A DNA stretch of 64,000 bases from Ralstonia sp. A12 (GTDB lineage: Bacteria > Pseudomonadota > Gammaproteobacteria > Burkholderiales > Burkholderiaceae). Under the pieces are notes generated by a model. That model made no database searches. It was not told the origin of the DNA and saw only the letters and a list, made by a program, of their open reading frames with translations. Location of the stretch: NCBI RefSeq assembly GCF_000801955.1, contig NZ_JSZO01000001.1, forward strand, positions 62,001 through 126,000. The letters are read 5' to 3'. Each line of letters begins with the position of its first letter. Position 1 is the stretch's first letter. A program made the position numbers and the translations under genes. Positions 1 through 64,000 of the stretch are shown piece by piece.

Positions 1-2
1 GG

Positions 3-272
3 CTCGAAGCGCTGGAGCAATGGGTGCAGCAGGGCCTGCAGCCGACCAAGACCATCCTCTTCGACCTGGCCCCGGAGATTGCCGCCGCACGCCTGGCCGA
101 TGCCCGCACGCCCGACAAGTTCGAGGCGGAGTCCGCCCAGTTCTTTCTGCGCACGCGCGCGGAATACTTGCGCCGAGCCGCCGCCGAGCCGGGGCGCTTT
201 GTCGTGCTGGACGCCAACCGCGAACGCATTGAACTCCAGAAAGACTTAGAGCAATTGCTTGCAACGCTTTGA
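3..272 (+). CDS. tmk: Thymidylate kinase, C-terminal part (5' end outside window)
   Basis: The reading frame is open from the window edge and gives about 89 residues ending in a short charged helix (ELQKDLEQLL). The stretch TKTILFDLAPEIAAARL followed by a ..FFLRTRAEYLRRAA.. helix matches the C-terminal half of thymidylate kinase (dTMP + ATP to dTDP + ADP), with the LID-region arginines expected of the family. The N-terminal P-loop is not in the window. The next gene is holB, and tmk-holB adjacency is usual in proteobacteria, which supports the call. Nothing suggests damage; the gene is cut only by the window. Confidence 0.88.
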   Translation, partial: LEALEQWVQQGLQPTKTILFDLAPEIAAARLADARTPDKFEAESAQFFLRTRAEYLRRAAAEPGRFVVLDANRERIELQKDLEQLLATL

Positions 273-353
273 TTTCGCGAGCAATTTCCGATACCGAAAT
301 AATGGTTTCACAGCGAGTTTTCGCATCAACAATCCAGCACAACCCATTGATTT

Positions 354-1364
354 ATGATGCTTTACCCCTGGCAATCAGCTGATTGGACACGCCTGCAGGC
401 GATGCGAGCCAAGCTGCCGCACGCCATCCTGCTGAACGGCCAGGCCGGCACCGGCAAGCGCGATTTCGCCATGCACTTTGCGCAGGGCCTGTTGTGCGAC
501 ACGCCTGCTGCCGACGGCCAGCCATGCGGTACGTGCGCGGCCTGCAACTGGTTCGCCCAGGGCAACCATCCTGACTTCCATCTTGTGCGGCCCGAGGCCA
601 TGGAAGAGGCACCTGAGACGGAGAAAGACGCCGAGGGTAAGAAGAAGGCGCCCAGCAAGATCATCCGCATGGAGCAGGTGCGTAACCTGATCGAAGCCAT
701 TGGCGTGGGCACGCACCGGGCGGGGTTGCGCGTGGTGGTGCTGTATCCGCTCGATGCGCTGCAGACCGAAGGCGCCAATGCACTGCTCAAGACGCTGGAG
801 GAGCCGCCGCAGGACACCGTCTTCCTGTTGGTGACGGACCGCATCGACCGTATCCTGCCGACCATCCTGTCGCGTTGCCGGCAGTTTCCGCTGCAGCCGC
901 CGCAACCTGAGGCGGCACGCCAATGGCTGGAGCGGCAGGGGGTGCCGCACGCACAGAACCTGCTGGCCGAATACGGCAACGCACCGCTGGCCGCATTGGC
1001 GGCTGCCGAGTCGGAAGACCGGCCGCTGTTGCAGTTTTTGCTCGAACAGCTTGGTCAGGGCGCAAAGCTGGACGCATTGGCCACCGCCGATCATTTACAG
1101 AAATTGTCGGTTCCAGCCGTTCTCAGTACCATGCACCGATGGGTCTTTGATCTGATGGCGGCGCGGCTGGCGGGGCGCCCGCGGTATTTCCCAGGGCAGC
1201 GCGACGCATTGCAGCGCTGCGCAAACACCATCCCGCTGGACCGCCTGGAACGTTTCGCGCGTGCTTTGCCCGAGCGGCGCCGCACCGAGCAGCACCCGCT
1301 AGCCGCACGGCTCGTCATTGAAAGCCTTTTGCTGGATTACCGGCAGCTCTTTCCGGCTGCCTGA
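354..1364 (+). CDS. holB: DNA polymerase III subunit delta'
   Basis: A 336-residue clamp-loader subunit that, with delta and tau/gamma, loads the beta sliding clamp on DNA. Visible marks are the N-terminal AAA+ region with a P-loop-like GQAGTGK (residues about 29-35), the four-cysteine zinc module (C..CGTCAAC, about 50-65), and the conserved TEGANALLKTLEEPP segment followed by the ILPTILSRCRQF sensor/SRC region. Length is normal for the family. A charged insert (EETEKDAEGKKK region) sits before the second conserved block. It lies 81 bp after tmk and just before a PilZ gene, the usual arrangement in Burkholderiaceae. Confidence 0.93.
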   Translation: MMLYPWQSADWTRLQAMRAKLPHAILLNGQAGTGKRDFAMHFAQGLLCDTPAADGQPCGTCAACNWFAQGNHPDFHLVRPEAMEEAPETEKDAEGKKKAPSKIIRMEQVRNLIEAIGVGTHRAGLRVVVLYPLDALQTEGANALLKTLEEPPQDTVFLLVTDRIDRILPTILSRCRQFPLQPPQPEAARQWLERQGVPHAQNLLAEYGNAPLAALAAAESEDRPLLQFLLEQLGQGAKLDALATADHLQKLSVPAVLSTMHRWVFDLMAARLAGRPRYFPGQRDALQRCANTIPLDRLERFARALPERRRTEQHPLAARLVIESLLLDYRQLFPAA

Positions 1365-1385
1365 CACTGAACTCCTGGAACCTCT

Positions 1386-1805
1386 GTGAGCACTGCACCT
1401 CTTCGTACGCCTGGTACACCGGTCACCCCTGGCGCTCCCGGCATGGCTGCTGGCGCCCCCAATGCGCCAACCCGCCCGGGCATCGTCTCCCTGGCCATCA
1501 AGGATGAGGCTGGCCTGCACGCCGCCTACATGCCCTTCCTGAAGAACGGCGGCATCTTTGTGCCGACCCAGCGCCCTTATCGCATCGGGGAAGAGGTCTT
1601 CCTCGTGCTGTCGTTGCTGGACCGTCCGCAGAAGTACCAAGTGGCCGGCAAGGTGGCCTGGATCACGCCCGTCGGCACGCCCAACAAGACGCCGGGGATC
1701 GGCGTGCACCTGGGTGAGGACGAACCGTGCCGCGTGTTGCGTCGCGTGATCGAAGAGCTACTGGGCAAGCAGATCAACTCGCAGCGGCCCACGCAAACGC
1801 TCTGA
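1386..1805 (+). CDS. pilZ: PilZ domain protein, type IV pilus PilZ-like
   Basis: A 139-residue protein starting at GTG. The first 35 residues are Pro/Ala/Gly-rich and probably disordered. The rest is a single PilZ fold, with the strands around FLKNGGIFVPTQRPYRIGEE and the KVAWITPVGTPNKTPGIGVHL core. The sequence lacks a clear RxxxR plus DxSxxG c-di-GMP motif pair, as in the type IV pilus PilZ subgroup, so it may act by protein contact (PilB/FimX type) rather than by binding c-di-GMP; that is inference. It sits 21 bp after holB and 53 bp before tatD, as in many proteobacteria. Confidence 0.85.
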   Translation: MSTAPLRTPGTPVTPGAPGMAAGAPNAPTRPGIVSLAIKDEAGLHAAYMPFLKNGGIFVPTQRPYRIGEEVFLVLSLLDRPQKYQVAGKVAWITPVGTPNKTPGIGVHLGEDEPCRVLRRVIEELLGKQINSQRPTQTL

Positions 1806-1858
1806 GATTTTTCCTGATGCGGCGCGCGAAGTTGGCGCCGTAACCTTCTGATTATTCG

Positions 1859-2662
1859 ATGTTTGTTGATTCCCACTGCCATATCAATTTCCCGGATCTC
1901 CGGGCGCGCCTGCCGGAACTGCTGACCCGCATGCGCGAGAACCGCGTCACGCATGCGCTGTGCATCTCCGTCACGCTGGAAGACTTCCCGAGCGTGTTGG
2001 AGATCGCCGAGCAAGAGCCGAACGTGTACGCCACGGTGGGCGTGCACCCGGATGCCGAAGCGGATATTGAAGAAGGCACGCGCATTGAAGAGCCCACGCT
2101 GGAGCGCCTGCTGACGTTGGCCGATCACCCACGTGTGGTCGGCATCGGCGAAACCGGGCTCGACTACTACCGCCTGGGCGATCGCACCGTGGCCGATATG
2201 GAATGGCAGCGCGAGCGTTTTCGCACGCATATCCGCGCCTCCAAGCAAACCGGCAAGCCGCTGGTGATCCATACCCGCTCGTCGGCGGATGACACGCTGG
2301 CCATCATGCGCGAAGAAGACGCCCAAGCAGCGCGTGGCGTCATGCACTGCTTTACCGAAAGCTGGGACGTGGCCAAGGCCGCGCTGGATCTGGGCTTCTA
2401 TATCTCGTTCTCGGGCATCGTCACGTTCAAAAATGCGGTGGATCTGCAGGAAACCGCCAAGAAGGTGCCGCTGGATCGCATGCTGATCGAGACCGATTCG
2501 CCGTACCTGGCGCCGGTGCCGTTTCGCGGCAAGACTAACGAGCCGGCGTACGTGCGGCACGTGGGCGAGTTCATTGCCACGCTGCGCGGGGAACCGCTGG
2601 ACCGCATCGCCGGTGTAACGACTGAGAATTTCTTCAATCTATTCAATGCAATACCGCGATAA
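1859..2662 (+). CDS. tatD: TatD family metal-dependent deoxyribonuclease (YcfH-like)
   Basis: A 267-residue TIM-barrel hydrolase of the TatD/YcfH family. It shows the N-terminal metal-binding D-SHCH motif (residues 4-8), the GETGLDYYR block, the IHTRSS and MHCFTES strands carrying further histidines, and the C-terminal IETDSPYLAP signature with its metal-binding aspartate. Family members are Mg2+-dependent 3'-5' nucleases. The position after holB and pilZ is the standard context. The end overlaps the longest reading of the next gene by 17 bp, but not if that gene starts at its signal-peptide methionine. Confidence 0.92.
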   Translation: MFVDSHCHINFPDLRARLPELLTRMRENRVTHALCISVTLEDFPSVLEIAEQEPNVYATVGVHPDAEADIEEGTRIEEPTLERLLTLADHPRVVGIGETGLDYYRLGDRTVADMEWQRERFRTHIRASKQTGKPLVIHTRSSADDTLAIMREEDAQAARGVMHCFTESWDVAKAALDLGFYISFSGIVTFKNAVDLQETAKKVPLDRMLIETDSPYLAPVPFRGKTNEPAYVRHVGEFIATLRGEPLDRIAGVTTENFFNLFNAIPR

Positions 2663-2675
2663 CTTGAAGCATGGC

Positions 2676-3494
2676 ATGAGGAAAATCGCATTGGCCGCTG
2701 GGCTGACCGTGGCGTTGTCGGGCGCCGCATTCGCCACACCGCAGGACGACCTGCGCGCTGCGGTCGAATACAACCGGCCAGTGCTGGTGCAGCGGTACGT
2801 CGCGCAGGGTGTCGACCCGAACCTGAACACGCGCGAAGGCTCGCCGCTGCTGGTGGATGCGCTCAAGGACAAGAACCTCGAAGTGGCTGCGGCGCTGATT
2901 CGCGCCAAGAACATCGATTTCGAGCGCACCAACGCCGCCGGCGAGAACGCCTTGATGATGGCCGCCTACCAGGGCCTGCTGCCCATGGTGAAGCTGATGG
3001 TGGAAACGTACGAGGTGGAGGTCAACAAGACCGGCTGGACTGCGCTGCACTACGCCGCCACCAATGGGCATGATGACGTCGTCAAGTACCTGCTTGACCA
3101 CGCCGCGTACATCGACGCGGAAAGCCCGAATGCCACGACACCGCTGATGATGGCAGCCATGAACGGCCATATCACCACGGTCAAGCTGCTGCTGGATGAA
3201 GGCGCGGACATGAACCTGCGCAACCAGCAGAAGATGGACGTGATCGACTTTGCCAAGCGGTATCACCAGGACGAGATTGCGACGGGGCTGGAATCGCGCC
3301 GGCGCAAGCTGGCGGAGCAGGCGGGTAAGCCCGCTCCCGTACAGGCGCCAGCGGCGGCAACTGCTCAGCCTGCCAAGCCTGTGGTGCCTGACGCGCCAAC
3401 GCCGATGCCGGCAGCCAAACCGGCTGCAGCGGCACCGCGTAGCCCGGATACGATCGGTACCCCAACCAACATGCTGTTCGACAGCAACCGCTAG
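2676..3494 (+). CDS. Exported ankyrin-repeat protein
   Basis: About 272 residues. I place the start at the ATG that opens MRKIALAAGLTVALSGAAFA, a clear signal peptide, rather than at an in-frame ATG ten codons upstream that would overlap tatD. After the cleavage site come five or six ankyrin repeats (for example GWTALHYAATNGHDDVVKYL and ATTPLMMAAMNGHITTVKLL), then a Pro/Ala-rich tail after residue 220. Ankyrin arrays mediate protein binding; the periplasmic partner is unknown. It follows tatD so closely that cotranscription is likely. It converges with the next minus-strand gene across 34 bp. Confidence 0.86.
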   Translation: MRKIALAAGLTVALSGAAFATPQDDLRAAVEYNRPVLVQRYVAQGVDPNLNTREGSPLLVDALKDKNLEVAAALIRAKNIDFERTNAAGENALMMAAYQGLLPMVKLMVETYEVEVNKTGWTALHYAATNGHDDVVKYLLDHAAYIDAESPNATTPLMMAAMNGHITTVKLLLDEGADMNLRNQQKMDVIDFAKRYHQDEIATGLESRRRKLAEQAGKPAPVQAPAAATAQPAKPVVPDAPTPMPAAKPAAAAPRSPDTIGTPTNMLFDSNR

Positions 3495-3528
3495 GCACCC
3501 GCCGAAATGCGGCCGGGCTTGATGCTCC

Positions 3529-4860
3529 TCATGCCCGCCGCGCCAGCCGCACGCCGGTGAACTGCCACCGCTGGTGCGGATAGAAGAAGTTGCGATACGT
3601 CGCCCGCAGATGCTCTTCGGGCGACACGCACGACCCGCCGCGCAGCACCATCTGGCTGCACATGAACTTGCCGTTGTACTCGCCCACGGCACCCTCGGCC
3701 GGCTGAAAGCCCGGGTAGGGGCCATAGGGGCTGGCGGTCCATTCCCACACATCCCCGAAAAGTTGGCGCAGGCCGCCGGCTTCGGCGACGCCGTGGTCGG
3801 GCAGCGGGCGCAAGGCGCCACGGCCTGCGAAGTTGCCCTGCACGGGCAACCCCTCTGCGGCGTGCTCCCATTCGGCCTCGGTAGGCAGGCGGGCGCCGAC
3901 CCAGCGGGCGTACGCGTCAGCCTCGTAGAAGCTGATGTGCGTGACGGGCGCATCCGGGTCAACCGGTTGTAGACCGTGCAGCGACATCTGCTGCCAACCC
4001 TCTGCGTCATCTGCGTCATCTGCGTCATCCGTGCCGGCGCGCCAGTAGAGCGGGGCGTCGATGCCTTCGCGCTGCACCCAAGCCCAGCCGTCGGACAGCC
4101 ACAGCGTGGGCTGGCGATAACCGCCGTCCTCCATGAACGCGATCCACTCGCGGTTGGTGACGGGGTGCGTGGCCAGTGCGTAGGGCTCCAGCCAGACGGT
4201 GTGGCGCGGGCCTTCGCAGTCGAACATGAAATCGGCGCCGGAATCGGTTTTGCCGATTTGCACAGCGCCGCCCTGAAATTCAACCCAGCCTGGTTGCACG
4301 CCGGTGGCCCGTACAGGTGCGGGCCGCGTTTGCATGTAAGCCGGACACAGCGGGTTCTGCGCAAACAGATGCAGCAAATCGGTCAGCAGCAGCTCCTGGT
4401 GCTGCTGCTCGTGATGCAGCCCGAGCGTGATCAACCTGGCAAGCTCTACCGACACGCCCTCAGCCAGCAGCCGCTGCATGGCCGCATCCACATGCGCGCG
4501 ATAGACCCGCACCTCATCGAGTGTCGGGCGCGTGAGCATGCCCCGGCGCGGGCGCGGATGCCGCGCGCCAACGGTCTCGTAATACGAGTTGAACAGGTAG
4601 CGGTAGCGCGCGTCCGGTGAGCGGTAGCCAGGCACGTTGGGGCCAAGGATGAATTCCTCGAAGAACCACGTGGTATGGGCGAGGTGCCACTTGGCGGGGC
4701 TGGCGTCGTCCATCGACTGGACGGTGGCATCGGCATCCGACAGCGGCGCAGCCAAGGCCAGGGACTGTGCCCGTACGGCGTCGTAGTGCAGCAGGAGGTC
4801 GGGCGGGGCTGACAGGGTATTGGCAGGCACATCGAAGGCGGGCGATGGCGATACACGCAT
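3529..4860 (-). CDS. egtB: Ergothioneine biosynthesis protein EgtB-like (DinB_2 + FGE-sulfatase)
   Basis: A 443-residue non-haem iron enzyme. The N-terminal DinB_2 region carries the iron-ligand pattern HHEQQHQE (residues 149-156) plus an upstream KWHLAH histidine. The C-terminal formylglycine-generating-enzyme/C-lectin region has RLPTEAEWEHAAEG, FGDVWEWTASPY and LRGGSCVSPEEHLRATYRN. The family joins the sulfur donor to trimethylhistidine during ergothioneine synthesis. Its usual partner egtD is not adjacent. A surface loop reads DDADDADDA, encoded by three copies of a 9-bp unit. The gene is divergent from the sigma factor and convergent with the ankyrin gene. Assignment to EgtB rather than a related sulfoxide synthase is by similarity. 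Confidence 0.82.
   Translation of the reverse strand: MRVSPSPAFDVPANTLSAPPDLLLHYDAVRAQSLALAAPLSDADATVQSMDDASPAKWHLAHTTWFFEEFILGPNVPGYRSPDARYRYLFNSYYETVGARHPRPRRGMLTRPTLDEVRVYRAHVDAAMQRLLAEGVSVELARLITLGLHHEQQHQELLLTDLLHLFAQNPLCPAYMQTRPAPVRATGVQPGWVEFQGGAVQIGKTDSGADFMFDCEGPRHTVWLEPYALATHPVTNREWIAFMEDGGYRQPTLWLSDGWAWVQREGIDAPLYWRAGTDDADDADDAEGWQQMSLHGLQPVDPDAPVTHISFYEADAYARWVGARLPTEAEWEHAAEGLPVQGNFAGRGALRPLPDHGVAEAGGLRQLFGDVWEWTASPYGPYPGFQPAEGAVGEYNGKFMCSQMVLRGGSCVSPEEHLRATYRNFFYPHQRWQFTGVRLARRA
4002..4028. repeat. Three tandem copies of a 9-bp unit inside egtB
   Basis: The unit CTGCGTCAT occurs three times without interruption and encodes the DDADDADDA loop on the minus strand. It is in frame, so copy-number change would alter only loop length. 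This is a possible slippage site. Confidence 0.9.
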
Positions 4861-5175
4861 GGCGTCTTCAGTCTCCAGGCAGTCGGTAAGAGCGACTCAG
4901 CAGCAAGCGGGCCACGCGGTAAAGCGCACGCTGGTGCACCGCGCTGACTCACGCATTTCCGAATTTCGTAAGAAGCATATGCGAGCTTTGAAATTTTGTT
5001 TCGCGCAACGATGTGCATGCAGCGTTGCAAGGGATATCGCAGTGCAGCATCGGCTTTCATGGCCACATCACCGCAATCGTCAGAAGTGGCGCTCTGCTGC
5101 GTGCGAGCGGGATGTCACACTGCGCCGGTCTATCTCGTCATGGCATGGGACCCACCCGATGACAAAGGAGAATCA
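4861..5175. other. Divergent intergenic region between egtB and the ECF sigma gene
   Basis: These 315 bp hold the 5' flanks of two divergent genes. The right half contains the ECF41-type promoter described separately. An upstream in-frame ATG would lengthen the sigma factor by 60 codons, but that reading starts upstream of the promoter and does not look like family sequence. I see no small gene or RNA here. Confidence 0.6.
5113..5139 (+). promoter_or_regulatory. ECF41-type autoregulatory promoter (TGTCACA-N16-CGTC)
   Basis: TGTCACA at 5113-5119 is followed after exactly 16 bp by CGTC at 5136-5139. This is the published ECF41 target motif (TGTCACA, 16-bp spacer, CGTC), placed 37 bp before the chosen start of an ECF41 gene. 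A transcript from here would begin a few bases downstream of CGTC and include the Shine-Dalgarno AAAGGAG at 5164-5170. It implies autoregulation of the sigma factor and the following gene. Confidence 0.85.
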
Positions 5176-6054
5176 GTGGACCTCACCCCCGACCAGGACG
5201 CTGCGGCAAGCTTCGAGACGTTGCGTCCCAAACTGATCCGCGTTGCGTACCGGATGCTCGGCTCGGTCGCCGATGCACAAGACGTCGTTCAGGAAGCGTT
5301 CTTGCGCTGGCTTCACACCGAGCGCGATGCGGTGCGCGAGCCGGCTGCGTTCCTGCGCCGCGTCGTGACGCGCCTTGCGCTCGACCAACTGAAATCGGCT
5401 CGCAACCAGCGCGAAACCTACCTTGGCCCCTGGTTGCCCGAACCCGTCGTCGAGGCGGAGGAAGACGTGACCGACGATGTAACGTTGCCGTTGATGATGG
5501 CGCTTGAGCGCCTCTCGCCGCTGGAGCGTGCGGCGTTTCTGCTCCATGACGTGTTCGGCGTCGGCTTTGACGAGATTGCCGAGACGCTGGGCCGTGAGCC
5601 CGCGGCTTGCCGCCAGCTCGCCAGCCGCGCCCGGACCCGCGTGCGTGCGGCCCGCCCACGCTATGCCGTGCCGAAGGAGCGCGGCCTCGAAATCGCCGTC
5701 GCCTTCTACCAGGCCTCGCGCGACGGCAATTTGCAGCGGTTGCGTTCGCTGCTCGCCGCCGATGTCGTTGTGTATGCCGACGGCGGTGGCAAGAAGGTGG
5801 CACTCATGCAGCCCATCAGCGGCGCAGACAAGGCGATGCGGCTCTTTGCGTCGCTCGCATCGCTCTTTTCCAATGACATGTCGGTGCTTGTGCGATACGG
5901 CCTGATCAATGGGCTGCCCGGCTTCGTCACGCTCGAGCAGGGGGACACGCTGCAGACGACGGCGCTGGCGATCGAGGGTGGCCAGATCACAGCCATCTAC
6001 GTCGTGCGCAATCCGGACAAGCTCCGGCATCTCGATACAGCGTCCATTCACTGA
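5176..6054 (+). CDS. ECF41 family RNA polymerase sigma factor (SigJ-like, SnoaL C-terminal domain)
   Basis: A 292-residue protein starting at GTG, 5 bp after AAAGGAG. Sigma2 (LIRVAYRMLGSVADAQDVVQ) and sigma4 (LSPLERAAFLLHDVFGVGFDEIA) occupy about residues 10-165. A SnoaL/NTF2-like C-terminal domain follows, carrying both hallmarks of ECF41 sigma factors, a DGGGK motif and a NPDKL motif near the end. In this group the C-terminal extension works as a built-in regulator and no anti-sigma factor is expected; none is present. The matching promoter lies just upstream. ECF41 genes normally neighbour a carboxymuconolactone decarboxylase, oxidoreductase or epimerase; here the partner is a flavodoxin-like oxidoreductase. 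Confidence 0.9.
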   Translation: MDLTPDQDAAASFETLRPKLIRVAYRMLGSVADAQDVVQEAFLRWLHTERDAVREPAAFLRRVVTRLALDQLKSARNQRETYLGPWLPEPVVEAEEDVTDDVTLPLMMALERLSPLERAAFLLHDVFGVGFDEIAETLGREPAACRQLASRARTRVRAARPRYAVPKERGLEIAVAFYQASRDGNLQRLRSLLAADVVVYADGGGKKVALMQPISGADKAMRLFASLASLFSNDMSVLVRYGLINGLPGFVTLEQGDTLQTTALAIEGGQITAIYVVRNPDKLRHLDTASIH

Positions 6055-6088
6055 GCCGTGTTCACGCATTCAAACAAGGAATCCAACC

Positions 6089-6694
6089 ATGTCGAACACT
6101 CGCATTGCGATCGTCTACCAGAGCGGCTATGGGCACACGGCACGTCAGGCTGCAGCCGTCAGGGAGGGCGTTGAGCAGGTCGAAGGCGTTGAAGCGCTCC
6201 TCCTGACCGTTGACGAAGCACAGACGTGCTGGGACGAACTGAACGCCGCCGAGGCCATCGTCTTCGGCACGCCAACTTACGTGGCCGGCCCTTCCGCGGC
6301 ATTCAAGGCCTTTGAAGAGGCCTGCTCATCCGCCGTCATGTCGCGCGGCTACACCTGGAAGGACAAGCTCGCCGCCGGGTTCACAAACTCGGCCTCACGC
6401 TCAGGCGACAAGCTTGCGACGCTGATCCAGCTCTCGCTCTTCGCCGCGCAGCACGGCATGCACTGGATCAACCTTGGCCTGCCGCCCGCCAATTGCTCGT
6501 CGACGGGATCGGAGGAGGACCTGAATCGCCTCGGCTTCTGGCTCGGCGCCGGTGCGCAGTCGAACGCTGACGAAGGGCCGGAGCGGGTGCCACCGGCCGC
6601 GGATCTGGCGACGGCTCGCCATCTCGGTCGGCGTGTCGCCGAGGTGACGCTGCGGTTCGTGCGCGGACGGCAGGCGCTGGCGGAATGTGCATGA
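6089..6694 (+). CDS. Flavodoxin-like NAD(P)H oxidoreductase (WrbA-type fold)
   Basis: A 201-residue flavoprotein. The start ATG has AAGGA eight bases upstream. The N-terminal FMN phosphate loop is seen in VYQSGYGHTARQAAAV, followed by the IVFGTPTYVAGPSAAFKAF loop and the KLAAGFTNSASRSGDK segment, a pattern close to WrbA-type quinone oxidoreductases. It lies 34 bp after the ECF41 sigma gene on the same strand and is probably in its operon and regulon, fitting a redox-stress role. The substrate (quinone or other electrophile) cannot be told from sequence. A strong inverted repeat follows the stop codon. Confidence 0.8.
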   Translation: MSNTRIAIVYQSGYGHTARQAAAVREGVEQVEGVEALLLTVDEAQTCWDELNAAEAIVFGTPTYVAGPSAAFKAFEEACSSAVMSRGYTWKDKLAAGFTNSASRSGDKLATLIQLSLFAAQHGMHWINLGLPPANCSSTGSEEDLNRLGFWLGAGAQSNADEGPERVPPAADLATARHLGRRVAEVTLRFVRGRQALAECA

Positions 6695-6718
6695 CGCGCT
6701 TTAAGACGTAAGCGGCCC

Positions 6719-6752
6719 ATGCTGCGCTGCGATGATGATTGCAGCGCAGCAT
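6719..6752. terminator. 12-bp-arm hairpin after the ECF41/flavodoxin operon
   Basis: ATGCTGCGCTGC and its exact reverse complement flank a 10-base loop. It starts 25 bp after the flavodoxin stop and lies before the LacI operator. There is no clean T-run on either side, so it may be a terminator stem, a transcript-end stabiliser or a binding site; terminator is my best guess. Confidence 0.45.
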
Positions 6753-6788
6753 CGCTTGTCATGAAACAGTCACTCCAATTGCCTAGGA

Positions 6789-6802
6789 TGTAAACGTTTA
6801 CA
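6789..6802. promoter_or_regulatory. Palindromic LacI/GalR-family operator
   Basis: TGTAAACGTTTACA is a perfect 14-bp palindrome with the central CG typical of LacI/PurR-family sites. It ends 18 bp before the start of a LacI-family gene and is probably its autoregulatory operator, also controlling the coupled transporter genes. Confidence 0.85.
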
Positions 6803-6820
6803 AATTCAAGCGAGGGCGCT

Positions 6821-7906
6821 GTGGCAAGCAGCATCAAGGACGTGGCAACGCTGGCTGGCATTTCCATCGCTACCGTGTCGCGTGCGGTCAATACGCCCGA
6901 ACGCGTGAGCGCTGAGACGCTCGCCCGCGTGCAGGCCGCCATGGATGCGCTGCAGTACCGCCCCAACGCGCTGGGCCGCCAACTGCGGGCAACGCATACA
7001 GGCCTGCTGGGCGTGGTGCTGCCGTCGCTGGCCAATCCGGTGTTTGCCGAGTGCATGCAGGGCATTGACGAGGCGGCATCGACCACCGGTCAGCGCGTCA
7101 TGCTCATGACCACCGCCTACGACCGCGAGCGCGAAGCCCGCGCCATTGAGACGATGCTTGAGCAGCGCGTCGACGGCCTGATCCTGACGGTGGCCGATGC
7201 TGCCGCGAACGCGCAGCTCGATCGGCTGGACGCCGAGCGCGTGCCGTACGTACTGGTCTACAACGACACCGTTGGCAGGTTGGACCTTGGGCGCATTTCC
7301 GCACGCTGCTGCGTGACGGTCGACAACCGTGCCGCCGCACGCGATGCCATCCGCGCCTTGCTTGGGCAGGGCCACAGACAGATCCGCATGCTCACGGGCA
7401 CGCTGTCGGCGTCTGACCGTGCCGCGCTGCGCCACGAGGGCTACCGCGAAGCGCTGGAGGCCGCCGACATTGCCCCGCAGCCGCCCGTGGAAATCGACTT
7501 CAATGCCGATGCCATGCTGCCCACGGAGCTGGCACGCCTGCTGGCGCCGCCACGCCCGACCGCCATCTTCTGCAGCAACGACCGTCTGGCGCTGCTGACG
7601 ATCCGCTCGCTGCGCGAGATGGGCCTGCGTGTGCCGGAAGACGTCAGCGTGATCGGCTTCGACGGCCTGGCAATGGGGCAGTGGCTCATGCCCACGCTGG
7701 CCACCGTGGCGCAGCCGCACCGCCTGATCGGTATGGATGCAGCCCAGGCACTGGCCCGCCGCATCGCCGGGGAGGTCGTGCCGTCGATCACGCTGCCGCA
7801 TCGCCTGCTGCATGGCGGCACGCTGGCCAGGGCGCCGGCTGTGCCCACATCGCTTTCCGTTGTGTCTTCTTCCCTCACGTCTGATACGCAAGGAGCGTCT
7901 CGATGA
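6821..7906 (+). CDS. LacI family transcriptional regulator
   Basis: A 361-residue regulator with GTG start. The N-terminal helix-turn-helix and hinge helix are clear (SIKDVATLAGISIATVSRAV then a PERVSAETLARVQAAM segment). The rest is a periplasmic-binding-like sensor domain with FCSNDRLALLTIRSL and VSVIGFDG. The operator palindrome sits directly upstream. The last four bases overlap the start of the substrate-binding protein gene, so it is cotranscribed and coupled with the transporter and phosphodiesterase; the inducer is probably the transported compound or its product. Confidence 0.92.
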   Translation: MASSIKDVATLAGISIATVSRAVNTPERVSAETLARVQAAMDALQYRPNALGRQLRATHTGLLGVVLPSLANPVFAECMQGIDEAASTTGQRVMLMTTAYDREREARAIETMLEQRVDGLILTVADAAANAQLDRLDAERVPYVLVYNDTVGRLDLGRISARCCVTVDNRAAARDAIRALLGQGHRQIRMLTGTLSASDRAALRHEGYREALEAADIAPQPPVEIDFNADAMLPTELARLLAPPRPTAIFCSNDRLALLTIRSLREMGLRVPEDVSVIGFDGLAMGQWLMPTLATVAQPHRLIGMDAAQALARRIAGEVVPSITLPHRLLHGGTLARAPAVPTSLSVVSSSLTSDTQGASR

Positions 7907-8934
7907 AACGTCTCGTTCAATGGCTGCGCGCGTGCGGCCTCGTGGCTGCTGGCGCGTTTGCGCTGGCTGCGCCGGTGCAGGCTCAACCGGCCGGTCAGCA
8001 GGTCGCCATCTGCTACAACTGCCCGCCGGAATGGGCTGACTGGGCCAGCCAGATCAAGGCCATCAAGGACAAGACCGGCATTACCGTGCCGTTCGACAAC
8101 AAGAACTCCGGCCAGGCCATCGCGCAGATGCTGGCTGAGAAGTCGCACCCGGTGGCCGACGTGGCCTACCTGGGCATCACGTCCGCCTATCAGGCCAAGG
8201 AGAAGGGCTTGGTCGCCAACTACAAACCCAAGCACTGGGAAGACATTCCCGCAGGCATGAAAGACCCGGACGGCGCCTTCTTCTCGATCCACTCGGGCAC
8301 GCTGGGCTTCTTCGTCAACAAGGATGCGCTGGAAGGCAAGCCCGTGCCGCGCTCGTGGAAAGACCTGCTCAAGCCCGAGTACAAGGGCATGGTCGGCTAT
8401 CTGGACCCGAGCAGCGCTTTTGTCGGCTATGTGGGCGCTGTAGCCGTCAACCAGGCGCTGGGCGGCACGCTGGACAACTTCACCCCGGGCATCGAATGGT
8501 TCAAGCAACTGAAGAAGAACGCGCCGATCGTGCCGAAGCAGACCGCCTACGCGCGCGTCGTGGCCGGTGAAATTCCCATCCTGCTCGACTACGACTTCAA
8601 CGCCTACCGCGCGAAGTACAAGGATCACGCCAACGTGGAATTCGTGATCCCGCAAGAAGGCTCGATTGCCGTGCCGTACGTGATGAGCCTGACCGCCAAC
8701 GCGCCGCATGCCGACAACGCCAAGAAGGTGCTGGACTTCGTGCTGTCGGATGAAGGCCAGGCGCTGTGGGCCAACGCCTACCTGCGCCCGGTGCGCGCCA
8801 ATGCCATGAGCAAGGAAGCCGCCTCGCGCTTCCTGCCGGCCAGCGAATACGCCCGTGTGAAGACCGTGGACTTCAACAAGATGGCAGCCGGTCAGCAGGC
8901 ATTTGGCACGCGCTATCTGGACGAGGTTCGCTGA
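7903..8934 (+). CDS. ABC transporter periplasmic substrate-binding protein (class of Fe3+/phosphonate/polyamine binders)
   Basis: 343 residues with a signal peptide (MKRLVQWLRACGLVAAGAFA.., cleavage after VQAQ). The fold is a type-2 binding protein like those for ferric iron, spermidine/putrescine or aminoethylphosphonate: VTY-like first strand, TLGFFVNKDALEGKP, LLKPEYKGMVGYLDPSS, and a C-terminal AKKVLDFVLSDEGQALW block. No conserved tyrosine pair for iron is obvious. The linked phosphodiesterase gene suggests a phosphate ester or glycerophosphodiester as ligand; that is inference from context. It overlaps the regulator by ATGA. Confidence 0.85.
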   Translation: MKRLVQWLRACGLVAAGAFALAAPVQAQPAGQQVAICYNCPPEWADWASQIKAIKDKTGITVPFDNKNSGQAIAQMLAEKSHPVADVAYLGITSAYQAKEKGLVANYKPKHWEDIPAGMKDPDGAFFSIHSGTLGFFVNKDALEGKPVPRSWKDLLKPEYKGMVGYLDPSSAFVGYVGAVAVNQALGGTLDNFTPGIEWFKQLKKNAPIVPKQTAYARVVAGEIPILLDYDFNAYRAKYKDHANVEFVIPQEGSIAVPYVMSLTANAPHADNAKKVLDFVLSDEGQALWANAYLRPVRANAMSKEAASRFLPASEYARVKTVDFNKMAAGQQAFGTRYLDEVR

Positions 8935-8936
8935 GC

Positions 8937-9788
8937 ATGAGCACCGTCACCCGAACCACCTTGCCAGACGATGCGGTATTGCCCGCACGGTGGCGGGTGG
9001 CGTTGCTGGCACCGGCCGTTGCACTGTTCTGCGCGTTCTGGCTGCTGCCGATGGCCGCGCTGCTGCGTGTGAGCGGCAGCGAGGGCCTGATCGCCACCTA
9101 CACAGCGGCGCTGACCACGCCGCGCTATCTGAGTAGTCTCGTCTCGACGGTGGTGCTATCGGCAGCCGTCACGCTGGCCACGCTGGTGCTGTCGACCATT
9201 TCCGGGCTGTTCCTGGTGCGACACAACGTGCCGGGCAAGCGGTTGATTACCGCCATGCTGACGTTCCCGCTGGCGTTTCCGGGCGTGGTGGTCGGCTTTA
9301 TGGTGATTTTGCTGGCCGGGCGCCAGGGCCTGCTGGGCGACCTGACGCGCACGCTCACCGGTGAGAAATGGGTCTTCGCCTACTCGATCGGCGGGCTGTT
9401 TCTCGGCTACCTGTATTTCTCGATTCCGCGTGTGGTGCTGACGGTGATGGCGGCGGCGGAAAAGCTCGACCGTTCGCTGGAAGAGGCGGCACGCTCGCTG
9501 GGCGCATCGTCGTGGCAGGTGACGCGTGATGTGCTGGTGCCGGGGCTGGCGCCCGCGCTTATCGCCTCCGGGGCGATCTGCTTTGCCACGTCGATGGGCG
9601 CGTTCGGCACCGCCTTCACGCTCGCCACCGAAATCGACGTATTGCCGATGACGATCTATACCGAGTTCACGCTCAATGCCGGGATTGCGATGGCGGCGGC
9701 GCTGTCGGTGGTACTGGGCGTGGTGACGTGGCTGGTGCTGGCGATTGCGCGCACGGCTAGTGGTGGGCAAACCGGAGCGGCAGCATGA
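8937..9788 (+). CDS. ABC transporter permease (first)
   Basis: About 283 residues. I choose the ATG two bases after the binding-protein stop, giving MSTVTRTTLPDDAV before the first membrane helix. Six hydrophobic segments and the cytoplasmic EAA loop (LEEAARSLGASSWQVTRDVLVP) identify a binding-protein-dependent inner-membrane permease that docks on the ATPase. It overlaps the second permease by ATGA, so the two are made together, presumably as a heterodimer. Confidence 0.88.
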   Translation: MSTVTRTTLPDDAVLPARWRVALLAPAVALFCAFWLLPMAALLRVSGSEGLIATYTAALTTPRYLSSLVSTVVLSAAVTLATLVLSTISGLFLVRHNVPGKRLITAMLTFPLAFPGVVVGFMVILLAGRQGLLGDLTRTLTGEKWVFAYSIGGLFLGYLYFSIPRVVLTVMAAAEKLDRSLEEAARSLGASSWQVTRDVLVPGLAPALIASGAICFATSMGAFGTAFTLATEIDVLPMTIYTEFTLNAGIAMAAALSVVLGVVTWLVLAIARTASGGQTGAAA

Positions 9789-10579
9789 AGCGCGCCTTGT
9801 CCGTTGCGCAGTGGCTGATCACGCTGCTGCTTTGCCTGTTCCTGATCGTGCCCGTTGTGCTGTCGATGGCCGTGGGCCTGACGCGCAACTACATCCGCGG
9901 GTTCAAGAGCGGTTGGACGCTGGACTGGGTCGCTCAGGTGTGGGACATGTATCAGGCGTCGATCTGGATGTCGCTGCTGGTGGCGCTGTGCACGCTGGTG
10001 ATCGTGCTCGCGGCGGGCGTTCCCGCCGGTTATGTGCTGGCGCGCCGCCAGAGCCGCACAAGCCGTCTGATCGAAGAATTCCTGACGCTGCCGGTAGCGT
10101 TGCCGGGCTTGGCGACGGCGCTGGGGCTGATCGTTGCGTACGGCGGCTTCGGCAGCTTTCGCGAGAGCCTGTGGTTCATCGTCGTCGGGCACGTGGTGTT
10201 TACGCTGCCGTTCATGGTGCGCTCGGTCGCGGCTGTGGCGGCGGGGCAGAACCTGAAGACGCTGGAAGAGGGCGCGGCCAGCCTGGGCGCATCGTTCTGG
10301 CAACGTTTTCGCACCATCGTGCTGCCCAACGTGCAGCCCGGCATTCTGGCCGGCGCGCTGACGGTGGTGACGCTCTCGGTGGGTGAATTCAACCTGACCT
10401 GGATGCTGCACACGCCGCAAACCAAGACCCTGCCGGTCGGCCTGGCCGACACCTATGCGTCGATGCGCCTGGAGATTGCCAGCGCCTACACGCTGATCTT
10501 CTTCGTCATGATCGTGCCGCTACTGGTGCTGATGCAGCGCTTTGGCGGCCTGCGTGTGAATAACGGAAAGGCTTCCTGA
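9785..10579 (+). CDS. ABC transporter permease (second)
   Basis: 264 residues, about six membrane segments. The EAA loop reads LEEGAASLGASFWQRFRTIVLP, close to the motif in the first permease. Start overlaps the upstream gene by ATGA and the stop overlaps the ATPase start by one base (TGATG), so all genes of the operon are translationally coupled. Together the two permeases form the channel of the importer. Confidence 0.88.
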   Translation: MKRALSVAQWLITLLLCLFLIVPVVLSMAVGLTRNYIRGFKSGWTLDWVAQVWDMYQASIWMSLLVALCTLVIVLAAGVPAGYVLARRQSRTSRLIEEFLTLPVALPGLATALGLIVAYGGFGSFRESLWFIVVGHVVFTLPFMVRSVAAVAAGQNLKTLEEGAASLGASFWQRFRTIVLPNVQPGILAGALTVVTLSVGEFNLTWMLHTPQTKTLPVGLADTYASMRLEIASAYTLIFFVMIVPLLVLMQRFGGLRVNNGKAS

Positions 10580-11640
10580 TGCGTACTGAATCCCTTAACC
10601 TCGCACCCGTGCCAATCCAGTTGCGCGGTTGCGGTAAACACTTTGGCAGCCAGCAGGTGCTGGCCCCGCTCGATCTCGATATCGGCGCAGGCGAGACCGT
10701 CGTGCTGCTCGGCCCCTCCGGCTGCGGCAAGACCACCACGCTGCGCATCGTCGCCGGGCTGGAAGCGCCGGATGCCGGCGGCACCGTGTGCTTTGGCGAC
10801 GAGGACGTCACCGCACGCCCGATCGAGCGCCGCCGCGTCGGCATGGTGTTTCAGAACTACGCGCTGTTTCCCAACCTGAGCGTGCGCGGCAACGTGGAAT
10901 ACGGCCTGCGCATCCAGCGTCGGCAAAACGGCTTGTCCGACGCGCAGATCAGCGCCCGCGCGAACACGCTGCTGGAAATGATGCACCTCACGCAATTCGC
11001 GGACCGGGGCGTGGATCAGCTCTCCGGCGGCCAGCGCCAGCGCGTGGCCTTGGCCCGTGCCCTGGCACCCGAACCGCGCGTGCTGCTGCTCGACGAACCG
11101 CTCACCGCGCTCGATGCCAAGCTGCGCGAATCCGTGCGCGCCGAGATGGACCGCCTGCTGCGCAGCCTCGGCATCACCACCATCTACGTGACGCATGACC
11201 AGGAAGAGGCGATGGCCCTGGCTGATCGCATCGTCGTCATGGAAGCCGGCCGCATCGCGCAGATCGGCACGCCACGCGAAATCTACTTCCAGCCGGCCAA
11301 CCGGCACGTGGCGGATTTCATCGGCATCATGAACCGGCTCGACGGCCTGCGGCGGGATGGCGCGTTTGTCTGTGCCGGCGGCCGTGTCCCCGTGTTGGCG
11401 GGCGAGGGCGATACGGTGTTCTTCCGGCCGGAAGACGCCGTGCTGGCCGATCCGGCGCACGCTGCACTCAAGGGCACGGTGGAATCGGCGGTGTTTCTCG
11501 GTTTCCGCACCCGTGTGCGCGTGGCGGGAGTATCGGCCACGCCGCTGTTCATTGACGTGCCCGGCCGCCAGCATTTTGCGCCGGGCCATGCCGTCGGCTT
11601 CGATGTTCCGGCTGATCGACTTCTGACCTTGCAAGCCTGA
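10579..11640 (+). CDS. ABC transporter ATP-binding protein (PotA/UgpC/FbpC type)
   Basis: 353 residues with a complete nucleotide-binding domain: Walker A GPSGCGKTT, Q-loop VFQNYALFPNLSV, signature LSGGQRQRVALARAL, Walker B VLLLDEPLTALD and switch histidine in YVTHDQEEAMALADR. The last 110 residues form a TOBE-like regulatory domain (VFFRPEDAVL, ..GFRTRVRVAG). It energises import by the two upstream permeases. The stop shares one base with the phosphodiesterase start. Confidence 0.92.
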   Translation: MRTESLNLAPVPIQLRGCGKHFGSQQVLAPLDLDIGAGETVVLLGPSGCGKTTTLRIVAGLEAPDAGGTVCFGDEDVTARPIERRRVGMVFQNYALFPNLSVRGNVEYGLRIQRRQNGLSDAQISARANTLLEMMHLTQFADRGVDQLSGGQRQRVALARALAPEPRVLLLDEPLTALDAKLRESVRAEMDRLLRSLGITTIYVTHDQEEAMALADRIVVMEAGRIAQIGTPREIYFQPANRHVADFIGIMNRLDGLRRDGAFVCAGGRVPVLAGEGDTVFFRPEDAVLADPAHAALKGTVESAVFLGFRTRVRVAGVSATPLFIDVPGRQHFAPGHAVGFDVPADRLLTLQA

Positions 11641-12488
11641 TGCACTTCCTGCAACTGACCGATCTTCATATCAAACGCCCGGGGCGACTGGCTTACCGGC
11701 GCGTGGATTCCGCCGCCTATCTGGCACGCACCGTGGCGCATATCCTCGCGCAGCCGGAGCGGCCCGAGGCCATCGTACTGACCGGCGACCTGGTGGACGC
11801 CGGTGCCCCCGAGGAATACGCGCATCTGCGCGCCGTGCTGGCGCCGCTGGATGCCGCGGGCATTCGTATGCTGCCGGTGCTCGGTAACCACGACGCCCGC
11901 GATGCCGCGCGTGAGGCCTTTGCCGACTGGCTCGCCCCCATTCCGGCTGCCGCACAAGACCCGCACGCCTTTCAGTACTGGACCGACATTGGCGACGTGC
12001 GCCTGATCGTGCTCGATACGCTGGATAGCGGCCACCCGGGCGGCCGCTTGGGCGTGGAGCGGCTCGACTGGCTGGCCGATGCGCTCTCGCAGGAGACACA
12101 GCGCCCAACGGTGATTGCGATGCACCATCCGCCGTTTGCGACCGGCATTCGCCACATGGATGTGCAGTCGCTGGCCGAAGACGACATCCCGCCGTTCGCA
12201 CAGATCGTGCGCGCCGCCAGCAATGTCGAGCGCATCATCTGCGGGCATCTGCATCGCTCCATCGACGTGCGCTTTGCGGGCACGGTCGCGTCGACGTGCC
12301 CATCGCCAGCGCATCAGGTGGCGCTGGATCTGGACCCTGCAGGCGACCCCGGCTTCGTGATGGAACCGCCTGCCTATAAAGTGCACGCGTGGGTGCCAGG
12401 CCAAGGGCTGGTGAGCCACCTTGCCTATGTGGGCGAGTTCGACGGCCCACACCCGTTCTTCGAGCCGGATGGCCGGTTGATCGATTAG
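11640..12488 (+). CDS. GpdQ/CpdA-like metallophosphoesterase
   Basis: 282 residues of the calcineurin-like phosphodiesterase family. The metal ligands are all visible: D-x-H in LTDLHIKRPG, GDLVD, GNHDAR, MHHPP and CGHLHRS. The order and spacing resemble glycerophosphodiesterase GpdQ and cAMP phosphodiesterase CpdA. No signal peptide, so it acts in the cytoplasm. Being the last gene of a coupled importer operon, it probably hydrolyses the imported phosphodiester to feed phosphate or an alcohol to the cell; the substrate is inferred, not shown. It ends with a 4-bp convergent overlap with the azoreductase gene. Confidence 0.83.
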   Translation: MHFLQLTDLHIKRPGRLAYRRVDSAAYLARTVAHILAQPERPEAIVLTGDLVDAGAPEEYAHLRAVLAPLDAAGIRMLPVLGNHDARDAAREAFADWLAPIPAAAQDPHAFQYWTDIGDVRLIVLDTLDSGHPGGRLGVERLDWLADALSQETQRPTVIAMHHPPFATGIRHMDVQSLAEDDIPPFAQIVRAASNVERIICGHLHRSIDVRFAGTVASTCPSPAHQVALDLDPAGDPGFVMEPPAYKVHAWVPGQGLVSHLAYVGEFDGPHPFFEPDGRLID

Positions 12489-13183
12489 GCGGTTTCGATA
12501 GCGGCGTCTGCCGTCATGCTCTCGACCAGCGCATCGACATCGGCTTCTGCGGATGCAATCGACGCGCGCAACCGCTCATCCGCAAATTCGTCGTATTCAA
12601 TGGCGGCGGACGCCACATCGGTGACGCCGATATAGCCAAAGGCCGTGGCAACGCCGCCTTCCACGTGGTTCATGTGGGCGATGCGCTGGCCGGGGCCGTA
12701 GCCGAAATCACCGCGTGAACTGAGGATGACGAGGCGCTTGTTCATCCCAGCCAGCAGCGGCCAGTAGGGCTCACCTGCGCGGCTGCGGTCGAAGCCGAAA
12801 GTGCGGCCCACACGCACGATGTTGTCGATATAGGCCTTGAATTGCGCGGGCATGCCGAAGTTGTACATCGGCACACCGGCCACGATTACGTCGGCAGCGA
12901 GCAGCTCGTCGATCAGAGCGTCGCTTTGCGCAAGCCGGTCGTGCATCCAAGGTTCACGTTGTTCGGGCGGCGTGAACGCAGCATGGACCCAGCGGCCGTC
13001 GACGGGTGCAGGTGGTTCGGCACCGACGTCGCGATAGACGATCTGTGCATCAGGCTCACGCTCAAGCCAGCGTTGCACAAAGCGTGCGGAAAGCCGGCGT
13101 GTGTGTGAACCATGGCGTGCCGTATCGGAGCTGCCGGGCCGGGCGCTTGAATCGAGGTGCAGAAGGCGGGTCGGGGTGGTCAT
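12485..13183 (-). CDS. azoR: FMN-dependent NADH:azoreductase/quinone reductase
   Basis: 232 residues, starting at MTTPTRLLHLDSSARPGSSD. The FMN phosphate-binding loop (DSSARPGSSDTARHGSHT), the VPMYNFGMPAQFKAYIDNIVR stretch and the SSRGDFGYGPG loop are diagnostic of AzoR, a homodimeric FMN enzyme that reduces quinones and azo dyes with NADH. A longer in-frame reading upstream crosses the regulatory region and is not used. Divergent from a LysR-family gene that probably controls it. Confidence 0.9.
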   Translation of the reverse strand: MTTPTRLLHLDSSARPGSSDTARHGSHTRRLSARFVQRWLEREPDAQIVYRDVGAEPPAPVDGRWVHAAFTPPEQREPWMHDRLAQSDALIDELLAADVIVAGVPMYNFGMPAQFKAYIDNIVRVGRTFGFDRSRAGEPYWPLLAGMNKRLVILSSRGDFGYGPGQRIAHMNHVEGGVATAFGYIGVTDVASAAIEYDEFADERLRASIASAEADVDALVESMTADAAIETA

Positions 13184-13261
13184 GTTGGGAATCCGTTGTG
13201 AGTGAACCTGTGGCCACTCTACGAACCACGCTGCACTGCGACAAACGACATGTTTTGCACG

Positions 13262-13288
13262 GCATGGATGACTTGGATTCATCCATGC
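13262..13288. promoter_or_regulatory. Inverted repeat between azoR and its divergent LysR gene
   Basis: GCATGGATGA and its exact reverse complement TCATCCATGC are separated by 7 bp. It lies 38 bp before the LysR start and 78 bp before azoR. A dyad in a divergent LysR/target promoter is the expected form of a LysR-type binding site, so this is the likely operator. Confidence 0.7.
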
Positions 13289-13326
13289 AGGCCATGAGGA
13301 CATTGCCCCCGTGACACAATCCGCGC

Positions 13327-14235
13327 ATGCGAAAACTCCCACCCCTGAGCGCGCTGCGGGCCTTTGAGGCCACCGCTCGCCACCTCAGCATGCGGCGTGC
13401 TGCCGACGAGTTGTCGGTCACGCCCACCGCCATCAGCCACCAGATCCGCCGCCTGGAAGATGCACTGGGCGTGACGCTGTTCGAGCGTCAGGTGCGGGCA
13501 CTTCGGCTGTCTGAAGCCGGCGAGCGGCTCTATCCGGTGCTCAACACGGGCTTTGATGCGTTTGCGCAGGCCATCGACGCCATCCGTGCGCCTGAGGCAC
13601 AACCGGTACGCCAGCGCGTCACGCTCACCGCGCCGATGGGGTTGGCTGCACGTTGGCTGGTCCCCAGGCTTGGTGACTTCGCCACGCGGCATCCGGAGGT
13701 GGACCTGCGCGTCCATGCGTCCGACACGGTGGTCGATCTGCAGGGCGGCAGCGTTGATCTGGCCGTGCGCTATGGCGACGCACCCGCCGCCAACCATGGC
13801 TTCGTCGCAGAACACCTCTTTGACGATGCGTATGCGCCGGTCTGCCATCCGGGTCTGAACGTTCAGTCGCACGATGATCTGGCGCGCGTTCCGCTCATCC
13901 ATTCGGAATGGCAGCGCACGCTGCCGCAACCAATCGGTTGGCCCCTGTGGGCGCGCACCGCCGGGATCGAGCGCATGCTCAAAACCGATACGGGCATCGT
14001 GCTGTCCGACGATGGGCATGCGATGTCGGCCGCTACGGCAGGGCAGGGTGTGATCCTGGCGAACCTGCCGCTGGTGCGCGACGCGCTGGAGGCGGGCACG
14101 CTCGTGCAGCCGTTCGAGGGGCCCGTCATCCGCCGGTATGCCTTCTGGGCACTGGCACCCGCCGCACGCCTGGAAGACGCCGCCGTGCGCGCGGTATGGG
14201 ATTGGCTACGCCTCGCCCGAACCAGCGGCCTTTGA
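13327..14235 (+). CDS. LysR family transcriptional regulator (GcvA-like)
   Basis: 302 residues. Start MRKLPPLSALRAFEATARHLSM is typical of the GcvA/AmpR subgroup, with the winged helix-turn-helix in residues 1-65 (MRRAADELSVTPTAISHQIRRLE). The effector domain follows from about residue 90, with SVDLAVRYGDAP and a GQGVILANLPLV segment. It is divergent from azoR and probably regulates it through the dyad between them. The last 30 bp overlap the 3' end of the convergent depolymerase gene. Confidence 0.9.
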   Translation: MRKLPPLSALRAFEATARHLSMRRAADELSVTPTAISHQIRRLEDALGVTLFERQVRALRLSEAGERLYPVLNTGFDAFAQAIDAIRAPEAQPVRQRVTLTAPMGLAARWLVPRLGDFATRHPEVDLRVHASDTVVDLQGGSVDLAVRYGDAPAANHGFVAEHLFDDAYAPVCHPGLNVQSHDDLARVPLIHSEWQRTLPQPIGWPLWARTAGIERMLKTDTGIVLSDDGHAMSAATAGQGVILANLPLVRDALEAGTLVQPFEGPVIRRYAFWALAPAARLEDAAVRAVWDWLRLARTSGL

Positions 14236-15531
14236 CGATTCGATCCAACTGCGCAAGCTGACGACCTGGCTGCCGCCTTGCGCGGTGCCGGCCATGCTGC
14301 GCTCGCGCGGCTCGTGGTCATGGATGGTGGCGCGCACCATCGGGTAGATCTGCGTCTCCCACTTGCGGCCGTTGAACACGCCGTAGTGTCCTACGCCGGT
14401 CTGCACGTGGTGCCGCTTCATGTACGGGCGAAGGCCGCTGCACAAGTCCTGCGCGGCCACAGTCTGGCCCACCGAACAGATGTCGTCTTTCTCGCCCTCG
14501 ATGGTCAGCAGGGCCGTGTGGCGGATGGCGCGCGGTTCCACCCGCCGGCCGCCCACGCGCAACTGCCCGAGCGGCAGGGCGTACTGCTGAAAGACCGTGC
14601 TCACGGTTTCCAGGTAGAACTCGGCGGTCAGGTCGGTGGTGGCGAAATACTCCTCGTAGAACGTGCGGATCGCCTCGGCCTTGGCCGGGTCGCCCTTGGC
14701 GCGCTCGTGGTGCAGATCAGAGAACGACGCGGCATGCCGATCCAGGTTCATCGACATGAACGCGCATAACTGCACGAAGCCCGGATACACGCGCCGCTGC
14801 GCCCCGACGAAGCCCGCCGGCACCACGCTGATGAGGTTGTGCTCGAACCACTCGATCGGCCGGCTATTGGCCAACGCGTTGACCTTGGTCGGGTTGATGC
14901 GGCAATCGATTGGCCCGGCCATCAGCGTCATGCTGGCGGGCTGGGCGGGGTCGCCGTCTTCGGCCATGAGTGCCACGGCAGCCAGCGCAGCCACGGTGGG
15001 CTGGCAGATTGCAACGACATGGGCGTCCGGCCCGAGTTGCTGCAGGAACCCGATGACGTGGCCAACGTAGTCGCCAAAGCCAAAGCTGCCTGCAGAGAGC
15101 GGGATGTCGCGCGGGTTGTGCCAATCGGTGATGTACACATCGTGATCGGCCAGCATGGTGCGTACGGTGCCGCGCAGCAGTGTAGCGAAGTGCCCGGACA
15201 TCGGGGCGACGATCAGCACCCGTGGCTGCGGTGGCCCGCTGGCCTTGCGGAAGTGGAGCAACGCGCCAAAGGGTGTGTTCCAGACGATCTCTTCGGTTAC
15301 CTCAACAGGCTCACCGCTCACGCACACGGTGTCGATGCCGAACGGCGGCCGGTGGTGCGACAGGCCGGCCATCTGTATCAGCTCGCAGCAGGCATCGAGG
15401 TAGCGGCCGTGCGGGCTCTCAGCCAATGCCGGTGTGGCTGCAATCGTTGCGCGCGCAACGGCTGCGCCATCTCGCCACGGCCGCATCAGCTCCGTGAGTG
15501 CCTGGTAGGCGGGATAGGCAAGGAAATTCAT
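14206..15531 (-). CDS. phaZ: Intracellular poly(3-hydroxybutyrate) depolymerase
   Basis: About 441 residues if started at MNFLAYPAYQALTELM, the usual beginning of Ralstonia/Cupriavidus PhaZ1-type enzymes; a longer in-frame reading exists and no strong ribosome site decides. It degrades native PHB granules in the cytoplasm. The catalytic cysteine lies in VVAICQPTVAALAAV (residue about 176, compared with Cys183 of R. eutropha PhaZ1), and the late VGHYGVFNG supplies the histidine. The gene is monocistronic, far from the PHA synthase found later in the window. Confidence 0.88.
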   Translation of the reverse strand: MNFLAYPAYQALTELMRPWRDGAAVARATIAATPALAESPHGRYLDACCELIQMAGLSHHRPPFGIDTVCVSGEPVEVTEEIVWNTPFGALLHFRKASGPPQPRVLIVAPMSGHFATLLRGTVRTMLADHDVYITDWHNPRDIPLSAGSFGFGDYVGHVIGFLQQLGPDAHVVAICQPTVAALAAVALMAEDGDPAQPASMTLMAGPIDCRINPTKVNALANSRPIEWFEHNLISVVPAGFVGAQRRVYPGFVQLCAFMSMNLDRHAASFSDLHHERAKGDPAKAEAIRTFYEEYFATTDLTAEFYLETVSTVFQQYALPLGQLRVGGRRVEPRAIRHTALLTIEGEKDDICSVGQTVAAQDLCSGLRPYMKRHHVQTGVGHYGVFNGRKWETQIYPMVRATIHDHEPRERSMAGTAQGGSQVVSLRSWIESSKAAGSGEA

Positions 15532-15787
15532 GACGTCGTTGGCGCAAGCCTGCAGCGTGGGCGTATCGGTCAGACATCGGACAAGGCAAGTCATATGCCA
15601 GACCGGTTTACATTGGCATGGTGTTTGCAAATTGCCGGGCACGGCGCGCCAAATGGGGCGTCAGGCGACGGCGATGCGCTTTGCGCGGGTCGCGCGCCAC
15701 GCCATGCAATGGTGCGCATGCGGCGTTTCAGTGCAGAACGTCCCGATTTGGTGAAGCGCGCCCAGGCAGGCACCTACGGAGACCGCC

Positions 15788-16450
15788 ATGAGCCGGACGA
15801 CCACTACGCTGACCATCAGCAGCCGCAACTATTCGTCGTGGTCGTTCCGTGGCTGGCTGCTCGCGCGGCTGGCCGGCATCGAGTTCGAAACGGTGGTCGT
15901 GCCCGTTGACGATGCGGCCGCGCGTGCGGAGTTGCTGCTGCTCTCGCCGTCCATCCTCGTGCCGTGCCTGCAGCATGAGGGCATCAAGGTGTGGGACACC
16001 CTCGCCATTGCCGAATATCTCAACGAGATCCGTCCGCAAGCGCATCTGCTGCCGGCAGACCGCGCGGCGCGCGCACATTGCCGCGCGGTCTGCGGTGAAA
16101 TGCATTCCGGCTTCAGCGCGCTGCGATCCGCGCTGCCGATGAACCTGCGGGCGCAGTTTCCGAACTTCCGGGTGTGGTCACGCGCGCAGGACGATATCGA
16201 GCGTGTTGTTGCCATCTGGCGCGAATGCCTGCAGCGCTACGGCGGCCCCTGGTTGTTCGGCAAGGCGCCCACCATGGCCGATGCGATGTACACGCCGGTC
16301 GTCACACGCTTCCTGACATACGACGTCCAGCTCGATCCGGACATTGCCGCGTACTGCGCGACCGTGCTCCGGCACCCATTCGTGCGTGAATGGATGGAGG
16401 CCGCCCAGCTTGAAACCGAGGACATCGACGAACTGGATGTCGAGTTCTGA
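15788..16450 (+). CDS. Glutathione S-transferase family protein
   Basis: 220 residues. The thioredoxin-like N-terminal domain has the GST serine region in SSRNYSSWSFRGWLL, the cis-proline region SILVPCLQ and the DTLAIAEYLNE motif that contacts glutathione. An all-helical C-terminal domain follows, with the N-capping FGKAPTMADAMYTPVV. The family conjugates or isomerises electrophiles. It is a lone gene between phaZ (divergent) and the dehydrogenase operon, so no pathway can be assigned. Confidence 0.88.
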   Translation: MSRTTTTLTISSRNYSSWSFRGWLLARLAGIEFETVVVPVDDAAARAELLLLSPSILVPCLQHEGIKVWDTLAIAEYLNEIRPQAHLLPADRAARAHCRAVCGEMHSGFSALRSALPMNLRAQFPNFRVWSRAQDDIERVVAIWRECLQRYGGPWLFGKAPTMADAMYTPVVTRFLTYDVQLDPDIAAYCATVLRHPFVREWMEAAQLETEDIDELDVEF

Positions 16451-16608
16451 ACGCGGCACGCTGCACTGCAGTAACTGAAGCGTTGATCGCGACTCAGCCG
16501 AAAGGCGGGTCTTGTTTTCGGTCGCCCAGCGTCTAGTGTGGAAACAGGCGCGGGCAGCATCGCTCTCACGCGCCCCACCACCAGAAGAAAAACAGAGGGG
16601 CTGCAGTC

Positions 16609-17694
16609 ATGACCACAGTCGGCAGCTTTGAAATTGATTTCCTGCAATACCTGGACCGCGAGGGCAAGCCGGTCCAGCCGCTCCCGGCGTTTGCGCAGGA
16701 TGCGCAGGCGCTCATCGCGCTGTATCGCGCGATGGTGCTCACGCGCGCGTTCGACACCAAGGCGGTTGCGCTGCAACGCACAGGCAAGCTCGGCACGTTT
16801 GCCTCATCCGTGGGGCAAGAGGCGATTGGCGTGGGTGTGGCCAGCGTCATGCTGCCAGACGACGTGCTGTTCCCGTCCTATCGCGACCATGCCGCACAAT
16901 TGCTGCGCGGCGTCACCATGGCCGAGAGCCTGCTGTACTGGGGCGGCGACGAGCGCGGCAGCGACTTCAGCGCGGTGCCTGGCGACTTCCCGAATAACGT
17001 GCCGATCGGCACCCAGGTCTGCCATGCGGCCGGCGCAGCATATGCGTTCCAGTTGCGCGGCGAGCCACGCGTGGCCGTCACGATCCTCGGCGACGGCGGC
17101 ACCTCCAAGGGCGATTTCTACGAAGGCATGAACTTCGCCGGCGTATGGAACGCGCCGCTGGTGATCGTCATCAACAACAACCAGTGGGCGATCTCAGTGC
17201 CGCGCAGCCGCCAGACAGCCGCGCAGACCCTCGCGCAAAAGGCCATTGCCGCGGGCATCGTGGGCTTGCAGGTCGACGGCAATGATGTGATCGCCGTGCA
17301 TCAGGCCGCGCAGAAAGCCCTGGACAAGGCCAGGGCAGGGGGCGGCCCCACCCTCATCGAAGCCGTGACCTACCGCCTGGGCGACCACACCACCGCCGAC
17401 GACGCCACGCGCTACCGCGATTCCGACATCGTCAAGCAAGCCTGGGAGGCCGAGCCGATCCTGCGATTGCGCAAGTACCTGACCAGCGTGAACGCATGGG
17501 ACAAGACGCAAGAGGAACAACTCGGCCGCGCCTGCTATGCGCAGGTGGAGGAAGGCGTTGCCGCGTACCAGGCCGTTCAACACCCGGGACCATCGGCCAT
17601 GTTCGATCACCTATACGCGACCTTGCCGAGCGCGCTCGAATGGCAACGTGCAATGGCGCTGGCATTTGGCTCCAACGGGGGCACACATGGCTGA
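16609..17694 (+). CDS. pdhA: 2-oxoacid (pyruvate/branched-chain) dehydrogenase E1 subunit alpha
   Basis: 361 residues. The thiamine diphosphate motif begins at GDGGTSKGDFYEGMNFAG and ends in VIVINNNQWAIS. The phosphorylation-loop equivalent YRLGDHTTADDATRYR is present. With the beta subunit it decarboxylates a 2-oxoacid and passes the acyl group to the E2 lipoyl arm. The A and B chains separate, and small E2, fit the Gram-positive-like PDH/BCKDH type; pyruvate versus branched-chain substrate cannot be decided here. First gene of a three-gene operon, preceded by a good ribosome site (AGAGGGG). Confidence 0.88.
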   Translation: MTTVGSFEIDFLQYLDREGKPVQPLPAFAQDAQALIALYRAMVLTRAFDTKAVALQRTGKLGTFASSVGQEAIGVGVASVMLPDDVLFPSYRDHAAQLLRGVTMAESLLYWGGDERGSDFSAVPGDFPNNVPIGTQVCHAAGAAYAFQLRGEPRVAVTILGDGGTSKGDFYEGMNFAGVWNAPLVIVINNNQWAISVPRSRQTAAQTLAQKAIAAGIVGLQVDGNDVIAVHQAAQKALDKARAGGGPTLIEAVTYRLGDHTTADDATRYRDSDIVKQAWEAEPILRLRKYLTSVNAWDKTQEEQLGRACYAQVEEGVAAYQAVQHPGPSAMFDHLYATLPSALEWQRAMALAFGSNGGTHG

Positions 17695-18667
17695 CGTCAA
17701 CCTCGTCGAAGCCGTCAACCTGGCACTGGCGCACGCGTTGGAGCACGACCCATCCGTCGTGCTGCTGGGCGAAGACATTGGCGTCAACGGCGGCGTGTTC
17801 CGCGCCACGGTGGGCTTGCAGGCACGCTTCGGGCCGCAACGCGTGCTCGACAGTCCGCTGGCGGAAACCGCGCTGGCCGGTACGGCCATCGGCATGGCGG
17901 CCGTCGGGCTCAAGCCCGTGGTCGAAATCCAGTTCAGCGGCTTTATCTATCCGGCCATCGACAACATCCTCAACCATGCGGCGCGGCTGCGACATCGCAC
18001 GCGCGGGCGCCTGTCGTGCCCGATGGTGATCCGCGCGCCAAGCGGTGGCGGCATCCATGCGCCCGAGCACCATTCGGAGAGCCCGGAGGCGCTGTTCACG
18101 CATATCCCGGGGCTGCGCGTGGTGGTGCCGTCGTCTCCGGCGCGGGCGTATGGACTGTTGCTGGCCGCCATTCGCGATCCGGACCCGGTGATTTTTTTCG
18201 AGCCGACGCGGCTGTATCGCGTGTTCAAGCAACCGGTGCAGGACGATGGCCAAGCCCTGCCGCTGGACACCTGCTTCGTGCTGCGCGACGGCACTGACGT
18301 CACGCTGGTGAGCTGGGGCGGTGCGTTGCAGGAAACCTTGGCCACTGCCGACAAACTTGCCGAAGAGGGCATCGCCGCCGAGGTGATCGACGTGGCCACG
18401 CTCAAGCCGTTGGATATGGAATCGATCCTGGCGTCGGTGGCCAAGACGGGCCGCTGCGTGATCGTGCACGAGGCCGCGCGCACATCGGGCGTGGGCGCGG
18501 AGATTGCCGCCAACATTGCCGAACACGGCTTGTATTCACTACTGGCGCCCGTGCAGCGCGTGACGGGCTATGACGTGGTCATGCCGCTGCCCCGGCTCGA
18601 ACACCATTACCTGCCGAGCGTGGAGCGCATTCTCGCGGCGGTCAGGAAAACGCTGGAGGGCGTCTAA
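17687..18667 (+). CDS. pdhB: 2-oxoacid dehydrogenase E1 subunit beta
   Basis: About 326 residues from MADVNLVEAVNLALAHALEH; the start lies 8 bp inside the end of E1 alpha, indicating coupling. Family marks are VVLLGEDIGVNGGVFRAT, the LAGTAIGMAAVGLKPVVEIQF block, APSGGGIHAPEHHSESPE and the C-terminal VTGYDVVMPLP. It completes the thiamine diphosphate site with the alpha subunit and docks to E2. No E3 gene follows, so a lipoamide dehydrogenase from elsewhere must serve the complex. Confidence 0.9.
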   Translation: MADVNLVEAVNLALAHALEHDPSVVLLGEDIGVNGGVFRATVGLQARFGPQRVLDSPLAETALAGTAIGMAAVGLKPVVEIQFSGFIYPAIDNILNHAARLRHRTRGRLSCPMVIRAPSGGGIHAPEHHSESPEALFTHIPGLRVVVPSSPARAYGLLLAAIRDPDPVIFFEPTRLYRVFKQPVQDDGQALPLDTCFVLRDGTDVTLVSWGGALQETLATADKLAEEGIAAEVIDVATLKPLDMESILASVAKTGRCVIVHEAARTSGVGAEIAANIAEHGLYSLLAPVQRVTGYDVVMPLPRLEHHYLPSVERILAAVRKTLEGV

Positions 18668-18670
18668 GCG

Positions 18671-19792
18671 ATGATCGTCTTCAAACTGCCGGACCTCGGC
18701 GAAGGGCTGCAAGAGGCGGAGATCGTGGAATGGCACGTCAAGGTTGGCGATGCCATCCAGGCAGATCAGCCGCTAGTGTCCGTCGAGACCGCCAAGGCAA
18801 TCGTGGAGATTCCGTCGCCGCAATCAGGCCGCATTGCCAAACTGTTCGGCCAGCCTGGCGATATCGTGCACCTTGGCGCAGCGTTGGTGGCCTTTGAAGG
18901 CGCTGGCGGGGATGACGCCGATGCCGGCACCGTGGTCGGCCAGATGCCGGCAGGGCAGCACGTGGTGCACGAAGCGCCCGCCGTGGTGGGGCGAGGCGCT
19001 GCAGGCGCCGGCGGGAACGGCATCAAGGCGATGCCCGCCGTCCGGGCACTGGCGCGCAAGCTGGATGTGGACTTGTCGATGGTCACGCCATCGGGGCCAG
19101 ACGGCGTGATCACCGCCGCAGATGTTGAGCGCGCCGCCAAGACCTTTGCCGACCTCGGCCCACCCGAAGTGCTACGTGGCGTACGCCGTGCGATGGCCCA
19201 GAACATGGCCCGCGCGCAGAACGAAGTCGCCGCCGCCACCGTCATCGACGACGCGGACATTCACGCCTGGGCGCCAGGCACCGACGTCACCATCCGCCTG
19301 ATCCGCGCGCTGGTGGCTGGCTGCCGCGCAGTGCCCGGCTTGAACGCCTGGTTTGATGGCAATGCCGGGCGACGCCACGTGCTGGAAAAGATCGACGTAG
19401 GTATCGCCGTGGATCTGCCGGACGGGTTGTTTGTGCCCGTACTGCGCAACGTCGCGCATCGGGATGCCGCCGACCTGCGTGCCGGGCTTGATCGCATGCG
19501 TGCCGACATCAAGGCGCGCAAGATTCCGCCGGAAGAGTTGCGCGGCAACACGATCACGCTATCGAACTTCGGCATGATCGCGGGCAAGTACGCCGCGCCG
19601 ATTGTCGTGCCGCCCACGGTGGCGATTCTGGGCGCAGGGCGCATCCACGAGCAGGTGGTTGCGGCCGGTGGCGCCCCGGCCGTCCACCGCGTCCTGCCGC
19701 TGAGCCTCACGTTCGACCACCGGGTCGTGACCGGTGGTGAAGCGGCAAGATTCCTTGCCGCGGTGATTGCCGATCTGGAAGCGGCCGCGTAG
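18671..19792 (+). CDS. pdhC: 2-oxoacid dehydrogenase E2, dihydrolipoamide acyltransferase
   Basis: 373 residues with three parts: one lipoyl domain (1-77, lipoyl lysine 42 in VETAKAIVEI), a peripheral subunit-binding domain (about 118-155, VRALARKLDVDLSMV), and a catalytic core. The core ends with SLTFDHRVVTGGEAARFL. Most acyltransferases have DHRxxDG there; here threonine stands where the catalytic aspartate is expected. It starts 3 bp after E1 beta. Its stop abuts the stop of the convergent amidase gene with no spacer, leaving no room for a separate terminator. Confidence 0.86.
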   Translation: MIVFKLPDLGEGLQEAEIVEWHVKVGDAIQADQPLVSVETAKAIVEIPSPQSGRIAKLFGQPGDIVHLGAALVAFEGAGGDDADAGTVVGQMPAGQHVVHEAPAVVGRGAAGAGGNGIKAMPAVRALARKLDVDLSMVTPSGPDGVITAADVERAAKTFADLGPPEVLRGVRRAMAQNMARAQNEVAAATVIDDADIHAWAPGTDVTIRLIRALVAGCRAVPGLNAWFDGNAGRRHVLEKIDVGIAVDLPDGLFVPVLRNVAHRDAADLRAGLDRMRADIKARKIPPEELRGNTITLSNFGMIAGKYAAPIVVPPTVAILGAGRIHEQVVAAGGAPAVHRVLPLSLTFDHRVVTGGEAARFLAAVIADLEAAA

Positions 19793-21280
19793 TCAGCTCA
19801 GCAATGGCGATGTGCTGCACGCGGGCGCAAACGCTTCGTGCCACGCGGCGGCAAGCTGCAACAAGGCAAAGTCAGCGCGCGGCGGCGCAATGACCTGCAG
19901 ACCCAGCGGGAGGCCATTGGCTGTGAAGCCCGACGGCAAGCTCGCCGCCGGCACACCTGCAAGCGTTGGGCCGATGACGACTTCCATCCAACGGTGATAC
20001 GTATCCATGGCACGGCCCGCAACGGTCTTGGGCCAATGCTCTTCCGCCGAGAACGGTGCGATCTGGCTGCTCGGCAGGACCAGGAAATCGTACTTGGCAA
20101 ACTGCGCCAGCAACGCTTGATACCAACTTGCGCGCGTGGCTGCAGCGCGGTTGATGTCGACAACCCCGCGGCGATGACCTTGCTCGACTTCCCAGATGGC
20201 TTCGGGCTTGAGCAACGCGCGCGTGGTCGCATTGGCGTACAGCTGACCCAGATTGCCGGTCACGATCATTGAACGCAGCGTGCACCAGCACTCCCACAGC
20301 GCATCCATGGGGAAGAACGGTTGCACCGCTTCCACGTGGCAGCCCAGGTTGCGGAAGGTGCCCAGCGCGCGCTCATTGACCGCCAGTACCTCCGGCTCAA
20401 CCGCCAGATAGCCGCCAAGATCACCCAACCAGCCAATGCGCGCCTGCCGGAAATCGCGGTGCAGCGGGTGCATGAGGCCTGCTGGATCGTCCTGCAATGC
20501 AAGCGGCGTACGCGGGTCGTAGCCTGCTTGCGTGGCGAGCAGCCAGGCAAGGTCCTGCGGGTTGCGCGCCATCGGGCCTTCGGTGCCGAGTTGCTGGAAG
20601 AACACGTCACCGGTCGGGCCATACGGCACGCGGCCGAGGCTGGGGCGCAGGCCGTAGATGTTGTTCCACGCAGCCGGATTGCGCAGCGAGCCCATCATGT
20701 CGCTGCCATCCGCCACCGGCAGCATCTGCAGCGCAACTGCTACCGCAGTACCGCCGCTGCTGCCACCCGCCGAGTGCGCCGGGTCCCACGCGTTGCGCGT
20801 AATACCGTAGACCTGGTTGTAGGTGTGCGAGCCCAGGCCGAACTCGGGCGTGTTGGTCTTGCCGATGAACACCGTGCCTTGCCGGCGTATGCGCTCCGCC
20901 ATGATGCTGTCGCGCGCGGGCACATTACGCGCCAACGCACGGCTGCCCATCGTCGTCACCATGCCGGCAACCGCCGTCAGATCCTTGGGCGCTTGCGGAA
21001 AGCCATGCATCCAGCCGCCAGACAAGCCTTGCGACAGCAGCACATCGCGCTCGCGCGCCTGGTCAATCGCCCACGCCGCATCCACACGTGCCACCACGGC
21101 GTTGACCTTCGGATTGAGGCGGTCGATCTGCGCCAGGAAGGCTTCCATGACCTCCACGCAGGAAACATCCCGCGCGTGGATGCGCCTGGACAGTTCGATC
21201 GCGCTCCATTGCACGATCTCGCGGTTGGCCGTCGGGGGCGTTGCTGTGAGGGGCAGGGCGGCGTTTTGCATGGCTCTCAT
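19793..21280 (-). CDS. Amidase-signature family hydrolase
   Basis: 495 residues of the amidase signature family with the Ser-cisSer-Lys triad: lysine in QAPKDLTAVAG, cis-serine in the GGSSGG core, and nucleophile in the GSDMMGSLRNPAAWNN stretch. Such enzymes hydrolyse amides, nitrile-derived amides or acylamino compounds. It is the last gene of an operon with an M20 hydrolase and an MFS carrier, all on the minus strand, so an imported N-acylated or amide substrate is likely. The start could be three codons further in at the second ATG. Confidence 0.87.
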   Translation of the reverse strand: MRAMQNAALPLTATPPTANREIVQWSAIELSRRIHARDVSCVEVMEAFLAQIDRLNPKVNAVVARVDAAWAIDQARERDVLLSQGLSGGWMHGFPQAPKDLTAVAGMVTTMGSRALARNVPARDSIMAERIRRQGTVFIGKTNTPEFGLGSHTYNQVYGITRNAWDPAHSAGGSSGGTAVAVALQMLPVADGSDMMGSLRNPAAWNNIYGLRPSLGRVPYGPTGDVFFQQLGTEGPMARNPQDLAWLLATQAGYDPRTPLALQDDPAGLMHPLHRDFRQARIGWLGDLGGYLAVEPEVLAVNERALGTFRNLGCHVEAVQPFFPMDALWECWCTLRSMIVTGNLGQLYANATTRALLKPEAIWEVEQGHRRGVVDINRAAATRASWYQALLAQFAKYDFLVLPSSQIAPFSAEEHWPKTVAGRAMDTYHRWMEVVIGPTLAGVPAASLPSGFTANGLPLGLQVIAPPRADFALLQLAAAWHEAFAPACSTSPLLS

Positions 21281-21293
21281 CTGCGATTGGCGT

Positions 21294-22505
21294 TCAGGCA
21301 GTCAGGTAAGTTTGCGCCAGTCGCACCCAGCACGCTGCGCCCAGCGGCAGCACCTGGTCGTTGAAGTCGTAACCGGGGTTATGGACCATGCAGCCGCCGA
21401 ATTCGCCCTCGCCGTTGCCGAGAATCAGGTAGCAGCCGGGCACCTCATTGAGCATCCACGCGAAGTCTTCGCTGCCGTTGAGTCCCTTGGGGGCTTGCAT
21501 GACGACGTTGTCCGCGCCGACCAGTTCGGTGCAGACCTGTTGCGCGAGCTGGGTCTCGGCCAGGGTGTTGACCATGGGTGGGGTCAATTGACGATAGTCG
21601 ATCTGTGCCTCCACGCCATGCGCCTGCGCGGTCAGGCTGACGATCTCGCGAATGCGCATCTCCACCATGGCGCGCGTTTCCGGCCGAGCCGCGCGTACGT
21701 TGATGCCGATGGTGACCGACTCAGGAATCACGTTGTGCGTCATACCGCCACGAATGAACCCGACCGACACCACCGCGGTGTCATCCGGCGCCACATTGCG
21801 TGCCACCACGGTTTGCAGTGCAGTCACGATCGCCGCAGACGCCACGATCGGATCGCTCGCACGATGCGGCATCGCACCGTGGCCGCCCACGCCCTTGATG
21901 ATCACATCCGCCACGTCGGAAGACAGGCTGACCGGCCCCGGCAATACGCGGAAGCTGCCCGCCGCCACACCCGGCATGTTGTGCAGGGCGAACACCGCAT
22001 CGCACGGGAAGCGCTTGAACAACCCATCTTCGATCATGGCGCGCGCGCCGCAGAGGTTTTCCTCGTCCGGCTGGAAGATCAGGTTGAGCGTGCCGTCAAA
22101 GTTGCGGCTGTCGGCCAGCGCCTTGGCGGCTGCCAGCAGGATGGCGGTGTGCCCGTCGTGGCCGCACGCGTGCATCTTGCCGTGGTTGCGGCTGGCATAA
22201 GGCAGGCCGGTTGCTTCGATGATCGGCAGTGCATCCATGTCAGCGCGAATGCCGAGCCGACGCGTGCCATTGCCGAGCTTCAACTGGCCCACCACGCCGC
22301 TTTTGCCAATGCCGGTGTGTACCTCGTAGCCCCAGCTTTTCAGCAGGTCGGCCACCAGCGTGCTCGTGGCGCCCACCTCGAAGCCAAGTTCGGGTTGGGC
22401 GTGGATCTGGCGACGGATGTTGACGAAGGTTTCTGCGTCGATGTGAACAGGGGGCAGCAAATGCGGCAGCAACTGGAAGGGCGTGAGCGTAGGCGCTTTG
22501 GTCAT
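21294..22505 (-). CDS. M20 family amidohydrolase (hippurate hydrolase/carboxypeptidase type)
   Basis: 403 residues. The metal-binding pattern of M20D is seen in GKMHACGHDGHTAILL, FQPDEEN and the late GSEDFAWM, with a dimerisation domain between (about 190-300). The family cleaves N-acyl amino acids such as hippurate or N-acetyl amino acids. It lies 28 bp after the MFS gene and 13 bp before the amidase, giving an uptake-and-two-step-hydrolysis operon. Confidence 0.9.
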   Translation of the reverse strand: MTKAPTLTPFQLLPHLLPPVHIDAETFVNIRRQIHAQPELGFEVGATSTLVADLLKSWGYEVHTGIGKSGVVGQLKLGNGTRRLGIRADMDALPIIEATGLPYASRNHGKMHACGHDGHTAILLAAAKALADSRNFDGTLNLIFQPDEENLCGARAMIEDGLFKRFPCDAVFALHNMPGVAAGSFRVLPGPVSLSSDVADVIIKGVGGHGAMPHRASDPIVASAAIVTALQTVVARNVAPDDTAVVSVGFIRGGMTHNVIPESVTIGINVRAARPETRAMVEMRIREIVSLTAQAHGVEAQIDYRQLTPPMVNTLAETQLAQQVCTELVGADNVVMQAPKGLNGSEDFAWMLNEVPGCYLILGNGEGEFGGCMVHNPGYDFNDQVLPLGAACWVRLAQTYLTA

Positions 22506-22533
22506 GTCGGGGCTCCTGGCTGGAATGAGATGG

Positions 22534-23835
22534 TTAGTGGGACTCGCGTACTTCGCGCAGGCTCAGCACGGTCAGCAGCGTGATGGCGCTGCACGCCATC
22601 ATGTAGAAGGCAGGGGAGAGCGGATTGCCGGTGCGGGCCAGCAGCCACGTCACGACAAACTGGCACGAGCCGCCAAACACCGTGACCCCAATCGCGTAGA
22701 TCACCGACAAGCCGCTGGCGCGCACCTTGATGGGCAGCAGCTCCATCATCATGAGCAGCAGGGGCGTGGTGCCCAGGTACAGCGTGCCGGTCAGCAACGC
22801 CGACAGCGCCAGCACCAGCGGCACGCTTGGGTAATGCGTCATCAGCCAGAAGGCCGGATAGAGCAGCACCACGGTGACGAGCGTTGCACCCACCACCAGC
22901 GGCTTGCGGCGCGGCAGCCGATCGGCCAGCCAACCGGAAAGCAGCGAGGCACCAAAGCTGGTCAGCCCCGTCACGCAACCCGCCAGCAGTGACAGCGACG
23001 CCGGCAGATGCAGCTCGCGGATCATGTAGGTCGGCATGAAGTAGATCACCAGATACGTGCCTACCGTCCCGCCGATGATGGTGAGAACGCCCTTGGCCAC
23101 TAGGCCGCCGTGTTCGCGGAACAGCATGCCGAGCGGGCTCGGCGCATGCGCTTCGGCGGTATGGGTTTCGTCCAGGTGCGAGCGGATGTAGAGACCCACC
23201 GGCGCGATCAACAGGCCCAGGAAGAACGGCACGCGCCAGCCCCAGCTCTGCAGCGCTTCCGGCGACAGGCTGCCGTACAGAATGGCCGCAGTCAGCGCGC
23301 CACACAGGGCGGCGATGCCCTGGCTGCCCAACTGCCAGCTCACGCGAAAACCACGTCCCTTGATACCGCCGGATTCCATCAGCATGGCGGTCGATGCACC
23401 AATCTCGCCGCCCAGCGAAAAGCCCTGCAGCAGACGCCCCGCCAGAATCACCAGCGGACCGAACAAGCCTGCGGTCGCGTACGTCGGCGCGACTGCCAGA
23501 CAGAGCGTGCCGATCACCATCAGGCCGATGGTCAGCGTCATGGCGGCCTTGCGGCCGTGGCGGTCGGCATAGTTGCCGATCACGAAGCCGCCCAGCGGCC
23601 GCATCACAAAGCCGATACCGAAGGTCGCCACCGCCAGCAGCAATGAGCCATAGGCGCTATCCAACGGGAAGAACAGCTTGCCGATCATCAGCGCAAAGAA
23701 GCTGTAGACGGTGAAGTCATACATCTCCAGCGCATTGCCGATCGAGCACGCGGCAATCAAGCGCGCCTGGCTGGTTGGCTTGCGTGCAGCAATGGCCGAG
23801 GCGGGCAGGGCCGGCTGCAGGGTGGCGTCGTTCAT
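22534..23835 (-). CDS. MFS transporter, metabolite:H+ symporter (MHS) family
   Basis: About 433 residues from MNDATLQPALPASA, chosen because GGAG lies seven bases upstream; the longer frame has no such support. Twelve membrane segments. The MHS-family marks are SIGNALEMYDFTVYSFFALM in the first helix and the loop GNYADRHGRKAAMTL between helices 2 and 3. Members import citrate, oxoglutarate, proline/betaine or aromatic acids with protons. First gene of the operon with M20 hydrolase and amidase, it probably brings in their substrate. Confidence 0.9.
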   Translation of the reverse strand: MNDATLQPALPASAIAARKPTSQARLIAACSIGNALEMYDFTVYSFFALMIGKLFFPLDSAYGSLLLAVATFGIGFVMRPLGGFVIGNYADRHGRKAAMTLTIGLMVIGTLCLAVAPTYATAGLFGPLVILAGRLLQGFSLGGEIGASTAMLMESGGIKGRGFRVSWQLGSQGIAALCGALTAAILYGSLSPEALQSWGWRVPFFLGLLIAPVGLYIRSHLDETHTAEAHAPSPLGMLFREHGGLVAKGVLTIIGGTVGTYLVIYFMPTYMIRELHLPASLSLLAGCVTGLTSFGASLLSGWLADRLPRRKPLVVGATLVTVVLLYPAFWLMTHYPSVPLVLALSALLTGTLYLGTTPLLLMMMELLPIKVRASGLSVIYAIGVTVFGGSCQFVVTWLLARTGNPLSPAFYMMACSAITLLTVLSLREVRESH

Positions 23836-24051
23836 GGGGGTCTCCATCCACGATGTTGGGGAAGGGCTTCTGCGAGTCCTTGGCAACGAAGTATTCCGGG
23901 AACGCGCGGGCAGAAAAAATCGCAAATATTCATCCCGATAACCAAATAGAATCACCGTCATAACCGGCAGTCATCCGCTATCCGGGAAAGCCCGCGAACG
24001 CATGACGCAGCAGGCACAAAAAGTTGCACAAGACGAGGAAGGAGAAGCACG

Positions 24052-24969
24052 GTGAAGCTGCACCAGTTGCGCATCCTGCTGGCGGTGGCCCAGCACGGCA
24101 GCATTCACGAGGCGTCGCGTGGGCTGCATATCTCGCAGCCGGCGTTATCCAAGGCGATCGCCGAACTGGAACGGGAGCTTGGCGTCACGCTGCTGTCGCG
24201 CTCGGTGCGCGGCGTGAGTCTGACGGCGTATGGGGTGGCGCTGGTCAAGCGGGCCAGCGTGGTCGAACAGGAGCTTCGCCACGCGCTGGAAGACATTGAA
24301 TCCATCCGCGGCCATGCGGAGGCCGAACTCAACATCGGCTTTACCGCCGTGGCCTCCAGCGGGCCGCTGCCGGATGCCATGGCGGCATTCCGCATGCGCT
24401 TTCCCAATGTCGCGTTGCGCGGTTTCGAGCAGCGCTCGCAGCAGATTCTGGAAGGGCTGCGCGAAGGCCGGCTCGATCTGGGGCTGATTTCCACCAACAG
24501 CGGGCCCGGCACGGGCAGCTTTCAGTGGGAGCGGTTGTTCTCTGTGTCGATGCGCCTAGCTGTGCGGCCCGGACATCCACTGCGACGCACGCGCAAGCTG
24601 CGGTCGCTATTGGATGCCGACTGGCTGGTGCTGGACCCGCTGGACGATCCCGGCAGCCCGATGGCAAGCCTGATGCGGCTGCACCGGCTGGAGATGCCGC
24701 GCCGTATCGTGCAAAGCGGGTCCAACCTGCTCGGGCTGCAGCTGGCCACCAAGACGGACCTGGTGAGCATGTGGTCGAACTTTGTCTTCGCCAACTCGCT
24801 GGGGCCGCTGCGCACGATTCCGGGCGCGCTGGAGATCCTGCCGATGGAAGACGAGCTGCCGGATTTCACCGTCTACATGGTCTATCGGTCGGCAGATCTG
24901 ATGACGCATGCCTGCGCTGAGTTCAGCAAGGAGATTCAGCACTTTGCACAGAGTTACCGCCACCGCTGA
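24052..24969 (+). CDS. LysR family transcriptional regulator
   Basis: 305 residues from a GTG with AAGGAG upstream. The winged helix-turn-helix covers MKLHQLRILLAVAQHGSIHE to about residue 60 (ISQPALSKAIAELERELG). The effector domain contains SGPLPDAMAAFRMRFPNV and the EGLREGRLDLGLIS switch segment. It is divergent from the MFS/M20/amidase operon across 216 bp and is its likely activator. It converges with the AraC gene across only 15 bp. Confidence 0.9.
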   Translation: MKLHQLRILLAVAQHGSIHEASRGLHISQPALSKAIAELERELGVTLLSRSVRGVSLTAYGVALVKRASVVEQELRHALEDIESIRGHAEAELNIGFTAVASSGPLPDAMAAFRMRFPNVALRGFEQRSQQILEGLREGRLDLGLISTNSGPGTGSFQWERLFSVSMRLAVRPGHPLRRTRKLRSLLDADWLVLDPLDDPGSPMASLMRLHRLEMPRRIVQSGSNLLGLQLATKTDLVSMWSNFVFANSLGPLRTIPGALEILPMEDELPDFTVYMVYRSADLMTHACAEFSKEIQHFAQSYRHR

Positions 24970-24984
24970 ACGTTGCCCCGAGCG

Positions 24985-25953
24985 TCAGGCCTCGACTTCC
25001 GTACGCATGGCCCCCGGCGGTCGCCCGACCACCCGCTTGAATGCGCGGCTGAACGCGGCGAGCGAGCCGTAGCCGAGCCGGTACGCAACGGTTTCGATCG
25101 CTTCACGGTCACGCGTGATCCATTGCGCGGCGAGCCGCATGCGCAGCTCGGTCAGGTAGCGCACGGGCGTCATGCCGGTTGCCGCAAGAAAGCGCTCGGC
25201 AAACACCGAGCGCGACACGCCGGCTTCTGCCGCCAGCTCCGCAACGCTCCAGTTGCGACCCGGATCGCGATGCAGCGCGACGATCGCGCGACCGAGCTTT
25301 GGCTCGCGCAGCGCTTGCACCCAGCCTGTCGCGTCACCACAGCCGCACTCGACCCAGCCGCGCACGATGAACGCGGCCACCACATCTGCGAGCCGCGCGA
25401 GGATGCCCGCGAAACCCGCGCGCTCGGAACAGGATTCACGCTCCATCGCGTCAAGCATTGGGCGGATTTCGGGGTAGCGCGCGAGCAGGGTGCCGACGTG
25501 CATGAACTCAGGCATGGTGCCGACGAGCGGCTGCATGCCGCCCAGATCCAGTTCCATGCATGCGCTGAAGATGAGCGCGTCGCCAGCGCTCTGCTCTGTC
25601 CCAGAGCACGGCTGCGGCGCACCAACCGACGCGACGGTGTCACAGATCTTCGCGGCCTCGAAGCCGCCGATTTCCCGGCATGGCGCATCCAGATCAGACA
25701 TCAACGCATGCAGACTGCCGTGCGGCAGGAGGACCGCGTCGCCAGCCTCAAGCCGCATCGTCGCGCCGGTCGCATCGCGCAACAGCACCGGCCCGCGCCC
25801 GACGAAATGGAACTGTGCGCGCCCCGGTGCCTGGCCAAAGCTCAACCCGAATGGCCGTGCAACCTGGATGCGGCGGTACTGGACACCGCTCAGGCGCATT
25901 CCAAGCAGCAGTTCACTGACGAGGTCGTGCGCGTCGGGCAGGGGAGTGGGCAT
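24985..25953 (-). CDS. AraC family transcriptional regulator with cupin-type sensor
   Basis: About 322 residues if started at MPTPLPDAHDLVSELL; a start 24 codons upstream is possible and would leave little room for the divergent promoter. The N-terminal cupin_6-like region has AQFHFVGRGPVLLRD and AGDAVLLPHGSLHAL. The C-terminal double helix-turn-helix reads WSVAELAAEAGVSRSVFAERF and IETVAYRLGYGSLAAFSRAF, the AraC signature. It is divergent from an MFS efflux gene and probably regulates it. Other members of this cupin group pair with drug efflux or oxidoreductase genes. Confidence 0.87.
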   Translation of the reverse strand: MPTPLPDAHDLVSELLLGMRLSGVQYRRIQVARPFGLSFGQAPGRAQFHFVGRGPVLLRDATGATMRLEAGDAVLLPHGSLHALMSDLDAPCREIGGFEAAKICDTVASVGAPQPCSGTEQSAGDALIFSACMELDLGGMQPLVGTMPEFMHVGTLLARYPEIRPMLDAMERESCSERAGFAGILARLADVVAAFIVRGWVECGCGDATGWVQALREPKLGRAIVALHRDPGRNWSVAELAAEAGVSRSVFAERFLAATGMTPVRYLTELRMRLAAQWITRDREAIETVAYRLGYGSLAAFSRAFKRVVGRPPGAMRTEVEA

Positions 25954-26073
25954 CTCGAATCCGGACGATAGATCAACAAGATCGGATTGTATGTCATAGA
26001 CCGTCCGTTCATCGGGACCTACCATGCGGTCTCATTGGTACTTTCCCTGATTTTTCCTGAGACGGAACAACGC

Positions 26074-27285
26074 ATGAACCCCGGAACTTCAACAGCCGCC
26101 TCAATCGCGGCGCCCCGTGAGCCCGCCTGGGGCGCAGTCTTCGCGATGGCACTTGGTGTGTTCGGCCTTGTCACGGCCGAATTCCTGCCCGCGAGCCTGC
26201 TCACACCGATGGCGGAAAGCCTCGGCGTGACCGAAGGCGTGGCCGGGCAGGCCGTCACGGCCACCGCAACGGTCGCGCTCGTCACGAGCCTGCTGACCGC
26301 CGCCGCCACGCGCAAGATCGACCGCCGGCGCGTGCTGCTCGCGTTCTCGGTGCTGCTTGTGGCGTCGAATCTGGCAGTGGCGTTTGCCACCAACCTGACG
26401 ACGATCCTGATCGGCCGCGTGGTGCTCGGCATCGCGCTCGGCGGGTTCTGGACGATGGCGACGGCCACCGCCATGCGGCTCGTGCCGGCCACGATGGTGC
26501 CGCGCGCGCTGTCGATCATCTTCAGTGGGGTGGCCGTCGCAACGATCGCCGCCGCGCCGCTGGGCAGCTATTTCGGTCACCTGATCGGATGGCGTAACGT
26601 GTTCCTGGCTGCAGCGGCACTCGGCGTGGTCGCCTTTGTGTCGCAGGTTGCAACGTTGCCGTCGATGGCGCCGAGCGGTACGACACGGCTGCGCACACTG
26701 ATCGACGTGCTGCGCCGGCCAACCGTCGGCCTTGGGATGTTCGCAACGATCCTCGTGTTCACCGGGCATTTCGCGTTCTTCACGTACCTGCGGCCGTTCC
26801 TTGAGCAAGTCGCGGGCGTTGGCGTGAACGGGCTGTCGGCGATTTTGCTCGGCTACGGTGTTGCCAACTTCGTTGGCACGTCGCTCGCGGGCCGTGTGCT
26901 GGAGCACCGGCTGCGGCCCATGTTGATCGGCATGCCCGCGCTGATGGTCGTGCTCGGCATCGCACTCGTGGCGCTGGGTCGTGCGCCCATGATCGACGCC
27001 GTGCTCATCGCGCTGTGGGGCATGGCGTTCGGCGGCGTGCCGGTGGCGTGGTCAACGTGGGTCACGCGTACCGTGCCCGACGAAGCCGAGAGCGCTGGTG
27101 GCTTGATCGTTGCGGCTGTGCAGCTCGCCATTGCGACTGGCGCAGCAGCAGGCGGCGTCGTGTTCGACGCGAACGGCGCAGCCGGTGTGTTCATTGGGGC
27201 TGCCGTCGTGTTGGCCGTTGCGGTGGCGACGATCGTGACGGGCGTGCCGAAGCGCGTGGAGACGGTGGCTGCGCTGATTGAGTGA
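26074..27285 (+). CDS. MFS efflux transporter (DHA1/AraJ-like)
   Basis: 403 residues starting at MNPGTSTAASIAAPREPAWG. Twelve hydrophobic segments; the first helix reads FAMALGVFGLVTAEFLPASL, the pattern of the DHA1 sugar/drug efflux group with TAEF, followed by ATRKIDRRRVLLAF in the 2-3 loop. Antiporters of this type export drugs, sugars or amino acids. Divergent from the AraC gene across about 120 bp. Substrate unknown. Confidence 0.88.
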   Translation: MNPGTSTAASIAAPREPAWGAVFAMALGVFGLVTAEFLPASLLTPMAESLGVTEGVAGQAVTATATVALVTSLLTAAATRKIDRRRVLLAFSVLLVASNLAVAFATNLTTILIGRVVLGIALGGFWTMATATAMRLVPATMVPRALSIIFSGVAVATIAAAPLGSYFGHLIGWRNVFLAAAALGVVAFVSQVATLPSMAPSGTTRLRTLIDVLRRPTVGLGMFATILVFTGHFAFFTYLRPFLEQVAGVGVNGLSAILLGYGVANFVGTSLAGRVLEHRLRPMLIGMPALMVVLGIALVALGRAPMIDAVLIALWGMAFGGVPVAWSTWVTRTVPDEAESAGGLIVAAVQLAIATGAAAGGVVFDANGAAGVFIGAAVVLAVAVATIVTGVPKRVETVAALIE

Positions 27286-27333
27286 TATGTGTGCGGTCGT
27301 GCTGGCCTCACATCAATTGTCCAGGCGGTTGCG

Positions 27334-27352
27334 CCATACAGGCTGTGTATGG
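27334..27352. other. Short hairpin between MFS gene and DUF2867 gene
   Basis: CCATACA and TGTATGG flank a five-base loop 49 bp after the MFS stop. There is no T-run. A second small inverted repeat, CGCTGC and GCAGCG, lies at 27394-27399 and 27410-27415, close to the next start. Either could be a transcription end or a regulator site. Confidence 0.35.
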
Positions 27353-27433
27353 TGCGATCTGGATTGATACGCTGCGAGCATTAGCTAGACCGCCGCTGCA
27401 TTTTTCACAGCAGCGCTTCTGAGAGAATGGTTG

Positions 27434-27949
27434 ATGATCAACGCTCATAAAGCTCATGCGATACCTATGCCATCCAACAGCATCCTAGCGCCGCTTTACA
27501 GGAGCGCTGATCTGCTGGATGCATATGCGGTTCAGTTGCCGGCGGGGGCCAGTGACGATCTGGAAGTGTTGGCGCGCGCGGGATTCGAGCGGCAGGCGTG
27601 GTGGATTCGTGCGCTGACGCGGGTGCGGGACATGATTATGGCGACAGTCGGCGTCAAATCGTCTCGTGCGGTCGGTATTGCTGCGGCGGCGCGGGGGCCG
27701 GTGATCGGTTTCTTTCCACTGCTGTCGAAGAGTGCGGAGGAACTGGTGATGGGCGAGAACGATCGGCATCTCGACTTCCGGCTTGCAATCCAGCTGCGCG
27801 CGGGTGCGGCAGGCGGCAGGGAGCTCGTCGTGGTGACCGTGGTGCATTGCCATAACTTGCTGGGGCGGACGTACCTCGCGGCAATCACGCCGTTCCACCG
27901 TGTAATCGCGCGGGCTAGTCTGGACCAGGCGGCAAGCCGTGCTGTCTGA
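27434..27949 (+). CDS. DUF2867 domain protein
   Basis: 171 residues, starting at ATG just after an in-frame TTG. The end DRHLDFRLAIQLRAG, VTVVHCHNLLGRTYLAAITPFHRVIAR is the characteristic DUF2867 pattern, also found as the C-terminal part of some SDR-like proteins. No signal peptide or membrane helix is clear, and the function of the family is not established. It stands alone between an efflux gene and the insertion-sequence remnant. Confidence 0.75.
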   Translation: MINAHKAHAIPMPSNSILAPLYRSADLLDAYAVQLPAGASDDLEVLARAGFERQAWWIRALTRVRDMIMATVGVKSSRAVGIAAAARGPVIGFFPLLSKSAEELVMGENDRHLDFRLAIQLRAGAAGGRELVVVTVVHCHNLLGRTYLAAITPFHRVIARASLDQAASRAV

Positions 27950-27975
27950 ACTGGTCTGCTCCAACACCAATTCTC

Positions 27976-28202
27976 TAGGACATACGATGGCTTGGAGATC
28001 CCCAGCTTCTCCGCGGCACGCCAGACCATCATGCCGTCCTCGACGACCGCCTGGATGACCTTGCAGCGGTCCAGCTCCCGCATGCTCATGGTGATCGTGT
28101 CGGGTCATCCCATGATCGCGCTCCAGGCTGGCTTGCAAGGCCGCCAGCTTGGCACGCTCAGGAACGGGGTACGACATTTGAATTCATCCCATGTACGACA
28201 TT
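27976..28202 (-). mobile_element. Remnant of an insertion sequence: transposase N-terminus and terminal repeats
   Basis: On the minus strand an ATG at 28087-28089 opens MSMRELDRCKVIQAVVEDGM and continues with WRAAEKLGISKPS, the N-terminal helix-turn-helix of ISNCY/IS1202-like transposases (SMRELDRxxVIQAVVEGxL..RAAExLGxS). The similarity stops near 27976, where unrelated sequence begins, so only about 38 codons remain. Upstream, the 10-mer AATGTCGTAC (minus strand) occurs twice, at 28193-28202 and 28169-28178, as in the multiple terminal repeats of IS ends. The outer end is therefore near 28202. The element is dead, and marks the junction between two different kinds of region. Confidence 0.65.
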
Positions 28203-28256
28203 AGAAAAAATCCCCAACACCATTTTTTCTCATAATTATGATTATGTTAAATTGAT

Positions 28257-28320
28257 GGCGAAGCAATTGACCGGGTGTGAGTTGACTATCCGACGGAAGC
28301 AACTCTAATCACCCTTCGCC
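28257..28320. other. Nested three-stem inverted repeat downstream of ackA
   Basis: Three pairs of arms nest exactly: GGCGAA/TTCGCC (28257-28262 with 28315-28320), GGGTG/CACCC (28273-28277 with 28310-28314) and GAGTTG/CAACTC (28279-28284 with 28300-28305). It begins 11 bp past the ackA stop, so it may end or protect the long phaC-ackA transcript. AT-rich sequence (28203-28256) lies beyond it. No classical U-run directly follows. Confidence 0.5.
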
Positions 28321-28331
28321 AAAGCTCAGTC

Positions 28332-29510
28332 TCAGTAAAGTGATTGCACTGCGTGCTGCGCTGCCACCCACTCCTCGTTGGTCGGCTCCACCGCTATACG
28401 AATGCGGCTAGTCGCTCTGGAGATGATCGCGGCATGCGCTTGGTTGGCTACGTCGTCCAAGTCGGCGCCCAAATAGCTGAGCGCGTGCACGACGCGCTCG
28501 CGCAGCGCGGCGTTGTGCTCACCAATGCCGGCCGTGAAGACCAGCAAGTCCAAACCACCGAGCACGGCCACCAAAGCGCCGATCTCGCGGACGATACGGC
28601 GCACGTAGAGCGCCAACGCCGCCTGCACGCGTGGGTTGTCAGCTTCATGCGGCAACAGGTCACGCGGGTCGGACGACAGCCCTGACACGCCGAGCAGCCC
28701 CGATTCGTGATACAGCACGTGCCCGACCTGTGCCGGGGAAAGATGCTCCGTTTCCATCAGGTAAAGCACCGCCCCGGGGTCCAGCGCTCCGCAGCGAGTG
28801 CCCATCATCAGGCCATCGAGCGCGGAGAAGCCCATGGTGGTGGCCACGCTGGTCAGCCCCTGCATGGCGCACAGGCTGGCACCGCTGCCAAGGTGCGCAA
28901 CGATGGTCCGGCCACGTGCAGCTTCGCCATGCCGCTCGGCAAGCGCGATCGACATGTACTCATACGACAGCCCGTGAAAGCCGTAACGCCGCAGCCCACG
29001 TTCCCATGCTGCGTAAGGCAACGGCAACATCATCTCGACCTGTGGCAGCGTGTGGTGGAACGCCGTGTCGAAGCACGCCACCTGCGGCACATCGGGCAGC
29101 GCGGACAGCAGCGCCTCGATAGCTTCCAGGGCGAATGGCTGGTGCAGCGGTGCAAGCGGGATGTAACTGCGCAGATCAGCCAGCACACCGGCATCCACAC
29201 GTACCGGCGCGAAGTACTTTGACCCGCCGTGCACCACCCGGTGGGCCACGGCAGTAAGCCGACGGCCGTCCAGCATCTGCTCGACACGCTGGCGAATGTG
29301 CAGCAGCGCGGCGTGATACGGCTGCGCGGCGTCAAGCTCCACCGCCTGCGTTGGCAACCCGGTTTCCGTCGCCACGGGGTGATCGGTGCCGATCCCCTCC
29401 ACTTTGCCGTTCCACACGGGTGTACGCGGCAGCGGGCGCAGTGTTGCATCGAACAGCGCAAACTTGATGCTCGATGACCCGCAGTTCAGTACGACGATGC
29501 AATCGTTCAT
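28332..29510 (-). CDS. ackA: Acetate kinase
   Basis: 392 residues, starting MNDCIVVLNCGSSSIKFALF, the ASKHA-fold N-terminus of acetate kinase. Other marks are AVAHRVVHGGSKYF, ACFDTAFHHTLP, RRYGFHGLSYEYM, HLGSGASLCA and FTAGIGEHNAALRERV. It interconverts acetyl phosphate + ADP with acetate + ATP. The start overlaps the stop of the phosphotransacetylase gene by 4 bp. It is the last gene of the eight-gene operon that begins with phaC; the pair yields ATP from acetyl-CoA when respiration is limited. Confidence 0.95.
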   Translation of the reverse strand: MNDCIVVLNCGSSSIKFALFDATLRPLPRTPVWNGKVEGIGTDHPVATETGLPTQAVELDAAQPYHAALLHIRQRVEQMLDGRRLTAVAHRVVHGGSKYFAPVRVDAGVLADLRSYIPLAPLHQPFALEAIEALLSALPDVPQVACFDTAFHHTLPQVEMMLPLPYAAWERGLRRYGFHGLSYEYMSIALAERHGEAARGRTIVAHLGSGASLCAMQGLTSVATTMGFSALDGLMMGTRCGALDPGAVLYLMETEHLSPAQVGHVLYHESGLLGVSGLSSDPRDLLPHEADNPRVQAALALYVRRIVREIGALVAVLGGLDLLVFTAGIGEHNAALRERVVHALSYLGADLDDVANQAHAAIISRATSRIRIAVEPTNEEWVAAQHAVQSLY

Positions 29511-30952
29511 GGCGGCAAGATGCGGTAACGGTGTGCCAGCAGCGTGGCGATGGCGCACGACGCGATGCGCGATTCGCGTGAATCGGCTCGGCTGGTCAGT
29601 ACGATGGGCACGCGTGCGCCGAGCACAATGCCGGCGCTGGCTGCCCCGCCCAGGTATTCCAACTGCTTGGCGAGCATGTTGCCGCTCTCCAGATCCGGCA
29701 CCACCAGCACATCGGCCTGCCCTGCTACCTCCGAGACGATACCCTTGATGCGCGCGGCAGCCGCCGAGACTGCATTGTCGAAGGCCAGTGGCCCGTCCAG
29801 CACTCCGCCCTCGATCTGGCCGCGGTCGGCCATCTTGCACAGCGCCGCTGCGTCAAGCGTGGCGGGCATCTGCGGATTCACCGTCTCAACGGCCGCGAGG
29901 ATTGCCACACGCGGCCGCTCCACGCCAATCGCATGGGCCAAGTCGATGGCGTTGCGGATGATGTCCGCCTTCTGATCCAAGGTCGGTGCAATGTTGATGG
30001 CGGCGTCCGTCACGATAAACGGGCGCGGATACGCAGGCGACTGCATCACAAAGCAATGGCTGATCCGGCGCTTGGTGCGCAGCCCCGCATCGGCACGCAC
30101 CACAGCGGCCATGAGCTCATCGGTATGCAGACTGCCTTTCATGAGCGCCTCTACCCTGCCCTGCGTCACAAGCTCTACGGCACGGGCTGCGGCGGCGTTG
30201 CTGTGCGGCACGTCTTCGATCTCGACGCCATTCAGGTTAAGCCCCGCTTCTGCTGCAACGCGCATCAGCTTGGCGCGCGGCGCAACCAGGCACGGCACGA
30301 TCAGGCCTTCAGCACGTGCGTCCAGCGCGGCCGACAGACTCAGCGCATCGCACGGGTGTACCACTGCCGTGCGGATCGCCCCCAGGGGCCGCACGTGGTC
30401 GAGCAGCCGGTGGATGCCATCGCCGCCGACTGTGATGCGCACGTCGGGCAGCGTGGTGCGCGGCCGCTCGATCCGCTCGGTGGGCGCGATGACCTCGGCC
30501 TCCCCCGAGATGGCGACCGTGCCGGTGTCGTTCGTGCAGGTACACGCCAGCTTGAGCCGCTTCTTGTCGTCTTCCTTGCTGGTCACCGTGACGCGAATGG
30601 TCAACGTATCGCCAATGCGTACCGGCGCGTGAAATTGCAGTGTCTGCCCAAGGTAGATCGTGCCCGGCCCCGGCAGGCGCGTGCCGAGCACGGCAGAAAT
30701 CAACGCACCGCCCAGCATGCCGTGAGCAATCACGCCATGAAAACGCGTGGACGCCGCAAACTCTGCATCCAGATGCTGCGGGTTGACGTCGCCCGACAGC
30801 ACGGCAAAGAGTTGAATATCCTCGGCTGTGAGCGTGCGCTGGATGGCTGCGCTTTCACCAACGACGATCTCGTCGAAGGTGCGGTTGCGCACCACGCTCA
30901 AGTCGCCGCCGGGTAGCGGTGCGGGTTGTGCAGACAGGTGGTCGGTCTTCAT
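29507..30952 (-). CDS. Bifunctional MaoC-like enoyl-CoA hydratase/phosphate acetyltransferase
   Basis: 481 residues in two domains. Residues about 20-150 are a MaoC/hot-dog dehydratase (FAVLSGDVNPQHLDAEFAA and FHGVIAHGMLGGALIS, with the D..N..H catalytic pattern of R-specific hydratases). Residues about 170-475 are a phosphotransacetylase/phosphotransbutyrylase domain (MKGSLHTDELMAAVV, FIVTDAAINIAPTL, GPLAFDNAVS). The fusion can link (R)-3-hydroxyacyl-CoA, the PHA monomer, with acyl phosphate and so with acetate kinase, whose gene overlaps by 4 bp. Which acyl group is used is unknown. Confidence 0.9.
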   Translation of the reverse strand: MKTDHLSAQPAPLPGGDLSVVRNRTFDEIVVGESAAIQRTLTAEDIQLFAVLSGDVNPQHLDAEFAASTRFHGVIAHGMLGGALISAVLGTRLPGPGTIYLGQTLQFHAPVRIGDTLTIRVTVTSKEDDKKRLKLACTCTNDTGTVAISGEAEVIAPTERIERPRTTLPDVRITVGGDGIHRLLDHVRPLGAIRTAVVHPCDALSLSAALDARAEGLIVPCLVAPRAKLMRVAAEAGLNLNGVEIEDVPHSNAAAARAVELVTQGRVEALMKGSLHTDELMAAVVRADAGLRTKRRISHCFVMQSPAYPRPFIVTDAAINIAPTLDQKADIIRNAIDLAHAIGVERPRVAILAAVETVNPQMPATLDAAALCKMADRGQIEGGVLDGPLAFDNAVSAAAARIKGIVSEVAGQADVLVVPDLESGNMLAKQLEYLGGAASAGIVLGARVPIVLTSRADSRESRIASCAIATLLAHRYRILPP

Positions 30953-30961
30953 GGGCGTTCC

Positions 30962-31471
30962 TTAGGAGGCTACCCTGGCTAGTTCGCCGTTACCCTTCCT
31001 GCGCGGTGGCACAGGGCTCTGTGGTGCGGCTTCCTGGCGGACAAACAGGTTGGTCGGTGCGCCAAACGTGCTCAGCATGTCCTGCAGCATCGTATGCGCC
31101 GGCATGGCATTGCGCGCCGCGCTCAACGCCTGTACCGAGGCTTGCTGCCATTCCAACACGGCACGCTGGTATTCGGTAGCAAAACTGGACTGGTTGGCGA
31201 TGGCCGTCTGCACCACGCCCTGCAGCATCGTCACTCCACGTTGGTTGGCTTGCCAGAAAGCACTGGGCAGCAGCGCCCCGAACGCCTGCCAGTTCTCCGC
31301 GCCCTGCAGATCGGCCAACGCGGATTCCGTGCGCGCAACGTCATCGGCCAACAACTGGGCACCGAGTTCAAACCAGCGTTGCCGCGCCGCCTTGAACAAG
31401 CCCAGCGTTTGCAGCCCGAGCGCAACCTGCGCCTTATAGAGTGCGAAGGGAAGATCGGTCGGTGTTTCCAT
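30962..31471 (-). CDS. Phasin family protein
   Basis: 169 residues, mostly amphipathic helix, without signal peptide. METPTDLPFALYKAQVALGLQTLGLFKAARQRWFEL and the WQAFGALLPSAFWQ segment resemble the phasin_2 family that coats PHA granules; the tail (PQSPVPPRRKGNG) is basic. It lies 9 bp before the MaoC-PTA gene and in the same operon as PHA synthase, which strengthens the call. A second phasin lies at 59.5 kb. Confidence 0.8.
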   Translation of the reverse strand: METPTDLPFALYKAQVALGLQTLGLFKAARQRWFELGAQLLADDVARTESALADLQGAENWQAFGALLPSAFWQANQRGVTMLQGVVQTAIANQSSFATEYQRAVLEWQQASVQALSAARNAMPAHTMLQDMLSTFGAPTNLFVRQEAAPQSPVPPRRKGNGELARVAS

Positions 31472-31480
31472 GTCGGCTCC

Positions 31481-32632
31481 TTAGGTCATCTGGCTGATGG
31501 TTTGACGAAAACGTGTCAATGACGCGACAAACAGCACGGCACCGATCCCGCAGATGGCCAGACATTGCGGCCACACCACAGACAGCCCCGCGCCCCGGTA
31601 AAGAATCGCTTGCGACGCCGATACAAAATGCGTGGTCGGCGCGGCCAGCATGATGTCTTGCACCAGCACGGGCATGCTCTCGCGCGGGGTGGTGCCGCCC
31701 GAGAGCAGTTGCAGCGGCAGCAGCACCAGAACCAGCAGCATGCCGAATTGCGGCATGGAACGTGCCACGGTCGCTAGAAAGATGCCCATGGAGGTGGTGG
31801 CAAACAGATGCAGCGCGGCCACCAGCATGAACAGCGAGATCGAGCCCTCGATCGGCACGTGGAGCGCACCTTGCACCACGCACAGCAGCGCCACCAGTGC
31901 GGCCAGCACCACCACCAGCCCCATCGACCACACCTTGGCCGTCATGATCTCGAACGGCGTGACGGGCATCACCAGCAGATGTTCGATGGTGCCGTGTTCG
32001 CGTTCACGGATGAGCGCGGCACCGGTCAGGATGATCGACAGCATCGTCACGTTGTTGATGATTTCCATCAATGAGCCGAACCAGGTCTGCTCAAGGTTGG
32101 GGTTGAAACGCATGCGCAGCACCAGGTCGACCGGCGCAGACGGCGCGGCGCGGTGGCGCTGCAGAAACTCGTTCACCTCGCCCGAGACGATCTGCTGAAT
32201 GTAGCCGTTACCGGTGAAGGCCTGGCTCATACGGGTAGCGTCGATGTTGAGCTGGATGGTCGGCGCACGCCCGGCCAGCACGTCGCGCTGGAAGTTGGGC
32301 GGAATGTCGAGCACGAACGTATAGCGCCCGCTGTCCATGCCCGCATCCATCTCGGTCAGCGGGATCAGCGCGGGCGTGCGGAAATGTGGCGGATAGAAGC
32401 TCGAAACGATACGCGCCGACAACGGCGAGCTGTCTTCATCCACGATGGCAATCGACGCGTTGTGCAGGCTCTCCGGCATGGCAGTGGCTGCCACGTAGAT
32501 CGACAGCGTGAAGGTGTAGGCGATCAGCACCAGCATCATCGGGTCACGCGCCAGGCTCCACAGCTCCTTAATGCCCAGGCGGAAGATATTGCTGAGGCGG
32601 GCAGACCGACGATCGGACAGGCGGCTTGGCAT
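31481..32632 (-). CDS. ABC-2 type transporter permease (YhhJ-like)
   Basis: 383 residues: an N-terminal membrane helix (DPMMLVLIAYTFTLSIYVAA), a periplasmic region of about 140 residues, and five C-terminal helices, the architecture of YhhJ/YbhR permeases. Family marks are IVDEDSSPLSARI, the LDIPPNFQRDVLAG block and EREHGTIEHLLVMPVTPFEI. It lies 9 bp after the RbbA-type gene and works with it and the HlyD protein as an ABC export system across the envelope. Substrate unknown. Confidence 0.87.
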   Translation of the reverse strand: MPSRLSDRRSARLSNIFRLGIKELWSLARDPMMLVLIAYTFTLSIYVAATAMPESLHNASIAIVDEDSSPLSARIVSSFYPPHFRTPALIPLTEMDAGMDSGRYTFVLDIPPNFQRDVLAGRAPTIQLNIDATRMSQAFTGNGYIQQIVSGEVNEFLQRHRAAPSAPVDLVLRMRFNPNLEQTWFGSLMEIINNVTMLSIILTGAALIREREHGTIEHLLVMPVTPFEIMTAKVWSMGLVVVLAALVALLCVVQGALHVPIEGSISLFMLVAALHLFATTSMGIFLATVARSMPQFGMLLVLVLLPLQLLSGGTTPRESMPVLVQDIMLAAPTTHFVSASQAILYRGAGLSVVWPQCLAICGIGAVLFVASLTRFRQTISQMT

Positions 32633-32641
32633 GACCGGCTC

Positions 32642-35437
32642 CTAGTGGTCCTGCTTGCGCAGCATCAGTAGCGTCGCGCCCAGGATGACCGGCACCGCAG
32701 CCAGCAACGGCCAGAACGCGCTGCCAAGTGCCCCCGCGTCCAGTGCCTTGCTGAACACGCCCCGGCTGATGGTCAGAAAGTGGGTGGCCGGATACACGTG
32801 CCCGATCAAGGCCCCCACCCCTTCCAGCGACGACACGGGATTGAGCAGCCCCGCAAACTGCACGCACGGAATGATGGTGCCGATCATGGTCACGAACATG
32901 GCCGCAATCTGGCTTTGCGTGAACGTTGATGCAAACAGCCCGAAGCCCGTCGAGCACGTCACGAAAATCAGCGCCCCCAGCGCGAGCGTCGCAAAGCTGC
33001 CCTTGATCGGCACACCGAACACCGTGACGGCCAGCACCGCCAGCAGCAGGAAGTTCAGCATGGCCAACACAATGTACGGCGCCTGCTTGCCCAGTACGAA
33101 TTCCGCCCGCGTAACCGGCGTGACGTAGAAATTGATGATGGAGCCCAGTTCCTTTTCGCGCACCACCGACAGCGCCGCCAGCATGGCGGGAATCATCATC
33201 AGCAGCATCGGGATCACGGCGGGCACCATGGCGGGCAGGCTTCTCACATCGGGGTTGTAGCGATAGCGCGTCTCGATGGTGCTGGGCACAGAAAGCCGCA
33301 GCCCCAGCCGGTGCACTGCGGCGTCCGCCAGCCAGAGCTGGTGGATGGCCTGCACGTAGCCGCGTACGGTTTCCGCGCGGGTGGGCATGGCGCCGTCTAC
33401 CCAGGCGCCGACCTGCACCGCCGCCCCGCGCTCCACATCACGCGCAAAGCCGGGCGGAATCTCTATCGCCAGCGACAGCTCGCCGCTGCGCATGCGGCGG
33501 TCTAACTCAGCGTAGTCGCGAATCGGTGGTTTTTCGATGAAATAGCGCGAACCGGCCAGGTTGAGCGTGTAGTCGCGCGAGAGCGCGGTCTGGTCTCGGT
33601 CGAGCACGGCGTAGGTGAGGTTCTCCACATCCAGGCTGATGCCGTATCCGATGATGAACATCAGGATGGCGGTGCCGAGCAAGGCCAGCGTGGCGCGCAC
33701 CGGGTCGCGGCGCAGCTCCAGTGCCTCACGCTGCGAATAGCTCAACGCGCGCGCAAAGCTGAAGTGGCGGCGGGCGGGCAGCTTGGCGGGCGTTTTGGCG
33801 GATGTTGCGTGCGCAGGCGTTGGCGCGGCAACCACATCAGCGCCGGCAACCGCCTCAGATGCCGCTTTGGAGGCTTCCTGCAGATAGGCGATGAATGCCT
33901 GCTCCAGCGTCTGCGTGCCGCGTGCGCGCACCAGCGCGGCGGGTGCGTCGCTCACCAGCACGCGACCGGCATGCATGAGCGAGATGCGGTCGCAGCGCTC
34001 GGCCTCGTTCATGAAGTGCGTGGAGATGAAGATGGTCACGCGGTCCTGCCGTGCTAGGTCGACCATCAGGCGCCAGAACATGTCGCGCGCGACCGGGTCG
34101 ACGCCGGAGGTCGGTTCATCCAAGATCAGCAGCTCTGGCTTGTGCACCATCGCCACAGCCAGCGACAGGCGCTGCCGCATGCCCAGCGGCAGGCTTTCGG
34201 GCAAGCTGTCGGCCACGTCCTGCAGCCCGAAGCGGGTGAGCATCTCCGCCGCGCGGGGCTGCACCTCGGGTTCAGGCACCTGGAACAGGCGCGCGTGCAG
34301 CACGAGGTTCTGGCGTACGGTCAACTCGCCGTACAACGAGAACGCCTGCGACATGTAGCCCACACGCCGGCGCGTGTCGATATCTTTCGGATCGACCGGA
34401 TGGCCGAACAGCCACGCTTGGCCCTCGCTGGCGGGCAGCAGGCCGGTGAGCATCTTCATGGTGGTCGACTTGCCGCAGCCGTTGGAGCCGAGAAAGCCGA
34501 AGATTTCTCCACGCCGGATACGGAAGTCGACGTGGTCGACCGCCACAAAATCGCCAAAGCGCATGGTCAGCCCGTTCGCCTGCACGGCCACCTCGTCTTC
34601 TGCACCGGCTACCAGCGGCGGCACGACCACGGCCTGGTGGCCCTGGCGCCGTGCCGGCGGCAGTAGCGCGATGAAGGCGGCCTCCAGAGATTCGGTGCCC
34701 GTGCGGCTGCGCAGGCTGGCCGGCGTGCCGGTGGCCAGTGCCTGCCCAGCATCCATGGCGACTAGCCAGTCAAAGCGCTCGGCCTCTTCCATGTAGGCGG
34801 TAGCCACCACCACGCTCATGCCCGGGCGCTCGGCCCGAATGCCGGCGATCAAATCCCAGAACTGGCTGCGCGAGAGCGGGTCGACGCCCGTGGTCGGTTC
34901 GTCGAGGATCAGCAGATCGGGGTCGTGGATCAATGCGCAGCACAGCGCCAGCTTCTGCTTCATGCCGCCCGACAGCTTGCCCGCCGGGCGTGAAAGGAAT
35001 GGCCGCAGGCCGGTGCTGGCCGTCAGCGCGTCAATGCGGCGACGGCGCTCGGCCGCGTCATGACCGAACAGGCGACCGAAGAACTGCAGGTTCTCCTCGA
35101 TCGACAGCGTGGGGTACAGGTTGCGCCCCAACCCTTGCGGCATGTAGGCGATGCGCGGGCCGACCGCGGCGCGCGCACGCCGATCCGACATGTCGCTGCC
35201 CAACACATGCACAGCGCCGTCCTGCAAGGCGCGGGCCCCGGCCACCAATGACAACAGGCTCGACTTGCCCACGCCGTCAGGGCCGATCAGCCCCACCATG
35301 CACCCGGCGGGCAGGTCGAGTGTGACGTCATCCAGCGCCAGCGTCTTGCGGTAGCGCAGGGTCACGCCAGCAAGGCTGACCACCGGCGGCACGAGCCGCG
35401 CATCCTGCATCGTGAGCAGGTCGGCAAACTGGGTCAC
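32642..35437 (-). CDS. RbbA/YhiH-like protein: two ABC ATPase domains fused to ABC-2 permease
   Basis: About 931 residues from a GTG overlapping the HlyD stop (GTGA). Domain order is ATPase 1 ([37 protein letters not shown]), ATPase 2 ([27 protein letters not shown]), then a membrane domain from about residue 570 with a periplasmic loop and five late helices. The second signature is degenerate (LPLGMRQRL) as in RbbA. E. coli RbbA (YhiH) has this layout beside yhhJ and yhiI, the same trio as here. A longer start is possible but would overlap HlyD further. Confidence 0.9.
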
Positions 35438-36510
35438 TGCGGAACCTTGATCGCCAGATTGGCCGGCCAATCAGCCTGCGCGTCGAGCTTGAGCCACGCC
35501 ATGCCGGGCAGACCGGTCTTCACCAGCTTCAGGTGCTTGCGCAGCAGATCACGGTCAATCTGTGCCTTGATACGGAACATCAGCTTCTGGCGCTCGCTGG
35601 CGGTTTCCACCGTCTTGGGCGTGAACTGCGCGGTGCTGGCGACAAAGGACACGCGTGCCGGAATCACGTACTGCGGCGCGGCGTCGAGCACGATGCGCAC
35701 CTCGCTGCCCATGGCAATTCGGCCTGCGTCCGTCTCCGGCACGAAGAAGGTCATGTAGACGTCTGACAGATCGACCAGATTGAGCAGTCGCCCGCCGCCG
35801 GCCAGCACCTCACCAGGCTGGGCAATGCGGTATTGCACACGGGCGTCCCGCGGGGCGGTCAGGGCGCTGTCGTCAATGTCGGCCTTGATGCGCAGTACCG
35901 TCGCGTCCGCCGCCTTGACGGTGGCATTGGCACCGGCCACCTGTGTGCGGGCCGAGGCCACCGCCGCCTGCGCCGCCTCGGCCTGCGCACGGGCCGCCAC
36001 CAGCGCGGCCTTGGCGCTGCGTACGCGGGCACGGTCGTCGTCCAGCTCTTGCATCGACGAGGCGCCTTCGTGCGACAGCGTTTCAGAACGCGTCAGCCGG
36101 CGTTGCGCGGCATCCAGATCGCTTTCGCGCAGCGCGATCTGCGCCAGCGCCGCCTGCCGGTCTGCCTCCCGCACCGCCACCTGGGCCTGTGCGCTCGCCA
36201 CGGCCGAGATGGACTGCTGCTGCCGCGCCTGGGCTTCATCGCGTTGCGCCTCCAGGGTCTGCACCTGCATGTGTGCGAGCGGCTGGCCGGCGTTCACGAA
36301 ATCGCCCTCTTCCACGAGGATGTCCTGTACGCGGCCGGGGAGCTTGGTGGCCACGTCGATCTCGGTGGCCTCGATACGGCCATTGCCGCTTGCAAAGCCC
36401 TTGCCGGGGCCGTCTTGTCGCAATGTCTTCCACGCAAACGCGCCACCGGCTGCCACCAGTGCGGCGGCGAGCAGTGCAATCCATCGCTGTCGGGGGGATA
36501 TCGTCATCAT
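35434..36510 (-). CDS. HlyD family periplasmic adaptor subunit (YhiI-like)
   Basis: 358 residues. One N-terminal membrane anchor ([18 protein letters not shown]), a half-lipoyl strand [20 protein letters not shown], a long coiled coil (about residues 90-210, Ala/Gln-rich heptads), then [18 protein letters not shown] and a beta-barrel. It links the inner-membrane ABC proteins to the outer-membrane NodT channel. It overlaps both neighbours by 4 bp, so nodT-hlyD-rbbA are translationally coupled. Confidence 0.9.
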
Positions 36511-38018
36511 GGTGTGGCTCCGCCCAATGCGCGCGGGGGTGGCGCCAGGCTCAGATGGGGTTTCGGATCAGACGTGGTTCCGGCAGCCAGCATGCCGCCA
36601 CCCAGCGCCGCATATAAACCAACGCGGCTGGACAGAAGCGCGCGGCGTACCTGCACCTGTTGCTGTTGCGCGGCCAGCAGATCCCGCTGCGCGTCGAGCA
36701 CCTCCAGATACGTCGATGACCCGGCATCGAAGCGCAGTTGCGACAGCCGTGCGCGCTCGGTCTGCGCGGCCAACGCGGCCTGCGCGATCTCAAGCTGTTC
36801 GGCCAGCCACTTGCGGGCGGAGAGTGCGTCGGACACATCGCGGAAAGCGCTTTGCACGGTCTTCTCGTAACCAGTCACCGCCAGATCGCGGCGGGCTTCG
36901 GCCAGGTCAAGGTTGCTGCGCAGCTTGCCGCCCTCAAACAGCGGGAGCGTGATGCTCGGCGCAAAGACCCAGGCGCGTGTGCCGGGTGCGAACAGGTTGC
37001 CCAACTCGGGGCTGATCGTGCCGTAAGCGCCAGTCAGCGCTACGCGTGGGAAGAACGCCGCGCGTGCCGCACCAATGCTGGCGTGCGCAGCACGCAGCCG
37101 GTGCTCGGCGGCAGCAATGTCGGGGCGCTGCGTCAGCAGATCGGAGGGCAGTCCGGCACGCAGTTCGGCCAGCACGCGGCGTTCATCGAGCGGCTCTGCC
37201 ACCGGTGGCAGGTCGATGGGCTTGCCCACGAGCAGCACCAGACCGTGCGCCTGCGCGTCACGCGCTTGCAGCAATTGCGTAAGCAGTGCCTGCGCCTGGG
37301 TCAGCAGGGTCTCGACCTGCGTTTGGTTCAGCCGTGAAGTTGCCCCCACGGCCACACGGCGCGAGAAGATGCGCAGTGTCTCAGTGCGGCTGTCCACGGT
37401 CTGCTGCGCCAGCGCGATGCGCTCGTCCAGTTCTCGCAGCGTCAGGTAGCTGTCGGCGACTTGCGCGATCAGCCCCAGCGCCACCGCGCGACGTGCCGCG
37501 TCGGAGGCCACGTAGCTTTCCAGCGCTGCCGCATTGAGGTTGCGTACACGTCCCCAGAAATCGATCTCCCAACTGGAGACGCCCGCCCCCACTTGGTACT
37601 GGCTCACGCGCAGGGGCATGCCCAACGGGTCAATATCGGCGGGAATGCCCAGCCGGTTGAGACCCGCCCCCGCATTGAGGTGCGGAAACGACTCCGCCCG
37701 TTGGATGCCAAACGCGGCGCGCGCCTCTTCCACGCGCAGCACGGCGGTACGCAGGTCGCGGTTGTTCTCCAGTGCCTGGGCGATCAACGATTGCAGGCGC
37801 GCATCCGTAAAGTACGCTTGCCAGCCTGTGGCCGCAGCGGACAAACCGTCGCGGCCATCGTCGGCGTCGTAGCGCTGAGCCACAGGTAGCGAGGGTGCCT
37901 CGTAAGGCGGCGCCATCGAGATGCAACCGGACAGCGCCAGTACAACGAAGGCGGCAATGGCGGTTGCACGCGGGCCCGCGCCCCGGCCTCCTGCCGGGAA
38001 ATGTTTCTGCGCACGCAT
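36507..38018 (-). CDS. NodT family outer-membrane efflux lipoprotein
   Basis: 503 residues. The signal peptide ends in a lipobox VLALSGC, so the mature protein is a lipoprotein. Two OEP repeats follow, with SWEIDFWGRVRNL, SRLNQTQVETLLTQ, RPDIAAAEHRLRAAHASIGA and FEGGKLRSNLDLA. It forms the outer-membrane tunnel of the export system. Its start lies directly after the phaC stop with no spacer, which ties the efflux system to the PHA synthase transcript. Confidence 0.9.
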   Translation of the reverse strand: MRAQKHFPAGGRGAGPRATAIAAFVVLALSGCISMAPPYEAPSLPVAQRYDADDGRDGLSAAATGWQAYFTDARLQSLIAQALENNRDLRTAVLRVEEARAAFGIQRAESFPHLNAGAGLNRLGIPADIDPLGMPLRVSQYQVGAGVSSWEIDFWGRVRNLNAAALESYVASDAARRAVALGLIAQVADSYLTLRELDERIALAQQTVDSRTETLRIFSRRVAVGATSRLNQTQVETLLTQAQALLTQLLQARDAQAHGLVLLVGKPIDLPPVAEPLDERRVLAELRAGLPSDLLTQRPDIAAAEHRLRAAHASIGAARAAFFPRVALTGAYGTISPELGNLFAPGTRAWVFAPSITLPLFEGGKLRSNLDLAEARRDLAVTGYEKTVQSAFRDVSDALSARKWLAEQLEIAQAALAAQTERARLSQLRFDAGSSTYLEVLDAQRDLLAAQQQQVQVRRALLSSRVGLYAALGGGMLAAGTTSDPKPHLSLAPPPRALGGATP

Positions 38019-39767
38019 TTACTTCTCCAGCACGTAGGTGCCGGGCGCGCCGTCCAGCGGCGGCAAATCTGCGGCACCCATCTTCGGTGGCTTGACCGGC
38101 GTTGGGTCTGACGCATGCGCGACGAGCCATGCCTGCCATGCAGGCCACCAAGATCCGCCAGTGGCGGGGGCCGAAGCCAACCAATCATCCGGCCCTACCG
38201 ATACGTTGCCAACATGGCGGGTCTGCATCTGGAACTGCCGATGCGAGTTCACCGGTGGGCTGACAATGCCGGCGTTATGCCCACCGCTGGTGAGCACGAA
38301 CGTCAACGCCGCCTCGGTCAGGTGATGCAGCTTGTAGACCGAGCGCCAGGGGGCCACGTGGTCGGTCAGCGTCCCCACCACGAAGATGGGCGCGCTGATG
38401 TCGTTCAAGACCACCGGCTTGCCATTGACGGGGTAGCGGCCCTCGCTCAGGTCATCGTTCAGGAACAGGCGTCGCAGATACTGACTGTGCATGCGCGCAG
38501 GCATGCGTGTGGCATCGGCGTTCCAGGCCATCAGGTCGTTCATGGGGGCGCGGTCGCCCATCAGGTATTCCCCCACCACGCGTGACCACAACAAGTCATA
38601 TGAGCGCAGCATCTGGAAGGCGCCGGCCATCTGGCTTGCGCGCAGGTAGCCGGTCTGCGCCATCTGCGCCTCAAGCAGGCTGACCTGCGCCTCGTCGATG
38701 AACAGGCCCAGTTCGCCCGGCTCGCAGAAATCAGTCTGCGCGGCAAAGAGCGTCATGGATGCCAGTCGTGCGTCACCATCACGCGCCATGGCCGCTGCGG
38801 CAATGGTCAGCAACGTACCGCCGAGGCAATAGCCCGTGGCGTGCACACGCCGGCCTGGCACGATGGCATTGACAGCATCCAGCGCGGCAAAGACGCCAAG
38901 CTTGAGATAGGCGTCCATGTCCAGGTCACGGTCGGCCTCGTCCGGGTTTTTCCAGGAGATACAGAACACGGTATGGCCCTGTTCGACCAGATAGCGGATC
39001 AGCGAGTTCTGCGGCGACAGATCGAGGATGTAGTACTTCATGATCCACGCCGGCACGATCAGGATGGGCTCGGCCTGGACCTTGGGCGTGGCGGGCGCGT
39101 ACTGGATCAACTCGATCAGGCGGTTGCGCAGCACAACCTTGCCGGGGGTTACCGCCACGTCGCGGCCCACCACGAAGTGTTCGGTGCCGGCGGCTGGTGC
39201 GCCACTCATCAAACGCTCGATGTCGTCCACCGCATTGAGCGCGCCCCGCATCAGATTGCTGCCGCGCTGCTCTGCAGTCTGACGTAACACCACGGGGTTC
39301 GTCGCCAATTGATTGCCTGGCGACATCATGTCGAGCCATTGGCGTGCGGCAAAGGCAACCACGTCCTCATGATGCTTGGCGACACCCCATACGCCGTGCG
39401 TGGCCGCTTCCCACCATTGCTCGGTCAGCAGAAAGGATTGGTGCAGCACGTTGAATGGCCACAAGCGCCACGCTTCGGCCGAGAAGCGACGGTCCTGCGC
39501 CGGCGGCTGAACGCAAAGACACGGCTGCTGCGGGCCGGCTGCCATGCAATTCTGGAGGTAGCTGCCAAGCTGTTCAGCCTGGGTCAGTGCCAGGCGCCAC
39601 AGATCCAGCCGCTTGCCGGGGGAGACCGCCAGATGCAGGGCCCAATCGAGCAAGGCCAACTGGATCGAGACAAACGACAGCGAATTCGACCCACGCGCAA
39701 GGGCGGCGTGAAATGGCGGATCGATCTGCTCGGCGGCCGAGGAGGATGGCACGGGGGCGGTGTGCAT
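38019..39767 (-). CDS. phaC: Poly(3-hydroxyalkanoate) synthase, class I-like
   Basis: About 582 residues from MHTAPVPSSSAAEQ. A longer frame exists but begins inside the FNR-type site upstream. Catalytic residues are visible: Cys313 in the lipase-box-like ATGYCLGGTLL, aspartate in TLTDHVAPWRSV and histidine in LTSGGHNAGIV. The N-terminal domain has FNVLHQSFLLTEQWW as in PhaC proteins. It polymerises (R)-3-hydroxyacyl-CoA on granules. No phaA or phaB follows; instead efflux, phasin and Pta-Ack genes do. It is thus probably an additional synthase, with the housekeeping phaCAB elsewhere. Confidence 0.9.
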   Translation of the reverse strand: MHTAPVPSSSAAEQIDPPFHAALARGSNSLSFVSIQLALLDWALHLAVSPGKRLDLWRLALTQAEQLGSYLQNCMAAGPQQPCLCVQPPAQDRRFSAEAWRLWPFNVLHQSFLLTEQWWEAATHGVWGVAKHHEDVVAFAARQWLDMMSPGNQLATNPVVLRQTAEQRGSNLMRGALNAVDDIERLMSGAPAAGTEHFVVGRDVAVTPGKVVLRNRLIELIQYAPATPKVQAEPILIVPAWIMKYYILDLSPQNSLIRYLVEQGHTVFCISWKNPDEADRDLDMDAYLKLGVFAALDAVNAIVPGRRVHATGYCLGGTLLTIAAAAMARDGDARLASMTLFAAQTDFCEPGELGLFIDEAQVSLLEAQMAQTGYLRASQMAGAFQMLRSYDLLWSRVVGEYLMGDRAPMNDLMAWNADATRMPARMHSQYLRRLFLNDDLSEGRYPVNGKPVVLNDISAPIFVVGTLTDHVAPWRSVYKLHHLTEAALTFVLTSGGHNAGIVSPPVNSHRQFQMQTRHVGNVSVGPDDWLASAPATGGSWWPAWQAWLVAHASDPTPVKPPKMGAADLPPLDGAPGTYVLEK

Positions 39768-39831
39768 GGTCGGGGGCGTCAAACGATTGCGGATTTGCAA
39801 CCCATTAGATGCCAGCTGCAGCAGCGCGAAC

Positions 39832-39845
39832 TTGATGCACCTCAA
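39832..39845. promoter_or_regulatory. FNR/ANR-type site upstream of phaC
   Basis: TTGATGCACCTCAA fits TTGAT-N4-ATCAA with one change. On the minus strand a -10-like TCTAAT (39804-39809, 5 of 6) begins 29.5 bp from its centre, placing the site at about -41.5, the class II activator position. Predicted start about 39797 and a 30-base leader to the chosen ATG. Confidence 0.7.
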
Positions 39846-39892
39846 ATCGAGACAAGAGTGCTGACTCTAAAAGTCTTCACTCCTGCAAGACA

Positions 39893-40345
39893 TCACAACG
39901 GCCGTGGCGGTGGCGCACCACGATAAAGCGCGAAGTCGTGCCGCTTGTCTTGCGTGGTGACGCGAATCGTGTCGCTGTCATCAAGAAAGAACGTCGCCGG
40001 AACGGTGCGATTCATGGTGAAACCGACATCCGCGGTCAGTTCAGAGAGTTGCGACTCCAATTCGACACTAAGCCAATCGCCGATCTGCCTGCACACCCTC
40101 TCCCGCCTGAGGTGGCCGAAGGCGCAATAGGCGCGCGCAGCGGCGGCGGGAACGTGGACGGCCAAGGCGCACAGTATCGCGTTGCCATGCGCGCTCAGCC
40201 AAGGCCATTTCGCCTCGAGGTTGTAGCCGCCGCATTCCGAGCGCGTCGCACGAATCAATGCGCTCCAAGGCAAGGTTGCCGCCACGGTTGCTTCAAGCTC
40301 CCAAAGCGTGGCCGCAACCACTTCGTCCGGCTGTTTTTCCAACAT
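39893..40345 (-). CDS. Hypothetical protein, 150 residues
   Basis: Not recognised. A soluble protein with mixed helix and strand; notable parts are GYNLEAKWPWLSAHGNA, a hydrophobic helix around ILCALAVHVPAAAARAY, a cysteine at each end of the middle third, and a C-terminal strand-rich region (TVPATFFLDDSDTIRVTTQDK). No signal peptide. It starts with ATG after GGGG and has an FNR-type site about 83 bp upstream, between it and the end of mgtA. The phaC promoter follows it, so it is probably transcribed alone. Coding character matches its neighbours. Confidence 0.65.
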   Translation of the reverse strand: MLEKQPDEVVAATLWELEATVAATLPWSALIRATRSECGGYNLEAKWPWLSAHGNAILCALAVHVPAAAARAYCAFGHLRRERVCRQIGDWLSVELESQLSELTADVGFTMNRTVPATFFLDDSDTIRVTTQDKRHDFALYRGAPPPRPL

Positions 40346-40421
40346 GGTTTCCCCCGTTTGGGGCGTATTCCCGCCCCTTCTTTGCCTGGTTCGAGGTTAC
40401 GGCGGTCAACCTTCCGCACGG

Positions 40422-40435
40422 CTGACGGCGATCAA
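40422..40435. promoter_or_regulatory. FNR/ANR-type site upstream of the 150-residue protein
   Basis: Read on the minus strand the site is TTGATCGCCGTCAG, one half perfect and the other one base off. It lies 77 bp upstream of the gene start and 59 bp beyond the mgtA stop. The -10 candidate is poor. Confidence 0.5.
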
Positions 40436-40493
40436 AGGTGCGCGTTCGAAACCGCACTGAGTGGCGCCCCTCCCACAGAAAACACTTGGTGAC

Positions 40494-43121
40494 TTAATCA
40501 AGTCCATAACGCCTCACGTACCACGTTTTCATCACATGCGTGACCAAGGCATAGACCACGACAGTTGCCGCCAGACATGGCCAGTAGGCAACCGGCAGCG
40601 GCACGAAGCCGAACAGCGTGCCCAATGGCGTCAGCGGCATGGCAACCCCAACGCAGGCGATGGCGACGCTGGTCGCGATCAACGCCGTGCTCGCCCGGCT
40701 TTCAATGAAGGGCACCTTGGCGGTGCGGATGATATGGATGATGAGTGTCTGCGTCAGTAGCGATTCGACAAACCACCCCGACTGGAAGAGCTGCGGATTG
40801 CCCCATGCGTGGAAGACACCCAGCATCAATGCATACGTGACAAAGTCGAACAGCGAGCTGACGGGCCCGATATACAGCATGAACTTCAGGATGTGACCGA
40901 TTTCCCAGCGGCGTGGCTTGACGAGGTAATCCTCATCCACGTTGTCAGTCGGGATGGCGGTCTGCGAGAAGTCGTACAGCAGGTTGTTGAGAAGCACCTG
41001 AACCGGCGCCATCGGCAGAAACGGCAGAAACAGACTCGCACCCAGCACGCTGAACACGTTGCCAAAGTTGGAGCTGGCGCCCATCTTGATGTACTTGACG
41101 ATGTTGCCGAAAACCTTGCGCCCCTCCGTCACGCCCTCCCCCAATACCGCCAGGCTCTTTTCCAGCAGGATGATGTCGGCAGATTCCTTGGCAATATCGA
41201 CGGCGCTGTCCACGGAGATGCCGACGTCTGCCGCCTTGAGCGCGGGCCCATCGTTGATACCATCGCCCATGAATCCGACGGTGTGCCCTTTGCGATGCAA
41301 TGCTTCGACAATCGCCGCCTTCTGTGCGGGGGACACCTTGGCGAATACCGACGCGCGCTCGGCAACCTCGGCCAACTGATCGGGGGACATGGCGGACAAC
41401 TCCGTGCCCAGCACAACTGGATCGACATCCAGACCGACCTCTCGACAGATCTTGCGCGCGACGATTGCGTTGTCTCCGGTCAGAATCTTGACGGTCACCC
41501 CACCAGCTTTCAGGGCAGCGATAGCATCCGCAGCTGTCTCGCGCGGCGGATCAAGGAATGCGATGTAGCCGAGCAACGTCAGGTCTGATTCGTCCGCTAC
41601 GGCGTATTGGGCCTGCTGTGCAGGCAACTCTTTGTAGGCCACCGCCACCGCGCGAAAGCCATCAGCGTTCAGGTTGTCGGCCAGGCGCTTGGTGTGCTCA
41701 AGATGGCTTGCCTCGAGCGGCCCGCTTTCGTCGCCGCTGACATAACGCGTGCTGATGGAAAGTACTTCCTCCACCGCCCCCTTGCAGATCAGCACGTGAC
41801 TGCCGTCATCCCTCGAAAGCACCACCGACATGCGCCGACGCTCGAAGTCAAACGGTAGCTCATCAATCTTGCGAAAGCGCGCGTGCACGTCCAACCGCTG
41901 CTCCAACTCCACGTGCTTGAGCACCGCCACGTCCAGCAAGTTCTTCAGGCCCGACTGGTAGAAGCTGTTCAGAAACGCATACTCCAAAACCAGATCGGAT
42001 TCTTCACCACGCAAATCCAGGTGGTGCTTGAGGATGATGCGATCCTGCGTGAGCGTGCCGGTTTTGTCAGTACACAAGACATCCATCGCGCCAAAATTCT
42101 GGATGGCATTGAGCCGCTTGACGATGACCTTCTTCCGCGACATGGCGATCGCGCCCTTGGCCAGATTCACGGTCACGATCATCGGCAGCATCTCGGGGGT
42201 CAAGCCCACCGCAACAGCCACGGCAAACAGCATTGCCTCGAACCAGTTCCCCTTGGTCAGCCCGTTGATGAGGAAGACGATTGGCGCCATCACCAAGATC
42301 AACGTCAACATGAGCCAGGTGAAGCGTGTGATGCCCCGATCGAAGCTGGTTTGCACGCGTTGCGCGGCAATCAGGTCTGCCACATGGCCGAAGGAAGTCC
42401 GTTGGCCGGTCGCCAGCACCACCCCCGTACCGAACCCGCTGACGACCGCACTCCCCATGAAGCACAGGTTGGGCAGGTCGAAATCTGCATCAACGGCGCC
42501 GTCATATGGCTCGGCAACCCTTTCTTGCGGCATGGCCTCGCCGGTCAACGCTGACTGGTTGACGAACAAATCCTTGGCGCTGAGCAGCCGCATGTCGGCC
42601 GGCACCATATCGCCGGCGGCAAGTTGCACGATGTCGCCCGGTACCAATTGCTCGATCGGTATTTCTTCGGGCAGCTCGGCACCATCAGTGCCCACACGGC
42701 GCACTGCGGCAGTGGTGTGAACCATTTTCCGCAGCGCCTCTGCGGCCCGGTTTGAGCGATGTTCCTGCAAGAACCCGAGCGTCACACTCAGTACCACCAT
42801 GACTGCAATCAGCACTGCAGCACGGACGTCCCCAAGCGCGGCGGAGATGCCAGCCAGCAAGATCAGCAGCACGTTGAGCGGATTGATCGAACGACCCGCC
42901 AGCTCTTCGAGTATCGATGCGTGATGCCCATTGGCCACGCGGTTCGGGCCGTACTCTCGAAGGCGTTGGGCGGCTTCCTGCTGTGTCAGCCCCTGCAATC
43001 GCGTCCCCAGACCGTCCAGCACATCCGGCGGCGGCATCGCCGCCCATGCGGCTGGGGACGAGCCCGTCGAATGCGGCTGCTTTGCCTTCAGACCTGCGCT
43101 CCAGGATGGCTGGCCGCGCAT
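40494..43121 (-). CDS. mgtA: Magnesium-transporting P-type ATPase (MgtA/B, P3B type)
   Basis: 875 residues with the full P-type plan: N-terminal cation-ATPase domain (QQEAAQRLREYGPNRV), actuator motif SALTGEAMPQ, the membrane motif VAVGLTPEMLPMIV, phosphorylation site DKTGTLTQD, nucleotide domain and hinge MGDGINDGPALKAADVG. The GLTPEMLP and NNLLYDFSQT features are those of Mg2+ importers. It is the last gene of the Hsp20 operon, 3 bp after the phosphorylase. No Mg2+ leader structure is seen, and its placement suggests control by oxygen or stress instead. Confidence 0.93.
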   Translation of the reverse strand: MRGQPSWSAGLKAKQPHSTGSSPAAWAAMPPPDVLDGLGTRLQGLTQQEAAQRLREYGPNRVANGHHASILEELAGRSINPLNVLLILLAGISAALGDVRAAVLIAVMVVLSVTLGFLQEHRSNRAAEALRKMVHTTAAVRRVGTDGAELPEEIPIEQLVPGDIVQLAAGDMVPADMRLLSAKDLFVNQSALTGEAMPQERVAEPYDGAVDADFDLPNLCFMGSAVVSGFGTGVVLATGQRTSFGHVADLIAAQRVQTSFDRGITRFTWLMLTLILVMAPIVFLINGLTKGNWFEAMLFAVAVAVGLTPEMLPMIVTVNLAKGAIAMSRKKVIVKRLNAIQNFGAMDVLCTDKTGTLTQDRIILKHHLDLRGEESDLVLEYAFLNSFYQSGLKNLLDVAVLKHVELEQRLDVHARFRKIDELPFDFERRRMSVVLSRDDGSHVLICKGAVEEVLSISTRYVSGDESGPLEASHLEHTKRLADNLNADGFRAVAVAYKELPAQQAQYAVADESDLTLLGYIAFLDPPRETAADAIAALKAGGVTVKILTGDNAIVARKICREVGLDVDPVVLGTELSAMSPDQLAEVAERASVFAKVSPAQKAAIVEALHRKGHTVGFMGDGINDGPALKAADVGISVDSAVDIAKESADIILLEKSLAVLGEGVTEGRKVFGNIVKYIKMGASSNFGNVFSVLGASLFLPFLPMAPVQVLLNNLLYDFSQTAIPTDNVDEDYLVKPRRWEIGHILKFMLYIGPVSSLFDFVTYALMLGVFHAWGNPQLFQSGWFVESLLTQTLIIHIIRTAKVPFIESRASTALIATSVAIACVGVAMPLTPLGTLFGFVPLPVAYWPCLAATVVVYALVTHVMKTWYVRRYGLD

Positions 43122-43124
43122 CGG

Positions 43125-44705
43125 TCACTGCCCTTGCTGATGGGTTGGCGTGGAAGACGCACGCAGGGATGCAGGTGCGTCCTGGGTCAGACACACCGCT
43201 GGGTGCATCCGCGCATAGGCAGAGGAATACTCCAATTCGCCTGACGCCTGGGCGTGAATGGTGAAGAGCGGCTGACCGGCCTTGACCTGATCGTGCAGCC
43301 GCGCGTGCATCTCCACACCAGCAACCTGGCGCATCGGGGCTCCCGCAAGCTTCGCAATACGGGCAAGATGCCGGTTGTCGATCTCGGCGACGACGCCGTC
43401 CTGCTCCGCCACCACATCGCGACGAAAAATCGCCTCACCCGGCACGCGCAGGCCGCCTTGCGCTTCGCAGATTTCTTCGAACTTGCGCCATGCGGCACCG
43501 CTGTCGAGTACGCCGGTGGCCATCTCGAGCCCTGCCCCTTGCTCGGCAGCGCCGCAAAACTCCAGCAGTGCAGCTGCAAGCAGCAGCGAGCGGTCCCGCA
43601 GGTCAAACGGTGCAGCGGGGGTGCGTTGAAGCACGGCCAGAACGTCTCGCGCTTCCAGTGCCGGACCAATGCCACGACCGACGGGCTGGGAGCCATCGGT
43701 ACGCACGATCATGACGTGCACGCCAAACGCTCGCGCTACCCGCTCAAGCAGCATGCGCAGACGCTCCAGATCCTGCAGGCGACGTACCTTGGCTGTCGGC
43801 CCCACCGGCACGTCGATCAAGACATGGGTGGACCCTGCCGCGATCTTCTTCGAAAGGATCGAGGCCACCAGTTGGGCATCGCTGTCCACATCCAGCGCGC
43901 GCTCCACACGAATCAGCACGTCATCGGCGGGGCTCAGGCTGAGTGCGCCACCCCACGCAAGCGAGGCACCGACCCGATCGACAACGCGCCGCAACTCCGT
44001 GGCGCTCAGCGCGACACGCGTCAACGTTTCCATCGTGTCAGCGGTGCCGGCGGGAGACGTGATGGCACGCGATGATGTCTTGGGCAGCAACAAGCCTGCC
44101 GCAGCCGCAATGGCAACCACGATGGGGCTGGTGCGGTTGCCCGGCAGCCCACCCACGCAGTGCTTGTCCGCGACGACCTCTCGGTCCCATTTGAGACGTT
44201 CACCTGAGTCGACCATCGCCTGTGTCAGGTCGATCGTCTCCTTGACGCTCATGTGTCCGCCTGCGCATGCGCTCAGAAACGCCGCGATGTGGACGTCGGC
44301 ATACCGTTCCTTGGCGATATCGTCGACGATGCTCGCCAGCTGGCGCGTATCCAGATGCTCCCCATAGATCTTGGCGCGTACCGCCCGCATCGACTCCAGC
44401 GCGGGCGCGTGGCTGACGGTCACGATATCGCCGGGACGCGCCATCAGCGTCTCAACGGCGCTGACGGACAGGCTGACCTCACACATCTCCAGCACACCGG
44501 AACCGACAAGGTTGAGCGTGGCAATCAAAGCCCGTTGGCCGATCCGCACCCCCACCCGGGCCTGTGCAGTGAACCCTTCGGCACGGCAAATCGCGCAGTC
44601 CGGATGCATGTAGATGACGTGCTCCTGCCACGTGTCGATGCCCAACGGCTTGAAGACAAGCCGATCGGGCAGCACCATCGCCTCAGGCGGAGCAAGCATG
44701 GCCAC
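43125..44705 (-). CDS. Thymidine/AMP phosphorylase family protein (archaeal-type long form)
   Basis: 526 residues of the family that includes archaeal AMP phosphorylase. An N-terminal extension of about 90 residues precedes the glycosyltransferase core: [19 protein letters not shown], the substrate segment [17 protein letters not shown], and the phosphate-binding [20 protein letters not shown]-terminal lipoyl-like hammerhead follows ([18 protein letters not shown]). It phosphorolyses nucleosides or nucleoside monophosphates; the AMP type gives ribose 1,5-bisphosphate. Its operon partner is a PRPP synthetase-like gene, which fits ribose-phosphate salvage. Confidence 0.87.
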
Positions 44706-44719
44706 GGCTCCGGAGCGCC

Positions 44720-44998
44720 TTACAAGCGAAAGCGGAAGTGGCCGCTATGCAGTGTGATCTGCTTGGACCCTGTCATTTCAAACAGGGCGCGTGCAACGGC
44801 CTCGATGTCGTTGCGGTGCCCGGAGAAAGCCTGCACGAGATCTTCCGAACGGCATGACCGGGCACCAAAGTGGTCTTCAAGTGCCTCTGCCGTGATGGCA
44901 TAGGTGGCGTTGCTGCCATCGATCGACGCGCGGCACTGCAGCGTTGGGCCGGCTGCGCAATAGATGGGCTCACACGCTTGAAATTCGATCTGTTTCAT
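44720..44998 (-). CDS. DUF1488-like small protein
   Basis: 92 residues starting [20 protein letters not shown]. The middle, [21 protein letters not shown], then the helix [22 protein letters not shown] resemble DUF1488, a small beta-helix protein family of unknown function common in proteobacteria. It lies between the PRPP synthetase-like and phosphorylase genes in one operon, 14 bp before the latter. An alternative start four codons upstream has no better ribosome site. Confidence 0.68.
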
Positions 44999-45052
44999 GA
45001 TGCATCTCACGGGGGTTGTCGGCTTGCCATCGTTAGCGTAGAAACCCTGCCC

Positions 45053-46015
45053 TCACCCGGCAAGGCGCTGAGTGGCCATGGGCAGAGGTAGATCAAACAG
45101 GGGCAAGATCGCCTCGACCAAGGGTTCCGTCAGTTCAATGCGATTGGTCGGGTGTGCGATGGTGTCGCAAGTCACCACGTCGGCGGCCACGGCACTGAGC
45201 TCGCTGTAGGCATCACCGGCAAACACGGCATGCACGGCCACACACAATGGACGTGGCAGCCCAGCGCGACATAACAGGTGCGCGGCCGCGACCATCGTGC
45301 GGCCCGTAGAGATGATGTCGTCCATCAAGACGGGAGTGCGCGCCAAATCCAGATCGGCCCCGACCGCCGATACCTCCACTTTCCAGGCACTGTGGCGCGT
45401 CTTTTTCAAGACCGTCCAGGGCGCACCGCAAAGGGTCGCCAAGCGCTCAACCCATTGCCGACTCTCCTCATCCGGGCCAACCAGCAGCGGGTTGGCCACG
45501 TGAGCTTGCACCCAGGCAGCCACGGCTGGAGCCGCCTGCACGGCGGTAGCAGGCACGCCATAGATGTCCGACAGGTTCGGAATGCGATGCAGGTGCGGAT
45601 CCACCGTGACCAGCCAATCGAAATAGCCGGTCAACAACTTGGCAAAGTGCTCTGCCGTGCGAATTTCCCCTGGCCGGAAAACGGCGTCCTGTCGCATGTA
45701 GGCCAGATACGGCGCCACCAGCCCGACGCGGCGCGCACCGCCCTGGCGGGCAGCGATAGCAAGCCACAGTAGCGGCAACACCTTCTCGTCCGGCCGATCC
45801 AGCGTGCAGACGATGACGACTTCGGCATCGCTGACAGGCGTTTGCAGACGCACATGGACCTCTCCGTCCGGAAACCGCCCGATCTCTGCATAGCCGACCT
45901 CAGCAGCCAGTGGCACTGCCAATCTGGCGGCGGCGGCTTGGTTGCCGGGCAGGGACAGCACAATGCGTCGTTGCGGCTTGCCAGTGAAAGGGAGAACAGT
46001 CGTCGAGGGGTCCAT
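45053..46015 (-). CDS. prs: Ribose-phosphate pyrophosphokinase-like protein
   Basis: 320 residues from an ATG two bases after the stop of the beta-CASP gene. It has the paired type I phosphoribosyltransferase fold of PRPP synthetase: FPDGEVHVRL, YLAYMRQDAVFRPGE, DPHLHRIPNLSD and the PRPP/ribose phosphate loop VLMDDIISTGRTM. It is shorter and more divergent than housekeeping Prs, so it is probably a second, stress-linked paralog. Reaction in the family: ribose 5-phosphate + ATP to PRPP + AMP; the direction in this operon is open. Confidence 0.83.
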   Translation of the reverse strand: MDPSTTVLPFTGKPQRRIVLSLPGNQAAAARLAVPLAAEVGYAEIGRFPDGEVHVRLQTPVSDAEVVIVCTLDRPDEKVLPLLWLAIAARQGGARRVGLVAPYLAYMRQDAVFRPGEIRTAEHFAKLLTGYFDWLVTVDPHLHRIPNLSDIYGVPATAVQAAPAVAAWVQAHVANPLLVGPDEESRQWVERLATLCGAPWTVLKKTRHSAWKVEVSAVGADLDLARTPVLMDDIISTGRTMVAAAHLLCRAGLPRPLCVAVHAVFAGDAYSELSAVAADVVTCDTIAHPTNRIELTEPLVEAILPLFDLPLPMATQRLAG

Positions 46016-46017
46016 GG

Positions 46018-47376
46018 TCAGCTCAATGCGTAGGACTGCCGGTACTCGGGCATGCACACCGGCCATTGCAACTCGTGTTCGATGCGCTGGCGAAGCGCAT
46101 CACTGGCCGCCGGCTCGCCATGCACAATGAACGTGTGCTCCGGCGCGCGTGAGAATCCACGCAGCCATGTCATCAACTCGTTCGCGTCTGCATGGGCAGA
46201 CAGATTTGCGATCTGCTCGACCGTGGCGCGAATGGCAATCTCGCGGCCGTGCACGCGCAGTTGCCGTTGACCTGCCAGCAGCGCGGCACCACGGGTGCCG
46301 GCAGCCTGAAATCCAGACATCAGGATGGCGTTGCGCTTGCCCCCGCCAAAGCTCTTGAGGTGATGCAAGACGCGGCCGCCCGTGGCCATGCCGCTGGCGG
46401 CAAGGATGATCTTGGGCGCGCGATCATTCGTCAGATGCATCGACTGCTGCGGGCTTTGCACCGGAACCGCCAGTGCACAGGCCGCCTGACAATCCGCAGC
46501 ATCAATGTGGAGCTCGTCGACATGACGAGCAAATACCTCGGTGGCGCGTTCGGCCATCGGGCTATCGAGGTAGATCGGTACATGCGGTATCCGATGCGCG
46601 CGGATCAATGCGTACAGGCAGTACAGCAGCGCTTGTGTCCGCCCGACCGCAAACGCCGGAATCAGCAGGGTGCCGCCCTGCTCGATGGTTCGCCGCACGA
46701 TGCGTTCGAGTTCATCGAGCGGATCACCGGATGGATGCAATCGATCCCCGTAAGTGGATTCGACCAGGAGGGTGTCGGCTTCGGCCACCACTTCAGGCGG
46801 ACGCATGACCGGATCGGTCTGCCTTCCCAGATCGCCCGAGAACACAATGCGCCGCCCCTCTGCAAGCAGCGTCACCGTGGCGGCACCGATGATGTGCCCG
46901 GCACGGTGAAACTCCGCCTCCACCCCATCGGCCACGGAGAACCGCTCTCCGTAGTTCACGGGATGCAATCTGCGCAACGCTTTGGCGGCGTCTTGCTCAT
47001 CGTAGAGCGGCAATGCGGGATGGTGGCGCGAGAAGCCCTGCGCATTGGCGTACTGAGCATCTTCAACGGCAAGCCGGGCGCTGTCAGGCAACAGGATGTT
47101 GCACAGCTCAGCCGTGCCCTTCGTGCAATACACGGGCCCACGAAAGCCATTGCGAACCAGCAGCGGAAGATAGCCACTGTGGTCGATGTGGGCATGCGTC
47201 AGGATGACAGCATCGATGTGGTGCGGGTTCATGCCCAGCGTGTCCCAGTTGCGCAGTCGCAATGACTTGTAGCCCTGAAACAGCCCGCAATCGACCATCA
47301 CGCGATGCGCGCCGGTCTCCAGCACGTATTTCGAGCCGGTTACCGTTTCGGTGGCCCCGAGAAACTGCAGTCGCAC
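46018..47376 (-). CDS. Metallo-beta-lactamase/beta-CASP RNase-like protein
   Basis: 452 residues. Metal motif HAHIDHSGYLP near residue 56, then the FSGDLGR and VESTYGDR segments; the beta-CASP insertion has the IPAFAVGRTQALLYCL and MATGGRVLHHL pieces, ending in SAHADANELMTWL and VHGEPAASDALRQRI. This set defines the CPSF/RNase J-like exonuclease group (YbhA/YsdC-type single-gene versions in proteobacteria). It acts on RNA in the characterised members. It lies 15 bp after hsp20 and just before the PRPP gene, suggesting RNA turnover feeding salvage. Confidence 0.88.
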   Translation of the reverse strand: MRLQFLGATETVTGSKYVLETGAHRVMVDCGLFQGYKSLRLRNWDTLGMNPHHIDAVILTHAHIDHSGYLPLLVRNGFRGPVYCTKGTAELCNILLPDSARLAVEDAQYANAQGFSRHHPALPLYDEQDAAKALRRLHPVNYGERFSVADGVEAEFHRAGHIIGAATVTLLAEGRRIVFSGDLGRQTDPVMRPPEVVAEADTLLVESTYGDRLHPSGDPLDELERIVRRTIEQGGTLLIPAFAVGRTQALLYCLYALIRAHRIPHVPIYLDSPMAERATEVFARHVDELHIDAADCQAACALAVPVQSPQQSMHLTNDRAPKIILAASGMATGGRVLHHLKSFGGGKRNAILMSGFQAAGTRGAALLAGQRQLRVHGREIAIRATVEQIANLSAHADANELMTWLRGFSRAPEHTFIVHGEPAASDALRQRIEHELQWPVCMPEYRQSYALS

Positions 47377-47391
47377 GATGGGTCCTCGTGC

Positions 47392-47814
47392 TCAGCGAAT
47401 GGTGATACGTTGTTGCGGCGAGGCCTCTTTCTTGGGCAGCGTCACGCGCAGCAGCCCGTTCTCGTAGGTCGCTTCCACCTTGGCTTCGTCGATGGCTGCA
47501 TCCAGCGTGAACATGCGCTGCATTGACCCGCTATAACGCTCACTGCGGATCACACGCTCGCCTTCTTTCTTCTCGGACTGACGCTCCACCTTGGCAGAAA
47601 GCATCACCGTGCCGCGGTCGACAGTGACGTCGATATCTTCCTTCTTCGCGCCCGGGATTTCCGCAACGACGTTGTATGCCGTGTCGGACTCCGTCACATC
47701 CACCTTGAACGGCAGCGCGCCCTCCACGCCGCCGCGAAACGAGCGCAGAAGCCCTTGAAAGATATCGCCCACCGGTTCGATGGCAAATGGGTCGTAACGC
47801 CTGAGTTGGCTCAT
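47392..47814 (-). CDS. Hsp20/alpha-crystallin family small heat shock protein
   Basis: 140 residues. The alpha-crystallin domain runs from ALPFKVDVTESDTAYNVVAE through VDRGTVMLSAKVERQ to the conserved YENGLLRVTLPK near the C-terminus, ending with the oligomerising I-x-I-like RITIR. ATP-independent holdase that binds unfolding proteins. It leads the operon with the RNase-like, PRPP, DUF1488, phosphorylase and Mg2+ ATPase genes. An FNR-type site lies about 80 bp upstream and no sigma-32 box was obvious. Confidence 0.93.
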   Translation of the reverse strand: MSQLRRYDPFAIEPVGDIFQGLLRSFRGGVEGALPFKVDVTESDTAYNVVAEIPGAKKEDIDVTVDRGTVMLSAKVERQSEKKEGERVIRSERYSGSMQRMFTLDAAIDEAKVEATYENGLLRVTLPKKEASPQQRITIR

Positions 47815-48173
47815 GGCAGCCTCCTGATGAACGGCCCCATCACAGCAGGGCCAACAGATTCATCGTGGCACGGCAGGCCAGGCGCGTTTTGCGGCAGATC
47901 AACTGCAGCGCGACATCACCCCATGCACGCGTCTCATCAGGCGCTTGTCGGACGGCCCGGATCGGCTTGCTCGCGCCTCCCGGGAAATTTCCACAACGCC
48001 TGTCAGGCTTCCCTGACGTCGCAACCCGCAGCGCCGACGGCATTCTCAGCCCTGCCTGCATGACTCCCTTGCTCGCGCCGCCAATACTGGGGTCATGCAA
48101 ACGCGCCACACCTGAGTCCGTCGAATCGCCCCCAGTACACGACAACCTCAGGCCAATACAAACGGAGCGAGCG
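47815..48173. other. Divergent promoter region between hsp20 and the LRAT-like gene
   Basis: 359 bp without a convincing gene. It holds the FNR-type site described next, at the hsp20 side. The LRAT-like gene has its ribosome site at the right edge. A long frame reading through from 47865 is dismissed because its N-terminal 103 codons show no family sequence. Confidence 0.55.
47889..47902. promoter_or_regulatory. FNR/ANR-type site upstream of the hsp20 operon
   Basis: On the minus strand TTGATCTGCCGCAA: a perfect TTGAT half and a CGCAA half, the same variant as at the rhomboid and alcohol dehydrogenase remnant. The centre is 81 bp from the hsp20 start; a weak -10 (CACGAT) lies about 28 bp downstream. 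Confidence 0.55.
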
Positions 48174-48674
48174 ATGAACCTGACCCTTGAAGCCATCGGT
48201 GCCTGGGCTGAACAGGACTGCGATGCCGCGTCCGGCAACACGCTGCCTCTTGGCGCGCACCTCGTGACGGAGCGCAAAGGCTACGAGCATCACGGCATCT
48301 ACGTCGGCAATGGCCAGGTGATCCACTATGCGGGCTTCTCGCGTCGGCAACGCCGGGGCGCCGTGGAAAAGACCTCCATCCCCAACTTTGCCTGTGGCTT
48401 TGCGGTGTACATCAAAGCAGACGTCTGCCCGCGCTACGACCGCGAGGAAGTCGTACGCCGTGCTGGTTCACGTCTTGGCGAAAACGAATACCGGCTGCTC
48501 ACCAACAACTGCGAGCACTTCTGCTCGTGGTGTCTGGCCGGTGAGTGCCGTAGTGCGCAGGTCGAAGCTTGCATCAAGAGCCCCGCACGGGCTGCACGAA
48601 CCCTGTTCCGGCTGATGCTGCTGGTGCTTGTTGCCAAGTGGAGATCTGTCCCGTTCCAGGCACAAACCGCCTGA
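48174..48674 (+). CDS. LRAT/NC-domain (NlpC/P60-like) acyltransferase-type protein
   Basis: 166 residues from MNLTLEAIGAWAEQ, with CGGAG upstream. The lecithin retinol acyltransferase-like fold shows LGAHLVTERKGYEHHGIYVG, a second histidine in QVIHYAG, and the catalytic cysteine in LLTNNCEHFCSW (Cys113). A hydrophobic helix near the C-terminus (TLFRLMLLVLVAKW) could anchor it in the membrane. Bacterial members are cysteine hydrolases or acyltransferases of uncertain substrate; lipid is plausible. Divergent from hsp20. Confidence 0.82.
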   Translation: MNLTLEAIGAWAEQDCDAASGNTLPLGAHLVTERKGYEHHGIYVGNGQVIHYAGFSRRQRRGAVEKTSIPNFACGFAVYIKADVCPRYDREEVVRRAGSRLGENEYRLLTNNCEHFCSWCLAGECRSAQVEACIKSPARAARTLFRLMLLVLVAKWRSVPFQAQTA

Positions 48675-48745
48675 CACGCGGAACGATGTCCGCCTGTGCG
48701 AACGACCAGTCAACCCAGACGTAGCCGCAGACGACGGAGGCCAAG

Positions 48746-48967
48746 ATGGCTCAGAACAACACCTCACTGCGCGAGCTGATCGCCAAATGGTTTGGCCCGT
48801 CCGATACGCCGCACTTGCGGATTACGCGTGTGTATTGTCCAAAGCTCGAGTGCGGTTGCGTGCGCGCCGAATTGACCACGTCGACTCAATCGCTGGCGAT
48901 CATCTTTTTTCGCCATCAAGCGGGTTGCTGGCGACTTTTCCCGCCCTCGCGCGAGCGCACGAGATAG
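48746..48967 (+). CDS. Small hypothetical protein, 73 residues
   Basis: Not recognised. It has a strong ribosome site (GGAGG, 7 bp before ATG) and lies 71 bp after the LRAT-like gene on the same strand. The protein, MAQNNTSLRELIAKWFGPSD then RITRVYCPKLECGCVRAE, is soluble and has three closely spaced cysteines (CPKLECGC) and one more later, which could bind a metal. It ends 28 bp before the stop of the convergent rhomboid gene. Real translation is likely but unproven. Confidence 0.55.
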   Translation: MAQNNTSLRELIAKWFGPSDTPHLRITRVYCPKLECGCVRAELTTSTQSLAIIFFRHQAGCWRLFPPSRERTR

Positions 48968-48995
48968 CTGCCACGCCTGACAAGGTCACCAGAAG

Positions 48996-49589
48996 CTAAG
49001 TCTCCCGCGCCGTCGTGCGCAGCCAACGCCATAGCAACAACCCACTGCCAGCCATGCCCCCAAGATGGGCGAAGTGCGCGACATTGCCTTGTGTTCGGCT
49101 CACACCCAGCCCCAGTTCAACAATCGCGTAGAGCGTCGCCAACAACCAGGCCGGCATTGGAATCGGAGGAATCAGCGGAACGATCGTTCGATTTGGAAAC
49201 AGTACGCAGTACGCCAGAAGCAGCCCGAACACGCCACCCGATGCGCCAATCACCGGGGCGGAGGGCAGGATTCCCAATGCCGTACAGATGATTTGAGCGA
49301 AGGCGGCACTCAATATGCTCGCCGTGTAAAGCAGCCATGTGCGCAGCGCGCCGAACGTGCGCTCAACATCGCGCCCGAACATGTAGAGGCCGAGCATGTT
49401 GAGCGCCAGATGGGCGCCGTTTGCGTGCAGGAATGCGTAGGTCAGTGGTTGCCACGGCATGAACACGCCTTGCATATCGCCCGCCGAGGCCGCTGGCGGC
49501 CACAGCGCGAACGCACGTATCAGCGCATCGCCAGCAAAAAGCTCAGCGAGAAATACGACCACGTTGGCGACGATGAGCAGCTGGACCAT
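48996..49589 (-). CDS. Rhomboid family intramembrane serine protease
   Basis: 197 residues with six membrane segments. The catalytic serine is in VIGASGGVFGLL (Ser117) and histidine in FAHLGGMAGSG (His175), with the oxyanion-side HANGAHLALN in helix 2. It cleaves membrane proteins within the lipid bilayer. GAGG lies before the ATG. Two FNR-type sites lie upstream, and the first is part of a 44-bp promoter block shared with the alcohol dehydrogenase remnant at 52.1 kb. Confidence 0.92.
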   Translation of the reverse strand: MVQLLIVANVVVFLAELFAGDALIRAFALWPPAASAGDMQGVFMPWQPLTYAFLHANGAHLALNMLGLYMFGRDVERTFGALRTWLLYTASILSAAFAQIICTALGILPSAPVIGASGGVFGLLLAYCVLFPNRTIVPLIPPIPMPAWLLATLYAIVELGLGVSRTQGNVAHFAHLGGMAGSGLLLWRWLRTTARET

Positions 49590-49609
49590 GGAAACCTCGT
49601 TGATCTGTG

Positions 49610-49653
49610 CTCACGATACGAGGGCTTGCGTCTGACGGGTTGATCTTGCGCAA
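49610..49653 (-). promoter_or_regulatory. Promoter block with FNR-type site, copy 1 (rhomboid)
   Basis: The site TTGATCTTGCGCAA (49640-49653) reads on the minus strand as TTGCGCAAGATCAA. The whole 44 bp align without gaps to 52143-52186, 35 of 44 identical by my count. A -10-like CGTATC lies about 27 bp from the site centre. It ends 20 bp before the rhomboid start. Confidence 0.7.
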
Positions 49654-49660
49654 GCCGGCT

Positions 49661-49674
49661 TTGCGACCAGTCAA
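49661..49674. promoter_or_regulatory. Second FNR/ANR-type site upstream of rhomboid
   Basis: TTGCGACCAGTCAA, 21 bp from the first site, centre to centre (two helical turns). Two sites in phase could bind two dimers. The cytochrome genes to the right end at 49783, so it cannot serve them. Confidence 0.5.
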
Positions 49675-49782
49675 TGCACATGGAAAGAAGAGACCTTGAC
49701 CAAGCGATCCTGGTCAGACCAGCAGGAAGCTACCCTCGCGAGGCGGCCGGAATTTTCAATGGCGAAACACCATTACCCTCGC

Positions 49783-50403
49783 CTACTGAGCTTGCAGGAA
49801 TGCGGCGACCGCTTTCGCTTGTTCGTCCGTCAGGGTGTGTGCGACGGCACTCATCACGGGGGCATTGGCCCGCGTGCCATTCTTGAAGACGCTGATCTGT
49901 CGTAACAGATAGGCCTCGTGTTGCCCTGCCAGCCGTGGGAACGTGTCGTTGCCCTCCGCGTGAGCCCCATGGCAAGACGCGCAGGCCGGCACGCCCTCCG
50001 TTGGCAAGCCATGCTCGAAAATCTCCTTGCCGCGCGCGGTCAAGGTCGGATCTCCTGCCGGGCCTGCCGGTGCGGTCTGGCGCGCGTAGTACTCGGCAAG
50101 CGATGCGATGGTCGTGTCGTCGAGCTGTGAAGCGATGCCCCACATGAAAGCCTGTGCGTCGGTCTCGCCACGGCCACGATTTCGGAAGCCCTTCAGTTGC
50201 GCCTCCAGGTAGTGCGGCACCTGCGCATCCAGGCGCGGAAACATGGGTGACTCGCTCTTGCCATGTACGCCATGACAAGACGCGCATAGCTGCGCAGCCA
50301 GCTTCTCGCCTGCCTGCGCGATGGCCGTGCTGGACCAACCGACTGCCGCCAGGGCGACCAGGCCAGCAAGCCAGATCCGCCCGGATTGGTAGAATCCCTT
50401 CAT
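49783..50403 (-). CDS. Di-haem cytochrome c4-like protein
   Basis: 206 residues with a signal peptide ending in AIAQA. Two CxxCH haem sites, CASCHG in each half (about residues 40-44 and 141-145), and distal methionine candidates in ESPMFPRL and NAPVMSAVAHTL. This is the tandem cytochrome c4 pattern: an electron carrier in the periplasm feeding terminal oxidases or reductases. It lies 38 bp after the haem-barrel gene and has the same GGGGAGGGG ribosome site, so the two were one operon. Confidence 0.9.
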   Translation of the reverse strand: MKGFYQSGRIWLAGLVALAAVGWSSTAIAQAGEKLAAQLCASCHGVHGKSESPMFPRLDAQVPHYLEAQLKGFRNRGRGETDAQAFMWGIASQLDDTTIASLAEYYARQTAPAGPAGDPTLTARGKEIFEHGLPTEGVPACASCHGAHAEGNDTFPRLAGQHEAYLLRQISVFKNGTRANAPVMSAVAHTLTDEQAKAVAAFLQAQ

Positions 50404-50441
50404 CGCGCCCCTCCCCTTACATTGTCGTGATGGTGCAGCGG

Positions 50442-51781
50442 CTAAAACATGAACCAGCCAAGCAGATAGATTGTGTTGTTGCCGATCGCGTTACGGCCGT
50501 TGCCGTCGTAGTTGGTGTGGGCTCCGTTGAACTTGAGGTACCACGTGTACTGCAATGCCAGTTTGACCTGCGGATGCGGAAGGTAGTCGAGTTCCAAGAT
50601 CATGCCCTGTGTATCGGGGCGGCCATTGGCACTGCCGGTCACGGGGGCCGGGGCGTAGAGTCCTGGGTCCGCGTTGCCAGTGGTCGAGAAGTACGCGAGC
50701 GTGGCACCGTACTTGCGCTGGTAGTAGTACGACGCCTTGGCTTTGAACGTGTTGAGATGATCAGTCGGGTTAGCGGGCGTCGGACCAGCGCCGATGCCGC
50801 CGCTTGGAAAACTGGCGCGCCAGTCCTGTTGCTCGTAAATCCAGGTCATCTGCGCCGTGAAGGCGTGCGTCATGGTGAGGTCTGATACTGGGCGTCGAGT
50901 GCGTAGTCCCGAAAGCGGTCGGTAGGTGTGCCGGGCATGGTGTTGTCGGGATACCTGTTGGCCAGCAATCCGAAGGTGCCGAACATGATCGAATGCGCCC
51001 CCCATTCCTGGTTGTACGCGACGCGCCAGTACGGATTGGCACCGCTCAGGCGCGCTACGCCACCCGGTGTGGCGGTGTCTTGCCCAGCTCGGAACACAGA
51101 GAACGCTTGGTCGGCAGTTCGATAGGCGCCGAACTCAGCGTAGATGTGACGCTGCCAGAACGCGTACGCGCTCGCGCCCACCACCTGCTGCGCCAAGCTG
51201 CCATCGATGAGCGTGCGGGCCAGCGGGGGTACGCCGACATTGGGCGCGGCATATGGATAGCCGAAGGCCGGGCTACTGTTCCAGACATCAGATACCGTCG
51301 GATTGTTGTTGACGGTGATGCCGTAGATGAATTCAACGTCCTCGCGTGTCAGTTGGCCCGCGGCGCGGATGTCGGTGTTGTCCAGCGCGCTGTGGTGGGC
51401 AATGCCGTCGTAGGTCCACTGCGCGAAGGCGCCGACCGGACCATAGATGCGCCCGGCGTAGAAAAGACTCGCCTGCTGCGGGACGGTGTCGCCGTTGCGC
51501 ACGAAATCGAAGTTCTCTTGATCGATCGTCCGCGTGTTGGTGCGTGAAACCTGCACCATGCCGGAGACCGGGATGGTGTTGTAGTTCGATAGGGTGTAGC
51601 CAGTCATTTTGAAGAACCGGCCGAAGGGGGTGAGCTCAGGAAAACTGACGTGGCAGGCCATGCAGGCCATGCCGGTCTGGCGCGCGAAAGCCGGTACCGC
51701 GTTCGTCTCACCAGACCATGCCAGGAGACCACCCACCAACAGCCACACGAGCGCGTTGAGCGCGGCAGCGAAATGTCGCAT
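50442..51781 (-). pseudogene. Haem-binding (CxxCH) outer-membrane beta-barrel-like gene, frameshifted
   Basis: The frame starts at MRHFAAALNALVWLLVGG with GGAGGGG upstream, has a signal peptide and one haem motif ACMACHVS, then SFPELTPFGRFFKMTGYTL and many aromatic beta-strand segments. It stops after ..YALDAQYQTSP near 50870. The same protein resumes in another frame at DLTMTHAFTAQMTWIYEQQD and runs to ..NTIYLLGWFMF, whose terminal aromatic F is typical of outer-membrane barrels. The break is near 50873-50890. Restored length about 446 residues. Either a real frameshift or a sequencing error. It precedes the c4 cytochrome, as in an electron-transfer pair. Confidence 0.8.
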
Positions 51782-51872
51782 GGTGCCCCTCCCCTTTTTC
51801 TTGGTTTTCACCAGCACACGCAACCATGAAAGGTGGGGCGGCCGCTCTTGTCAATCCGCTGATAGGAGCATG

Positions 51873-51886
51873 CTGATATGGATCAA
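51873..51886. promoter_or_regulatory. FNR/ANR-type site upstream of the haem-barrel/cytochrome operon
   Basis: On the minus strand TTGATCCATATCAG, one base from the TTGAT-N4-ATCAA consensus. The centre is about 98 bp from the operon start. No strong -10 box is seen at the ideal distance. Confidence 0.6.
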
Positions 51887-51938
51887 AGCACCGGGTCTTT
51901 GCCTACGGGCGATGATGTTCCCGTTGAAGGCTCACGCC

Positions 51939-52121
51939 CTAGCGCCCAATGCAGGTTGTACGTTTGCGCGCATCCCGCATGCCTTGCACAGGTAGCTCGA
52001 TACCCGCGGTCCAGGCGGACATGAAGATCTTGAGCGCGTCCGTTTCCGCCGCGTTGCGGACGGTGTCGGCGAGGATGTCGTCAAGCGTGGCCACCTTGGC
52101 AACAAAGAGCAAACAGGCCAT
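51939..52121 (-). pseudogene. Remnant of a zinc-type alcohol dehydrogenase (C-terminal tail behind an intact start)
   Basis: A 60-codon frame with AAAGGGA before its ATG. After MACLLFVAKVA it reads TLDDILADTVRNAAETDALK, close to KLDDILAAYDTFRNAGETHALK at the C-terminus of the alcohol dehydrogenase at 56-57 kb, then drifts into unrelated sequence. So a dehydrogenase gene seems to have lost about 300 codons internally while its start and promoter remain. It could still be translated as a small protein. Confidence 0.6.
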
Positions 52122-52142
52122 GAGAATCCCTTTTTCTCTGTC

Positions 52143-52186
52143 CTCACGGTATGAGCAGTTGGGGCTGCCGGGTTGATCTCGCGCAA
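52143..52186 (-). promoter_or_regulatory. Promoter block with FNR-type site, copy 2 (alcohol dehydrogenase remnant/polX)
   Basis: TTGATCTCGCGCAA (52173-52186) sits at the same distance from the remnant's ATG as the copy at the rhomboid gene (58 and 57 bp, centre to start), and the flanking 44 bp match. A -10-like CATACC lies on the minus side. It may also act on polX, 116 bp to the right. Confidence 0.7.
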
Positions 52187-52301
52187 CCCCCCTTCACGCA
52201 TTGATGAAACGATGGGATATCCACGCACGGCGTGTCTGTTCGGTTCGGCCAACACGCGCATGCGCCGGGTGACGGAACACACACACAGTGGAGGTTCTCC
52301 C

Positions 52302-54050
52302 ATGCCGCAAACGGTTTCGGCTCAGAGTCAGACGAACCAGACGATCGCGGCGGTCTTCAACGAGATTGCTGATCTTCTTGAGGTTGAAGACGCCAACCCA
52401 TTCCGGATACGCGCCTATCGCAACGCCGCGCGCGTCGCCGAGGGGATGACGGAGGGTATCGATGCCATGCTGGCACGCGGCGCGGATTTGACCAAGCTAC
52501 CGGGTATCGGTAACGACCTCGCAGCAAAGATGCGCGAAATTGTCGAAACCGGCACGTGCGCCATGCTCACCCGTGTGCGGTCTGAGGTCTCACCTTCTAT
52601 GGTGCAACTCCTCCAACTGCCTGGGCTCGGCCCGAAGCGGGCCCGCGTGCTTCAGCATGAACTGGGGATCGCCACGTTAGATGAGTTGGCCAGGGCTGCG
52701 ACTGCACACCAGATTCGCGAGCTTCACGGCTTCGGCGCTCAGAGCGAGCAGCGCTTGCTTGAGGCCGTCAATGCGCGTCTGGAGCGCCATCGCCGTTATG
52801 GGCTTGTCGTCGCCAAACCATGTGCCGAGGCTTTGACGCACTACTTGTTGGCAAGCGGCACAGTGGAACGACTCATCGTCGCAGGCAGCTACCGAAGGGG
52901 GCTCGACACCGTTGGCGACCTGGACGTCCTGGCAACTGCCCGGCAACCGGCGCAGGTCATTGAACACTTTGTCCGCTACCAAGAGGTGGCCAGTCAAATT
53001 TCAGCTGGCACAACCCGCGCCAGTGTCGTGTTGAAAAACGGCATGCAGATCGACTTGCGGGTCGTACGCCCCGACGCATTCGGGGCAGCGCTCGTGTATT
53101 TCACAGGCTCGAAGCCCCACAACATCACACTGCGCAAGATCGCGCAGGCACAAGGCCTGAAGATCAACGAGTACGGCGTGTTTCGAGAGAAAGAACGCGT
53201 GGCCGGTGAAACCGAAGCGTCGGTCTATCGCGCAATCGGCCTGCCGTGGATCTGCCCGGAACTGCGTGAGGACCGAGGCGAGATTGAAGCGGCGCGCCAG
53301 GGCAAACTGCCATCACTCGTGGAAGAGCGCGACATCAAGGGCGACCTTCACGTTCACACATCCGCCAGCGATGGCGCTGCCAGTCTGGAAGTGATGGCAG
53401 AGCAGGCTCGCCTGCGTGGCCTCCAGTACCTGGCCATTACTGATCATTCGCCGCGGATCGCCATCACACACGGGCTGACCGCAGAGCGCCTGGCCGCACA
53501 GGCAGACGCGATTGACCGCTTCAATGCTGAACACCGTGGATGGCCCGTGCTACTCAAGGGTATCGAGGTGGATATTCTGGAAGACGGCTCGCTGGATCTG
53601 CCCGACGCCATCCTTGGCCACCTGGACCTTGTTGTTGGGGCCATCCACAGCCACTTCAACCTGCCGGTGCAGAAGCAGACCTCCCGCATCCTGCGCGCGA
53701 TCGACCATCCGCATTTCAGCATCCTCGCACACCCGCTGGGCAGGTTGATCGGTGAGCGTAGCGCCTGCAATGTCGACTTGCAGCGGGTGCTGCGGGCGAT
53801 TGCACAGCGCGGCTGCTATGTCGAAGCGAACTCACAGCCGGCACGTCTCGACTTGGCTGACCATGGATGCCGGCTGGCGAAAGCCGACGGCGTACTGGTG
53901 AGCATCGCTTCGGACGCCCATAGCCCCGCCGATCTGGCAAACCTGTCCTTTGGTGTCACCCAAGCACGGCGGGCATGGCTCGGGACTGCAGATGTACTCA
54001 ATACGCGCTCGCTCCAAGCGCTGCTTCCGCTATTGAAAAAAACCATGTAG
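52302..54050 (+). CDS. polX: Family X DNA polymerase/3'-5' exonuclease with PHP domain
   Basis: 582 residues from MPQTVSAQSQTNQ, with GGAGG upstream. Two helix-hairpin-helix motifs (LPGIG about 66-70, LPGLG about 106-110), the polymerase fingers/palm with GSYRRG (195-200) and catalytic D-x-D in VGDLDVL (206, 208), and a C-terminal PHP phosphoesterase from about residue 340 (DLHVHTSASDG, TDHSPR, HPLGR, SDAHS). Family members fill short gaps and excise 3' ends in base-excision repair. A longer reading would cover the FNR-type site and is rejected. Confidence 0.92.
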   Translation: MPQTVSAQSQTNQTIAAVFNEIADLLEVEDANPFRIRAYRNAARVAEGMTEGIDAMLARGADLTKLPGIGNDLAAKMREIVETGTCAMLTRVRSEVSPSMVQLLQLPGLGPKRARVLQHELGIATLDELARAATAHQIRELHGFGAQSEQRLLEAVNARLERHRRYGLVVAKPCAEALTHYLLASGTVERLIVAGSYRRGLDTVGDLDVLATARQPAQVIEHFVRYQEVASQISAGTTRASVVLKNGMQIDLRVVRPDAFGAALVYFTGSKPHNITLRKIAQAQGLKINEYGVFREKERVAGETEASVYRAIGLPWICPELREDRGEIEAARQGKLPSLVEERDIKGDLHVHTSASDGAASLEVMAEQARLRGLQYLAITDHSPRIAITHGLTAERLAAQADAIDRFNAEHRGWPVLLKGIEVDILEDGSLDLPDAILGHLDLVVGAIHSHFNLPVQKQTSRILRAIDHPHFSILAHPLGRLIGERSACNVDLQRVLRAIAQRGCYVEANSQPARLDLADHGCRLAKADGVLVSIASDAHSPADLANLSFGVTQARRAWLGTADVLNTRSLQALLPLLKKTM

Positions 54051-54126
54051 TCGCTTGCCGCTGTACAACGATCAATAGGCACCCTTGTGCGGATGCAGCA
54101 CAAACTTCACCCAAAGCGGTGAAGCA

Positions 54127-54140
54127 TTGACGCGAGTCAA
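54127..54140. promoter_or_regulatory. FNR/ANR-type site upstream of the HPF-like gene
   Basis: TTGACGCGAGTCAA, with both half-sites fully complementary (TTGAC/GTCAA). A -10-like AAGAAT (54162-54167) begins 28.5 bp from the centre. The start codon is about 126 bp away, so a leader near 80 bases is predicted. Confidence 0.65.
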
Positions 54141-54259
54141 CCCGCCAGAGGATCAATCAGCAAGAATGAACACGCGTCATTCAGTTCCTGAGGCTCCGTC
54201 AGCAGGCGCTACCCGTACGGAGTCACGGCTTCGATTCTCTTGTTTGATGGAGTACCACA

Positions 54260-54607
54260 GTGCCATTGCCGATTGATATCTCGTTTGAAGACATACCGCA
54301 TTCCAAAGCCGTTGAAGAGTTTGTGACACATCAGGTCAGTCACCTTCACCGCATCTGCGGCCAGATCATGCGCTGCCGCGTCAGCCTCGCTCTGGGTGCG
54401 AAACATCAACAACAGGGCCGGCCGTTCAACGTGCATGTGGGCGTCACGATGCCTCGTCAAACGTATCTCTCCAGCAAGGCGTCGGATACGGACCCGTACG
54501 TCGCGCTTCGCGAAGCCTTTGCGCACGTGGAGCGCATAGTGGTTGAAACCGTCCGAAAACACCGACCAAGCGCTGACCAACAGACCGGCCTCACGGAAGA
54601 GGCATAG
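54260..54607 (+). CDS. Ribosome hibernation factor-like protein (HPF/RaiA family, short form)
   Basis: 115 residues from GTG, with ATGGAGT upstream. MPLPIDISFEDIPHSKAVEEFV begins the beta-alpha-beta-beta-beta-alpha fold of the S30EA family, with FNVHVGVTMPR and the DPYVALREAFAHVERIVVE helix following. Basic residues lie in the helices. There is no long C-terminal dimerisation domain. Such proteins bind the 30S subunit and silence ribosomes. The FNR-type dyad upstream suggests induction when oxygen falls. More divergent than the housekeeping copy. Confidence 0.8.
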   Translation: MPLPIDISFEDIPHSKAVEEFVTHQVSHLHRICGQIMRCRVSLALGAKHQQQGRPFNVHVGVTMPRQTYLSSKASDTDPYVALREAFAHVERIVVETVRKHRPSADQQTGLTEEA

Positions 54608-54663
54608 AGCGCGCGGCCGTCACTGCGTTGATAGGGCATCGCACAAGCCGATGCCCTGTCAAG

Positions 54664-54797
54664 CTACTGCATAGGTAACCCGCCATTGATCGCGAATTCG
54701 CGCCCATCACGTAAACGGCATCCTCTGAGCAGAGATAGGCAGCCAACGTAGCCAATTGGCCTAGCTGACCAAGGCGCCTCAACGGAACTCCTGCCAC
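54664..54797 (-). pseudogene. C-terminal remnant of a short-chain dehydrogenase/reductase
   Basis: The minus strand reads VPLRRLGQLGQLATLAAYLC then SEDAVYVMGAN, the C-terminal helix and strand of SDR enzymes of the acetoacetyl-CoA/3-oxoacyl reductase type (VPLxRxGQPExxAxLAAYLxSE..YVTGAN). After GAN the frame shifts by one base and continues INGGLPMQ to a TAG, matching the usual INGG ending. Only about 44 codons remain, and the rest is gone. It lies directly downstream of the hypothetical exported-protein gene. Confidence 0.7.
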
Positions 54798-54804
54798 TCA
54801 CACC

Positions 54805-55317
54805 TCATCGCCCCATCGGCTGACTTGATGACCGCTGGGCACATCCACGCTTGCACAGCAACCACTCTGCCGCCCCGGGCTCCGCGGGCAAGCGGACAAC
54901 CGCATCGATCGGTTGCATGCCTGCGCGAAGGTTCAGCGTCTGCGCCGCGCCCTGATAGTTCACATGGATCTGATAACGCCCATTCGGGAGTTTCATGTAC
55001 AGCAGCGGCCCCGCCGTACGCAACCGCAAGCACAGCTTCCCATGGCCGTCCACCACGGAGACGTCGGCATCGGACAATGCTTCCCCATTCCTTGCAGAGA
55101 CCACGTTCAGCCGAACGTTGAACCGGCTGGCCATCGCGTGCATGGCGTCCCGTTCGTCGCGTCCGACACCTCCAGAGACATAGGCGATCTCGTTCTGGAA
55201 ATGCACCTCCGGCGCACCGGTGGTGCCAGGCTCGGCTGCCATGACTGCCTGGCTCGCGAGCAGCGCCAACGCAGCCAGGCAGTACCGTGGAAAGAAGATG
55301 GTGGTGACCCAACGCAT
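54805..55317 (-). CDS. Hypothetical exported protein
   Basis: About 170 residues. I take the second of two adjacent ATGs because GAGG lies six bases upstream. A signal peptide (MRWVTTIFFPRYCLAALALL.., cleavage near VMAAEP) leads to a strand-rich domain: FQNEIAYVSGGVGRDERDAM, a FNVRLNVVSARNGEALSDADVSVVD segment like a transthyretin/carboxypeptidase-regulatory fold, and YQIHVNYQGAAQTLNL. Probably periplasmic; function unknown. It follows the nitroreductase by 8 bp and is probably cotranscribed. Confidence 0.75.
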   Translation of the reverse strand: MRWVTTIFFPRYCLAALALLASQAVMAAEPGTTGAPEVHFQNEIAYVSGGVGRDERDAMHAMASRFNVRLNVVSARNGEALSDADVSVVDGHGKLCLRLRTAGPLLYMKLPNGRYQIHVNYQGAAQTLNLRAGMQPIDAVVRLPAEPGAAEWLLCKRGCAQRSSSQPMGR

Positions 55318-55325
55318 CATTCACC

Positions 55326-55976
55326 TCATCCGGCAAGCGGACACCCCACCGTCTGCGCCAGCACAGGCACCTCATCCTCGTTGAGTGACAAGGCTTCGGC
55401 CAACCGACGGTGGTTGATCCAGCCGCGTACCACGCAGACCAGCCCGGCTGACGCGCAGTAAAGCGACACGTTCTGCGAGATCGCGCCCGCAGCAACTCCC
55501 GCAAACGTCTCACGCTGCGGTTGCGGCATCTGATCCGCACGCGCATGGTTGACCACGTACACCAGATCCAGCGGCGCCTCGCCGACAAAGTCTTGGTAAC
55601 CGGTCAGATTGCGCGCATCCACGGCATGCTTGAGCCGCAACCGGTGCGGCTCCGGCTCGTAGCGATACACACCTTCCGGCAACGCGACGTAGATGTCGAT
55701 CTCGTTCAGGCCGTGCGCTGATGGCGCGGTACGTCCGCCCGTCTCGGGGCGGTTGACGCCGTCCGCCGCCCATAGCAGTTCACTGAGTTGCTGGAGCGCC
55801 AGCGGCTTCGGCGCAAACACGCGCACGCTCCTGCGCTGGGCCAGCGCCGTCATCAGCACCACGCCCCCACCCAAGTGCGGCGGGGGCAGTGCAATGGTGG
55901 CCGGTGCCGAGTGTGCCACCGGCTTGGGCAACACATCGTGCACCGGCTCATAGGACAGCAGCATCGATTCACTCAT
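55326..55976 (-). CDS. Nitroreductase family protein (SagB-like)
   Basis: 216 residues. FMN-binding features are the early ALAQRRSVRVFAPKPLALQQL, WAADGVNRPETGGRTAPSAHG with its RTAPSA loop, and the late AGAISQNVSLYCASAGLVCVVRGWIN. The RTAPSAHG form is that of SagB/ThcOx-type enzymes outside RiPP clusters; no cyclodehydratase or precursor is nearby. It probably reduces a quinone, enone or nitro compound with NAD(P)H. It lies 64 bp after the alcohol dehydrogenase gene and likely shares its promoter. Confidence 0.85.
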   Translation of the reverse strand: MSESMLLSYEPVHDVLPKPVAHSAPATIALPPPHLGGGVVLMTALAQRRSVRVFAPKPLALQQLSELLWAADGVNRPETGGRTAPSAHGLNEIDIYVALPEGVYRYEPEPHRLRLKHAVDARNLTGYQDFVGEAPLDLVYVVNHARADQMPQPQRETFAGVAAGAISQNVSLYCASAGLVCVVRGWINHRRLAEALSLNEDEVPVLAQTVGCPLAG

Positions 55977-56040
55977 GGCATTGGCCTCGGAAGCTGAATG
56001 ATCGCGTAGCGGCAGACCGCCGCGTCCGCACTACGTCTGT

Positions 56041-57078
56041 CTAGGTGGAGATGATGACCTTGAGCGCATGCGTTTCTCCCGCGTTGCGAAAGGTATCGTA
56101 GGCAGCAAGGATGTCGTCTAGCTTGAACCGGTGCGTGATGAGCTGCCCCGGCTGGAGTTTCCCAGCACGCACCGTCTTCAACAGCATGGGTGTGCTGACC
56201 GTATCGACCAGCCGCGTGGTGATGGCAATGTTCTGGCTCCACAATGTTTCCAGATGCAGATCCGCCTTCACGCCATGCACACCGATATTGGCGATCACAC
56301 CGCCCGGGCCGACCAACTCCTGGCAGAGCTCAAACGTAGCCGGCACGCCCACTGCCTCAATTGCGCAGTCGACGCCCGCGCCATCGGTCAGCCGCTTCAC
56401 GGCAGCCACTGCGTTCTCGCTCGAGACGTTGATGCAGGTGCTTGCACCCAGCGTGCTCGCCACCTCCAGCCGTGCGGCGTTGGTGTCGATCATGATGATC
56501 TGGCCGGGCGAATAGAACTGCGCGGTCAACAATGACGCCAGCCCGATCGGCCCCGCGCCGACGATCGCCACGGTGCTGCCCGGCTGCACCCGGCCGTTCA
56601 GCACACCGCATTCGAAGCCGGTGGGAAAGATGTCCGACAGCATGACCAGCGCTTCTTCATCAACGCCGGGCGGCAATTTGTAGAGACTGGTTTCCGCATG
56701 GGGGATACGGACGTACTCCGCCTGCACACCGTCGATGCGATGACCGAGAATCCAGCCGCCGCTCTCGCAATGGGAGTACATGCCGCGCCGGCAGTTGGCG
56801 CATTTCCCGCAGGAGGAGATGCACGAGATCAGCACATGATCGCCGGGCTTGAGCGACGTGACGGCCGCCCCGACAGACTCGACCACACCAACGCCTTCAT
56901 GACCAAGCGTGCGGCCCGGCTCACAGGTCGGAACGTCGCCCTTGATGATGTGCAGATCAGTACCGCAGATCGTGGTCAACGTCACGCGTACCACCGCGTC
57001 ACCGGGTGCCTGCAACTCAGGCTTCGGTTTGTCCGCTAGCGAAATCACTCCCGGGCCTTCATAGACCAGCGCTTTCAT
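56041..57078 (-). CDS. Zinc-dependent alcohol dehydrogenase
   Basis: 345 residues from MKALVYEGPGVISLADKPKP. Catalytic zinc ligands: Cys in TTICGTDLHI and GHEGVG; structural zinc: CGKCANCRRGMYSHC; NAD fold: VAIVGAGPIGLASLL with acidic residue in MIDTNAARLEVA. This medium-chain family includes ethanol- and isopropanol-type dehydrogenases. It probably regenerates NAD+ by reducing an aldehyde or ketone. The upstream FNR-type site and -10 TAGCAT fit oxygen control. A remnant of a close relative lies at 52 kb. Confidence 0.92.
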   Translation of the reverse strand: MKALVYEGPGVISLADKPKPELQAPGDAVVRVTLTTICGTDLHIIKGDVPTCEPGRTLGHEGVGVVESVGAAVTSLKPGDHVLISCISSCGKCANCRRGMYSHCESGGWILGHRIDGVQAEYVRIPHAETSLYKLPPGVDEEALVMLSDIFPTGFECGVLNGRVQPGSTVAIVGAGPIGLASLLTAQFYSPGQIIMIDTNAARLEVASTLGASTCINVSSENAVAAVKRLTDGAGVDCAIEAVGVPATFELCQELVGPGGVIANIGVHGVKADLHLETLWSQNIAITTRLVDTVSTPMLLKTVRAGKLQPGQLITHRFKLDDILAAYDTFRNAGETHALKVIIST

Positions 57079-57133
57079 GGAAATCACCCAAGAAACTGAT
57101 GATTTCATGCTAGGCAACGGTCCTGCCTGTACA

Positions 57134-57147
57134 TTGATCTGCATCAG
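57134..57147. promoter_or_regulatory. FNR/ANR-type site between the alcohol dehydrogenase and kinase genes
   Basis: TTGATCTGCATCAG, one base from the perfect TTGAT-N4-ATCAA. It is centred between two divergent genes. -10-like boxes lie about 28.5-29.5 bp on both sides: TAGCAT (57107-57112, minus) and GATATT (57170-57175, plus). One site could thus drive both genes. Confidence 0.72.
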
Positions 57148-57194
57148 ACGCGCAGGGCCCGAGCCAAACGATATTGATGCTCAGGAGGCCGCGT

Positions 57195-58763
57195 ATGCCC
57201 ACCACCGAGCAACAAGACCCTACCCTCCACGCCCCGTATGCCGAGGCGCTACCCGCGTGCATGCTCGATGTGCAAGCGTACCCACACCCTGCGGCAGACC
57301 TACGGATGATTGAGACCCATCTTTCGTGGGTATTCCTGGCCGGCGATTTCGCTTACAAAGTCCGCAAACCGGTCGCGCTCGATTTTGTGGATTTCTCCTC
57401 TCCCGCCGCACGGCGTACGGACTGCGATGTGGAACTGCAGCTCAACCGCCGGCTTGCGCCTGACGTCTATCTTGGCGTCGTGCCAATCTCGCGCGATCCG
57501 CTGACGGGCGCCGTTCAGGTAAATGGGAAAGGCGAGCCCATCGAATACGCCGTCTGCATGCGACGGTTCCATCAGCAGGACGTGCTGCGCGCGATGGCGC
57601 TCGACCGACGCCTCCGCTCTCAAACGCTCGATCCGCTGGCTGACCTGCTTGCAGACTTCCACCGCGCAGCGCCCGCTGCAGACCCGAACACCGACTATGG
57701 AACGCCGGCAAGCATCCGGCGCACGCTTGAGGACTGCGCGGCCGGAGTCATCGCGTTAAACACAGAATCGCAGCAGACGTTGGCAACCGTCTGCCTGCTG
57801 CGCAAGCATGCAGACCGGTTGGAGAACGCTTTCGCGTCACGCCGGCGCACCGGACATATTCGCGAATGCCATGGCGACCTCCACCTTGGCAACATCGCCC
57901 TGGTACAAGACAAGCCGACACCGTTCGACTGCCTGGAGTTTTCAGCGCCATTGCGATGGATCGACACCATGTACGACGTCGCATTCCTGTTCATGGATCT
58001 CCATGCCGTGGGCTTGGCGGGACTGGCGTACCGGTTCACCAACCGTTACCTCGAGCGTTGTGGAGACTACAGCGGGCTGGCGCTCCTGCCCTTCTATGCA
58101 GCCATGCGGGCCCTGGTGCGCGCTCGCGTACTGCTGGAGCGAGCACACCAACTGGCGCACGCGCCCCAACTGTCCGCTACGTATCGGGATGAGGCCCAGA
58201 GGTTGCTCGCCCTGTCACGAAGCCTGCTCGACCGGAACGATGGTTGCATCATCCTCATGCATGGCCTGTCGGGCAGCGGGAAATCGACCGTGGCCGCACA
58301 ACTTGCAGAAACAGAGTGCATGGTCCGCGTACGCTCGGATGCCGAGCGCAAGCGCCGAAGCGACATCAGCACGCTCCGCCGCTACACGCCTTGCGCGATC
58401 AATCACACCTACCGCCGGCTCGCGGCCATCTGCAAGATGGGTGTTGGCGCTGGATTGCCGATGATCGCCGACGCCACGTTCCTGGCAGATAGCCAGCGCA
58501 AACGGTTCTTCTCGTTGGCGCTGCGACTTGGCGTGCCAGTGGCGATCATCGACTGCGTAGCTGCCCCCCACATCTTGCGTGCACGTATCCAAGCAAGACT
58601 CCGCGCCGGTCGGGATGCCTCTGAAGCCGACCTGTCGGTGTTGGCTACCCAGATTGCCACGCAAGAACCACTGACTGCGGAAGAACGTGCCCATGTCATC
58701 TCGAGCGACGGCCCTCCGCTGCTGCTCAAGGCTAAGCAATTGCGGATGATCCGTTCCCAATAA
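57195..58763 (+). CDS. Aminoglycoside-phosphotransferase-like domain fused to P-loop kinase
   Basis: About 522 residues from MPTTEQQDPTLHAP, with GGAGG 8 bases upstream. Residues about 30-340 are a protein-kinase-like (APH) domain: WVFLAGDFAYKVRKPVALDF, the HGDLHLGNIALV catalytic loop and FDCLEF in place of DFG-like residues. Residues about 345-520 are a small-molecule kinase with Walker A in MHGLSGSGKSTVAAQL, like gluconate or zeta-toxin kinases. The same fusion is common in proteobacterial stress loci; substrates are not established. Divergent from the alcohol dehydrogenase. Confidence 0.87.
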   Translation: MPTTEQQDPTLHAPYAEALPACMLDVQAYPHPAADLRMIETHLSWVFLAGDFAYKVRKPVALDFVDFSSPAARRTDCDVELQLNRRLAPDVYLGVVPISRDPLTGAVQVNGKGEPIEYAVCMRRFHQQDVLRAMALDRRLRSQTLDPLADLLADFHRAAPAADPNTDYGTPASIRRTLEDCAAGVIALNTESQQTLATVCLLRKHADRLENAFASRRRTGHIRECHGDLHLGNIALVQDKPTPFDCLEFSAPLRWIDTMYDVAFLFMDLHAVGLAGLAYRFTNRYLERCGDYSGLALLPFYAAMRALVRARVLLERAHQLAHAPQLSATYRDEAQRLLALSRSLLDRNDGCIILMHGLSGSGKSTVAAQLAETECMVRVRSDAERKRRSDISTLRRYTPCAINHTYRRLAAICKMGVGAGLPMIADATFLADSQRKRFFSLALRLGVPVAIIDCVAAPHILRARIQARLRAGRDASEADLSVLATQIATQEPLTAEERAHVISSDGPPLLLKAKQLRMIRSQ

Positions 58764-58831
58764 GCGCCCTCGTCTGGACAGCGTCCCCGGAACGCAGGTG
58801 GTTACACGGAGGGTGCAACAAGCACCGTCGA

Positions 58832-59134
58832 CTATTTCGAATGTGCACCGTCAATGTCCGGATCTCGTGTTTCCGTATGCGCGCGCTGTTTAGCGCCTTC
58901 CGTATACGGATCGAATTTGCCCCGCCGCGCGCCCTCTGTATACGGGTCGAACTTGCCTCGCCGCGCGCCTTCCGTATAGGGGTCGCGTCTTGCTTGTTTC
59001 GCACCTTCTGTGTAGGGGTTGAGCTTGCCTGCCTTTTCCCCATCGTTAGATGGCGATTCCTGCGTCTTCTCCGCGTATGCCGAAGCGGAGGCTGCTACGG
59101 CGACGAGCAGTGCCATCCATAGTTTCCAGTTCAT
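58832..59134 (-). CDS. Small exported protein with four 12-residue repeats
   Basis: 100 residues from MNWKLWMALLVAVAASASAYA, a signal peptide, with GGGAG upstream. Residues 39-86 are four tandem units of 12 with consensus DPYTEGARRGKF; the two middle copies are identical. The ends are charged. No known domain. Similar PYTEGA/FTDGA motifs occur in short Burkholderiales periplasmic proteins of unknown role, as far as I recall. An FNR-type dyad lies about 123 bp upstream with TATTCT at the right spacing. Confidence 0.72.
   Translation of the reverse strand: MNWKLWMALLVAVAASASAYAEKTQESPSNDGEKAGKLNPYTEGAKQARRDPYTEGARRGKFDPYTEGARRGKFDPYTEGAKQRAHTETRDPDIDGAHSK
58877..59020. repeat. Four tandem 36-bp repeats inside the exported-repeat gene
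   Basis: Each 36-bp unit encodes one 12-residue repeat; period and phase are exact across 144 bp. It is a coding repeat, not a CRISPR, because no spacers separate the copies. Confidence 0.85.
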
Positions 59135-59250
59135 CTCTTGCTCCCATAGGGAATCCACGATGAATCGTTCAATCAAAGCCCTCCAAGCCTGCGGTTTTCG
59201 TTAAGGCCTGAAGGCAATCAGAAGAATAGTGAACCGCCTGGGTTCCTCGT

Positions 59251-59264
59251 TGACTGAGGTCAAG
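59251..59264. promoter_or_regulatory. FNR/ANR-type site upstream of the repeat-protein gene
   Basis: TTGACTGAGGTCAA, with complementary half-sites TTGAC/GTCAA. On the minus strand TATTCT lies about 28 bp from the centre, so it probably drives the 12-residue-repeat gene with a leader near 80-90 bases. Confidence 0.62.
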
Positions 59265-59431
59265 GCTTGGTTTCCGATGCCGGCAACAGCCTCGGGGTTC
59301 AATCATGAGCCTACCCACGGAACGCGTTTGCAGTCACGTTCAGGCTCCGTTTTCTCGTTTGCTGGCGTAGGCAATCAAGCATCCCGAAAGCGCCGGCCGG
59401 CGCCATGGACACACGCTTTGCCTCAGCCCAT

Positions 59432-59445
59432 TTGCGCCACGTCAA
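59432..59445. promoter_or_regulatory. FNR/ANR-type site upstream of the second phasin
   Basis: TTGCGCCACGTCAA, the same variant as the second rhomboid site (TTGCG-N4-GTCAA). The centre is 97 bp before the phasin start; the -10 candidate TACTCT is weak. Confidence 0.5.
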
Positions 59446-59534
59446 TCCGGATCACGGCAAAGTGCCTACTCTGCATATAGATCAATCCTCCGGCGGGAAT
59501 GCGTACCCGCCGGCAAGCCCGAACGGAGACAGCA

Positions 59535-60026
59535 ATGCAGCAACCTATTGATGTGACCTGCAACCTGGCATCTGCAGCAATGCGTGACATGGGTCGCAAC
59601 GCCGAATTCCTTGTCGAAGCGCAGATCGAGTCCCTGCGCTTGCGTCTCAAGATCGCAGAGGCAACGCTGGAAGACCTACACGAGATGGAGCACACGCTGG
59701 GCAGCGTGCCCGACTGGTCGTCCTTGGCGACAACGCAGAACCTGTTCATGAAGATGCAGTCAAGCCATGGCGCCGCGGCCGTAAAGTCGTGGGTCGACTT
59801 CGTCAACAACCTGCAAGCGGCATATCTCCGCCAGTTGACGGATTGGAACGACCAGATGCAGAGCCCAGCGGGACAAGGATCCTCGGCGCAATTGTTTGCT
59901 GCATCCGCCGATTCGCTGCGAGCGTTCTTCAACAGCTTCAATGTCGCGAATGTCCCCAACTCCGAAGCTGTGAGAAGGGTTGCCCCACGCACCACCGCAG
60001 AGGCAAACAAGGCACATGCCGCCTAG
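59535..60026 (+). CDS. Phasin family protein
   Basis: 163 residues from MQQPIDVTCNLASAAMRDMG, with GGAGA upstream. The all-helical phasin pattern is clear: EAQIESLRLRLKIAEATLED, WSSLATTQNLFMKMQSSHG, VNNLQAAYLRQLTDWNDQMQ and LRAFFNSFN. It binds the surface of PHA granules and links this end of the locus to the phaC operon. A rho-independent terminator follows 58 bp after the stop. Confidence 0.85.
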   Translation: MQQPIDVTCNLASAAMRDMGRNAEFLVEAQIESLRLRLKIAEATLEDLHEMEHTLGSVPDWSSLATTQNLFMKMQSSHGAAAVKSWVDFVNNLQAAYLRQLTDWNDQMQSPAGQGSSAQLFAASADSLRAFFNSFNVANVPNSEAVRRVAPRTTAEANKAHAA

Positions 60027-60084
60027 CCTCCAGAAGCCGGAGCCCGCTGTACGAGCACGAGCGCGAGACGACCGGTAGCGTCGA

Positions 60085-60116
60085 GCCGCCGCTGAGCGTC
60101 TGAGGCGGCAGTTTTT
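60085..60116 (+). terminator. Rho-independent terminator after the phasin gene
   Basis: GCCGCC (60085-60090) pairs with GGCGGC (60104-60109) across a 13-base loop, followed by AGTTTTT. It ends transcription between the phasin and the hydrolase gene. Confidence 0.72.
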
Positions 60117-60137
60117 CGGCACAAGGAATGCAACCTC

Positions 60138-60821
60138 ATGAATGCCGAAACCCACCCCCTGGCCATGGACATCGTGACCGATGGCCAGGTGCTGCCAGGT
60201 CACCTGATTTGCCCAAGCAATGCCATCGGGCTGGTGATCTTTGCGCATGGCAGCGGCAGCTCCCAATGGAGCCCGCGCAACAAATACGTTGCCGATCAAC
60301 TCAACGCATCCGGGCTGGGCACGTTCCTGTTTGATCTGTTGACTGCCGAGGAGGCCGCACACGCCTCCTACCGCTTCGACATCCACCTGCTTGCGCGCCG
60401 CCTGCGCGCAGCCACGCACGCCGTTGGCGATATTGCCCGCAAACACAAGCTGCGCCTGGGATACTTCGGGGCCAGCACTGGCGCTGCCGCTGCCGTTCAA
60501 GCTGCAGCGACACCGGGCGATCTGTATCGGATTGACGCCGTGGTCAGCCGCGGCGGGCGCCCGGATCTGGCCGGCCCGCATGCGCTGGCGCAGCTTGCAT
60601 CCCCCACCCTGCTGATCGTGGGTGGCGCCGATCTGGACGTCCTTGACCTCAACAAACAAGCCCACAGCGAGATGCGATGCGTAAAGGCCCTCGAGACAGT
60701 GCCCCACGCGACGCATCTGTTTGAAGAGCCTGGTGCACTCGAACATGTCGCGGAGTTGGCACGCGCCTGGTTCGTACAGTATCTCGGCGGGAACGAACAA
60801 CCCCGCCCGCAAGCGAGGTAA
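60138..60821 (+). CDS. Dienelactone-hydrolase-like alpha/beta hydrolase
   Basis: 227 residues. Fold marks: VIFAHGSGSSQWSPRNKYVA (oxyanion region), nucleophile elbow GYFGASTGAAAAV, the acid strand TLLIVGGADLDVLDLN and histidine in TVPHATHLFEE. This subgroup lies in stress loci beside a phosphoribosyltransferase, and I recall the two as a single fused protein in mycobacteria. Substrate unknown. The stop is three bases before the GTG of the phosphoribosyltransferase, so they are cotranscribed. Confidence 0.85.
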   Translation: MNAETHPLAMDIVTDGQVLPGHLICPSNAIGLVIFAHGSGSSQWSPRNKYVADQLNASGLGTFLFDLLTAEEAAHASYRFDIHLLARRLRAATHAVGDIARKHKLRLGYFGASTGAAAAVQAAATPGDLYRIDAVVSRGGRPDLAGPHALAQLASPTLLIVGGADLDVLDLNKQAHSEMRCVKALETVPHATHLFEEPGALEHVAELARAWFVQYLGGNEQPRPQAR

Positions 60822-60824
60822 ACC

Positions 60825-61478
60825 GTGCGATTCAAAGATCGATTGAACGCGGCACAACTGCTTGCGCTCGCGCTCGACAAATACCGGGGCAGTCATCCTC
60901 TGGTGCTCGCCATCCCACGAGGGGCTACCCCCATGGGCCAGTTCATCGCCGCGGCGCTGGACGGTGAACTGGATGTCGTTCTCGTTCGCAAGCTGCGTGC
61001 CCCCTTCAACTCCGAACTGGCCGTCGGAGCGGTTGAGGAAAGCGGCTGGACCTATGTAGCGCCACATGCCGAGCGCGTGGCCGCCGACACCACCTATCTT
61101 GAGGAAGAACGGGCCCAGCAAATGGATGTCATTCGGCGGCGGCGAGCGCTCTATACGCCGCACCGCGGCCCCTGCGACGTTCAGGGGCGCGTCGTGATCG
61201 TGGTCGATGACGGCTTGGCAACGGGCGCGTCCATGAGGGCAGCATTGCATGCCGTGCGCCAGCGCCAACCAAAATGGCTGGTCTGCGCGGTCCCGGTGGC
61301 TGCGCCGGATAGCCTGGAGAACATTCTCCCCTTGGCCGACGAGGTCGTCTGCCTCTATGCACCGCCGGCCTTCCGCACGGTTGGGGTGTACTACGACGCT
61401 TTTCCGCAAGTCGAAGATGCTCAGGTGCGTGCGGCGCTGCATGCCACACGACCCAGCGATAGCCCGCAGCGGCACTGA
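60825..61478 (+). CDS. Type I phosphoribosyltransferase-like protein
   Basis: 217 residues from GTG. The PRPP-binding loop VVIVVDDGLATGASM is complete. N-terminal features HPLVLAIPRGATPMGQF and DVVLVRKLRAPFNSELAVGAV, with the E..R..Q helix VIRRRRALY, match the DUF/PRT group linked to dienelactone hydrolase proteins. It probably transfers a phosphoribosyl group or regulates through PRPP binding; the base is not known. With the PRPP synthetase-like and AMP phosphorylase-like genes it makes a third ribose-phosphate gene in the locus. Confidence 0.85.
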   Translation: MRFKDRLNAAQLLALALDKYRGSHPLVLAIPRGATPMGQFIAAALDGELDVVLVRKLRAPFNSELAVGAVEESGWTYVAPHAERVAADTTYLEEERAQQMDVIRRRRALYTPHRGPCDVQGRVVIVVDDGLATGASMRAALHAVRQRQPKWLVCAVPVAAPDSLENILPLADEVVCLYAPPAFRTVGVYYDAFPQVEDAQVRAALHATRPSDSPQRH

Positions 61479-61614
61479 CAGCTCAACAGCTCACCGTATA
61501 CGCACGTCACAGACCGGCTCTCAACATTGTGGGTTGCGGGATTCAGTTCCACGCCAGGACGCCGGAGCCCCGCGATAGAACATACGCGAATGACTGCGCC
61601 GCGCATCGCCTATC

Positions 61615-63084
61615 TCAGCCCGGCGGTTCCGCCCTGCCGGCCAATGCAGCGCCGCGCCAACCTCCGCCCAAGGCAAGGAACAACGCCACAGTGTCCTGCA
61701 GCCGTTGCGCCCGCACTTGAACGGTGCCGAGCACCGCCTGCTGATATTGCAGATCGGCGCTCAGCACTTGAAGGTAGCTGGCTACGCCCGCGCGGTAGCC
61801 GGCATTGATCTCATCCAGCGCGGCGCTCGCTGCCGCCTGCTCGCGCAGTTGCGCATCGAGTTGAATCGCATCGTGCTCTAGCGCGCGCAGCACATCCGCC
61901 ACCTGCTGGAAGGAAGCGAGCACCACTTGCCGGTAGTCCGCATCCGCGGCCTGCAGGGCTTGCTTTGCTGCGCCGCGCCGGTAGTACAAAGTGCCTCCCT
62001 CGAACAACGGTGCGAACAGGCTGGCCCCGATACTCCACGCGCCTGCCTGAGCGCCAAACAGGTCGGCGCTGCGGTTGCCCATGCGCGCGTAGTCTGCGCT
62101 GAGGGTAAGGCTTGGCAGCATCGCGGCCGTTGCGACGCCGACATCCGCGGTGGCTTGATGCAAACGCGCTTGGGCGGCCAGGACATCCGGCCGCTGCCGC
62201 ACTAGCTCGGAAGGGACAAGGCTGGGCAAATCGGCCGGCAGCCCAAGGCTGCTGAGGCCAACATTCTTCGTCTCGGCCTGCGCCGGAAAGCGCCCCATCA
62301 GCACGGCCTCCAGGTGCGCTGCCTGGTCGCGCTTCTGCTCCAGCGGTGGTAGCGAAGCTTCCAGCGCGGCCAACTGAGTGATCAGGCTGAGTTCGCTGGA
62401 ATGCGCCATCACCCCGGCGTCAACCTGGGCGTGCGCGATGTCGACCTGTTCGTGCACCACCGCAATCAAGCTGCGGGTCGTGTCGATCTGCGCGGTATAG
62501 GCCGCGCGCGCGATCACGGCGTTGACGAGGTTGCCGGTCAAGGTGAGGTACGCAGCGGCAACCGCATAGCGCTGGCCTTCTGCCTGGGCGGCCAAGGATT
62601 CAACCGTGCGCCGGCTGCCACCAAAAATGTCGAGCGCGTAGCTGATCGAGGGCCCGAGCGTCCACAACGTGAAAAGACTCGGCGCCCCCATCTGGCCAAG
62701 CCTTGCAGGCACGACAGCCTGGCGCGACACATCGGCCGAGGCCGTCACCTGTGGGTAGAACACGCCGGCGCCAGCCCGCAGCAGGTCTTGCGCCGCGCGC
62801 AAATTGGCCTCGGCCTGTTGCAGCGTGGGGTTGGCCGTGATGGCCGACTCCATGACGTTGTCCAGCGTCGGGCTGCCAAACGCATGCCACCAATTGGAGG
62901 ATACGGGTGCAGCAGTAAATTTCTGGGCAACGCCGTCCACCAGGATGGACCCGGCAGGATCACCGTCATGGAGATAGCGGTCAACGTTTGGCGCGGCGGG
63001 TTCCCGGAAGTCCGGCCCCACGGCACAGCCCCCGGCGGCCAGCACGATCGCAGCCAAACACGCTGCCCGGCACACGGCCTTCAT
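61615..63084 (-). CDS. NodT family outer-membrane efflux lipoprotein (second copy)
   Basis: About 489 residues; I take the ATG that overlaps the HlyD stop by one base. Lipobox LAAGGC follows a short signal peptide. OEP-fold features are LQQAEANLRAAQDLLRAG, YALDIFGGSRRTVESLAAQ, QRPDVLAAQARLHQAT and FEGGTLYYRRGAAKQ. It forms the outer-membrane channel for the HlyD-type pump at the right edge. Clearly different in sequence from the NodT in the phaC operon. Confidence 0.9.
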   Translation of the reverse strand: MKAVCRAACLAAIVLAAGGCAVGPDFREPAAPNVDRYLHDGDPAGSILVDGVAQKFTAAPVSSNWWHAFGSPTLDNVMESAITANPTLQQAEANLRAAQDLLRAGAGVFYPQVTASADVSRQAVVPARLGQMGAPSLFTLWTLGPSISYALDIFGGSRRTVESLAAQAEGQRYAVAAAYLTLTGNLVNAVIARAAYTAQIDTTRSLIAVVHEQVDIAHAQVDAGVMAHSSELSLITQLAALEASLPPLEQKRDQAAHLEAVLMGRFPAQAETKNVGLSSLGLPADLPSLVPSELVRQRPDVLAAQARLHQATADVGVATAAMLPSLTLSADYARMGNRSADLFGAQAGAWSIGASLFAPLFEGGTLYYRRGAAKQALQAADADYRQVVLASFQQVADVLRALEHDAIQLDAQLREQAAASAALDEINAGYRAGVASYLQVLSADLQYQQAVLGTVQVRAQRLQDTVALFLALGGGWRGAALAGRAEPPG

Positions 63085-64000
63085 CACGAGGCTCCCTGCA
63101 GGTAGACGTCGACCAGTTGCCCCGGATAGACCGTGAGCTTGTCCGGCTGTTTGAACCGGAAGAGCAAGGGCAGCACGCGCACATCCACCCGCTCCGAGCG
63201 CTGATCGGAAAGCTCCACCTTGGGCGAGACATAGGGTTGTACCCGCACGAACTCCAGTGGCACGCTCACATTGGTACCCCGGAAGAACATGCGCGCCTGC
63301 ACCGTGCTGGACGGCAGGCGGTGCACCAGGATTTCGTCCACGTACACGCGCACCGCCAACTTGCTCTGGCCTGAGCTCATCATGACCAGCGGGACATAGC
63401 CCCGCGTATAGGCGTCATACGTGCCTTGCGGCGACACATAGGCCCCGGGCGAGGTATTGATCGACATCACGATGCCATCCGTCGGCGCACGCACGGTGTA
63501 TTTGTTGAGCAAAGCGCTGGCCGCGGCCGCGCCTTTCAGCAACGCGTCGCGCTGCTTCTGCAGGGTGCGGATGTCGTAGCTCCATGCGCCCGCTCGCGTG
63601 AGTTCATACTGGCGCTGTGCGACGGTCAGATTGCCATGGGCCACGCGTACGGCATTGGCGGCATTGTCCATCGCATCACGGCTGACGGCCTTTGGGTTGA
63701 GGCGAGCGGCCGCCTCGAGCTTGTCCAGTTGGTCCTGCACCGTGCGCAGGCTTGCATCCGCCGCTGTCACCTGCGCGCGCGTGACTTCCAGCGTCTCTTT
63801 GCGCGGCTGCGCCAGCAGCGCGTTCAACTGCGCGTCAACGGAGTCCGCCTGCGACTGCTGTTGCGCCGTCAGGGCACGCTGCACAGAATCTTCGATCTGG
63901 ATCAGTGCATCGCCCTGCTTCACCGCCTGCCCCTCCTGGACAAGAATGCGCGCGACGGTGCCTGAGACCTCGGAATACAAGTTCAGATTGGCGCCACTGG
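63084..64000 (-). CDS. HlyD family secretion protein (5' end beyond window)
   Basis: At least 305 residues, frame open to the window edge. It begins in a lipoyl half (NLYSEVSGTVARILVQEGQ), continues with a coiled coil (about 130 residues), then TVRAPTDGIVMSINTSPG and a beta-barrel (SKLAVRVYVDEILVHRLP), and ends with a C-terminal domain of strands. It lies upstream of and coupled with NodT. The inner-membrane partner must lie beyond 64 kb; it could be MFS (EmrA-type) or ABC. Confidence 0.88.
   Translation of the reverse strand, partial: SGANLNLYSEVSGTVARILVQEGQAVKQGDALIQIEDSVQRALTAQQQSQADSVDAQLNALLAQPRKETLEVTRAQVTAADASLRTVQDQLDKLEAAARLNPKAVSRDAMDNAANAVRVAHGNLTVAQRQYELTRAGAWSYDIRTLQKQRDALLKGAAAASALLNKYTVRAPTDGIVMSINTSPGAYVSPQGTYDAYTRGYVPLVMMSSGQSKLAVRVYVDEILVHRLPSSTVQARMFFRGTNVSVPLEFVRVQPYVSPKVELSDQRSERVDVRVLPLLFRFKQPDKLTVYPGQLVDVYLQGAS

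Follow-up and report, generated by a model that had tools for sequence, protein, structure and literature searches.

Some related Burkholderia survive without oxygen by means of a gene set of the lxa type. The lxa locus itself spans BCAM0275A-BCAM0323 in B. cenocepacia J2315 and occurs also in B. contaminans (PMC4981469); as far as the accessible parts of the published descriptions go, it is a patchy genomic island of about 50 genes in the B. cepacia complex, it has six usp genes, and conserved gene order is not named as defining it. In the available part of the same report, the entire lxa locus of B. contaminans was expressed in air (PMC4981469), which counts against an oxygen reading. A literature search of partial coverage turned up no description of a locus of this kind in Ralstonia. 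We think it likely that the locus analyzed here is the Ralstonia counterpart of Burkholderia lxa, an oxygen-switched survival island.

Extent and gene content of the locus

The window is the whole 64,000-nucleotide stretch analyzed from Ralstonia sp. A12. On the window scale the locus extends from about 28.3 kb to about 77.0 kb (49 kb, about 50 genes, 51 called), with limits chosen by gene content; it continues beyond the window, so that the 64-kb end is no boundary. Genes came from a home-made caller, with uncertain starts and small ORFs (g50, g57, g74). Families were assigned by Pfam/NCBIfam profile searches of the called proteins, and operons were presumed from gene spacing. The left flank holds MFS, AraC and LysR genes, and the right flank an acyl-CoA synthetase, Crp and, by eye, biotin genes. 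GC content was 62.9% in the locus vs 64.3% in a 400-kb control, and GC3 was 0.74 vs 0.80 in the flanks. No tRNA was found in the window, and no integrase among the scanned genes.

Two runs of closely spaced genes stand out. The first, from phaC to ackA, comprises eight genes with gaps of at most 10 bp (a presumed operon):

38019..39767, minus strand: PHA synthase (PhaC), first gene of the run; GYCLGG box, PF07167 (PhaC_N)
31481..38018, minus strand: RbbA-type efflux system (permease, RbbA, HlyD, OEP)
30962..31471, minus strand: small protein, earlier called a phasin, without phasin family match
29507..30952, minus strand: MaoC-phosphotransacetylase fusion (MaoC-Pta); NF006045 over cut-off
28332..29510, minus strand: acetate kinase (AckA), last of the run; PF00871, TIGR00016 over cut-off

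The second has gaps of up to 87 bp and the order hsp20, metallo-beta-lactamase (MBL), PRPP synthetase, DUF1488, AMP phosphorylase, Mg ATPase:

47392..47814, minus strand: Hsp20 chaperone, first of the run; PF00011
46018..47376, minus strand: beta-CASP MBL RNase, HAHIDH motif, module gene; PF10996, PF07521
45053..46066, minus strand: archaeal-type PRPP synthetase, module gene; NF005537 over cut-off
44720..44998, minus strand: DUF1488 protein; PF07369
43125..44699, minus strand: AMP-phosphorylase-like enzyme, GGLPGNRT motif, module gene; TIGR02645 over cut-off
40494..43037, minus strand: Mg2+ P-type ATPase, end of the run; TIGR01524 over cut-off

The remaining features, the last five beyond 64 kb on the window scale, were as follows (RBH, reciprocal best match); BON, DksA, flavodoxin, a CBS protein and a second alcohol dehydrogenase (ADH) were also seen in the locus.

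48996..49589, minus strand: rhomboid protease; PF01694
49783..50403, minus strand: dihaem cytochrome c; PF00034, CASCH motif twice
52302..54050, plus strand: DNA polymerase X (PolX); NF006375 over cut-off
54260..54607, plus strand: HPF/S30AE-like ribosome hibernation factor; PF02482
55326..55976, minus strand: nitroreductase; PF00881, 63% RBH in 2 of 6 Burkholderia-type loci
56041..57108, minus strand: Zn-dependent ADH
57195..58763, plus strand: APH and AAA kinase fusion; PF01636, PF13671
59535..60026, plus strand: small protein, earlier called a phasin, without phasin family match; FNR-like box about 56 bp upstream
60138..61478, plus strand: alpha/beta hydrolase (weak match) and phosphoribosyltransferase
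61615..64000, minus strand: start of a MacB-type efflux operon (OEP, HlyD), with ATPase and permease beyond the window, to 66048
66198-68224: FixL-like PAS kinase and NarL-type response regulator (g65/g66)
68481-69281: FNR-type regulator (g67)
71713-72552: Usp gene, two Usp domains
72589-73089: Usp gene
76537-76992: Usp gene

Pfam and NCBIfam bore out 17 of the 18 gene labels of the earlier note. The two proteins that it had called phasins (30962-31471 and 59535-60026) had zero matches to phasin families even at E<=1, and we dropped that label. Its plural 'cytochromes' held for one clear dihaem cytochrome c; the second frame has a single CMACH motif and no family match. Its guess that usp genes lay past 64 kb was right: three genes with four Usp domains were found there, 7.7-13 kb past the window.

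Relationship to lxa

As lxa we used six Burkholderia-type loci whose gene order follows the published lxa list. Orthology with lxa, proposed in the earlier note, was found: 15-21 of the 51 genes had a reciprocal best match in each locus, and 27 of 51 in the union of the six. Reciprocity was tested locus against locus, with whole genomes for FNR and AckA only, and a few matches were weak (26-37%). Elsewhere, B. stagnalis gave 16 such matches, a Paraburkholderia graminis plasmid 17 and B. pyrrocinia 9. The other 24 genes lacked a reciprocal partner within the 40-kb stretches compared from the six loci; among them were AMP phosphorylase, PRPP synthetase, PolX, HPF, rhomboid and phosphoribosyltransferase, which are Ralstonia additions relative to lxa. 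Synteny failed: the Burkholderia-type loci keep the published order, whereas the Ralstonia locus does not.

To judge by the accessible part of the published list (PMC4981469), both loci have a Usp set, Hsp20, DUF1488 (to which BCAM0277 is assigned), BON, FNR with a response regulator, AckA, PHA polymerase, Pta, two Zn-ADHs, a beta-CASP MBL and RbbA-type efflux. MacB-type efflux is common to the Ralstonia locus and the B. contaminans list, and the cation ATPases are alike by name only (PMC4981469). Dense FNR boxes are likewise shared with lxa-related loci. In contrast, MaoC is fused to Pta in Ralstonia (481 aa vs 330-345 aa for Pta in lxa loci), and lxa SulP, PhbB and PfkB were not seen among the scanned locus genes.

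The differences in gene order, and the many genes that differ, might mean that common stress families were gathered independently under FNR control, giving lxa-like function without descent from lxa; incomplete sets drawn from these families also turn up on plasmids in other classes (Sphingobium pSH1, Leisingera), which points the same way. We consider this convergent assembly unlikely. The efflux operons are 49-73% identical (RbbA type, 53-73% RBH in 5 of 6 Burkholderia-type loci; MacB type, 49-73% in 3 of 6), the Zn-ADH 75-76% (RBH in 6 of 6; the counterpart of BCAM0299 by family and position) and Pta 66-68% (RBH in 3 of 6), and the lxa-embedded FNR was the top match in all 6 genomes, which have 3-4 paralogs each. 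These identities and the FNR match suggest that many parts have a common origin. The lead of the lxa-embedded FNR over its paralogs was narrow (265.8 vs 262.5 bits at least, 275.8 vs 261.6 at most), and the reciprocal whole-genome check agreed (264.9 vs 200.4 bits). AckA was 56-58% identical to the sole AckA (E<=1e-15) of three Burkholderia-type genomes, located in their lxa; the match lay outside lxa in 3 of 6 genomes in the whole-genome check, which counts against a counterpart of lxa. PhaC gave RBHs of 52-54% in 6 of 6 loci, and is atypical because its score against the class I PHA synthase model TIGR01838 (537.9 bits) fell below the cut-off of 622.65. RbbA scored 1582 bits against NF033858 (cut-off 1050) and has HlyD and OEP partners.

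For the Ralstonia counterpart of lxa, the comparison offers an independent way to tell the common components (FNR, Usp, efflux, ADH, acetyl-phosphate, PHA, MBL) apart from those particular to a lineage, and it points to FNR as the likely switch. Locus marker genes were present in 15-16 of the 16 Ralstonia genomes compared, with the response regulator at >=87% in 16 of 16. Ralstonia persists in low-nutrient water systems, and a genus-wide anoxic-survival locus, if true, would be of practical interest.

FNR boxes and predicted oxygen control

The FNR protein has the four cluster cysteines of the E. coli FNR pattern (CGNCMMHWAC from residue 44, VCSMPF from 145), and scored 216.3 bits against the NCBI Fnr model NF008365, short of its cut-off of 228. 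The kinase PAS aligned with FixL (E 6e-15) and retained a histidine in the aligned segment; this similarity is no proof of haem binding. Candidate FNR boxes in the window were these:

39832..39845: FNR box, about 71 bp upstream of phaC; 1 mismatch
47889..47902: FNR-like box upstream of hsp20; 2 mismatches
54127..54140: FNR-type palindrome TTGACGCGAGTCAA, one of the 12 genome matches to TTGAYNNNNRTCAA
57134..57147: FNR box between the divergent ADH and kinase-fusion genes; 1 mismatch
59250..59263: FNR-type palindrome TTGACTGAGGTCAA

Three of the 12 exact matches in the 6.1-Mb genome fell within the 49-kb locus (binomial 1.1e-4). Locus promoters had 12 boxes in 3,217 bp vs 8 in 28,568 bp of control, a 13-fold density (Fisher 6.5e-8, assuming independent positions). 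Sites 73172 and 73219 were left out of the count because the uncertain ORF g74 overlaps both. Four scrambled palindromes gave 0, 0, 1 and 0 hits. Likewise, nine Burkholderia-type and Paraburkholderia loci had 94 boxes in 33.6 kb of promoters vs 1-6 for six scrambled motifs. Counting against the enrichment, the promoters of the right flank (1,318 bp) also held 3 two-mismatch sites, those of the left flank (1,544 bp) none, and the reversed pattern matched the genome 7 times vs 12 forward. In the window's locus, no box within 2 mismatches was found for the FNR gene, the response-regulator gene, the BON/DksA/flavodoxin genes or the second ADH gene. Sites with at most 1 mismatch were sparse in the Sphingobium (1 in 43 kb) and Leisingera (3 in 31 kb) islands (scrambled, 0).

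Several boxes hold the same spacing across Ralstonia relatives: the phaC box lies between -66 and -71 in all 3 readable loci and the hsp20 box between -81 and -84 in 7 out of 8 loci (the window counted in both), and the ADH box lies at -32 in all 4 readable loci. The counterpart of the 54127..54140 palindrome in genome G137 is TTGATCGCGATCAA. Separately, two close sites lay outside any spacing rule, one before the double Usp gene in G137 and one before the Mg ATPase in G077.

From the enriched and conserved boxes, together with the FNR-type regulator and the FixL-like PAS kinase, we predict control by low oxygen. Boxes precede many transcription units, including the phaC-to-ackA and hsp20-to-Mg-ATPase runs, and we propose joint switching. 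As oxygen falls, FNR with its [4Fe-4S] cluster would become active and turn the units on together, and the kinase/regulator pair may tune them. Pta-AckA would then yield ATP without respiration via acetyl-phosphate; PHA would store carbon and reductant, and the Zn-ADHs and nitroreductase would dispose of electrons. HPF, Hsp20, Usp and rhomboid may protect ribosomes and proteins, with the Mg2+ ATPase, efflux and BON maintaining ions and envelope. We infer a role in anoxic persistence.

The presence of AckA, Pta, PhaC and two ADHs would also fit a role in low-oxygen overflow metabolism instead of survival, and Fnr proteins of Herbaspirillum directly activate PHB, phasin and adhA genes, according to the accessible part of that study (PMC5934665). 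Many locus genes have stress, ribosome, ion or nucleotide functions, however, and we regard a mere PHA/fermentation locus as quite unlikely.

The nucleotide module and other known systems

The RNase/PRPP-synthetase/AMP-phosphorylase module sits inside the hsp20 operon, beneath the best-conserved FNR box. The top solved structure for the beta-CASP protein was RNase TTHA0252, and its top match was Ralstonia sp. ASV6 (94%); the 11 best of 33 relatives (88-94%) comprised 8 Ralstonia, 2 Burkholderiaceae and 1 Candidatus Wolfebacteria MAG. We set the MBL aside as an orthology marker because lxa copies (51-53%) and plasmid cassettes (50-54%) were equally close. The PRPP synthetase has intact catalytic motifs (top solved structure 1u9y). 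The AMP-phosphorylase-like enzyme best matched structures 4ga5 and 4ga4 (E 6e-98 and 3e-95); at E<=1e-40 it was absent from all six whole genomes of the Burkholderia type.

The module recurs as a plasmid cassette in other classes, mainly near copper/metal genes, and in such surroundings oxygen may be irrelevant to it, which counts against the oxygen reading. Copper/heavy-metal genes were near it in 9 of the 11 opened AMP-phosphorylase plasmid regions outside Cupriavidus (9 Escherichia plasmid records left out), the exceptions being Paracoccus (a metal-binding-domain protein only) and Sphingobium. The whole locus could accordingly be a metal (copper) stress island, in which the module and the P-type ATPases would counter damage by metals, with oxygen control in second place. 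Yet its own ATPase is of the Mg2+ type, the locus genes that were scanned showed neither a copper oxidase nor a heavy-metal ATPase nor a MerR regulator, and FNR boxes are enriched; we hold this reading to be very improbable.

For the oxygen-switched island, the module may instead serve energy metabolism: it would drain AMP, pulling adenylate kinase towards ATP, and AMP would be rebuilt from base and PRPP once oxygen returns. This is the least certain of the proposed steps. Phosphoketolase, looked for as a sign in favor of this energy role, lay near the AMP-phosphorylase gene in three loci outside Burkholderiales: Paracoccus (adjoining), Sphingobium (8-9 kb off) and a gammaproteobacterial MAG (a copy of 26% identity). 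It was not seen in seven plasmid regions (Pontibacter, Methylophaga, Phenylobacterium, Martelella, Shinella, Roseibium, Ruegeria), 12 Legionella genome loci, or the Variovorax and Acidovorax regions. Given searched flanks of 9-20 kb, shorter where a record ended, and the gaps in the gene tables of PLSDB, the co-occurrence is suggestive at most.

Compared with the archaeal AMP phosphorylase pathway, the Ralstonia locus likewise has an AMP-phosphorylase-type enzyme (best structure 4ga5) near an archaeal-type PRPP synthetase. Unlike in that pathway, the partner is a beta-CASP RNase, RuBisCO and R15P isomerase were not seen among the scanned locus genes, and the enzyme scored below the NCBI AMP_phos equivalog cut-off (TIGR03327, 469.5 bits vs 535).

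The mycobacterial DosR regulon, as far as the accessible parts of its descriptions list it (PMC4090907, PMC5309233), is similar in Usps, alpha-crystallin, nitroreductases, a cation ATPase, Rv2626c (here the CBS protein), a ribosome factor, a phosphoribosyltransferase, a storage-lipid synthase and a response regulator with sensor kinases, a likeness of function lists and not of gene-by-gene homology. The CBS protein matched the Rv2626c structure at E 7e-9, ranked below other CBS proteins. The Ralstonia locus differs from DosR in its FNR boxes, in PHA vs triacylglycerol and in forming one block vs nine. With the added module, what was a vague stress cluster yields a claim on nucleotide energy metabolism that can be tested. 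We tentatively suggest, as a broader and rather doubtful idea, that a single mobile anoxic-survival kit, present both on chromosomes and on plasmids in Alpha-, Beta- and Gammaproteobacteria and functionally parallel to DosR, was put together in two ways, as the Ralstonia locus and as lxa. In the former, the module would be a new nucleotide-energy device: RNA or AMP would be phosphorolysed to base and ribose bisphosphate, raising energy charge, and pentose phosphate would pass to phosphoketolase and acetate kinase, giving ATP without oxygen.

Extent and gene content of the locus

The 6.10-Mb source genome consists of 60 contigs, and the window corresponds to positions 62001–126000 of one of them, C1, which has 957,543 bases. 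Genes were called with a small codon-usage script, and reading was extended past the window as far as 96 kb in window coordinates. The locus comprised 51 called genes (g29–g79) and extended from 28332 to 76992. Of the 18 gene labels in an earlier note on this DNA, 17 were backed by Pfam or NCBIfam, whereas the two phasins lacked such support. The same note had guessed that the missing universal stress protein (usp) genes lay past 64 kb; this was correct, because three such genes were found there, as listed below.

Genes of the locus beyond 64 kb (window scale)
past 64 kb: remainder of the MacB-type efflux operon (Pfam/NCBIfam)
66198–68224: NarL-type response regulator and PAS sensor kinase
68481–69281: FNR-type regulator
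past 64 kb: BON proteins
past 64 kb: DksA/TraR-like protein
past 64 kb: flavodoxin-like protein
71713–72552: double Usp
72589–73089: Usp
past 64 kb: CBS protein
past 64 kb: MgtC/DUF4010 protein
75445–76455: second Zn-ADH
76537–76992: third Usp gene

The adjoining frames g49, which has one CMACH motif, and g48 (50442–51781) look like a single protein of outer-membrane type interrupted by a frameshift, and they had no match within the stretches read from seven other Ralstonia loci. A 150-aa protein (39893–40345) had an FNR-like box 84 bp upstream and no family match in Pfam or NCBIfam, and was present in the stretches of one of the seven relatives. A small protein with DPYTEGA unit repeats (58832–59176) had an FNR-type palindrome upstream.

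Homology to Burkholderia lxa and spread in Ralstonia

For lxa itself, we used the published list of genes in B. cenocepacia and B. contaminans (PMC4981469, PMC6127331). The locus was compared with six Burkholderia-type genomes of one genus, inferred to be Burkholderia in part from collinearity with this published list. In one of them, G297, the order was DUF1488, Hsp20, nitroreductase, BON, ADH, FNR, response regulator, Usp, AckA, Usp, PhaC, ADH, MBL, MacB-type efflux, LRAT protein and RbbA-type efflux, which agrees with the list in PMC4981469 except for the nitroreductase, missing from that list at this place.

Locus against locus, the reciprocal best matches to the 51 Ralstonia genes numbered 21 (G297), 20 (G011), 19 (G239), 18 (G210), 16 (G141) and 15 (G162), with a union of 27 of 51. 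Among named records, B. stagnalis gave 16, a B. pyrrocinia plasmid 9 and a Paraburkholderia graminis conjugative plasmid 17; a few of these matches were weak, at 26–37% identity. Two genomes from other genera gave 12 (G051) and 11 (G170). Two genomes left out of the reciprocal test were searched one way only, and contained essentially the MBL gene alone (G093) and a partial set (G216). The strongest pairs were the ADH (75–76%, all six Burkholderia-type loci), the RbbA permease (72–73%) and RbbA (70–71%), each in five of six, and the MacB-type permease (72–73%) and Pta (66–68%), each in three of six. The likeness to lxa in gene content proposed earlier was borne out by reciprocal matches for 15–21 of 51 genes per Burkholderia-type locus; the Ralstonia locus arranges its genes differently.

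Each of the six whole genomes held 3–4 paralogs of the Ralstonia FNR, and the lxa-embedded copy ranked top in all six, by a small margin of 3 to 14 bits. When the lxa-type FNR of P. graminis was searched against the Ralstonia genome, the locus copy came first (264.9 bits; runner-up, 200.4). A single AckA gene was found in each of the six genomes (E<=1e-15). It lay inside lxa in three (56–58%) and elsewhere in three (49–50%), so that the orthology case is weaker for AckA.

Among 16 Ralstonia genomes, the window's own included, the response regulator was present in all 16 at at least 87% identity and the AMP-phosphorylase-like gene in 15 at at least 81%; the exception, G158 (88% complete), had a copy only at 61%. 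The two genes lay 10–61 kb apart in 13 of the 13 genomes having both on one contig. Fuller reading was limited to seven Ralstonia relatives, among which gene content varied. G113, read over 40 kb, had little besides the AMP-phosphorylase-to-Hsp20 block and two small neighbouring genes, and G024 had this block plus weaker matches; in these two and in G067 the response regulator was located outside the stretches read. The genome belongs to the genus Ralstonia: the beta-CASP gene was 94% identical to that of Ralstonia sp. ASV6, and its 11 best relatives (88–94%) comprised eight Ralstonia, two Burkholderiaceae and one in a Candidatus Wolfebacteria MAG. The contig filed under that MAG (L020; NVTD01000041.1), with a block 64–89% identical to the Ralstonia hsp20-to-AMP-phosphorylase genes, is probably mis-binned.

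FNR boxes and predicted oxygen control

The pattern TTGAYNNNNRTCAA occurred at 12 sites in the 6.1 Mb genome (written backwards, at 7), and three of the 12 fell inside the 49-kb locus (binomial 1.1e-4). We searched promoters only for predicted FNR-type sites (FNR boxes) with <=2 mismatches to TTGATN4ATCAA, using as control the promoters of twenty 20-kb stretches of the same genome. Locus promoters contained 12 boxes in 3,217 bp versus 8 in 28,568 bp of control (Fisher 6.5e-8); the count was 0 in 1,544 bp for the left flank and 3 in 1,318 bp for the right. Within the locus, four scrambled palindromes matched at 0, 0, 1 and 0 sites. Nine Burkholderia-type and Paraburkholderia loci contained 94 boxes in 33.6 kb of promoters, versus 1–6 for six scrambled motifs.

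Conservation was checked in as many as seven further Ralstonia loci, and the following counts include the window. The box lay at −81 to −84 before hsp20 (7/8 loci), at −66 to −71 before phaC (3/3 readable loci), at −32 before the ADH gene (4/4) and at −77/−78 before the last Usp gene (4/4); the HPF gene had a box in 4/4 loci, yet at two different spacings. In the window, no box with <=2 mismatches preceded AckA, Pta, the FNR gene, the response regulator, the BON, DksA-like and flavodoxin-like genes or the second ADH. AckA and Pta end an eight-gene same-strand run from phaC (gaps <=10 bp), and the AMP-phosphorylase-like, PRPP-synthetase and beta-CASP genes sit in an hsp20-led run (gaps up to 87 bp); therefore the former genes would come under the phaC box and the latter under the hsp20 box, provided that the two runs are operons.

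The FNR-type regulator has CGNCMMHWAC near its N-terminal start and VCSMPF from 145, cysteines matching the pattern of E. coli FNR. It scored 216 bits against the Fnr model, under the cut-off of 228. The PAS domain of the sensor kinase aligned with FixL (E 6e-15) and retains a histidine in the region that binds haem in FixL. Against a pure oxygen switch speaks the reported expression of the entire B. contaminans lxa locus in air (PMC4981469). Elsewhere on C1, another FNR-type gene (428264–428941) lies 5–9 kb from exact FNR palindromes at 434306 and 437118, possibly forming a separate oxygen-controlled cluster.

The nucleotide module and comparison with known systems

The top solved structures were 4ga5/4ga4 for the AMP-phosphorylase-like enzyme, 1u9y for the archaeal-type PRPP synthetase (motifs RQD, DPHLH, KKTR and DDIISTG) and RNase TTHA0252 for the beta-CASP (MBL) protein. 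The nearest NCBIfam model to the last (46018–47376) was type VII CRISPR Cas14 RNase, at 379 bits with a cut-off of 800. In the Burkholderia-type stretches beta-CASP was the sole member of this trio found, and the AMP-phosphorylase-like gene was absent from the six whole genomes (E<=1e-40). All 12 Legionella genome loci fetched (L038–L047, L049, L050) had the three-gene run, as did plasmids of Variovorax, Paracoccus, Pontibacter, Methylophaga, Phenylobacterium, Acidovorax, Roseibium and Ruegeria. A Legionella adelaidensis plasmid had MBL and ADHs but lacked the AMP-phosphorylase-like and PRPP-synthetase genes, and plasmid regions of Martelella, Shinella and Sphingobium had fewer than three module genes annotated. 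Copper or heavy-metal genes lay near the module in 9 of these 11 non-Legionella plasmid regions. Another AMP-phosphorylase-like and beta-CASP pair (61–62% and 50–52% identity), resembling the plasmid cassette, was seen in five Ralstonia genomes (G058:C97, G121:C3, G158:C122, G137:C3, G113:C25).

The sequence comparisons demonstrate homology of the locus to lxa and its predicted regulation. By analogy, its genes may be induced by low oxygen and aid cell survival, because B. cenocepacia lxa is low-oxygen-induced and required for anoxic persistence (PMC6127331, PMC9104464, both citing Sass et al. 2013). Pta and AckA would yield ATP from acetyl-CoA, and PHA would store carbon and reductant. AMP phosphorolysis by the module would draw adenylate kinase towards ATP, and PRPP would permit later adenine recovery. 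We favour a role in AMP removal; a fuller RNA-to-acetate route is possible, though thinly supported.

On Sphingobium pSH1, AckA, MaoC-Pta and PhaC homologues are adjacent and match their Ralstonia counterparts at 48, 59 and 55%; the plasmid also encodes two ADHs, three Usps, AMP phosphorylase, PRPP synthetase, an Mg2+ ATPase and a phosphoketolase. Genes for a P-type ATPase, Usps, a kinase fusion, RbbA, MBL and SulP are present on a 60-kb plasmid of Leisingera. These gene sets suggest that lxa-like kits transfer between classes; FNR boxes were not dense in either plasmid.

Within the partial literature covered, we came across no publication that describes a Ralstonia locus of lxa type, and none on the three-gene module. 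According to published work, lxa is patchy across the B. cepacia complex (PMC4981469, PMC6829993), strain H111 is without it, and its resemblance to DosR has already been noted (PMC6127331). Within the literature searched, the new elements are the Ralstonia counterpart of lxa, the FNR boxes of this locus along with the conservation of these sites, and the nucleotide module together with the cassettes of it on plasmids.
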